Source: SAR92 bacterium MED-G29
GTDB lineage: Bacteria > Pseudomonadota > Gammaproteobacteria > Pseudomonadales > Porticoccaceae
NCBI GenBank assembly: GCA_002457245.1
Contig: NTJY01000011.1
Coordinates: forward strand, 1 to 32,951
Length of the DNA: 32,951 nucleotides
Direction of reading: 5' to 3'
Under the pieces are notes generated by a model that made no database searches, was not told the DNA's origin, and saw nothing but the letters and a program-made list of their open reading frames with translations. How positions within the stretch are numbered: position 1 is the stretch's first letter; each line of letters begins with the position of its first letter. The translations under genes and the position numbers were made by a program. Below, in pieces: positions 1-32,951 of the stretch.

Positions 1-1
1 T

Positions 2-973
2 TATCTCGGCGGAGTAATGAATAACCTTGCTTATGTGCAGTCGGTAGAAATGCTTGCTGGTATAAAGGTACCAGAGAGAGCAAAAATAATACGAATCATG
101 TTGTCTGAATTATTTCGTATCTCAAGCCATTTAGTTTTTTATGGGACGTTTGTTCAAGATGTTGGACAAATGTCTCCGGTCTTTTATATGTTCGCTGATC
201 GCGAACGCTTATTTGGCATCATTGAGGCAATCACCGGTGGCCGAATGCACCCGGCCTGGTTCAGAGTAGGTGGAGTGGCTCAAGATCTCCCTCAGGGCTG
301 GGATGCAATGATTCGGGAATTTGTCGATTTTATGCCGGCCCGTCTTGATCACTACGACAAGATGGCAATGCAAAACAAGATGCTAAAAGAGCGCACTGTT
401 GGGATTGGAGTTTATACCCAAAAGGAGGCAATCGATTGGGGTATCACAGGGCCGGGATTGAGAGCCACGGGAAGCGATTGGGATCTGCGGAAAAAACGAC
501 CATACGGTGGATACGATCAGTTTGAATTTGATGTTCCTGTCTCTGACAAGGGTGATTGTTATGACCGAGCGGCCTTGCGTATTGAAGAAATTCGACAGAG
601 CCTGAGAATCATTCGTCAGTGTGTTGATAACATGCCTGGAGGAGCCTATAAAAGCGATCATCGATTGACTACTCCGCCGCCAAAAGAGCGCACCATGGAG
701 GATATTGAAACACTGATCCATCATTTTTTAAATGTAAGCTGGGGGCCTGTTATACCTGCTGGTGAGGCTTCAGTAATGATAGAGGCGACAAAGGGTATAA
801 ACAGTTATCATCTCGTTAGCGATGGGGGGACCAACTCCTACAGAACCCGCATTCGAACTCCTTCCTTCCCCCACTTGCAACAGATCCCTCTAATTAGTAA
901 AGGACTCATGATTCCAGATCTAATTGCAATTATCGCGAGCATTGATTTTGTTATGGCGGATGTAGATCGATGA
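2..973 (+). CDS. nuoD: NADH-quinone oxidoreductase subunit D (C-terminal part, cut by window edge)
   Basis: This is the 49-kDa-type subunit of respiratory complex I, which with NuoB forms the quinone-binding pocket in the peripheral arm on the cytoplasmic side of the inner membrane. The frame is open from base 2 and reads [13 protein letters not shown], so the first ATG at 17 is internal and the gene starts outside the window. About 323 residues are visible. Seen motifs are [62 protein letters not shown], and the C-terminus [11 protein letters not shown], which matches the enteric protein almost residue for residue. Enteric and related gammaproteobacteria carry NuoC fused to NuoD; a fusion is likely here but the NuoC part is not in the window. 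The stop overlaps the nuoE start (ATGA). Confidence 0.97.
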
Positions 974-1488
974 GTAATTCTCAGATGATTCAAACTGATC
1001 TCAACTCTGTTCTTACCTTAGAGGAGCTAGCAGAGATCGATCACGAATTAGAGCATATTCCTTATAAATCTGGTGCGTCTATAGATGCGCTGAAGATTGT
1101 CCAATCAAGTCGAGGATGGGTTTCAGATGAATGTTTGCAGGCTATTGCGAAACATTTGGAGATGTCCTCTGAAGAGCTTGAGGGGGTGGCTACATTTTAC
1201 AACCTGATCTATCGCCGCCCAGTTGGAGATAATGTGGTTTTGTTTTGTGACAGTGTTAGTTGCTGGATTAATGGCTGTGATGATATTAAGGAGATGATTT
1301 CTCAGAAATTAGGTGTTGACTATGGTGAGACTACTAGTGACAACGCTTACACATTATTACCAGTTCCATGCTTAGGAGCTTGTGATAGAGCTCCAGTGAT
1401 GATGGTGGGAGATGATCTTGTTACTCATCTTGATAGAGAGACTATAGATACTATATTTGCTAATAAAGAATCTGGGAGTGAGACCTGA
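970..1488 (+). CDS. nuoE: NADH-quinone oxidoreductase subunit E
   Basis: This is the 24-kDa-type [2Fe-2S] (N1a) subunit of the complex I NADH-oxidising module. The protein has 172 residues, close to the enteric 166. The four cluster ligands are visible as C93 and C98 (in FCDSVSC) and C134 and C138 (in [10 protein letters not shown]), with the expected CxxxxC and CxxxC spacing. The N-terminal half is the helical region with GVATFYNLI. The start codon overlaps the nuoD stop by ATGA and the stop overlaps the nuoF start (TGATG), which indicates translational coupling inside the nuo operon. Nothing is missing. Confidence 0.98.
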
Positions 1489-2783
1489 TGGAGAAGGTAT
1501 TGACTCGAAACATATCGCCAGGCAAGGCACCTACAGATATAGCTGCCTATGAAGCGAATGGTGGTTACTCTGCGTTGAGAAAGGCTATGACGGTTATGTC
1601 TCCTGATGATTGTCGACAAGTGATCAGTGATTCTAACTTGAGGGGACGTGGAGGAGCAGGATTCCCAACGGGTATGAAGTGGAGTTTTGTGCCAATGGGC
1701 GACAAATGCTCTCCCGGGCATAAATATTTGGTTTGCAATGCCGATGAGATGGAACCCGGTACTTTTAAGGATCGTTTACTGATGGAGTTCGATCCTCATC
1801 AATTAATAGAGGGAATGATTTTGTCAGCTTACTGTATTGGAGCTGATATTTCGTACATCTTCATTCGAGGGGAATATGTGGTTGCTATTGAACGTCTTCG
1901 GGCCGCTTTAGCTGATTGCTATGCTAGGGGATACCTTGGTGAAAATATTTTAGGGAGCGGCTACAAACTTGAAATGCATGTGCATCCTAGCGCTGGTCGT
2001 TATATCTGCGGGGAGGAGACTGCTCTCATAAATGCCCTTGAAGGCAAGCGAGCCAACCCCAGAGCAAAGCCACCATTTCCTCAGGTGAGTGGACTTTGGG
2101 GCCGACCCACTATCGTCAATAATGTTGAGACCTTGTGCAATATTCCGCACATTATTGATCGTGGCGCGGATTGGTTTAAAGGTCTTGGTGTTGGTGAAGA
2201 TGCGGGCACTAAGTTGTTTGGCGTTAGTGGACGGGTAAAGAATCCTGGTTGCTGGGAACTTCCAATGGGCACATCGGTACGAGAAATCTTGGAGGATCAT
2301 GCGGGAGGGATGCAGGATGGTTTGCAGCTTAAAGGGTTTTTGCCTGGAGGAGGATCAACAGACTTTTTAACCCGCGATCATTTAGATTTAGCGATGGATT
2401 ATAACGTTATTGGCAAAGCTGGAAGTCGCATGGGTACCGGCACCATGATCATTCTTGATGATAAGACGTGTCCAGTTGGAATGGTATTAAACCTGATTCG
2501 GTTTTTTGCACATGAATCCTGTGGTTTTTGCACACCGTGCCGTGATGGACTGCCTTGGTCCAGGCAAGTTTTAGAAGATATAGAAAATGGTCGTGGAAAA
2601 AAAGAAGATCTTGATACGTTGGAGTATCAAATTAAATACATTGGTGCTATCGGAAATACTCATTGCGCGCTGGCTCCTGGGGCCATGGAGCCACTGCAAA
2701 GTGCGCTCAAGTATTTTAGAGAAGATTTCGAACATCACATCAGCGGCCGCGCTTGTCCTTATCGCTCAGTAGGGGGATCCTAA
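1488..2783 (+). CDS. nuoF: NADH-quinone oxidoreductase subunit F
   Basis: This is the NADH- and FMN-binding subunit of complex I, where NADH is oxidised and electrons enter the iron-sulfur chain. The protein has 431 residues. Seen are the glycine-rich FMN/NADH loop GRGGAGFPTG (53-62), NADEMEPGTFKDR near 84-96 (the enteric variant; most other bacteria have a different pair of residues there), YICGEETALINALEG, and the N3 [4Fe-4S] ligands C345, C348 and C351 in ESCGFCTPCRDG, plus C393 in THCALAPGA. It starts on the nuoE stop and is followed three bases later by nuoG. Confidence 0.98.
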   Translation: MEKVLTRNISPGKAPTDIAAYEANGGYSALRKAMTVMSPDDCRQVISDSNLRGRGGAGFPTGMKWSFVPMGDKCSPGHKYLVCNADEMEPGTFKDRLLMEFDPHQLIEGMILSAYCIGADISYIFIRGEYVVAIERLRAALADCYARGYLGENILGSGYKLEMHVHPSAGRYICGEETALINALEGKRANPRAKPPFPQVSGLWGRPTIVNNVETLCNIPHIIDRGADWFKGLGVGEDAGTKLFGVSGRVKNPGCWELPMGTSVREILEDHAGGMQDGLQLKGFLPGGGSTDFLTRDHLDLAMDYNVIGKAGSRMGTGTMIILDDKTCPVGMVLNLIRFFAHESCGFCTPCRDGLPWSRQVLEDIENGRGKKEDLDTLEYQIKYIGAIGNTHCALAPGAMEPLQSALKYFREDFEHHISGRACPYRSVGGS

Positions 2784-2786
2784 ACG

Positions 2787-5549
2787 ATGCCAACGATTTA
2801 TATTGATGGTCAGGCGATCGAAGTCAAGCAAGGCGAGAACGTTCTAGAGGCTTGTCTCAACGCTGGAATGGATTTGCCTTACTTCTGTTGGCATCCATCT
2901 ATGGGTTCTATAGGCTCCTGTCGTCAGTGTGCCTTGGTTCAGTATCAGAATGAAGAGGACACCCAAGGCAGAATAATCATGGGATGCATGACACCTGTCT
3001 CAGAGGGGGCTAGATTTTCACTAAAAGCGGAGAATGCCACAGAATTTCGTGAAGCCGTTGTTGAGAGTCTGATGTTAAACCATCCCCATGACTGTCCAGT
3101 TTGTGCCGAGGGTGGTGAGTGCCATCTTCAGGACATGACCGTTATGGTCGGCCATCGCGACCGCCGATATACAGGCAAGAAAAATACTCACCGAAATCAA
3201 TATTTGGGTCCACTCATTCATCACGAAATGAATCGATGTATTGCCTGCTATCGTTGTGAGCGATATTACAAGGATTATGCTGGTGGGAAAGATTTAGGAG
3301 CTCAAGCTTCTCATGATCATGTATATTTTGGTCGTCACGAGGAGGGGATCCTTGAGAGTGAGTTTTCTGGCAATCTCGTTGAAGTATGCCCAACAGGTGT
3401 CTTTACAGATAAACCATTTTTAAAACAATATAGCCGAAAGTGGGACCTTCAGTCAGCGCCATCTATTTGCCATGGCTGTGCTGTGGGTTGCAATATCGCG
3501 CCTGGTGAGCGCTATGGAAAGGTTAAACGAGTACATAATCGTTATCATGATGAGGTGAATGGATACTTTATCTGTGATCGAGGTCGCTTCGGTAGTGGTT
3601 ATCTTAATAGTAAATTACGCTTGGATTACTCGGGTATTAAGAAATCTGATGGGAGTTTCTTAGCTGTTCATCAAAAGCAAGCATTAGAGACCGCAGCTAG
3701 CTGGATTTCAGGGAAAAAAGTTGCTGGCATTGGTTCACCACGAGCGTCCTTAGAGGCCAACTACTTACTGCGGGAGATGGTGGGTAAAAACAACTTTAGC
3801 GCCGGAAGTTCCGACTTAGAGGCGACACTAGTAGGAAGTATTCTCTCAATATTGCAAACTACAACTGCTGTAAATCCATCCATTAAAAAGATGGAGACCG
3901 CTGATGCTGTGCTTATTCTTGGTGAGGATGTCACTAATACAGCGCCCAGAGTTGCTTTGGCGTTACGTCAGGCGGTTCGTAATAAAGCCTTTGAATTAGC
4001 TGAGCAGATGGGCTTGCCATTGTGGCAGGACGCGGCAGTAAGAAATCTTGCTCAGGATAATTTATCTCCTCTTATTATTGTATCTGCAATGGATACTCGG
4101 TTAGATGATATTTCGAGCAACTCCATCTCCCTTGCACCCCATGAAATCGCAACCTTTGGTCGTGCTGTTGCTGGGGCTTTGAACGGTGAAAAAACTGATG
4201 ATCCTGATGTTATCAGTACTGCAGAAATACTTAAGAACGCCAAAAATCCATTAATTATCAGTGGCTCCAGTATGGGTAGCCAAGATGTTATTAACAGTGC
4301 TGTTGAGGTAGCAGAGGCAATTAGCAAACCTGAAACTATGCTGAGTTTTTGTGTCTCTGAGTGCAATAGCATGGGGTCTGCGTTATTAGCCCAGGATGGT
4401 GGAGTCAGTTTAGCTGATATTATTAAAAGAGCTCCAAAACTTGATGCGCTTATAGTACTGGAAAATGACTTATATCGACGCGGGAAGAGAAGCGAGATTG
4501 ATCAGCTATTGGACAGTGGGATCAAGATAATTTCATTAGATGTCTATGAAAACCGAACTCTTGACGGCTCTCATTTAGTTCTGCCTGCCGCATCCTATGC
4601 AGAATCACAGGGGACGCTTGTGAGTAGTGAGGGGCGTGCTCAGAGATTCTATCCAGTTCATTCTCCTTCTCATGAGCGGTTACAGAGTTGGGAGTGGTTG
4701 CTTGAGTTGGCGAAATTAACTGGGAATAAAAAACTTTCTAAATTAGAAAATCTAGATGATGTTGTCAGTACATGTGCTAAGGATAATCTTGCACTCAAAA
4801 AGATAGTTGATGTAGCGCCGAAGAATAGTTACAGAAGTTCAGGATCTAAGGTGCCAAGACAGACCCATCGATTTAGTGGACGAACGGCAATACATTCGGA
4901 TGTATCTGTGCACGAGCCTCAGCAGCCTAAAGATCATGATAGCCCTCTGTCTTATAGTATGGAGGGCTTAAATCGAGATCAACCCGCGTCATTGACACCC
5001 TTCGTATGGTCCCCTGGATGGAACTCGAATCAGTCATTACAAAAGTTCCAGTCTGAGGTAGATGGGCCGCTTAAAGGAGGTTCCTCCGGAGTACGATTAA
5101 TAGCGTCCTCCAGTAAGGGCTCGAAGGTGTTTTCTGAGTCAGAAGAATTTGAATTAAAAGCCCACCAGTGGCATTTGGTACCTGCGCACCAAATTTTTGG
5201 TAGCGATGAACTTTCCGCGCATACAGAGGAAATGGCGGAGCTAGCGGGTCGTGGTTTTATTGCAATTGGCCAAAAGGTTGCCGAAAAGTTGGGTGTTAAG
5301 CAGGGTGATGGGTTATTAGTTCAGCACGGTGATGTTAGGTGCTCTTTAGAAGTTAAGGTTCTATCACGAGTCGCTAAAAATTGTGTCGGATATAGTGTTG
5401 GATATGAAGAAACTCAAGAGCTAACTCCCGGATGTTTGGTTAGTTTACAGGTCGATAAAGACTGGAGGAGAACTTCTCCAGAAGTAATTGCATCTGATAA
5501 GACTGCATTGGGGCATATTGCCTCAGATGGAGGTGGCGCGTATGGCTGA
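2787..5549 (+). CDS. nuoG: NADH-quinone oxidoreductase subunit G
   Basis: This is the large iron-sulfur subunit of complex I, carrying electrons from NuoE/NuoF towards NuoI. The 920 residues fit the enteric length (about 908). The N-terminal N1b [2Fe-2S] ligands are C34, C45, C48 and C67. These are followed by the His/Cys N5 site in NHPHDCPVCAEGGEC and the N4 site in NRCIACYRCERYY with a later VCPTG. C228, C231, C235 and a later Cys in FICDRGRFG form the extra N7 set (CHGCAVGC), found only in part of the family including enterics. The rest is a degenerate molybdopterin-oxidoreductase-like domain with SMEGLN and PFVWSPGWNS. The last bases overlap nuoH. Confidence 0.97.
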   Translation: MPTIYIDGQAIEVKQGENVLEACLNAGMDLPYFCWHPSMGSIGSCRQCALVQYQNEEDTQGRIIMGCMTPVSEGARFSLKAENATEFREAVVESLMLNHPHDCPVCAEGGECHLQDMTVMVGHRDRRYTGKKNTHRNQYLGPLIHHEMNRCIACYRCERYYKDYAGGKDLGAQASHDHVYFGRHEEGILESEFSGNLVEVCPTGVFTDKPFLKQYSRKWDLQSAPSICHGCAVGCNIAPGERYGKVKRVHNRYHDEVNGYFICDRGRFGSGYLNSKLRLDYSGIKKSDGSFLAVHQKQALETAASWISGKKVAGIGSPRASLEANYLLREMVGKNNFSAGSSDLEATLVGSILSILQTTTAVNPSIKKMETADAVLILGEDVTNTAPRVALALRQAVRNKAFELAEQMGLPLWQDAAVRNLAQDNLSPLIIVSAMDTRLDDISSNSISLAPHEIATFGRAVAGALNGEKTDDPDVISTAEILKNAKNPLIISGSSMGSQDVINSAVEVAEAISKPETMLSFCVSECNSMGSALLAQDGGVSLADIIKRAPKLDALIVLENDLYRRGKRSEIDQLLDSGIKIISLDVYENRTLDGSHLVLPAASYAESQGTLVSSEGRAQRFYPVHSPSHERLQSWEWLLELAKLTGNKKLSKLENLDDVVSTCAKDNLALKKIVDVAPKNSYRSSGSKVPRQTHRFSGRTAIHSDVSVHEPQQPKDHDSPLSYSMEGLNRDQPASLTPFVWSPGWNSNQSLQKFQSEVDGPLKGGSSGVRLIASSSKGSKVFSESEEFELKAHQWHLVPAHQIFGSDELSAHTEEMAELAGRGFIAIGQKVAEKLGVKQGDGLLVQHGDVRCSLEVKVLSRVAKNCVGYSVGYEETQELTPGCLVSLQVDKDWRRTSPEVIASDKTALGHIASDGGGAYG

Positions 5550-6516
5550 GCTATTGCCTGTTATTTTGGCGCTTACAATTTTAGTTAGTGGTGTTGCTGG
5601 TGCGGCTATCCTGACATGGTTTGAGCGGCGCCTGCTGGGAGTTTGGCAAGATCGTTATGGTCCAAATCGGCTAGGTCCGCTGGGAATAGGTCAAGTGCTG
5701 GCTGATATGATCAAACTGCTCTTTAAGGATGACTGGATACCACCTTTTTCTGATCGAGTTGTCTTTATTTTTGCTCCCACAGCCATTGTTGTTGCAATGA
5801 TGATGGGCTTTGCCGTTGTTCCCTTTGCCCCACAAATGATGATTATCGATGTCAATATTGGTTTACTATTTTTTCTTGGGATGACCTCTCTGGCGGTCTA
5901 CAGTGTTCTTTTGGGAGGTTTGGCATCAAATAACAAATACGCTCTGCTCGGAGGATTAAGATCTGCTGCTCAGATGGTCAGCTACGAGGTCTTTATGGGT
6001 TTGTCATTGATGGGTGTTGTGATGATTACCGGTAGCTTTAGTCTCGTAGATATTGTTGAAGCACAGGCTGATATTTGGTTTTGTTTTACCCAGATATTAG
6101 GTTTGTTTGTCTTTGTTATTGCAGGCATCGCTGAGAGCCATCGACTTCCTTTTGACTTACCTGAGGCTGAGCACGAGCTAACAGCGGGCTTTCATACTGA
6201 GTATGGTGGGATGAAATTCGCTATGTTTATGTTGGGTGAATATCTTGGATTAATGTTAATTTCTTGCATGATTGTCACGCTATTCTTTGGTGGCTGGCAC
6301 AGCCCAATTTCACTGGGAGATGGTTTGCCACCATTCTTCTGGTTTAGTTTTAAGACATTCGTTGTGATCTGTTTCTTTGTTCTGTTGAGGGCTGCCATTC
6401 CGCGGCCGCGTTATGATCAATTGATGTCGCTAGGATGGAAAGTAATGTTGCCAATCACCCTAGTCAATATTCTGATTACAGGTGCTGTTTTATTGTGGAT
6501 GGAGGGCGCTGTCTAG
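5542..6516 (+). CDS. nuoH: NADH-quinone oxidoreductase subunit H
   Basis: This is the membrane subunit of complex I that joins the peripheral arm to the proton-pumping arm and contributes to the quinone channel. I chose the ATG at 5542 (324 residues, [11 protein letters not shown]) over upstream in-frame ATGs because a GGAGGTG ribosome-binding site lies a few bases upstream (around 5529-5535) and the length equals the enteric protein (325). Seen are [32 protein letters not shown], and the conserved quinone-side loops [14 protein letters not shown] and [20 protein letters not shown]. There are about eight hydrophobic membrane segments. The start overlaps the nuoG stop by eight bases and the stop overlaps nuoI. 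Confidence 0.97.
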
Positions 6517-7031
6517 TGTTGAGTGAGCTAAGAACGATGTGGGAGGTGTTAAAGCACACCTTCACGAAGGCAGAGACTGTAGAGTATCCCGAACAGATGC
6601 CCTATCTAGCGCCGCGCTATCGAGGGAGAATTGTATTGACTCGTGATCCTGATGGTGAGGAGAGATGTGTGGCTTGTAATCTCTGTGCTGCCGCTTGTCC
6701 GGTCGATTGTATTGCCTTGCAAAAGGATACTCGGGAGGATGGCACTTGGTATCCCGAATTCTTCCGAATTAATTTCTCCCGTTGCATTATGTGTGGGATG
6801 TGCGAGGAAGCTTGTCCGACTTATGCGATTCAACTGACGCCGGACTTTGAAATGTGTGAGTACGATCGTCAAAACATGGTCTATGAAAAAGAGCATCTTC
6901 TAATTAATGGCGTTGGCAAGTACCCCGATTATAATTTTTATAGAGTATCTGGAATGCAGACAGCGTCCAAAGATAAGGGCGAGGCGCTCAATGAGGAAAG
7001 ACCCATTGATACCAGGAGTTTACTGCCATGA
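6516..7031 (+). CDS. nuoI: NADH-quinone oxidoreductase subunit I (GTG start)
   Basis: This is the 8Fe ferredoxin-like subunit holding clusters N6a and N6b, which pass electrons to N2 near the quinone. Two CxxCxxCxxxCP motifs are seen: [12 protein letters not shown] and [28 protein letters not shown] and the C-terminus PIDTRSLLP match enteric NuoI. The chosen start is GTG at 6516 (171 residues), which shares its G with the nuoH TAG stop and lies nine bases after GGAGGG (6501-6506). TTG at 6519 or ATG at 6537 are alternatives, but the ATG would cut into the N-terminal helix. An in-frame ATG at 6435 lies inside nuoH and is unlikely. Confidence 0.95.
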
Positions 7032-7068
7032 TCTCATTCAATTTAATAATAGATCTGGAGTCCTAAGT

Positions 7069-7596
7069 ATGCTGGAGATTGTATTTTTTTATATAGCATC
7101 TCTGGTTGCATTGATTGCAACAGTGATGGCTATGACTAGAGCCAACGCGATTCATGCACTTATTTATCTCATTGTGTCTCTGTTGGCTGTGGCAGTTATT
7201 TTCTTTCTAATTGGTGCGCCATTTGCGGCGGCCCTCGAAATTGTCATTTACGCGGGCGCGATAATGGTACTCTTTGTCTTCGTAATAATGATGCTTAATC
7301 TTGGAGAGAAGGGAGACAAGCAGGAAAGACAATGGTTAAGTCCAAGCGTCTGGGTGGGCCCAGCCTTGTTATCAATTGTCCTTCTGGCCGAGCTATTATT
7401 CATTATTAGTGATGTAAATGGTCCAGTTTCAACTTCATCAGTCTCTCCGAAGGCTGTCGGTTTATCTCTTTTTGGCCCCTATGTTCTTGCCGTTGAAATA
7501 TCGGCGATGTTGCTCCTAGCCGGACTAGTGGGATCATTTCATCTTGGGCGCCGTTATCTTGAGAGAGACTATGGTGATGAGAGAGGAAAAGAATAG
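7069..7596 (+). CDS. nuoJ: NADH-quinone oxidoreductase subunit J
   Basis: This is a small membrane subunit of complex I next to NuoH and NuoK. It has 175 residues from the ATG at 7069, preceded at 8 bases by GGAG (7057-7060). In-frame ATGs further upstream lie inside nuoI and give a non-membrane leader, so they were rejected. Five hydrophobic segments are seen. The conserved pi-bulge helix reads [21 protein letters not shown]. The stop TAG shares its last base with the GTG start of nuoK. Confidence 0.96.
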
Positions 7597-7910
7597 TGGA
7601 TGGCTTAGACATTCCTCTTAATCATATTCTTTTCATTTCCTCGCTGCTTTTTGCTATTGGCATGCTCGGTTTGATGATTCGACGGAATATTATATTCATA
7701 TTAATGTCTTTAGAGGTGATGTTGAACTCAGCTGCCCTTGCTTTTGTCGCTGCTGGAGCGCATTGGGGGCAACCTGATGGCCAGGTCGTGTTTATGCTTA
7801 TTCTGACAGTTGCCGCAGCCGAGGTCGCTGTTGGTTTGGGCCTTGTTCTGCAGGTTCAAAAGCGTTTCAAGACCTTAGATATGGATCATGCCAACCGGAT
7901 GCAGGGCTAA
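7596..7910 (+). CDS. nuoK: NADH-quinone oxidoreductase subunit K (GTG start)
   Basis: This is a three-helix antiporter-like (MrpC-type) subunit of complex I that takes part in proton translocation. It has 104 residues against the enteric 100. The two membrane glutamates needed in this family are visible as E40 (MSLEVMLNS) and E76 (AAAEVAVG), equivalent to enteric E36 and E72. [10 protein letters not shown] and WGQPDGQV also match. It starts with GTG overlapping the nuoJ stop, and nuoL follows after two bases. Confidence 0.96.
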
Positions 7911-7912
7911 GT

Positions 7913-9766
7913 ATGAGTAAAATTATTTGGTTGATACCACTTATGCCTTTTGTTGGTTCCATAACATTAATGCTTTTTGGAAAAAATCTCCGACGCTCTC
8001 ATATTGGCTACTTGGGTGTTTCCTCGGTGGGTATATCTGCGCTGTTAACTGCGCTACTAGCTATCGAGTTTATGCAAAATCAGGAGGTACTTGAGACATT
8101 AGTTTGGACTTGGATGCAGGTAGGAAGTTTTGCTCCGGGTATTTCATTTTACTTCGATGGCCTGACGCTCGTGATGATGTCAGTGATTACTGGCGTTGGC
8201 TTTTTGATTCACTTGTTCTCTACTGAATTTATGGAGGAAGACCCTAGTTATGCCCGCTATTTTGCGTACCTAAATATGTTCGTTGCGTCCATGCTTATAT
8301 TAGTAATGGCAGATAATCTCTTGCTTCTCTATCTTGGTTGGGAGGGGGTTGGGGTGTGTAGTTATCTTCTGGTAGGTTTTTGGTATCAGCACAGTGCTAA
8401 TGGGCATGCGGCGAGAAAGGCATTTATTGTTACTCGGATAGGCGATACAGCCATGGCTTTGGGACTACTTCTGCTGTTCTCTCATCTGGGAACTTTAGAT
8501 ATCCAGGTTTTGATGGGTAAGGCCAGTCAAGTCTGGGAGGTCGGTGAAAATATTCCCCTTATTGCCTGCCTACTTTTAGTTTGTGGAGCAGTGGGAAAAT
8601 CAGCTCAGTTGCCCCTTCATACCTGGCTGCCTGATGCTATGGCTGGTCCAACTCCTGTAAGTGCCCTTATACATGCCGCAACAATGGTCACGGCTGGAGT
8701 ATACCTGATCGCTCGAACTCATGGCTTATTCCTACTGGCACCTGATGCAATGATTGTCGTCGCGATTATAGGTGTGGTCACCTCTTTGATGGCTGCCTTT
8801 ACAGCTCTTATGCAGACTGACATTAAGCGCATCTTGGCTTACTCCACGATTAGTCAAATTGGTTACATGTTTCTTGCACTTGGCGTTGGCGCCTGGAGCG
8901 CTGGTATTTTTCATCTGATGACGCATGCATTTTTTAAAGCCCTCTTATTTTTGGGCTCGGGAGCAATTATTCACTGTCTTCATCATGAGCATAATATTTT
9001 CAAGATGGGCGGACTCAGAACACGCATGCCAGTGACATTTTGGAGTTTCATGATTGGTTCCGCAGCGCTAGCGGCACTCCCAATGACGTCTGGGTTTTTC
9101 AGTAAGGATCAGATTCTACTGCAAGCATATCAGCTACCCGATCTAGGTCCCGGACTTTGGATGGCCGGGCTCCTAGGTGCTTTGTTGACAGCGATTTACA
9201 GTTTCAGGTTGGTCTTCGTAGTTTTCTTTGGTGAGGCTAATACAGAACCAGATAAAGATACTGAATGGCGAATGGCCATTCCACTTTCAATTTTATGTTT
9301 CTTGGCTTTGGTAGGAGGGTATTTCACAATTCCCGTGGTAGATGTATTCCCAGTTACTGGTGGGAGTCATCCCGCTCATTGGGTTGAATATGTCTCAATA
9401 TCAGTTCCAATTGTGGGTTTAGTGATAGCTTATTTTGTATTTTTGAATCGTCGAATAAATATAGAGACTCTAACAACATCATCTTTTGGAAGGGGCCTGG
9501 GCAACCTCTGGCTGAGCGGTTGGGGTATTGATTGGTTGTATGATCGTCTGTTTGTTCGCCCTTATTATAGATTAGCTAATCTCTTAAAATCAGAACCAGT
9601 TGATGTCATATACAATGCAATTGTGGAGCTTAATCAACTTCTAAATCTTTGGTTGAGCAAATCTCAGACAGGCCGACTGCGCTGGTATCTGGTCAGTATG
9701 GTTGCGGGGTTAATTATCCTAATCTCGCTTGCATCTAATTTAGGACCGGGGGTGCTTCAATGGTAA
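7913..9766 (+). CDS. nuoL: NADH-quinone oxidoreductase subunit L
   Basis: This is the distal antiporter-like proton-pumping subunit of complex I. It has 617 residues (enteric 613) with about 14 membrane segments and the long C-terminal lateral-helix region. Seen are LGWEGVGVCSYLLVGFW (membrane Glu), AVGKSAQLPLHTWLPDAM with the conserved Lys, GPTPVSALIHAATMVTAGVY, and DIKRILAYSTISQIGYM. The last bases overlap nuoM. Confidence 0.97.
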   Translation: MSKIIWLIPLMPFVGSITLMLFGKNLRRSHIGYLGVSSVGISALLTALLAIEFMQNQEVLETLVWTWMQVGSFAPGISFYFDGLTLVMMSVITGVGFLIHLFSTEFMEEDPSYARYFAYLNMFVASMLILVMADNLLLLYLGWEGVGVCSYLLVGFWYQHSANGHAARKAFIVTRIGDTAMALGLLLLFSHLGTLDIQVLMGKASQVWEVGENIPLIACLLLVCGAVGKSAQLPLHTWLPDAMAGPTPVSALIHAATMVTAGVYLIARTHGLFLLAPDAMIVVAIIGVVTSLMAAFTALMQTDIKRILAYSTISQIGYMFLALGVGAWSAGIFHLMTHAFFKALLFLGSGAIIHCLHHEHNIFKMGGLRTRMPVTFWSFMIGSAALAALPMTSGFFSKDQILLQAYQLPDLGPGLWMAGLLGALLTAIYSFRLVFVVFFGEANTEPDKDTEWRMAIPLSILCFLALVGGYFTIPVVDVFPVTGGSHPAHWVEYVSISVPIVGLVIAYFVFLNRRINIETLTTSSFGRGLGNLWLSGWGIDWLYDRLFVRPYYRLANLLKSEPVDVIYNAIVELNQLLNLWLSKSQTGRLRWYLVSMVAGLIILISLASNLGPGVLQW

Positions 9767-11295
9767 TGATAAACCTGATCCTTATACTCTTAGTAGGCGG
9801 TCTTTTAGCTATGCTGTCTGAAAGATTAGATGAAAATATGCCTCGAAAAGTAGCTATGGCCGCGGTGCTTTTTGACCTAATATACCTAATATCAAGCATG
9901 TTGAGCTTACCCGAAATTGCTCAACTGCAGGCTCCTATCACGAATGATCCCTCAACCTGGTTAATGCACTTCAAAGCCAACTGGATACCTGCTTTTGGAA
10001 TTAGTATTGAGTTTGCAATGGATGGAATAAGTCTGTTGATGGTATTGCTTACCTTGATTCTAGGAGCAGTCGCCATAAGCGCATCTTGGACTGATATTGT
10101 CAAACGGAAAGGTTTTTTTGAAGCTAATTTATTATGGTCGCTTGCAGGAGTGCTGGGCGTATTTTTGGCCCTTGATCTCTTGTTATTTTTCCTTTTTTGG
10201 GAAGTTATGCTAATTCCTATGTACTTTATGATTGCGATTTGGGGCCATGAAAATCGCGGTTATGCTGCTATGAAGTTCTTTATCTTCACGCAGGCTAGCG
10301 GATTACTAATGCTGGTATCTATTCTAGTCTTGTCAGCAATAAATCAGGAGACGACAGGTGTCTGGACTTTTAGCTACTTTGATCTGTTGAACACTAATAT
10401 CTCAGAACAAGCCTCTTATTGGATTATGTTAGGCTTCTTTATCGCCTTTGTAGTGAAGCTCCCAGGATTTCCTTTCCATACTTGGCTGCCTGATGCTCAT
10501 ACCCAAGCACCGACAGCCGGAAGTGTTATTTTAGCAGGTGTGTTACTTAAGACTGGGGCTTATGGTCTTATTCGTTTCGCTGTACCCTTGTTTCCACAGG
10601 CTGCCTTGGATTTTTCTTATCCGGCGATGCTTTTAGGGGCTGCAGGTGTGGTTTATGGTGCAGTGCTGGCGTTCGGACAAGCTGATTTTAAACGTCTCAT
10701 CGCCTATAGCAGTGTCAGTCATATGGGATTTGTGTTGCTCGGTATATACGCATGGAATGAGTTAGCACTTCAAGGCGCTGTGATGCAGATGGTGGCACAC
10801 GGATTTAGCACCGCAGCACTGTTTATGATTGCTGGTTCCATTCAAGAGCGGTTACACACGAGAGATATGAGTCAGATGAGTGGTTTGTGGCACCAGATGC
10901 CACGAATGGGTGCCGTCGCTATGTTTTTTGTTGTTGCTTCTCTGGGGTTGCCAGGGCTGGGAAATTTTGTAGCTGAGTTTTTAATTTTACTTGGTCTATT
11001 CCAGGTCAATGTATGGATTACAGTAATAGCAGCTACTGGTTTAATTACTGGGGCTGCCTACTCTCTTCTTCTAATGCAGAAGTCCTTTCAAGGAGAAATT
11101 AATAAAAAATGGGCTGAAAGTAAATTATCAGACTTTGGACAGCGCGAAATGATGACAATGGCTGTAATGATTATTGCGTTGATTTTTTTAGGAATTTATC
11201 CGCAACCAGTACTTAATATAGCCGAACCGGTCCTGCATAGCTTGCTAGATCTTACCGCCTTGGCATTACCGTCAATAGCGGAGGCAAAGCTATGA
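9760..11295 (+). CDS. nuoM: NADH-quinone oxidoreductase subunit M
   Basis: This is the second antiporter-like proton-pumping subunit of complex I. It has 511 residues (enteric 509) and about 14 membrane segments. Key residues are the Glu in FFLFWEVMLIPMYFMI, the Lys in FVVKLPGFPFHTWLPDAHT, the stretch APTAGSVILAGVLLKTGAYG, and DFKRLIAYSSVSHMGF. The start could be ATG 9760 (five bases after GGGGGTG) or ATG 9766 two codons later; both overlap the nuoL end. The stop overlaps nuoN by ATGA. Confidence 0.97.
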   Translation: MVMINLILILLVGGLLAMLSERLDENMPRKVAMAAVLFDLIYLISSMLSLPEIAQLQAPITNDPSTWLMHFKANWIPAFGISIEFAMDGISLLMVLLTLILGAVAISASWTDIVKRKGFFEANLLWSLAGVLGVFLALDLLLFFLFWEVMLIPMYFMIAIWGHENRGYAAMKFFIFTQASGLLMLVSILVLSAINQETTGVWTFSYFDLLNTNISEQASYWIMLGFFIAFVVKLPGFPFHTWLPDAHTQAPTAGSVILAGVLLKTGAYGLIRFAVPLFPQAALDFSYPAMLLGAAGVVYGAVLAFGQADFKRLIAYSSVSHMGFVLLGIYAWNELALQGAVMQMVAHGFSTAALFMIAGSIQERLHTRDMSQMSGLWHQMPRMGAVAMFFVVASLGLPGLGNFVAEFLILLGLFQVNVWITVIAATGLITGAAYSLLLMQKSFQGEINKKWAESKLSDFGQREMMTMAVMIIALIFLGIYPQPVLNIAEPVLHSLLDLTALALPSIAEAKL

Positions 11296-12713
11296 ATGCT
11301 TCAGTATTTTATGCGATGACTCCCATTTTAGTTTTATCCGGAACAGCTATGGCTCTAATGATTCAGGCGTCTATTAAGCGGGATCATAAGGTGGCTAGTA
11401 TTATCGTCGCGATTGGGCTTATTTTGTCATTACTGGGTTCCTATTACGCAAGCAACTTCACTCAGCCTGTGACTGTTCTTTTGCAAGTCGATAATTGGAG
11501 CCTATTTTTCACGGGATTAATAATCGCGGCATCACTGATAATTTTATCTCTTTCGTTAAAAACGTTTTTACCTGAAGGTGAAAGGAAAGAAGAATATTAC
11601 CTATTGCTCATCTTGTCTGTGCTGGGTGCAGTTGTGCTCATTCAGTCTAGTCATATGGTGTCATTACTGTTAGGAATGGAGCTAATGGGAGTGGCTTTGT
11701 ATGTCATGATCGCATTTCCAGAGAGGGGGGATCTGCCCCTTGAGGGTGCGATCAAATATCTAGTTCTGTCTGCATGTGCCTCGGCAATGTTACTTTATGG
11801 TTTTGCCCTAATTTATGCCGCTACAGGAAGTTTGAGCTACATTGGTATCGGCGCGGAAGTAGCTAGGGCATATGAACAAAATCCCGTATTGGTTTTAGCA
11901 GGGAGCGCGATGGTCCTTGCGGGTATTGGTTTCAAATTATCAGTCGCTCCTTTTCATATGTGGACACCTGATGTTTATGAAGGCGCACCAACTGCTGTTA
12001 CTGGATTTTTAGCGACAGTTTCTAAGGGAGCTGTTTTCGTTGCACTCACTCGTTTTTATATTGATGGCAATTTGTATCAGTACGCTGGTTTGACTGCAGC
12101 TTTAGCTGTTTTAGCGATCGCTTCAATGCTTATTGGAAATTGGTTAGCTCTGCGCCAAGAAAATATTAAGCGATTGCTAGCCTACTCCTCAATCGCACAT
12201 TTTGGATATTTGCTTATTGCCTTGATTGCTTGCGCCCATATAGATATTCAGCTTGTTAGTCAGAGTATAACTTTCTATCTTACCGCCTACATAGTCACTA
12301 CCTTGGCGGCATTCGCAGTGGTGTCCTCTGTTGCCGAAGAAGATGTGAGAGGACAGGAAATTCAGGCGCTAGAGGGCCTATTTTGGTATCGACCCCTTGA
12401 GGCGTCAGCCCTTACAGTTGCCATGTTGTCACTTGCAGGTATTCCTTTAACCGCTGGATTTATGGCAAAATTTTTTGTTATTACCGTGGGCGTTCAGTCA
12501 CATTTGTGGGTCTTATTGGCCGCCTTAATAGTCGGCAGTGCAGTTGCTATTTATTACTACTTGAGGGTAATTTTTGCCATGAGTAAACCCTGTAAAGTGA
12601 AAGGGAAGGCTTCTACAGGTTTTGATAGAACCCTTGCGATTATCCTTATGGCTTGCGTTTTACTTTTGGGCTCATGGCCTCAGCCATTTATTGCTTATAT
12701 GGGAACTTTATAA
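11292..12713 (+). CDS. nuoN: NADH-quinone oxidoreductase subunit N
   Basis: This is the third antiporter-like subunit of complex I and the last nuo gene. It has 473 residues (enteric 485). Seen are the membrane Glu in LLGMELMGVALYVMIAF, the Lys in FKLSVAPFHMWTPDVYEGAP, TAVTGFLATVSKGAVF, and NIKRLLAYSSIAHFGY. It is coupled to nuoM by ATGA. No clear hairpin terminator follows; the gap to the next gene is 35 bases and AT-rich, so read-through into the CBS gene is possible. Confidence 0.97.
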   Translation: MNASVFYAMTPILVLSGTAMALMIQASIKRDHKVASIIVAIGLILSLLGSYYASNFTQPVTVLLQVDNWSLFFTGLIIAASLIILSLSLKTFLPEGERKEEYYLLLILSVLGAVVLIQSSHMVSLLLGMELMGVALYVMIAFPERGDLPLEGAIKYLVLSACASAMLLYGFALIYAATGSLSYIGIGAEVARAYEQNPVLVLAGSAMVLAGIGFKLSVAPFHMWTPDVYEGAPTAVTGFLATVSKGAVFVALTRFYIDGNLYQYAGLTAALAVLAIASMLIGNWLALRQENIKRLLAYSSIAHFGYLLIALIACAHIDIQLVSQSITFYLTAYIVTTLAAFAVVSSVAEEDVRGQEIQALEGLFWYRPLEASALTVAMLSLAGIPLTAGFMAKFFVITVGVQSHLWVLLAALIVGSAVAIYYYLRVIFAMSKPCKVKGKASTGFDRTLAIILMACVLLLGSWPQPFIAYMGTL

Positions 12714-12748
12714 AAATAATGTCCTTAGAAAAATAATAGGAGAAACCT

Positions 12749-13165
12749 ATGCTACGTTCAGTTGATATTAGTGATTATATGATTCATAGGCCAGTAAAAA
12801 TACATGCCGATGACGAGATGTCGTCAGCTATAGGCTTAGTGTTAGATAATAAGATATCGGGGATTTGTGTTGTTAACGAACAGGAGAATCTTGTAGGTGT
12901 GTTATCCGAGATGGACTGTTTAAAGGCAATCTTGAATGCTACCTATAACGAGAGTGGTGATCTTGGCAGAGCTGGGGATTATATGACCAAAGAGGTTGAG
13001 TATTGTGATATTCATGCAGATCTTGTTGATGTCGCAGATGATATGATCAAGAAAGGCCACCGACGGCGACCAGTTTTAGATCATGGGAAGTTAGTTGGTC
13101 AAATTACTTGCAGGCAACTATTGCGTGTTGTCAGTGAATTCAATCGAAGAGCAGTACCACTTTAG
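12749..13165 (+). CDS. Small protein with two CBS domains
   Basis: The protein has 138 residues that are nearly entirely a CBS pair: the first repeat runs about 10-65 (VKIHADDEMSSAIG, ISGICVVNEQENLVGVLSEMDCL) and the second about 78-130 (YMTKEVEYCDIHADL, HRRRPVLDHGKLVGQITCRQLL). CBS pairs bind adenine nucleotides or related ligands and usually sense energy state; no catalytic domain is attached here. An AGGAGA ribosome-binding site precedes the ATG. It follows nuoN closely in the same direction, so it may share the nuo transcript, but its target is unknown. It ends eight bases from the convergent kinase gene. Confidence 0.85.
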   Translation: MLRSVDISDYMIHRPVKIHADDEMSSAIGLVLDNKISGICVVNEQENLVGVLSEMDCLKAILNATYNESGDLGRAGDYMTKEVEYCDIHADLVDVADDMIKKGHRRRPVLDHGKLVGQITCRQLLRVVSEFNRRAVPL

Positions 13166-13173
13166 CGCTCAAA

Positions 13174-14085
13174 CTATTTAGGGTTTAATGTTCGATATTC
13201 GATGATTTCTCTTTGGGGATCTAGTTGAAGAAGATGATTAACTTTGGCGGGCATCCTTTCAATGCATGTCTCGGTTATTCGCTGAAAAATTTGAATAAAT
13301 TCAAATATTTCTTCTTTTGACATTACATTCATTCCGACTAATCTGTCTTGTGTTAGCTTAAGTTTTTCTATTAACTTTTCTTCTTGCTCTAGTCTCCATT
13401 CAAAGACTGAATCAAAGTCGGGTGCTCTTAACATAATTGTACTATGCGCCATTTTAAATAACTTAGGATATGACGTAGCTAAGGCATTATTAATGTATCT
13501 TCGACAAGTGCCATCAGGATCTTTCAAGCGTTCCAATTCATTTACAGGAGTGATTAATTGATTTTCAAACTGAGGCTCAGCTCCAAAGCACCAACCTTCT
13601 ATAACAATCACGCCAATTTTACCCTCAGACATCTCAACCTGATTTGAAATTCGATCGTCTATACTTTTATCAAAGCGAGTAATTTTCGTTTTTGTCCCTG
13701 AGGCAAGGCTCTTGATGGTGTTGACAGCAAGCTCTATATCATGAGTTCCGGGAACACCTCTCTGAGCTAAGAGAGGATGTATGTTCTTAGCTAATTGGTT
13801 CCTCTCTTTTTTTGTAAGATAAAAGTCATCCAAGGACAAAGAGATAGTCCTAATTTCAAAATTTTGTTTAATTGACATGCACAAATAGTCGGCCAGCGTC
13901 GATTTTCCAGACCCCTGACTACCATTGATGCCAATTACTTGAGTTATCTCTGTCCTGAGAAAGTTATTAGCTATCTCTGACGCGATAGGATCAAAGTACC
14001 GTTTCGCTATCTCAATGTATGATTGCGGTAGTTTATTTGAATCTAAAAATTGTTGAAACGCTACTTTCAAAGGAGTGAGAACCAA
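13174..14085 (-). CDS. P-loop kinase of the D-glycerate 3-kinase / Tda10 type (TTG start)
   Basis: The 303-residue protein belongs to the P-loop kinases related to phosphoribulokinase and uridine kinase. Seen are the Walker A GSQGSGKST (55-63), SLDDFYLTKKER (84-95) followed by HPLLAQRGVPGTHD, which is the signature of the plant-type D-glycerate 3-kinase/Tda10 group, and VIVIEGWCFG. If it acts on glycerate it would make 3-phosphoglycerate, which could serve growth on glycine through serine and hydroxypyruvate; that link is inference. The start must be TTG at 14085: an in-frame TAA lies 12 bases upstream, the first internal Met is after Walker A, and AAGG lies about seven bases before the TTG. 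It is convergent with the CBS gene and divergent from the GST gene. Confidence 0.8.
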   Translation of the reverse strand: MVLTPLKVAFQQFLDSNKLPQSYIEIAKRYFDPIASEIANNFLRTEITQVIGINGSQGSGKSTLADYLCMSIKQNFEIRTISLSLDDFYLTKKERNQLAKNIHPLLAQRGVPGTHDIELAVNTIKSLASGTKTKITRFDKSIDDRISNQVEMSEGKIGVIVIEGWCFGAEPQFENQLITPVNELERLKDPDGTCRRYINNALATSYPKLFKMAHSTIMLRAPDFDSVFEWRLEQEEKLIEKLKLTQDRLVGMNVMSKEEIFEFIQIFQRITETCIERMPAKVNHLLQLDPQREIIEYRTLNPK

Positions 14086-14244
14086 GTGGGTACCTTATGA
14101 GGCAACACTATCACAAAAGCAGATTAGTTCAAATTTTTACAATAACTCTACAATACTAAGATACTTATCATTTACACTGCATGGGCGGAGTAAAGAGGCT
14201 TCTATTGAGGCCATAATTTCCTATATTTGTAAGGTGTTTAAAAT

Positions 14245-14874
14245 ATGATCACTGTCCATCATTTAGAGCACTCGCGATCACAGCGGATTATTTGGTTATG
14301 CCAGGAATTGGATCTTGATTACCGTGTGATTTCCTATAAGCGTGATCCAAAAACATCTTTAGCTCCTGTTGAATTGGAAAAAATTCATCCGCTTGGCAAG
14401 TCTCCAGTAATTACCGATGGTCAAAATACTGTAATTGAATCAGGAGCTATTATTGATTATCTGCTGAGAAATTACGGGAATGGACGTCTTAGGCCTCGCA
14501 CTGGTAGCCAAGAATATGATCAATACCAGCAGTGGCTTCATTATGGAGAGAGTGGGGCTATCCTTCCATTCATGCTTAAATTGTATACTTCAAAACTCCC
14601 GGCAGGTACTAGTGCGCTTCAGCCTCGGATCGACAGTGAGCTTGCAAGGCATCTGAGTTATTTAGAAAGTGCTCTGGAGGATGTTGATTGGTTTGTTGGG
14701 AATAAATTTAGTGGAGCTGATATCCAGTTGTCGTTTATTGCTGAAATAGCACCCATATTATATTCTCTCCATGACTACCCCAACTTAGCAGCATTTCGTG
14801 ATCGTTGCCACAATCGAGAGGCATACCGATATGTGCTGGCTAATAATAATTTTTATGCCTATGGACCCCGTTAA
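14245..14874 (+). CDS. Glutathione S-transferase family protein
   Basis: The 209-residue protein has an N-terminal thioredoxin-fold domain (about 1-80) and a helical C-terminal domain. The start MITVHHLEHSRSQRIIWL has the Ser/Arg residues typical of the beta/theta-like bacterial enzymes, and the glutathione gamma-glutamyl site ESGAIIDYLL is present near residue 66. The C-terminal half has FSGADIQLSF, the usual N-capping box region. The substrate cannot be predicted. It is transcribed away from the kinase gene and ends three bases before the FGE-like gene, so these two probably share a transcript. Confidence 0.85.
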   Translation: MITVHHLEHSRSQRIIWLCQELDLDYRVISYKRDPKTSLAPVELEKIHPLGKSPVITDGQNTVIESGAIIDYLLRNYGNGRLRPRTGSQEYDQYQQWLHYGESGAILPFMLKLYTSKLPAGTSALQPRIDSELARHLSYLESALEDVDWFVGNKFSGADIQLSFIAEIAPILYSLHDYPNLAAFRDRCHNREAYRYVLANNNFYAYGPR

Positions 14875-14877
14875 ATT

Positions 14878-15882
14878 ATGCTGAAATATGTAAGTAGTTG
14901 TCTCAGTCGGCTTTTTCTTTGTCTGATCCCAGTGCTTGGAATTGGTGCATGCAGCAATAGCGATGAGCCTCTTGTGTGCCTTCCCTTGAGCGAGGCGAAT
15001 CAAACAGTCAATATTAAGGGTGGTGCATTTAAGTTCGGTGACAATCGATATTACCCTGATGAGGGGCCAGTTAAAATTATGAGTGTTGCCGACTTCAATA
15101 TAGACAAAACTGAGGTTACGAATTCAGAGTTTCTAAAATTTGTGGATGCAACTGGTTATGTTACAGCAGCTGAAAAAGGATTATCAAAGGAAGATTTTCC
15201 TAATATTCCCTCTGAGTTTCGTGTGCCCGGGTCAATGGTTTTTGTAGCGCCTGAAACTGGCGAGAGTAGTTCACCAGCCACATGGTGGAAGTTTATACCG
15301 GGCGCCAATTGGAAAAATCCCGAGGGACCAAATAGCTCTATAAAAAATAAGGGTGCGCATCCAGTTGTCCAAGTTATTCACTCAGATGCAATGGCTTATG
15401 CTCAGTGGAAAGGTAGACGGTTGCCTACTGAAGTTGAATGGGAATATGCGTCGAGGGGTGGCTTAGATGGAGCCTTATATTCATGGGGTGAGGAGAGTCC
15501 AAATGTTGGGAAATCAAAGGGAAATACCTGGCAGGGTCGGTTTCCATACCAAAATATAAATGAGGATGGATTTATTGGTAGTTCCCCAGTGGGATGCTTC
15601 GTGGCTAATGCATTTGGGTTATATGATACAACTGGAAATGTCTGGGAATGGACCGATACTCCTTACAGCCCAGATAGAAAGCGTAGCTATGGTAAAAATG
15701 GTTATGACCCTCAGCAGCCGGGGGTTAAAGTTAAAACTCTCAAAGGTGGATCATTCCTCTGCTCTGACAATTACTGCCAACGATTCAGGCCAGCCGCTAG
15801 GCAGGCCCAAGATATTACGTTAGCCTCATCACATATTGGGTTTCGTACGGCAACTAGTGTTCCTAAAGCTAGTAGTGAATAA
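14878..15882 (+). CDS. Lipoprotein formylglycine-generating enzyme (sulfatase-modifying factor family)
   Basis: The 334-residue protein has a lipoprotein signal: basic start, hydrophobic core about 11-24, and lipobox IGAC with C25. The rest is a full FGE-sulfatase domain: GGAFKFGDN, DKTEVTNSEFLKFVDATGY, HPVVQVIHSDAMAYAQW, RLPTEVEWEYASRGG, YDTTGNVWEWTDT and GGSFLCSDNYCQRFR. The last motif keeps both copper-binding active-site cysteines of true aerobic FGEs (C295 and C300, spacing CxxxxC), so this is likely an enzyme that oxidises a sulfatase Cys to formylglycine rather than a mere C-type-lectin-fold relative. A lipid-anchored periplasmic or outer-membrane place is predicted. No sulfatase gene lies in the window. 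It follows the GST gene after three bases. Confidence 0.88.
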   Translation: MLKYVSSCLSRLFLCLIPVLGIGACSNSDEPLVCLPLSEANQTVNIKGGAFKFGDNRYYPDEGPVKIMSVADFNIDKTEVTNSEFLKFVDATGYVTAAEKGLSKEDFPNIPSEFRVPGSMVFVAPETGESSSPATWWKFIPGANWKNPEGPNSSIKNKGAHPVVQVIHSDAMAYAQWKGRRLPTEVEWEYASRGGLDGALYSWGEESPNVGKSKGNTWQGRFPYQNINEDGFIGSSPVGCFVANAFGLYDTTGNVWEWTDTPYSPDRKRSYGKNGYDPQQPGVKVKTLKGGSFLCSDNYCQRFRPAARQAQDITLASSHIGFRTATSVPKASSE

Positions 15883-15897
15883 ATATGCGAAGTCCAA

Positions 15898-16263
15898 CTA
15901 CCAGAAATAACAAATTATCGATGTGGTTATAGCGCCAAAAGTGAAAAGTCCAAATAAGGCACAGACGATAAAATGGTTTAGAAGTGTTGAACTCTCCGTT
16001 TGAAACTCAACTTTTAAATTAGCAAGTTCCTCGGCAGTAAAGCCGTCTTTGACCTCAAATGAATCGTCAGCAATGAAGGATTGAGCATCATTGAATTGAT
16101 GATCAAAAACCACCCATAATCCTACCGAAAACGCTCCAGTCACAAGACCGCCCAGTGAGTGAGAGTGCTTGGATGATACATGAACTACAATACCCTGATT
16201 TTCAAGGTTAAGAGCATCCAACTCTGCCTGATGACTATAAAAGTATTGCTTCAGCAATTTCAT
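15898..16263 (-). CDS. Small membrane protein with DUF2007-like N-terminus
   Basis: The 121-residue protein has no recognised function. Residues about 1-65 look like the small alpha/beta 'signal-transducing' DUF2007 fold (switch of a ligand-type helix after HQAELDALNLENQGI, then VVHVSS and a glycine-rich GGLVTGAFSVGLWVVF, ending in the D-x-Q-F-NDAQSFI helix). Residues about 96-120 form one hydrophobic membrane segment (HFIVCALFGLFTFGAITTS). It lies downstream of the formate-THF ligase gene on the same strand (71-base gap) and converges on the FGE gene. Assignment to DUF2007 is by pattern only. Confidence 0.6.
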   Translation of the reverse strand: MKLLKQYFYSHQAELDALNLENQGIVVHVSSKHSHSLGGLVTGAFSVGLWVVFDHQFNDAQSFIADDSFEVKDGFTAEELANLKVEFQTESSTLLNHFIVCALFGLFTFGAITTSIICYFW

Positions 16264-16334
16264 CGGGCAGAGGCTGGCGTATTTTTACCTCAAAAAAATA
16301 GCATTTCTTTGAGTAGAAATTTTGTTGACTGCTC

Positions 16335-18002
16335 TTAGAAGAGACCAACAATTTCCCCATTATCACCAATATCTATATTGTTGGCAGCTGGCACTCTCGG
16401 GAGGCCGGGCATTGTCATTATATCGCCGCAAACCACGACGATGAATCCGGCACCAGCTGACAGGCGTACCTCTCGAATCGCCATAACATGATTATTTGGC
16501 GCACCCTTGAGATTTGGATCAGTGGAAAAACTATATTGGCTTTTAGCGATGCAAACTGGGAAGTGGCCATATCCTGATTTTTGCAACATCGTTATTTGAT
16601 CCCGAATCTTTTTATCAGCAATGATGTCTTCAGCTCGATAAAGCCTTGTTGCAATTGTTTTGACTTTATCCCACAGAGACATTTCATCAGGGTAAAGGGG
16701 GGCAAAGTTAGCGTGACCACGGTCTACCAGTTCAACCACCTCACGAGCGAGACTTTCTGTACCGGCACCTCCATTGGACCAGTGAGTACAATCAACCGCC
16801 TTCACTCCGTTTGATTCAGCGATTTGCTTAATCATAGCAATTTCTGCATCGGTATCAGTAACAAACCGGTTAATCGCTACAACTACAGGCACTCCAAACG
16901 ATTTTACGTTTTCGATATGTCGAACAAGATTCGAACACCCCTCTTGAACTGCTGCAACGTTTTCCTCGCTCAAATCATCTTTGGCTACATTACCGTGCAT
17001 TTTGAGAGCCCGGACGGTGGCAACAATAACTGCAGCATCTGGGCTCAGACCTGCATTACGACACTTAATATTAAAGAATTTCTCCGCTCCAAGGTCTGCT
17101 CCAAATCCTGCCTCTGTTACAACATAATCAGCCAACTTGAGGCCTGCTTTGGTCGCAATAACCGAGTTACATCCGTGTGCGATATTTGCAAACGGACCTC
17201 CGTGTATTATGGCGGGATTGTTTTCCAGTGTTTGAACTAAATTTGGTGCTAGAGCATCTTTTAATAGAACTGCCATGGCACCAATACCTTCAATTTGACT
17301 CGCAAGAACAGGTTGGTGATCTCTCGTGTAGGCTACAACAATTTTGTTAAGCCGATTTTTTAAGTCATCTAGATCGGTTGCTAAACAAAAAATCGCCATT
17401 ATTTCAGATGCTACTGTAATGTCATAACCATCCTGTCGCGGGAATCCATTTCCTGGACCTCCGAGGCCGCAATTAATGCTTCTAAGAGCGCGATCATTCA
17501 TATCAAGGACTCGTTTCCATTGAATTCTGCGCGCATCAATTTCGAGATTGTTACCCCAATGGATATGGTTGTCTATAAGGGCTGAGAGGAGATTATGTGC
17601 GGCACTTATGGCATGGAAGTCACCCGTAAAGTGTAGATTAATATCCTCCATTGGCACAACTTGAGCATAACCACCGCCCGCTGCACCCCCTTTCATGCCG
17701 AAGCAGGGTCCAAGACTTGGTTCTCTGAGGCAAACAATAGACTTTTTCCCTATTCTATTTAGGCCATCGGTTAAGCCGACAGAGGTTGTAGTTTTGCCTT
17801 CACCTGCTGGGGTTGGAGTGATTGCAGTCACGAGAATCAATTTTCCATCAGGGCGATCTGCCAGTGAATCTAGGTAGTCTGGATTTAATTTGGCTTTTGT
17901 ATGACCAAAAGCAATAATAGCTGATTCTGGGATACTTAATTTTTTAGCTACGTCGGTGATCGGTTTCATCTTAGCTTGACGGGCAATTTCGATATCACTC
18001 AT
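16335..18002 (-). CDS. fhs: Formate-tetrahydrofolate ligase
   Basis: The 555-residue protein matches the usual length of this cytosolic enzyme, which interconverts formate, THF and ATP with 10-formyl-THF, ADP and phosphate. Seen are the ATP site [44 protein letters not shown], the substrate loop after [11 protein letters not shown], and the C-terminal [15 protein letters not shown]. An AAGGA ribosome-binding site lies eight bases before the ATG. It is divergent from the dehydrogenase gene at 18253 and shares with it a region holding outward-facing repeat pairs. In this setting it probably runs from 10-formyl-THF to formate with ATP gain, disposing of methyl groups taken from methylated amines; that direction is inference. 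Confidence 0.97.
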
Positions 18003-18078
18003 TCTTCTTTTCCTTGCGTCATATTGGAGCTAGTTCTTCGGTCAACATCTTGTTTAAACTGAGCCCTTGTTGGATTTC

Positions 18079-18111
18079 TCGGACCGTCAATCGCTGTCCC
18101 AAAAACGACGA
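18079..18111 (-). promoter_or_regulatory. Candidate AraC-family operator pair facing fhs
   Basis: Read on the minus strand, TCGTCGTTTTTG (18111-18100) is followed exactly 21 bp later by TTGACGGTCCGA (18090-18079). The shared core is TnGWCG. The same order and spacing (TTGTCG then TTGACG, 21 bp) is seen upstream of soxB. A 21-bp period places both half-sites on one face of the helix, as is usual for AraC-family activators. The second half-site starts 88 bp before the fhs ATG. The second copy is weaker than the first. Confidence 0.5.
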
Positions 18112-18139
18112 AAAAGTGTGCTGTAAATTATTATTATTT

Positions 18140-18172
18140 TTGACGTTTTTGAGTACAGGACTGTCGTAACTG
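18140..18172 (+). promoter_or_regulatory. Candidate AraC-family operator pair facing the dehydrogenase gene
   Basis: TTGACGTTTTTG (18140-18151) and CTGTCGTAACTG (18161-18172) are spaced exactly 21 bp and point towards the gene at 18253, as a near mirror image of the pair that faces fhs. The downstream half-site overlaps the -35 position of the best -10 element, the class II arrangement of AraC-type activators. The second half-site starts 92 bp before the ATG. Confidence 0.5.
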
Positions 18173-18190
18173 TAGCTTATCTAGTATGAT
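18162..18190 (+). promoter_or_regulatory. Candidate activator-dependent promoter of the dehydrogenase gene
   Basis: A good -10 hexamer TATGAT (18185-18190) lies 17 bp after a poor -35 (TGTCGT, 18162-18167) that is itself part of the downstream operator half-site. A poor -35 covered by an activator site is what an AraC-type activated promoter would show. It predicts transcription start near 18197. Confidence 0.4.
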
Positions 18191-18252
18191 TTTGGCAGTT
18201 AGACTTTACACTCAAAATCATAAATAGTTTTATCTATTTGAGTCCTCCTTTT

Positions 18253-20766
18253 ATGAAGAAAAGCGCAAAGGTCGTTGTTGTCGGTGGTGGTGTGGTTGGT
18301 GTTAGCACTCTCTATCATTTGGCAAAAAAAGGTTGGACCGATGTTGTCCTTGTAGAGAGAAAGGAATTAACCTCAGGATCTACCTGGCATGCTGCCGGAT
18401 TACTACCCTTGTTTAATATGAGCTATTCGGTGGGTAAGTTGCATCAGTACTCTGTTAATTTTTATCACGAACTAGAGGAAGAAACTGGCCAAAATGTTGG
18501 TTTCAGTGTCGTCTCAAATATTCGTTTAGCCTCAACTGAAGATAGGATGGATGAATATCGTTACTATTCTGGGGTTGCTCAAACAGTGGGTGTAGAGGTT
18601 AATTTCCTCACTCCTGAGCAGGTGAAAGAAGCTTGGCCAATGAGTAATATCGATGGACTTATTGGCGCTATTCAACACCCTGATGATGGGTATATCCAAC
18701 CCGCTGATTTAACTCAGGCACTCGCAAAGGGCGCAAGATCCAGAGGCGCAGAAATCTACCGAAATACTACCGTAGAGGGTTTAGACCAACAAACAGATAA
18801 TACTTGGATTGTTAGGACAGACAAGGGAGATATTCATTGTGAGCATGTAGTGTCATGCACTGGGAATTTTGCTAGAAAAACTGGACAGATGGTTGGATTA
18901 GATATTCCCGTAATTCCTGTAGAACATCAATATATTGTTACTGACCCTCATCCTGAAATTTTAGAGCGAAAAGCTGCGGGTTTGCCCGAGCAGGCGGTCC
19001 TGCGAGATTCAGATGCCGGCTATTATTTACGTGAGGAAGCGGGAGGCATGATCCTGGGGCCTTATGAGGAAAATGCGCCATGCTGTTATGTCGATGGCCC
19101 CAGTGCTGAGTCTGAATATGAGCTGTTTAATGGAGATCTTGATCGTCTAATGCCGCATGTTGAAGCATGTATGGAAAGGGTGCCTGCCTTTGCTGAAGTA
19201 GGTGTTAAAACTATCTATAACGGTGCCATCGCGTATACTCCTGATGGAAATCCCATTGTGGGGCCGGCCTGGGGTTTGAACAATTTTTGGCTTAACGAGG
19301 GCCATAGTTTTGGCATTACCGCTGCTGGTGGCGCCGGTTGGCAGCTTGCTGAATGGATTGTTGACGGAGAGCCAACTGTAGATATGATGGGTGTAGACCC
19401 ACGTCGTTTTGGTCCTTATGCCTCTCGTGGTTACTTGCGTACTAAGAATGAAGAAGCCTATGACCATGTCTTCAAAAATCATTATCCTGATGAGGAGCGA
19501 AGTGCAGCTCGACCTTTAAAGACATCTCCCTGCTATGAGCGAATGAGGAAGTTAGGTGCGGTCTTTGGAAGTGTTTATGGTTGGGAGCGACCCAATTGGT
19601 TTGCTCCTCTTGATTATCAGTTGTCTGATCAGGATTTAGATAAACCAGAAGTATTATGGAATAAAAATCACTCCGCGCCTTTACCAGATGGACGTGTCGT
19701 CGAGAAAAATTCATTCAGACGATCAAATTATTTTGACTTTGTGGGCGATGAGTGCCGACATGTCCATGAGCATGTTGGTGTTCTTGATATGTCCGCTTTT
19801 TCGAAGGCGACGGTGTCTGGCCGGGGGGCCGACGAATGGCTCAACAGCATCGTAGCAAATAATGTTCCCAAGGGTGTTGGTCGCATTGGCTTATGCCATA
19901 TGTTGTCACTTAATGGTGGGGTGCGCGCGGAATTCACCATCTATAAACGGGCAGAAAATAGTTTTTACCTTGTTTTTGCAGGTGCAAGTGAGCGTCATGA
20001 CTGGGATTATCTCACTAAGCTTGCTCCTAAAGATGGATCGGTTACATTGCAAAAAATTACAACTCAGATGGGTGTATTAGTCCTAGCGGGTCCAAAATCA
20101 AGAGATGTATTACAAAAACTGACCGATACTGACTTATCTAATCATAACTTCAAGTGGTTAAGTGGAAAATCAATTAACGTTGGTTATGCTCAAGCCGAGG
20201 CGTTGAGGGTTAACTTTGTTGGAGAGCTGGGATGGGAGCTTCATCATCCTATTGAAATGCAGAACTATATTTTCGATGAGTTGATGCGGGTAGGCTCCGA
20301 ATTTAACATTAAACCTTTTGGTATTCGAGCAATGGATTCTATGCGAATTGAGAAGTCCTATCGGCTTATCCCTCGAGAAATGTCAATTGAATATTCAGCA
20401 CTGGAGTCTGGCCTACATCGTTTTGTTAAGCTCGACAAAGCCTGCGGTTTTGTAGGTAAAGCAGGCCTGTCTGCATGGCAGAAAAAGGGATTTAACAATA
20501 CCTTTGTTACCTTAGAAGTGCATGGCATCACTGACGCTGACGCCCGTGGCTCTGAAGGAATTTATAAAAATGGCGAACTAATTGGCCGTGCAACTTCCGG
20601 AGGATTTGGTTTTAGAGTCAATAAGTCGCTAGCACTTGGAATGGTCCTAAGCAATTATGCTATTGAAGGTGCAGAGTTAGAAATTGAAATACTTGGGCAA
20701 CGACATAGGGCGACTGTTATACCAGAGTCAGCGTTTGATGCGGAGAACTTGGCCTTACGAAGCTGA
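18253..20766 (+). CDS. Dimethylglycine/sarcosine dehydrogenase-type flavoprotein with GcvT domain
   Basis: The 837-residue protein has an N-terminal FAD-binding oxidase domain (VVGGGVVGVS at 9-18), SGSTWHAAGLLP with H46 at the place of the covalent FAD-linked histidine of mammalian dimethylglycine dehydrogenase, a linker (FAO_M-like) domain after about residue 385, and a C-terminal aminomethyltransferase (GcvT) domain from about 440 (HVGVLDMSAFSK, GPKSRDVL, NFVGELGWELHHP, AMDSMRIEKSYR). Such enzymes oxidise N-methyl groups and deliver formaldehyde to THF as 5,10-methylene-THF, passing electrons to ETF or oxygen. Next to a betaine-type methyltransferase and sox genes, dimethylglycine is the likely substrate; sarcosine is the alternative. 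A TTG at 18238 would add five residues; I prefer the ATG at 18253, though neither start has a clear ribosome-binding site. Confidence 0.85.
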   Translation: MKKSAKVVVVGGGVVGVSTLYHLAKKGWTDVVLVERKELTSGSTWHAAGLLPLFNMSYSVGKLHQYSVNFYHELEEETGQNVGFSVVSNIRLASTEDRMDEYRYYSGVAQTVGVEVNFLTPEQVKEAWPMSNIDGLIGAIQHPDDGYIQPADLTQALAKGARSRGAEIYRNTTVEGLDQQTDNTWIVRTDKGDIHCEHVVSCTGNFARKTGQMVGLDIPVIPVEHQYIVTDPHPEILERKAAGLPEQAVLRDSDAGYYLREEAGGMILGPYEENAPCCYVDGPSAESEYELFNGDLDRLMPHVEACMERVPAFAEVGVKTIYNGAIAYTPDGNPIVGPAWGLNNFWLNEGHSFGITAAGGAGWQLAEWIVDGEPTVDMMGVDPRRFGPYASRGYLRTKNEEAYDHVFKNHYPDEERSAARPLKTSPCYERMRKLGAVFGSVYGWERPNWFAPLDYQLSDQDLDKPEVLWNKNHSAPLPDGRVVEKNSFRRSNYFDFVGDECRHVHEHVGVLDMSAFSKATVSGRGADEWLNSIVANNVPKGVGRIGLCHMLSLNGGVRAEFTIYKRAENSFYLVFAGASERHDWDYLTKLAPKDGSVTLQKITTQMGVLVLAGPKSRDVLQKLTDTDLSNHNFKWLSGKSINVGYAQAEALRVNFVGELGWELHHPIEMQNYIFDELMRVGSEFNIKPFGIRAMDSMRIEKSYRLIPREMSIEYSALESGLHRFVKLDKACGFVGKAGLSAWQKKGFNNTFVTLEVHGITDADARGSEGIYKNGELIGRATSGGFGFRVNKSLALGMVLSNYAIEGAELEIEILGQRHRATVIPESAFDAENLALRS

Positions 20767-20792
20767 TTTGAGTCTATGCTTTAGACCTTGCA

Positions 20793-20807
20793 TACAGCTA
20801 CGCTGTA
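20793..20807 (+). other. Short perfect hairpin in the gap before the mttB-like gene
   Basis: TACAGC-TAC-GCTGTA is a perfect 6-bp stem with a 3-base loop, 26 bases after the dehydrogenase stop in a 141-base gap. No T-run follows, so it is not a typical intrinsic terminator; it could be an RNA-stability or processing element in a shared transcript, or chance. Confidence 0.35.
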
Positions 20808-20907
20808 GATTGGTGGTTAGCATGTGTACTGATAATAAGAAATGCATACTCCATGCTGAACTTTAATGAGAATGATGGGTTGTAATCTCTAAAATGGAAG
20901 AAAAATC

Positions 20908-22461
20908 ATGACTGAGAGAAGCGGTAGACGAAGAGCAGGCAGAGAGGGTGGCGGCAGAGATGCTCGACGCGAAGCTCGTGCGAACGCTGTGGCTAAAACT
21001 ACACCTTTCATTGAACGCAAAATACCTTACATGGAGTACATGGATGAAGAGAGTCTCCAAATCATTGAGGATAATGCTGACATTATCTTGGAGGAGATTG
21101 GGATAGATTTTTTAGATGATCCTGAAGCCCTGGAAATGTGGAAGAACGCTGGGGCTGATGTTCAGGGCACCCGAGTGCGCTTTCCTAAAGGATTATGTCG
21201 AACTATTATTCAGGCAACAGCTCCAAAAGAATTTATTCAACATGCGCGTAATCCTGAACGCAGCACAATTATTGGTGGAAAAAGAACCGTGCTCGTTCCC
21301 GCCTATGGATCACCGTTTGTCCATGATATTGATCAAGGCCGCCGCTATGCAACGATTGAGGATTTCAATAATTTTGTAAAGCTAGCGTATATGGCTCCGG
21401 GTCTTCATCATTCTGGAGGAACAGTGTGCGAGCCTGTGGATTTGCCGGTCAATAAACGACATTTCGATATGGTGTATTCGCACTTTAAGTACAGTGACAA
21501 ACCCTTGATGGGCTCGGTGACTCATTATGAGCGTGCCCAAGATACCGTCGATATGGCAAAGCTAGTATTCGGGAATGAATTTGTTGACCAGAATTGTGTA
21601 TTGACCAGTCTGATCAACGTTAATTCCCCAATGACCTACGATGGCACTATGCTTGGCTCTTTAAAGGTGTATGCCAAAAATAATCAGGCTACTGTAGTCT
21701 CTCCATTTATTCTTGCAGGTGCAATGTCTCCGGTGACTGCGGCTGGCACTGTCACACAAATTCTTGCTGAGGCGCTGGCAGGAATTGCTTTCACTCAACT
21801 TTGCCGTCCAGGAGCCCCCGTAGTATTTGGTACGTTTGCTGCAGCTGTATCTATGGCATCAGGCGCGCCAACATTTGGAACACCTGAACCAAGTCAAATA
21901 CTATACGCTGCTGCGGCGCTGGCCCGACGACTTGGAGTTCCCTTTAGAAGTGGCGGGGGATTATGCGGCTCTAAACTTCCCGATGCCCAAGCTGCTTATG
22001 AGGCCGCTAATACCTTACAAACTGCATCACTGGCGGGTGTCAATTTTATGCTGCACACCGCTGGATGGTTAGAGGGTGGACTTGCGATGGGCTATGAAAA
22101 ATTTATCATGGATTGTGACCAAGCTAGCATGATTGAGGTACTGCTAGGAGGGATGGATATGTCGGAGAATGGTCAAGGTCTCTCAGCTGTCAGAGAAGTC
22201 GGCCCAGGAAAGCACTACTTGGGATCAGCTCATACGCTTCACAATTTTGAAACAGCATTTTATCGCTCGACAGTTGCTGACAATAATAGTTATGAGCAAT
22301 GGACCGCCGATGGAGCGCTTGATACGGCACAGAGAGCTAATGGCTTGTGGAAAAAGATGTTGAATGAATACCAAGCGCCAGCAATTGATGTGGCTGTTGA
22401 TGAAGCGCTTATAGATTTTATAGCTCGACGAAAGAGCTCATTTGCAGATAGAGACTACTAA
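20908..22461 (+). CDS. MttB-family corrinoid methyltransferase without pyrrolysine (glycine-betaine-type)
   Basis: The 517-residue protein belongs to the MttB (trimethylamine methyltransferase) superfamily, a TIM-barrel group that moves a methyl from a quaternary or tertiary amine to Co(I) of a partner corrinoid protein. Seen are YMDEESLQIIEDNADIILEE, RVRFPKGL, GSPFVHDIDQGRRYAT, GTFAAAVSMASGAPTFGTPE, SGGGLCGSKLPDAQAA and GLSAVREVGPGKHYLGSAHT. The frame is open with no internal TAG, so it is a non-pyrrolysine member like Desulfitobacterium MtgB (glycine betaine) or Eubacterium MtpB/MtcB, not a trimethylamine enzyme. Glycine betaine is the best guess from the downstream dimethylglycine- and sarcosine-type enzymes. 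Residues 4-24 hold nine arginines (SGRRR at 5-9), a tail outside the barrel. TGGAAG lies seven bases before the ATG. The corrinoid gene follows after 26 bases. Confidence 0.88.
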   Translation: MTERSGRRRAGREGGGRDARREARANAVAKTTPFIERKIPYMEYMDEESLQIIEDNADIILEEIGIDFLDDPEALEMWKNAGADVQGTRVRFPKGLCRTIIQATAPKEFIQHARNPERSTIIGGKRTVLVPAYGSPFVHDIDQGRRYATIEDFNNFVKLAYMAPGLHHSGGTVCEPVDLPVNKRHFDMVYSHFKYSDKPLMGSVTHYERAQDTVDMAKLVFGNEFVDQNCVLTSLINVNSPMTYDGTMLGSLKVYAKNNQATVVSPFILAGAMSPVTAAGTVTQILAEALAGIAFTQLCRPGAPVVFGTFAAAVSMASGAPTFGTPEPSQILYAAAALARRLGVPFRSGGGLCGSKLPDAQAAYEAANTLQTASLAGVNFMLHTAGWLEGGLAMGYEKFIMDCDQASMIEVLLGGMDMSENGQGLSAVREVGPGKHYLGSAHTLHNFETAFYRSTVADNNSYEQWTADGALDTAQRANGLWKKMLNEYQAPAIDVAVDEALIDFIARRKSSFADRDY

Positions 22462-22487
22462 AATTTTTTACCTGAGGGTCGACTGAA

Positions 22488-23189
22488 ATGTCAGATGAAG
22501 ACGATATTATTTTGGCTGAGTTACCAGATGAAGAGCTGGTATTACAGATGCACGATGATCTCTATGATGGTTTAAGAGAGGAGATCATGGAGGGAACAGA
22601 TATCCTTTTAGCAAGGGGTTGGTCTGCTGAGCGAGTTCTGGGGGAGGCCTTGGTGGACGGCATGACAGTTGTTGGAATTGACTTCAGAGATGGAATTCTT
22701 TTTGTTCCAGAGGTATTGCTCGCCGCTAACGCGATGAAAGGCGGGATGGAAATATTGAAGCCATTACTAGCTGAAACTGGAGCAAAGCCGGTAGGAACAA
22801 TGGTTATTGGCACGGTCAAGGGTGATATCCATGATATTGGTAAAAATTTAGTCTCGATGATGATGGAAGGTGCTGGATTTGAAGTATTTGATATAGGTAT
22901 AAATAATTCAGTTGACGAGTACATTGCGGCACTTGAGAGACATAAGCCAGATATTCTAGGGATGTCAGCTCTTCTCACAACTACTATGCCCTATATGAAG
23001 GTGGTTATTGATGCTCTATCTGACAAAAATTTGCGCGACAAATATATTGTCATGGTGGGCGGTGCGCCACTTAATGAGGAATTTGGAGCTGCTGTTGGAG
23101 CCGATGCCTATTGCCGCGATGCCGCTGATGCAGCCACTACAGCGATTAGGTTAGTTAGTGAGCGTAGAGAACTAGAAATGACGGCCTGA
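22488..23189 (+). CDS. Cognate corrinoid (B12-binding) protein
   Basis: The 233-residue protein has the methyltransferase-associated helical cap domain (about 20-95) and a Rossmann-like B12-binding domain (about 100-225). The cobalt-binding motif is GDIHDIG with D113-x-H115-xx-G118; SALLTTTMPYM (about 160) and MVGGAPLNEEFG carry the other two B12 motifs. It would accept the methyl from the MttB-like protein and give it to THF through the MtgA-like enzyme. The N-terminus (first 24 residues) has ten Asp/Glu and no Lys/Arg, in contrast to the Arg-rich ends of its three expected partners. The stop overlaps the start of the DUF1638 gene (TGATG). Confidence 0.93.
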   Translation: MSDEDDIILAELPDEELVLQMHDDLYDGLREEIMEGTDILLARGWSAERVLGEALVDGMTVVGIDFRDGILFVPEVLLAANAMKGGMEILKPLLAETGAKPVGTMVIGTVKGDIHDIGKNLVSMMMEGAGFEVFDIGINNSVDEYIAALERHKPDILGMSALLTTTMPYMKVVIDALSDKNLRDKYIVMVGGAPLNEEFGAAVGADAYCRDAADAATTAIRLVSERRELEMTA

Positions 23190-23818
23190 TGACCCCCGTA
23201 AAAAGTAATGAGAGCAGTCAGCCTAAACCCATTTTGATACTTGCCTGTGGGGCCCTAGCTCACGATATCATTCAGTTACAAAAACTTAATAATTGGAATC
23301 ACTTGCACCTAAAATGCCTTGATGCAGAGCTTCACAATAAGCCCCAACTAATTGCAGGGAAACTGCGCACTGCGATAAGGCATCACAAATCTCAGTATGA
23401 AAATATTTTTGTTGCTTATGCTGATTGTGGCTCTGGGGGTCAAATAGACAGGTTACTTGAAGAAGAGGGAATAGAGCGTTTGCCAGGAGCACACTGCTAT
23501 TCTTTTTTTGCAGGAGAGGATAGGTTTCAAAAAATTGCAGAACAGGAGCTGGGAACATTTTATTTAACCGATTTTTTAGTAAAACATTTTGATCGAATTA
23601 TGATTAAGGGATTGAAGTTGGATCTGTACCCAGAATTAAGAGATCAGTTTTTTGGAAATTATACGAGGCTAGTCTACCTATCCCAAGAAGTGGATATGGA
23701 TTTGTTAGATCAAGCCAAGAGGGCAGCAGCTATGTTAGGCCTTTCATTTGAGCATCAACCATGTGGATATGGTGACCTGCAGGTCGGCCTTGAATTACAG
23801 GTTCTTAAATTCCGCTAA
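23189..23818 (+). CDS. DUF1638 protein in the corrinoid methyltransferase operon
   Basis: The 209-residue protein matches the DUF1638 pattern: ILACGALAHDI near the start, VAYADCGSGGQID, RLPGAHCYSFFAG and FYLTDFLVKHFDR. Function is unknown. It has conserved-looking Cys and His positions (C20 with H25, C80, H102-C103) that could bind a metal or a corrinoid, and no membrane segment. Its start overlaps the corrinoid-protein stop, so the two are probably translated together; the context suggests a role in loading, repairing or sensing the corrinoid protein. That role is inference. Confidence 0.75.
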   Translation: MTPVKSNESSQPKPILILACGALAHDIIQLQKLNNWNHLHLKCLDAELHNKPQLIAGKLRTAIRHHKSQYENIFVAYADCGSGGQIDRLLEEEGIERLPGAHCYSFFAGEDRFQKIAEQELGTFYLTDFLVKHFDRIMIKGLKLDLYPELRDQFFGNYTRLVYLSQEVDMDLLDQAKRAAAMLGLSFEHQPCGYGDLQVGLELQVLKFR

Positions 23819-23852
23819 CTTTCGTTTAGAGTTTCTTGGAGAATGAGAAAGA

Positions 23853-24149
23853 ATGCAAAAAATTTTAGTATATTGGCGAGATATTCCCGCTCAGGTGCTA
23901 GTGAAGCGCGGAAGGGAGAGAGGGAAAGCTATTCTTAGTCATCGTTTCCAGGCTGCTATTGATCGAGCGGCAATGAGGGCTGGAAAAGGGGGTAGCGAGG
24001 AATATCTGGCAGATTGGAGAAGAGAAACAACTCCATTAGAGGCAGAAGGTACGCCGCAATCGATTGCTGATCAGTTTGCTAAGGAAATAGAGCAACTATT
24101 CACCGATGAGGATATAAAAACTCTAGTAAAAGCAAAGGGCTTAAAGTAA
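23853..24149 (+). CDS. Small 'virulence factor'-family protein of unknown function
   Basis: The 98-residue basic protein fits the small family usually labelled 'virulence factor' or scaffold protein: ILVYWRDIPAQV at the start, an Arg/Lys-rich middle (RGRERGKAILSHRF), then a helical C-terminus (ADQFAKEIEQLF). It has no signal peptide or membrane segment. The label does not fit this place; between corrinoid and folate genes it more likely assists the methyl-transfer pathway. Gaps to both neighbours are short (34 and 64 bases), so it is probably in the same transcript. Confidence 0.6.
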   Translation: MQKILVYWRDIPAQVLVKRGRERGKAILSHRFQAAIDRAAMRAGKGGSEEYLADWRRETTPLEAEGTPQSIADQFAKEIEQLFTDEDIKTLVKAKGLK

Positions 24150-24213
24150 TTAGGTTCAGGTAAGTTTTTATAGTTTTGTTGGTGATGAAAAATATTAATT
24201 TTGGAGATAGAGA

Positions 24214-25152
24214 ATGGCGCTAAGTTTGGCCGATGAAAAAAAAGCATTAACTGATTTGATGTCAAGAACTACATTAGAGGTCACGCCGGGTGGAGCGGCT
24301 AAGGTGGATGACTTTAGTCAAATCGTTCGAGCAGAATGTACTATTTATGTAACCTTTTTGCCTGGCTCTGATTTTGTTGACACCCTGAACACAGTTCGTC
24401 GTTTAAAAACGGAGGGTTTTAATCCCGTACCGCATTTTGCTGCTCGTTCAATCGTTTCAGCTGAGATTTTGGAGCAAAACTTGCAGGCATTACAGAATGA
24501 GGGGATTACCGAGGGATTATTAATTGGTGGAGGCGTTGATCAACCCCTGGGAGAGTTTTCTGCATCAATTGATGTGCTAAATACAGGGTTATTCGAAAGT
24601 TATGGGTTTAAAAAAATGGGGCTTGCAGGCCACCCCGAGGGCAGTCCTGATATTCCAGAGCATGAGTGTACTTTGGCGATTCAAAAAAAGAATGATTACG
24701 CTAAAAATTCGTCAATGGAATTATATTTAGCAACTCAATTTGTGTTTGAGGCGGCTCCAGTATTATCTTGGGAGAGAAAGATTCGTCAGCAGGGAAATCG
24801 TCTACCGATCTATGTTGGAATTCCCGGTCTTGCAACTATTAAAACCCTAATAAAACACGCTACTCACTGCGGAGTGGGGCCCTCTATGCGCATGCTTACG
24901 CGCAATCCAATGAATATGTTGCGTTTAACTTTAAAGGACTCATTTTTAGGACCATATATTAACGCACCCTCATCAGATCCAAGTGGATTACTGCGTGATC
25001 TAGTCGCTGGGTTAGCTGCTGATCCTAATTGCCTAATTGAGCGGTGCCACTTGTATCCTTTGGGTGGACTTAAGAAATCTGCAGATTGGATGTATAAGGT
25101 ACAGGATGGGAAATTTGAATTCGCCAATCAAAAGTTTACCACCTATGATTAA
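24214..25152 (+). CDS. MetF-like methylenetetrahydrofolate reductase
   Basis: The 312-residue protein is a divergent member of the MetF TIM-barrel flavoprotein family, which interconverts 5-methyl-THF and 5,10-methylene-THF. Matching points are E22 in TLEVTP (place of the catalytic Glu), PVPHFAAR with H74, GGGVDQP with D109, LAGHPEGSPDIPEHE, and ATQFVFEA (TQF 174-176). In this operon it probably runs in the oxidative direction, turning methyl-THF made by the next gene product into methylene-THF; the electron acceptor is not evident. GGAG lies eight bases before the ATG. The housekeeping metF is probably elsewhere. Confidence 0.82.
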   Translation: MALSLADEKKALTDLMSRTTLEVTPGGAAKVDDFSQIVRAECTIYVTFLPGSDFVDTLNTVRRLKTEGFNPVPHFAARSIVSAEILEQNLQALQNEGITEGLLIGGGVDQPLGEFSASIDVLNTGLFESYGFKKMGLAGHPEGSPDIPEHECTLAIQKKNDYAKNSSMELYLATQFVFEAAPVLSWERKIRQQGNRLPIYVGIPGLATIKTLIKHATHCGVGPSMRMLTRNPMNMLRLTLKDSFLGPYINAPSSDPSGLLRDLVAGLAADPNCLIERCHLYPLGGLKKSADWMYKVQDGKFEFANQKFTTYD

Positions 25153-25215
25153 CTGATTAGTTGCGCAATCTTCAATTAGAAAGAGCGAACTAAAACTCCT
25201 CAAAGGGAAAAAATA

Positions 25216-26109
25216 ATGACTACCACGATCTTAAGTTCTGCTACTCGAGAGGTAAAAATTGGTTTTGATGAACCCTTTGTGGTTATTGGAGAGCGAATAA
25301 ATCCAACTGGCAGAAAAATACTAGCCGAAGAAATGAAGTCTGGAGATTATAGTCGAGTCGAATCTGATGCTATTGCTCAAGTATCTGCGGGCGCACAAAT
25401 GTTAGACGTGAATGCCGGTATTCCTCTGGCAGATGAGCCAAAGATTTTGGGTGAGGCCATTAAATTGGTTCAGGCGATTACTGACGTCCCGATCAGTATT
25501 GATTCGTCAATTATTGAGGCGCTTGAGGTTGGCCTGTCCGTTTATCAGGGGAAAGCGTTAGTGAATTCAGTTACGGGGGAGGATGAGGTGCTGGAGCGAG
25601 TTCTTCCTTTAGTTAAAAAGTATGGAGCTGCTGTCGTTGCGATTTCTAATGACGAGACTGGTATTTCCGAGGATCCAAACGAACGGTTCTCCGTTGCGAA
25701 AAAAATAGTGGAGCGTGCGGCTGACTACGGAATTCATTACAGCGATGTCGTTGTTGATCCCCTCGTAATGCCCATAGGTGCTATAAATACTGCGGGTCTA
25801 CAGGTGATGCATGTGGTTCGACGTTTGCGGGACGAATTAAAAGTGAATACAACCTGCGGTGCATCAAATGTAAGTTTTGGGTTACCAAATCGCAATGGTA
25901 TCAATAGTGCATTTCTGACGATGGCGATGGGTGCAGGAATGACCTCTGCAATTACAAGTCCTTTGCACTTAGAGGTTATGCAGGCAGTAAGAGGAGCTGA
26001 TGTGATGCTGGGCAAAGATCCCAATTGTGCTAATTGGATTAAAGCGTATCGAGAGCCTTCTGCTGACGGAGCACGATCGGGTCGATCTGGGCGGCGTCGG
26101 TCTCGGTAA
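25216..26109 (+). CDS. Methylcobalamin:tetrahydrofolate methyltransferase (MtgA-like, pterin-binding domain)
   Basis: The 297-residue protein has the pterin-binding DHPS-like TIM barrel found in MtgA, MtvA and the MetH folate domain. Seen are FVVIGERINPTGRK, GAQMLDVNAGIP, PISIDSSIIEALE, NSVTGE, VVVDPLVMPIGA, and TTCGASNVSFGLPNR. It would move the methyl from the corrinoid protein to THF. The barrel ends near residue 282 and is followed by a 13-residue basic tail (285-297) with six arginines and an SGRRR motif (291-295), similar to the N-terminal tail of the MttB-like protein. The next gene, for the corrinoid activator, begins 27 bases later. Confidence 0.9.
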   Translation: MTTTILSSATREVKIGFDEPFVVIGERINPTGRKILAEEMKSGDYSRVESDAIAQVSAGAQMLDVNAGIPLADEPKILGEAIKLVQAITDVPISIDSSIIEALEVGLSVYQGKALVNSVTGEDEVLERVLPLVKKYGAAVVAISNDETGISEDPNERFSVAKKIVERAADYGIHYSDVVVDPLVMPIGAINTAGLQVMHVVRRLRDELKVNTTCGASNVSFGLPNRNGINSAFLTMAMGAGMTSAITSPLHLEVMQAVRGADVMLGKDPNCANWIKAYREPSADGARSGRSGRRRSR

Positions 26110-26136
26110 CACCTCCATTTTCCAAAAGGGAATGTC

Positions 26137-28167
26137 ATGGGTGAAAAGCAGGTAAAAGTCGTATTTACTCCCTCTGGTCGGAGAGGGAGTTTCCCTGAGA
26201 AGACTCCGTTATTAGATGCGGCGCGAAGTCTTGGGGTTGATATAGACTCGGTCTGTGGTGGCCGAGGCCTTTGTGGTAGATGCCAGATTATTTGTGCAGA
26301 GGGTGAATTTCCTAAGCATCAAATTTCTTCTAAAAAAGAACATTTATCTCCTATAAGCGAGACTGAAAGGAACTACAGTCAACGGAAAAAGTCATTGGCT
26401 GAGGGGCGTCGTTTGAGTTGCCATACCCTTCTACTCGATGACTGCGTCATTGATGTGCCTCCCGGCAGTCAAGTTCATCGGCAGGTTGTTAGAAAAGAGG
26501 CTGAATATCGAGATATAGAGCTGGATACATCTACTCGATTATATTGTGTTGACGTTCCTGAGCCAGACATGGAGATACCCAAAGGAGATCTTCAACATTT
26601 ATTTGATGCCTTGGAAGATAGCTGGGGTTTGGTCGACTTGACTTGCGATATTAATCTTTTGAATGATCTTCAACCTTTGCTAAAGGCAAACTCTCGAACT
26701 TTGACCGTGGCGGTTCATAGGAATCGAACAATTATTGCCCTCTGGTCAGGATTTCATGACATTGCTTATGGTGTCGCAGTGGATGTTGGATCCACAACTG
26801 TCGCGGCACATATGTGTGATCTTTCAAGCGGAGAAATTTTGGCCAGCTCTAGTTTGATGAATCCGCAAATCCGGTTTGGCGAAGATTTAATGAGCCGAGT
26901 TTCATACGTAATGATGCATCCTGAGGGCGCGAAAGAAATGACGAGCGCGATTCGTGAGGCTCTAAATACTCTATTTGATGGCGTTGTCAAACAAGTTAAT
27001 GGGAGTATTTCCGATATTCTTGAAATCACCCTTGTTGCAAACCCAATCATGCATCACTTACTTTTGGGAATAGATCCTGTTGAGCTTGGTGGTGCACCAT
27101 TTGCCCTAACGATTGCTTCTGCGGTTGAGGTTCCTGCTCGTGAGCTAGATTTGAGAATTAACAATGGTGGAAGGCTGTACGTCCTGCCATGCATAGCTGG
27201 GCATGTTGGTGCTGATACTGCTGGTGTTATTTTATCTGAAGAGCCTCATCAACAAGATGCTATGACCTTGCTTGTAGATGTTGGTACCAATGCTGAAATT
27301 GTTTTGGGCGATAAAAATCGATTGCTAGCGTGCTCAAGTCCCACTGGGCCAGCTTTCGAAGGAGCGCAGATTAGCTCTGGCCAACGCGCTGCTGCGGGAG
27401 CTATTGAACGAGTCAGAATTAATCCTGAAACATTGGAGCCGAGGTTTAAAGTGATTGGTTCAGACTTATGGTCGAATCAATCAGACTTCCAAGAGGAAAT
27501 AATTAAGTTTGGTATTACTGGTATTTGTGGGTCTGGGATCATTGAAGTTGTTGCAGAAATGTATTTGGCGGGAGTGATTACTGTAGACGGTATTATTGAT
27601 GGATCATTAATCAATAAAACTGCAAGAGTTGTTGAAGATGGGCGCACTTTCTCCTATGTATTGCATGTTGATGAAAATGAGACCAATAATTTACAAAGTC
27701 AATCGTCTATATTAATTACACAAAATGATATACGCCAAATTCAACTGGCGAAAGCCGCTCTCTATGCTGGCGTGAAACTGCTAATGGACAAATTAGCTAT
27801 AGAAAAAATAGATCGAATAAGGCTTGCTGGAGCATTTGGTAGTCATATTAGTGTTCGACACGCCATGATACTTGGATTGATTCCAGACTGTGTTCTTGAT
27901 CAGGTATCTTCCGCTGGTAATGCTGCGGGTACGGGCGCGCGCATTGCATTGCTTAATCAGCATTCAAGAGGAATGATAGAAAAATTAGTTATGGAGATTG
28001 AGAAAATTGAAACCGCCTTGGAGCCTAGGTTTCAGGAATATTTTGTGGATGCAATGGCTTTTCCTAATAAGACTGATACCTTTGCTAACCTATTTTCAGT
28101 TGTTAAACGGCCACTCGAAAAAAAGGTGCTGTCTGCAAAAAGTGGTAGGAAGCGTAGAAGAAAATAA
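26137..28167 (+). CDS. Reductive activator of corrinoid protein (RACo/RamA-like, ferredoxin + DUF4445 ASKHA domain)
   Basis: The 676-residue protein has an N-terminal plant-type [2Fe-2S] ferredoxin domain (about 5-115; C40-x5-C46-x2-C49 and C95) and a long ASKHA ATPase-type DUF4445 domain (YGVAVDVGSTTVAAHMCD near 210, LLVDVGTNAEIVLGDKNR, SSPTGPAFEGAQISSG, GICGSGIIEVVAEM, IRLAGAFGSHI). Proteins of this type use ATP to drive reduction of inactive Co(II) corrinoid to Co(I). It is the repair partner of the corrinoid protein at 22488. The last eleven residues form a basic tail with SGRKRRR (669-675). No dedicated reductase for its cluster is visible. It ends 111 bases before the first regulator. 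Confidence 0.9.
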   Translation: MGEKQVKVVFTPSGRRGSFPEKTPLLDAARSLGVDIDSVCGGRGLCGRCQIICAEGEFPKHQISSKKEHLSPISETERNYSQRKKSLAEGRRLSCHTLLLDDCVIDVPPGSQVHRQVVRKEAEYRDIELDTSTRLYCVDVPEPDMEIPKGDLQHLFDALEDSWGLVDLTCDINLLNDLQPLLKANSRTLTVAVHRNRTIIALWSGFHDIAYGVAVDVGSTTVAAHMCDLSSGEILASSSLMNPQIRFGEDLMSRVSYVMMHPEGAKEMTSAIREALNTLFDGVVKQVNGSISDILEITLVANPIMHHLLLGIDPVELGGAPFALTIASAVEVPARELDLRINNGGRLYVLPCIAGHVGADTAGVILSEEPHQQDAMTLLVDVGTNAEIVLGDKNRLLACSSPTGPAFEGAQISSGQRAAAGAIERVRINPETLEPRFKVIGSDLWSNQSDFQEEIIKFGITGICGSGIIEVVAEMYLAGVITVDGIIDGSLINKTARVVEDGRTFSYVLHVDENETNNLQSQSSILITQNDIRQIQLAKAALYAGVKLLMDKLAIEKIDRIRLAGAFGSHISVRHAMILGLIPDCVLDQVSSAGNAAGTGARIALLNQHSRGMIEKLVMEIEKIETALEPRFQEYFVDAMAFPNKTDTFANLFSVVKRPLEKKVLSAKSGRKRRRK

Positions 28168-28278
28168 AAATGCTTTTTTTACTATCCAGTCTTGGCATAT
28201 ACTCGCCAAAAAGAAGTGATAAAAAAATTAAACTTCTATCTAATAAATTTAGAACTACTTGAATTTGGAGCTTCCAAT

Positions 28279-29268
28279 ATGGCAGATGTAGTCGACTACT
28301 CTGCTCTGAACGCCGATGCCGATCCCGCTCTGCATGTCAGTTTTTTATTGCTTCCGGAATATACGTTAAGTGCTTTTGCAAATGCCGTGGGAATTTTGCG
28401 GATGGCTAATCGCCTTAGGGATAAAACTCTCTACACGTGGTCGCTTCATAGTCTGGATGGAGAACCTCTTATCTCCAGCTCTGGCTTGGAAATTTCACTT
28501 GATGATAGCCTTGAAAATACTGATCATGCAAATATCTTAATGGTTTGTGGTGGCTACTCCATAAAAAAATATTGTGATAAGAGGTTGGTCGATGGGCTTA
28601 GAAAAGTAGCCAAACGTAAAATTCCAATTGGAGGTATCTGCACAGGCAGTTATGCGTTGGCATTTGCTGGGCTCCTTGATGGCTATCGCTGCACTATCCA
28701 CTGGGAAAATATTGCAAGTTTTAGAGAAGAATTTCCAAAATTAGATATTTCTTCTAGTCTGTTTGTGATTGATCGAGATCGTTACACGTGTTCTGGAGGC
28801 ATCAGCTCAATTGATTTGATGCTTAATTTAATTGCTAGTATTCATGGGCATCAATTAGTCCAACAAATCTCCGAACAATTTACCTGCGATCGCGTTCGTA
28901 CTGAAAAGGATGCTCAGAGAGCGCCATTAAAGTATCTTATTGGAGCAAGTCAGCCAAAATTGGTCGATGCGGTAACTTTGATGGAGAGTAATATTGAAGA
29001 GCCGCTGACCTTAGATGAGGTTGCCGCATATGTGGGTATATCAAGACGTCAACTAGAACGTTTGTTTAACCGATATCTTCATTGCGCACCCTCACGTTAC
29101 TATCTGGAGCTTAGACTGTCTCGGGCCAGACTTTTACTTTTGCAAACTTCAATTCCGGTAATAGATGTAGCTATTAGTTGTGGGTTTTCTACCGCGCCCC
29201 ACTTCAGTAAGTGCTACAGCGACCTGTATGGAAAACCTCCAAGTAGTGAGCGTCGCGTGCTGAGATAG
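28279..29268 (+). CDS. GlxA/GbdR-type AraC-family transcriptional regulator
   Basis: The 329-residue protein has an N-terminal DJ-1/PfpI-like ligand-sensing domain (about 18-200; VSFLLLPEYTLSAFANAV, and IGGICTGSYALAFAGLLDG with C121 at the nucleophile-elbow place) and a C-terminal AraC double helix-turn-helix (about 235-325; LDEVAAYVGISRRQLERLF, PSRYYLELRLSRARLLL, AISCGFSTAPHFSKCY). This layout and HTH resemble GbdR, the activator of glycine betaine and dimethylglycine catabolism in Pseudomonas; similarity is judged by eye. I chose ATG 28279 because GGAG lies eight bases upstream and the length then equals that of the second regulator; a TTG at 28192 is an alternative. It is convergent with the second regulator. 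Confidence 0.88.
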   Translation: MADVVDYSALNADADPALHVSFLLLPEYTLSAFANAVGILRMANRLRDKTLYTWSLHSLDGEPLISSSGLEISLDDSLENTDHANILMVCGGYSIKKYCDKRLVDGLRKVAKRKIPIGGICTGSYALAFAGLLDGYRCTIHWENIASFREEFPKLDISSSLFVIDRDRYTCSGGISSIDLMLNLIASIHGHQLVQQISEQFTCDRVRTEKDAQRAPLKYLIGASQPKLVDAVTLMESNIEEPLTLDEVAAYVGISRRQLERLFNRYLHCAPSRYYLELRLSRARLLLLQTSIPVIDVAISCGFSTAPHFSKCYSDLYGKPPSSERRVLR

Positions 29269-29273
29269 TAGTT

Positions 29274-30257
29274 TTAATTGCGAAATTCTGTCGGTTTTTG
29301 GCCAAAGGTGTCTCGAAAAGCGCGTGAGAAATGAGCAGTATCAGAAAATCCACAATCTTGACCTATTTCGGTCACAAGACGTCCGGTATTCTTGAGTAGC
29401 CATAAACCATAGCGTAGCCTGATTTTACGATAAAACTTTTGTAGGCTCTCCTTTGTATCTTTGACAAACAAACGTTCAAGTTGTCGCTTAGAAATAGATA
29501 ATCTCGAAGCAATTTCGTCTGAGCTAAGTGGCCTGCTTAAATTCTGTTCCATCAAGATTAAAGCGCGCGCTACCCATTGATTATTTACCTGATAATCGGC
29601 ACTGGGTTGAGGTTGAGGGGCATCGGCTGGTCGAGGGTTGTCCATTACCAAAATTCGTAGGCTTTTTCTTGCCCAGCTTTGTCCTAAATGTCTTTCGATA
29701 ATATAGGCAGCTAGATCTGCGGCAACCGCGCCACCAGCACAAGTAATTCGATCACCATCATCAACAAACAGCTGGTCCGCAACTGGGATTATGTCTGCGA
29801 AACGATCCGTTAGATCTTTATAATGGAACCAGCTCACGCAACAGCGCCTATGGTTCATCAACCCAGCTCGTATCATAACGAAAGAGCCGGTACACAGACC
29901 TATTATTGGCGTGTGGACATCGTTTGCCTCTTGAAGATAATCAACAACGTGTTGACTCCCTTTTAAAGTAGTATCCAACAGCCCGCCTACAACCACTATA
30001 TAGTCGAATCCTGATGGATCACGGTATAGTTCCCAGGGCTTTATCGTAATTCCTGCGCTGGACGTAATGGCTTTTAGATTTGGTCCCATGATGGTCCACT
30101 GACAGTTTATTTGGCGGCTCTTATCACCTTCATCAGCGGCCAAACGAAGTGCATCAACGAATGCTGAGAAAGGAAGTAGAGTGAATCCTGGCATAAGAAC
30201 GAAACCCACTGAGAGGTGAGTAGAGTCAGAGATTACTACTGGTCTATCTAAAGCCAA
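29274..30257 (-). CDS. Second GlxA-type AraC-family transcriptional regulator (TTG start)
   Basis: The 327-residue protein has the same build as its convergent neighbour: a DJ-1/PfpI-like sensing domain (VGFVLMPGFTLLPFSAFVDA, PIIGLCTGSFVMIRAGLM) and an AraC HTH domain (SSDEIASRLSISKRQLERLF, CGFSDTAHFSRAFRDTFG). The two regulators differ clearly in the HTH and sensing regions, so they are paralogues of old standing, not a recent tandem copy. The TTG start at 30257 is supported by AAGGAG eight bases upstream and by the aligned N-terminus. It is divergent from soxB across a 205-base region with repeat half-sites, and may control soxB-D-A and the upstream island. Confidence 0.88.
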   Translation of the reverse strand: MALDRPVVISDSTHLSVGFVLMPGFTLLPFSAFVDALRLAADEGDKSRQINCQWTIMGPNLKAITSSAGITIKPWELYRDPSGFDYIVVVGGLLDTTLKGSQHVVDYLQEANDVHTPIIGLCTGSFVMIRAGLMNHRRCCVSWFHYKDLTDRFADIIPVADQLFVDDGDRITCAGGAVAADLAAYIIERHLGQSWARKSLRILVMDNPRPADAPQPQPSADYQVNNQWVARALILMEQNLSRPLSSDEIASRLSISKRQLERLFVKDTKESLQKFYRKIRLRYGLWLLKNTGRLVTEIGQDCGFSDTAHFSRAFRDTFGQKPTEFRN

Positions 30258-30265
30258 AAACTTAT

Positions 30266-30271
30266 CTCCTT
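30266..30271 (-). promoter_or_regulatory. Ribosome-binding site deciding a TTG start
   Basis: On the minus strand this reads AAGGAG, eight bases before TTG at 30257. It is one of the strongest ribosome-binding sites in the island and supports TTG as the start of the second regulator. Confidence 0.7.
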
Positions 30272-30311
30272 AAGTCGCTTAAGTTCAATTAATTAGGTAA
30301 TTTAGTGTCCA

Positions 30312-30323
30312 ATTTAACGACAT
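30312..30323 (-). promoter_or_regulatory. Possible single operator half-site facing the second regulator
   Basis: The minus strand reads ATGTCGTTAAAT, sharing TGTCGTT with the half-sites found upstream of soxB and fhs. No second copy is found 21 bp away on either side, so this is weak; it may be a low-affinity autoregulatory site. Confidence 0.25.
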
Positions 30324-30364
30324 TTTAGCCTTAAATCTGTAATTTTGAATAAAGATTATTGTTT

Positions 30365-30397
30365 TTGTCGTTTTTAGATGGAAGATTGACGTTTTTA
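30365..30397 (+). promoter_or_regulatory. Candidate AraC-family operator pair facing soxB
   Basis: TTGTCGTTTTTA (30365-30376) and TTGACGTTTTTA (30386-30397) are direct repeats matching at 11 of 12 bases and spaced exactly 21 bp. They lie between the divergent second regulator and soxB, 77 bp (second half-site start) before the soxB ATG. The downstream copy could also act as a -35 (TTGACG), but no good -10 is seen at the right distance. The same motif pair occurs twice at 18079-18172. Confidence 0.6.
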
Positions 30398-30462
30398 TCC
30401 TAGCAATTAAGTTGTCAATGCTGGTTCAATCGCGTGCTTGACTAAATTCTGCTCCCAAAATA

Positions 30463-31713
30463 ATGAAAAGATATTCTGGCTTTAGCCTTTTTAAAAATGC
30501 GTTCAGCTACCATGAAAATTGGGAGAAGGTCTGGCGGAGTCCTGTTCCAAAGAAAGAATATGATGTAATTGTTGTAGGTGGTGGTGGACATGGATTGGCC
30601 ACCGCATATTATCTTGCTAAGGAGCATGGCATAACAAATGTTGCAGTTATCGAGAAAGGCTATTTGGGCGGCGGAAATACTGCTAGGAATACCACAATTA
30701 TTCGGTCAAATTACCTTTGGGATGAGGCGGCGCAGCTTTATGAGCTGTCTCTTAAACTTTGGGAAGGATTAAGTAAAGAGTTGAACTACAACGTCATGTT
30801 TAGCCAGCGTGGCGTCCTTAATCTAGGTCATAATCTCCAAGACATGCGTGACATTGAAAGACGAGTTAATGCAAACCGCCTTAATGGCATTGACGGTGAG
30901 GTTGTCACACCTGAAAGAATTAAAGAAATAGCACCTCTAATAAATATTTCTCCAAACTGCAGGTATCCCATATTGGGAGCATCTTGGCAGCCTCGAGGTG
31001 GCACTGCACGGCATGACGCAGTTGCCTGGGGTTATGCACGTGCCGCTGATGCACTTGGAGTGGATATGATCCAGCAGACTGAAGTAATAGGCATTCGTAG
31101 AAAAGATGGCGCAGTTGTGGGTGTGGAAACTAGTAAGGGATTCATTGGCGCTCGGAAGGTTGCCTGCGTAACTGCTGGGAGTTCGGGGTTAGTGGCCGGA
31201 ATGGCGGGATTGAGGCTGCCTGTGGAGTCTAGACCCCTCCAGGCTTTGGTGTCAGAGCCAGTAAAGCCATGCTTGGATACAGTGGTTATGTCTAATGCTG
31301 TGCATGGCTATGTTAGTCAATCTGATAAGGGAGACTTGGTTATTGGTGCTGGAGTTGACAGCTATAACGGTTATGGTCAGAGAGGTTCTTTTAATATCAT
31401 CGAACATACTGTCCAAGCGATATGTGAGCTTTTTCCTGCCTTCAGTAGAATCCAAATGAATCGTCAATGGGGTGGAATCGTGGATACTTGCCCAGATGCC
31501 TGTCCCATCATTAGTAAAACGTCAGTGGATGGACTTTATTTTAATTGTGGATGGGGTACGGGGGGATTTAAGGCGACTCCTGGATCAGGCTTTGTTTTTG
31601 CGGATACGGTAGCGAATGATAGGCCTCATCCCCTCGCAGCCGCATTTAATATTGGTCGATTCAATACAGGTGCATTAATTGATGAGCATGGTGCTGCTGG
31701 TGTTGCCCATTAA
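30463..31713 (+). CDS. soxB: Sarcosine oxidase subunit beta
   Basis: The 416-residue flavoprotein is the catalytic subunit of heterotetrameric sarcosine oxidase, which demethylates sarcosine to glycine and passes formaldehyde to THF in the cytosol. Seen are the typical start [15 protein letters not shown], the FAD loop [20 protein letters not shown] (37-56), [33 protein letters not shown] with H184 at the place of the covalently FMN-linked histidine, and [17 protein letters not shown] at the end. It is the first gene of a soxB-soxD-soxA operon. There is no clear ribosome-binding site before the ATG. Confidence 0.96.
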
Positions 31714-31743
31714 ATTTTCTTTTAGACTCAGGTACAGCTCTCT

Positions 31744-32034
31744 ATGCTACTAATCTATTGTCCGCATTGCCTCGAGTATCGAGAGGAGGAAGAGTTCAGT
31801 TATGGAGGTGAGGCCCATATTAGCCGACCTGTTGATCCGGAGAAGTTAACCGACGAGGAGTGGGGCGATTATTTATTTTTCCGTAAAAATCCGAAAGGAA
31901 TTCATCATGAAATGTGGTTTCACAGTTCTGGGTGTAGAAGGTACTTTAATGTAACTCGAGATACCTTAACATACGAAATTTTAGAGACTTATGAGGTTGG
32001 TTGTACTCCCAAAATTACGGGAATCAGCTCATGA
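31744..32034 (+). CDS. soxD: Sarcosine oxidase subunit delta
   Basis: The 96-residue protein is the small zinc-binding subunit of heterotetrameric sarcosine oxidase. The expected zinc ligands C6 and C9 (CPHC), H60 and C64 (HSSGC) are present, followed by RRYFNVTRDT. It lies 30 bases after soxB and its stop overlaps the soxA start (ATGA). Confidence 0.96.
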   Translation: MLLIYCPHCLEYREEEEFSYGGEAHISRPVDPEKLTDEEWGDYLFFRKNPKGIHHEMWFHSSGCRRYFNVTRDTLTYEILETYEVGCTPKITGISS

Positions 32035-32951
32035 CACAAGTAAATCGACTTCCAAATCTTAGCCGAATTAATACAAGTAAGATCATTAACTTTACTTTTA
32101 ACAGTAAACCCTACCAAGGATTTGCTGGCGACAGCCTTGCGTCTGCTCTATTAGCTAATGGGATCAATGTGGTTGGTCGCAGCTTCAAATATGCGCGGCC
32201 TCGCGGAATTGTAGGTCATGGGATGGAGGAGCCTAATGGGATTATACAACTAGGTTCTGGTGCAGCGACTGTGCCCAATTTAAAGGTGACCCAGATAGAG
32301 CTCTATGAGGGCCTTGAAGCATCTAGTGTAAATGGTTGGCCCAGTGTTAATTATGACGTTATGAGCTGGCTCGGTGCTTTTGGACGATTAATGCCTCCGG
32401 GTTTCTATTATAAAACATTTATGTACCCACAAAAGCTATGGATGACCTATGAGCATTTTATTCGTAAAGCAGCAGGCCTCGGTAAGTCTCCTGTAGAGGA
32501 CGATCCAGATTCATATGACACCATTAATCAGCATTGCGACGTCCTTGTAGTTGGAGCTGGTCCTTCGGGGTTAGTGGCAGCGCTAGAGGCTGGTCTCGCA
32601 GGTGCTCGTGTAATTATTGCTGACGAGCAAAGTGAATTTGGAGGAACATTGCTTGCATCCAATGAAAAATTTGATGGTCAGTCAGCCAATGATTGGTTAG
32701 TGGCTATTTTTTCTCAATTAACCTCTTTGAGAAATGTTAAATGTCTAACTCGTAGCACTGTATTTGGCTACTACGATCATAATTTTTTAACAATTTTGGA
32801 GCGACGCACCGACCATCTTGGCATAACAGCCAGTTCGGGACCTCGGCAGTGCATGCATCGGGTAAGAGCCAAGCAGGTTGTGTTGGCTACGGGAGCCCTT
32901 GAGCGGCCTTTGGTCTTTGCTCACAATGATATTCCAGGCGTTATGCAAGCC
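32031..32951 (+). CDS. soxA: Sarcosine oxidase subunit alpha (N-terminal part, cut by window edge)
   Basis: The frame is open for 307 codons from ATG 32031 to the window end, so about the first third of this roughly 1000-residue subunit is present. It begins MTQVNRLPNLSRINTSK, then a ferredoxin-like fold without cluster cysteines (PYQGFAGDSLASALLANG, GRSFKYARPRGIVG), then an NAD-binding dinucleotide fold (CDVLVVGAGPSGLVAALEAG, ADEQSEFGGTLL) and VVLATGALERPLVF. The alpha subunit binds NAD and holds the THF-linked part in its C-terminal GcvT-like domain, which lies outside the window. soxG would be expected next. Confidence 0.95.
   Translation, partial: MTQVNRLPNLSRINTSKIINFTFNSKPYQGFAGDSLASALLANGINVVGRSFKYARPRGIVGHGMEEPNGIIQLGSGAATVPNLKVTQIELYEGLEASSVNGWPSVNYDVMSWLGAFGRLMPPGFYYKTFMYPQKLWMTYEHFIRKAAGLGKSPVEDDPDSYDTINQHCDVLVVGAGPSGLVAALEAGLAGARVIIADEQSEFGGTLLASNEKFDGQSANDWLVAIFSQLTSLRNVKCLTRSTVFGYYDHNFLTILERRTDHLGITASSGPRQCMHRVRAKQVVLATGALERPLVFAHNDIPGVMQA

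Follow-up and report, generated by a model that had tools for sequence, protein, structure and literature searches.

How could a bacterium that is probably marine and presumably aerobic remove the methyl groups of glycine betaine, a common osmolyte, and which enzyme would oxidise the methyl group that arrives on THF? The locus raising this question lies in a window (the whole stretch of DNA analysed, 32,951 nt) which equals one entire contig of SAR92 bacterium MED-G29 and ends at position 32951, inside soxA. The nearest relatives of the source genome are Porticoccaceae such as HTCC2207. As this genome is only 80% complete, gene absences in it are weak evidence. The genes are summarised in Table 1.

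Table 1. Genes of the cluster, their positions and strand in the window, and the matches on which the assignments are based.
Feature	Position	Strand	Matches
Formate-THF ligase (FTHFS)	16335..18002	-	PF01268 902 bits; NF010030 924 over 652
Dimethylglycine (DMG) dehydrogenase-type flavoenzyme with folate (GcvT) domains	18253..20766	+	Pfam DAO, FAO_M, GCV_T and GCV_T_C in one protein
Non-pyrrolysine MttB-superfamily methyltransferase (MtgB-like)	20908..22461	+	517-aa open frame; PF06253 756 bits
Corrinoid protein (MtgC-like)	22488..23189	+	PF02310 and PF02607 (B12-binding pair)
DUF1638 protein	23189..23818	+	PF07796 104 bits
PF13769 ('Virulence_fact') small protein	23853..24149	+	PF13769 75 bits
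Divergent MTHFR, nearest PDB entry 7xg9	24214..25152	+	7xg9 155 bits over 8-295; PF02219 20.9 bits
Putative methyl-corrinoid:THF methyltransferase (MtgA/MtgD-like)	25216..26109	+	PF00809 (Pterin_bind) 104 bits; PRK07535 364 over 259
RACo/RamA-type corrinoid reductive activator, 2Fe-2S domain	26137..28167	+	PF14574, PF17651, PF17650, PF00111; 3zyy 305 bits
GbdR-like AraC/DJ-1 regulator	28192..29268	+	NF052371 430 bits, cut-off 480
Second, more distant GbdR-like AraC/DJ-1 regulator	29274..30257	-	PF12833 and PF01965; NF052371 179 bits, cut-off 480
Sarcosine oxidase beta (soxB)	30463..31713	+	TIGR01373 710 over 529
Sarcosine oxidase delta (soxD)	31744..32034	+	TIGR01374 126 over 116
Sarcosine oxidase alpha (soxA), first 307 codons	32031..32951	+	TIGR01372 450 bits, profile 2-307 of 996; contig end

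All families named in the preliminary description are found at their positions by Pfam and NCBIfam profile scores. RACo, DUF1638, PF13769 and the two GbdR-like regulators are missing from its gene list, and the unusual lineage of the MTHFR was likewise missed. Very probably this gammaproteobacterial locus is an MtgBCD-type gene cluster for the breakdown of glycine betaine. As to reaction directions and co-regulation we infer the following. One methyl group of betaine would be taken up by the MttB-like protein and placed on the Co(I) of the corrinoid protein, from which the MtgA/MtgD-like protein would pass it on to THF; the divergent MTHFR would then oxidise methyl-THF to methylene-THF. The remaining two methyl groups would become methylene-THF by way of the DMG dehydrogenase-type enzyme and sarcosine oxidase, and FTHFS, with a putative FolD, would drain one-carbon units as formate while yielding ATP. 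Inactive Co(II) would be brought back to Co(I) by RACo and DUF1638, as needed in an oxic cell, and the GbdR-like regulators may sense betaine or DMG.

The route itself is already known from other aerobic marine bacteria (PMC12478193, 2025). MtgCD-dependent betaine use has genetic support in the aerobe Ruegeria pomeroyi (Mausz et al., PNAS 2025, PMC12478193), where mutants in mtgC and in mtgD fail to grow on betaine also when methionine is supplied, and co-located clusters are reported in marine alpha-, gamma- and deltaproteobacteria (PMC12478193). Hence the earlier view of a combination surprising for an aerobe is outdated. None of the terms Porticocc-, SAR92, HTCC2207 and HTCC2080 occurs in the main text of that paper; SAR92 may use compatible solutes, according to an excerpt of PMC6383258. 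The window resembles Ruegeria MtgBCD(E) (PMC12478193) in its MttB-like, corrinoid and pterin-binding proteins, DUF1638 and a RamA-like activator. The likeness extends to a catabolic MetF2 and co-located DMG and sarcosine genes, whereby the window is likened by description and not by MetF2/MtgB sequences. With Desulfitobacterium hafniense MtgBCA it shares the proposed chemistry and four docked MtgB residues, whereas that organism is an anaerobe with a far more distant MttB (2qne 417 vs 4yyc 754 bits), and marine MtgC forms a lineage separate from the anaerobe's MtgC (PMC12478193).

The MttB-like protein matches PDB entries 4yyc (754 bits), 2qne (417), 9yce (416) and trimethylamine methyltransferase 7xcl (114). 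It is 65% identical to MttB of S. meliloti (record CP090106), which corresponds to the PDB 4yyc row (510 residues, 100% identity). In Desulfitobacterium MtgB, the betaine-contact residues Y94, N199, R309 and H345 come from docking and not from a substrate-bound structure, as given in the part of PMC6855144 used here. All four are present in the window protein (Y133, N237, R347 and H383). They are kept in 95/95 matches of at least 60% identity (orthologues) and in none of 18 matches below 45% (paralogues); among the 95 the window itself is counted and some places occur twice. As the orthologue matches are related to each other, with S. meliloti and Paracoccus the most distant at 64-65%, this uniformity is partly descent. 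At a fifth position from the docking (F353 in D. hafniense and Y in M. vulcani, in the same part of PMC6855144), the window protein and 95/95 orthologue matches have Gly. An Rfam PYLIS_3 match (21961-22060, 38.2 bits, cut-off 38) might point to pyrrolysine, but the reading frame is open throughout and we read the match as mttB coding homology.

Glycine betaine is the best-supported substrate from the sequence. The enzyme could instead prefer carnitine, gamma-butyrobetaine, proline betaine or choline, the betaine genes being nearby for other reasons; MttB superfamily enzymes act on several quaternary amines (the portion of PMC8604678 considered; PMC12478193, Discussion), and genes for carnitine and gamma-butyrobetaine are present in the genome. 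A BCCT transporter, BKACE, a gamma-butyrobetaine dioxygenase-like protein and a carnitine 3-dehydrogenase that exceeds its cut-off (661 over 592) occur on one contig. However, these look like a route via carnitine dehydrogenase and BKACE to betaine, probably a carnitine-to-betaine feed, and direct carnitine demethylation would thus be unnecessary. Moreover, the adjoining DMG dehydrogenase-type and Sox genes carry betaine breakdown onward, and in a comparison that covered MtgB among the superfamily members of known substrate the window protein matches it at the four docked residues. We therefore consider another preferred amine improbable and keep betaine as the probable substrate. GbcA was not found in the source genome (80% complete), the sole Ring_hydroxyl_A (PF00848) match scoring 84 vs a cut-off of 670.

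A corrinoid protein and a pterin-binding methyltransferase are both encoded alongside the MttB-like protein. The former stays under both NCBIfam MtgC cut-offs (NF047996 196 vs 370, NF047995 166 vs 310) and is hence MtgC-like in role but outside these families. The latter matches 4o0q, 2yci and others in the PDB. Both predicted types of B12-reactivation genes, RACo/RamA and DUF1638, lie in the cluster. DUF1638 is tied to B12 reactivation by fitness data on a P. inhibens homologue, in the section of PMC5764234 consulted. Its structure model (pLDDT 90.6) finds nothing in the PDB at E<=0.001, the best folds being carbamoyltransferases and others with TM <0.4. The model of the PF13769 protein, a frequent operon companion, has a pLDDT of 94.7 and likewise finds nothing at E<=0.001 in the PDB.

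The module might serve mainly methionine synthesis, as a split methionine synthase of the kind described in PMC12478193, betaine breakdown being a side function. Ruegeria MtgC and MtgD serve both roles, and MetH is missing from most genomes of that study (PMC12478193). In the source genome (80% complete) PF02574, PF02965 and PF01717 have no match, and accordingly no MetH, MtgE or MetE is seen. Unlike Ruegeria MtgBCDE, however, the window holds no MtgE-like gene, MetH is common in the genus and the MTHFR falls outside ordinary MetF. PF02965, the B12 domain of MetH, occurs in 11 of 12 genomes from the same genus, among them all nine with an MttB match (one a fragment), so that these congeners could use betaine independently of methionine synthesis. 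A mainly biosynthetic module is in our opinion very improbable, and betaine catabolism is retained as its probable role. cobS, a gene of cobalamin synthesis, is found in 1/12 congeners and was not found in the source genome (80% complete); betaine use would hence be tied to imported B12.

For the DMG dehydrogenase-type enzyme we chose the ATG start within a longer ORF (18238-20766). Human DMGDH is its best PDB match (621 bits), N,N-dimethylglycine oxidase reaching 326. The alignment with human DMGDH conserves a WHAAGL stretch, whose His we take to be the flavin-carrying residue. The heterotetrameric sarcosine oxidase named earlier is confirmed for soxB, soxD and the start of soxA, but is incomplete here: the contig breaks off within soxA, and the source genome (80% complete) showed no soxG. 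Both regulators remain under the GbdR cut-off. Through FTHFS, one-carbon units could leave as formate, with a gain of ATP. The proposed sequence from betaine over DMG and sarcosine to glycine, with methyl groups onto THF, is well supported by the families, the four docked residues, the GbdR-like regulators and the carnitine-to-betaine genes.

The cluster order is the same in HTCC2207, presumably a cultured isolate, and in other relatives. Among the best 80 named loci, 46 extend 7 kb or more beyond MttB in both directions. MtgC, DUF1638, PF13769, MtgD and RACo are all present in 28 of these 46 by identity thresholds that we set, and at least one is missing in the other 18. The arrangement is not chance. 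The upstream genes at 13174-14085 and GST again adjoin the cluster in four loci (L027, L028, L029 and L031), and GC3 is even in a comparison within the cluster (0.335-0.392). For these two reasons the reading of the 'island' as foreign DNA is rejected as unsupported. The S. meliloti mtg cluster (CP090106, L158) likewise has mttB, mtgC, DUF1638, PF13769, mtgD and RACo. It differs in that an MTHFR C-terminal (DUF5981-type) gene and MetF replace the divergent MTHFR, that mttB lies on the strand opposite to mtgC-to-RACo with a formyl transferase gene between, and that bmt is located ~6 kb from mttB.

What is new here is that one step has apparently been handed to a different enzyme. The MetF-like gene of the preliminary description is indeed an MTHFR relative, but its product scores below the PF02219 (MTHFR) cut-off of 24 and falls outside canonical MetF in the tree. 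Strong PDB matches are restricted to 7xg9/7xlf, all others having E 1.2e-5 or worse. We take 7xg9 to be S6MTHFR. In the MTHFR tree a split at 99 places the window group, three further loci (L080, L105, L154) and Sphingobium with 7xg9, opposite canonical MetF, mtg-MetF and L061/L073/L077; branching within the 7xg9 side is weak (43, 69). Where 7xg9 reads GD, the window protein reads GG. The FAD-independent mycobacterial Mfr (PMC11094777) as parent was dropped because only 7xg9/7xlf matched strongly in a PDB copy assumed to contain Mfr structures.

The slot between PF13769 and MtgD holds an operon MetF in many relatives and the divergent MTHFR in the window; DUF5981 stands in it instead in 8/18 congeners. 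HTCC2207 carries a DUF5981 and MetF pair. As to a single origin of the MTHFR swap, a tree built from four operon proteins joined end to end leaves the four swapped loci ungrouped: L036-L038 fall together (73) and the window apart, with weak intervening branches (36-65). In the LigM-S6MTHFR system of Sphingobium lignivorans SYK-6 an MTHFR homologue oxidises demethylase-made methyl-THF (PMC12585457, a meeting abstract, and the parts of PMC13001107 used here), and the window would hold a counterpart by homology. The demethylase there, LigM, is a GcvT relative and corrinoid-independent, whereas the window's demethylase would be corrinoid-dependent.

The divergent MTHFR might also run in the ordinary reducing direction and supply methyl-THF, having replaced the housekeeping MetF. 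It is the sole PF02219 match of the source genome, although under the cut-off, and 18/18 other genomes have one above it. Against this stand the incompleteness of the source genome, the position in the slot of the operon MetF, and the 7xg9-lineage member of Sphingobium sp. RAC03, which adjoins a GcvT C-terminal gene, purU and folD. We thus regard the reducing direction as unlikely and infer methyl-THF oxidation. Somewhat short of an even chance, and hence tentative, is the wider proposal that the two-gene DUF5981 and MetF unit was swapped for a single oxidising, demethylase-linked MTHFR with electrons passing via a different carrier, and that, together with PF13769, this amounts to a re-engineered branch for methyl oxidation in aerobic corrinoid methylotrophy.

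The MTHFR swap makes it possible to test two ways of oxidising methyl-THF that occupy one and the same operon slot. The 2025 picture of B12-dependent betaine demethylation is extended to a co-located cluster that HTCC2207 also has.

The window is an entire contig (32951 bases) of a genome of 1.30 Mb in 53 contigs with a completeness rating of 80%. The betaine demethylation cluster on it is real, well conserved and truncated at its sox end by the end of the contig. From MttB, the MtgB-like non-pyrrolysine methyltransferase, to the first regulator the intergenic spacing ranges from a 1-base overlap to 64 bases, as expected of an operon. The FGE-sulfatase-type protein (PF03781, 248 bits) has a lipoprotein-like start and adjoins a GST; three loci of relatives, L029, L030 and L031, also carry such a gene ahead of the cluster.

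Layout of the cluster and further features of the window
Feature	Position	Strand	Remark
Complex I 49-kDa subunit			opposite contig end from cluster
FGE-sulfatase-type protein	14878-15882
Cluster	16335 to contig end
FTHFS (formate-THF ligase)		-	first gene of cluster
DMGDH-type enzyme		+	first of plus-strand run, listed in order
MttB		+
PYLIS_3 match	21961-22060		within mttB
Corrinoid protein (MtgC)		+
DUF1638		+
PF13769	23853-24149	+
MetF-like protein		+
Pterin-binding methyltransferase (MtgD)		+
RACo (corrinoid reductive activator)		+
GbdR-like regulator		+	last of plus-strand run
Second GbdR-like regulator		-	after first regulator, before soxB
soxB, soxD, soxA			last genes of contig, in that order; soxA first 307 codons only

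The gene families named in the preliminary description are present, but a corrinoid/THF betaine route in an aerobe is not new. In the available text of PMC12478193 betaine use by MtgBCD in an aerobe is backed by proteomics and mutants, homologues are reported in SAR116, SAR324 and SUP05, and co-located genes are given in figure 4. The main text of that paper does not contain 'Porticocc', SAR92, HTCC2207, HTCC2080, 'virulence' or PF13769.

Among the best 80 of 578 MttB relatives in named genomes, the closest proteins belong to Porticoccaceae, like-placed bins and HTCC2207 and are mostly 88-92% identical, with two Porticoccaceae proteins at 82%, followed by records titled Halieaceae (72-83%) and then other gammaproteobacteria. 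These nearest relatives would be SAR92-like; from their record titles, together with gene content, we infer a marine and aerobic life. The window proteins were mapped onto these 80 loci using thresholds set by us; 46 extend at least 7 kb to either side of MttB (full loci), the remaining 34 being short on one side. Within these best 80, MtgC, DUF1638, PF13769, MtgD and RACo are all present in 28 of the 46 full loci, and a close DMGDH or SoxB in 26. PF13769 ('Virulence_fact') accompanies the corrinoid operon in 33/46. Its predicted structure is confident (pLDDT 94.7) with no PDB fold match at E<=0.001, and the family name looks misleading in this setting.

The top PDB match of MttB is 4yyc (754 bits), followed by 2qne (417 bits) and 9yce, a 'glycine betaine methyltransferase' (416 bits); the trimethylamine enzyme 7xcl scores far lower (114 bits). 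The Sinorhizobium meliloti MttB (L158) matches the 4yyc row across all 510 residues; in the vicinity of its gene are bmt and a gene for a glycine betaine/L-proline ABC transporter. 2qne is D. hafniense MtgB, for which docking proposed betaine contacts at Y94, N199, R309 and H345 (PMC6855144, available text). A single numbering offset places all four in 2qne, and in the comparison with MtgB suggested earlier window MttB has identical residues; at a fifth docked position it has Gly. When tblastn matches of 350 residues or more in the sampled loci are compared, all four are kept in 95/95 at 60% identity or more and in 0/18 below 45%, with none between 45% and 60%. The 95 count the window and some repeatedly sampled places, and thus are not 95 independent proteins. 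The Rfam model PYLIS_3 scores just above its cut-off within this pyrrolysine-free gene, where it seemingly picks up coding homology.

The oxygen-sensitive corrinoid chemistry does lie beside complex I, as pointed out earlier; repair proteins of known kinds, RACo (matching PDB 3zyy, 305 bits) and DUF1638, can account for this. According to the available text of PMC5764234, Phaeobacter inhibens DUF1638 mutants share a phenotype common to B12-dependent methionine synthesis genes and DUF1638 tracks a RamA-like protein across alphaproteobacteria; no specific proposal for its action is offered there.

As to methionine and B12, ~70% (108/156) of MtgBCD genomes lack MetH (PMC12478193, available text). 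Of 12 same-genus genomes, 11 have the MetH B12 domain PF02965, among them all 9 that have an MttB match. Our own genome (80% complete) shows no match to PF02574 (MtgE-type), PF02965 or PF01717, none above cut-off to the Pfam MTHFR family PF02219, and no cobS, which is found in 1/12 congeners.

One unusual enzyme of the cluster is the MTHFR. The MetF-like protein scores under the Pfam cut-off and matches PDB 7xg9 (155 bits), which we take to be S6MTHFR. PF13769 and MtgD share a strand in 48 named loci (among the best 80 of 578); they are at least 1.4 kb apart in 28, ~1 kb in four (L036, L037, L038, L061) and <0.3 kb in 16. By eye, the longest frame starts like HTCC2207 MetF in 24 of the 28 long gaps. 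HTCC2207 MetF, the sole frame profile-scanned, reaches 129 bits to PF02219 and is preceded by a DUF5981 gene. DUF5981 occurs in 8/18 same-genus genomes and was not found in our own (80% complete); the window type of MTHFR, found in 0/18, recurs in L036-L038 (63-68% identity). Three MttB-matching congeners without DUF5981 (G001, G006, G012) each have a contig end at, or <=280 bases from, the match. A tree, built after removal of four erroneous rows, separates, with support 99, the window group, 7xg9, Sphingobium RAC03, L080, L105 and L154 from canonical MetF, mtg-MetF and L061/L073/L077; branching order within the former side is weakly supported. Some gammaproteobacterial bins (L073, L077, L078, L083) carry another MTHFR-like lineage downstream of MttB or MtgC, ~25-30% identical to the window MTHFR. 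Next to the RAC03 homologue lie purU, folD and a gene for a GcvT C-terminal protein. The SYK-6 enzyme S6MTHFR catalyses methyl-THF oxidation (PMC12585457; available text of PMC13001107). GD of 7xg9 is GG in the window enzyme, counting against the S6MTHFR-like role predicted for it from sequence. All 12 aligned MTHFR sequences retain the Glu that lines up with the catalytic one of known reductases. A limited literature search met no published description of this replacement of DUF5981 and MetF.

No GbcA was seen in our own genome. Another of its contigs carries, in a row, genes for a BCCT transporter, an FAD oxidoreductase, BKACE, carnitine 3-dehydrogenase and a gamma-butyrobetaine dioxygenase-like protein (L168, L169); the carnitine dehydrogenase scores above its cut-off, whereas the dioxygenase-like protein falls short of its own. 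This set probably represents a feed from carnitine/gamma-butyrobetaine to betaine.
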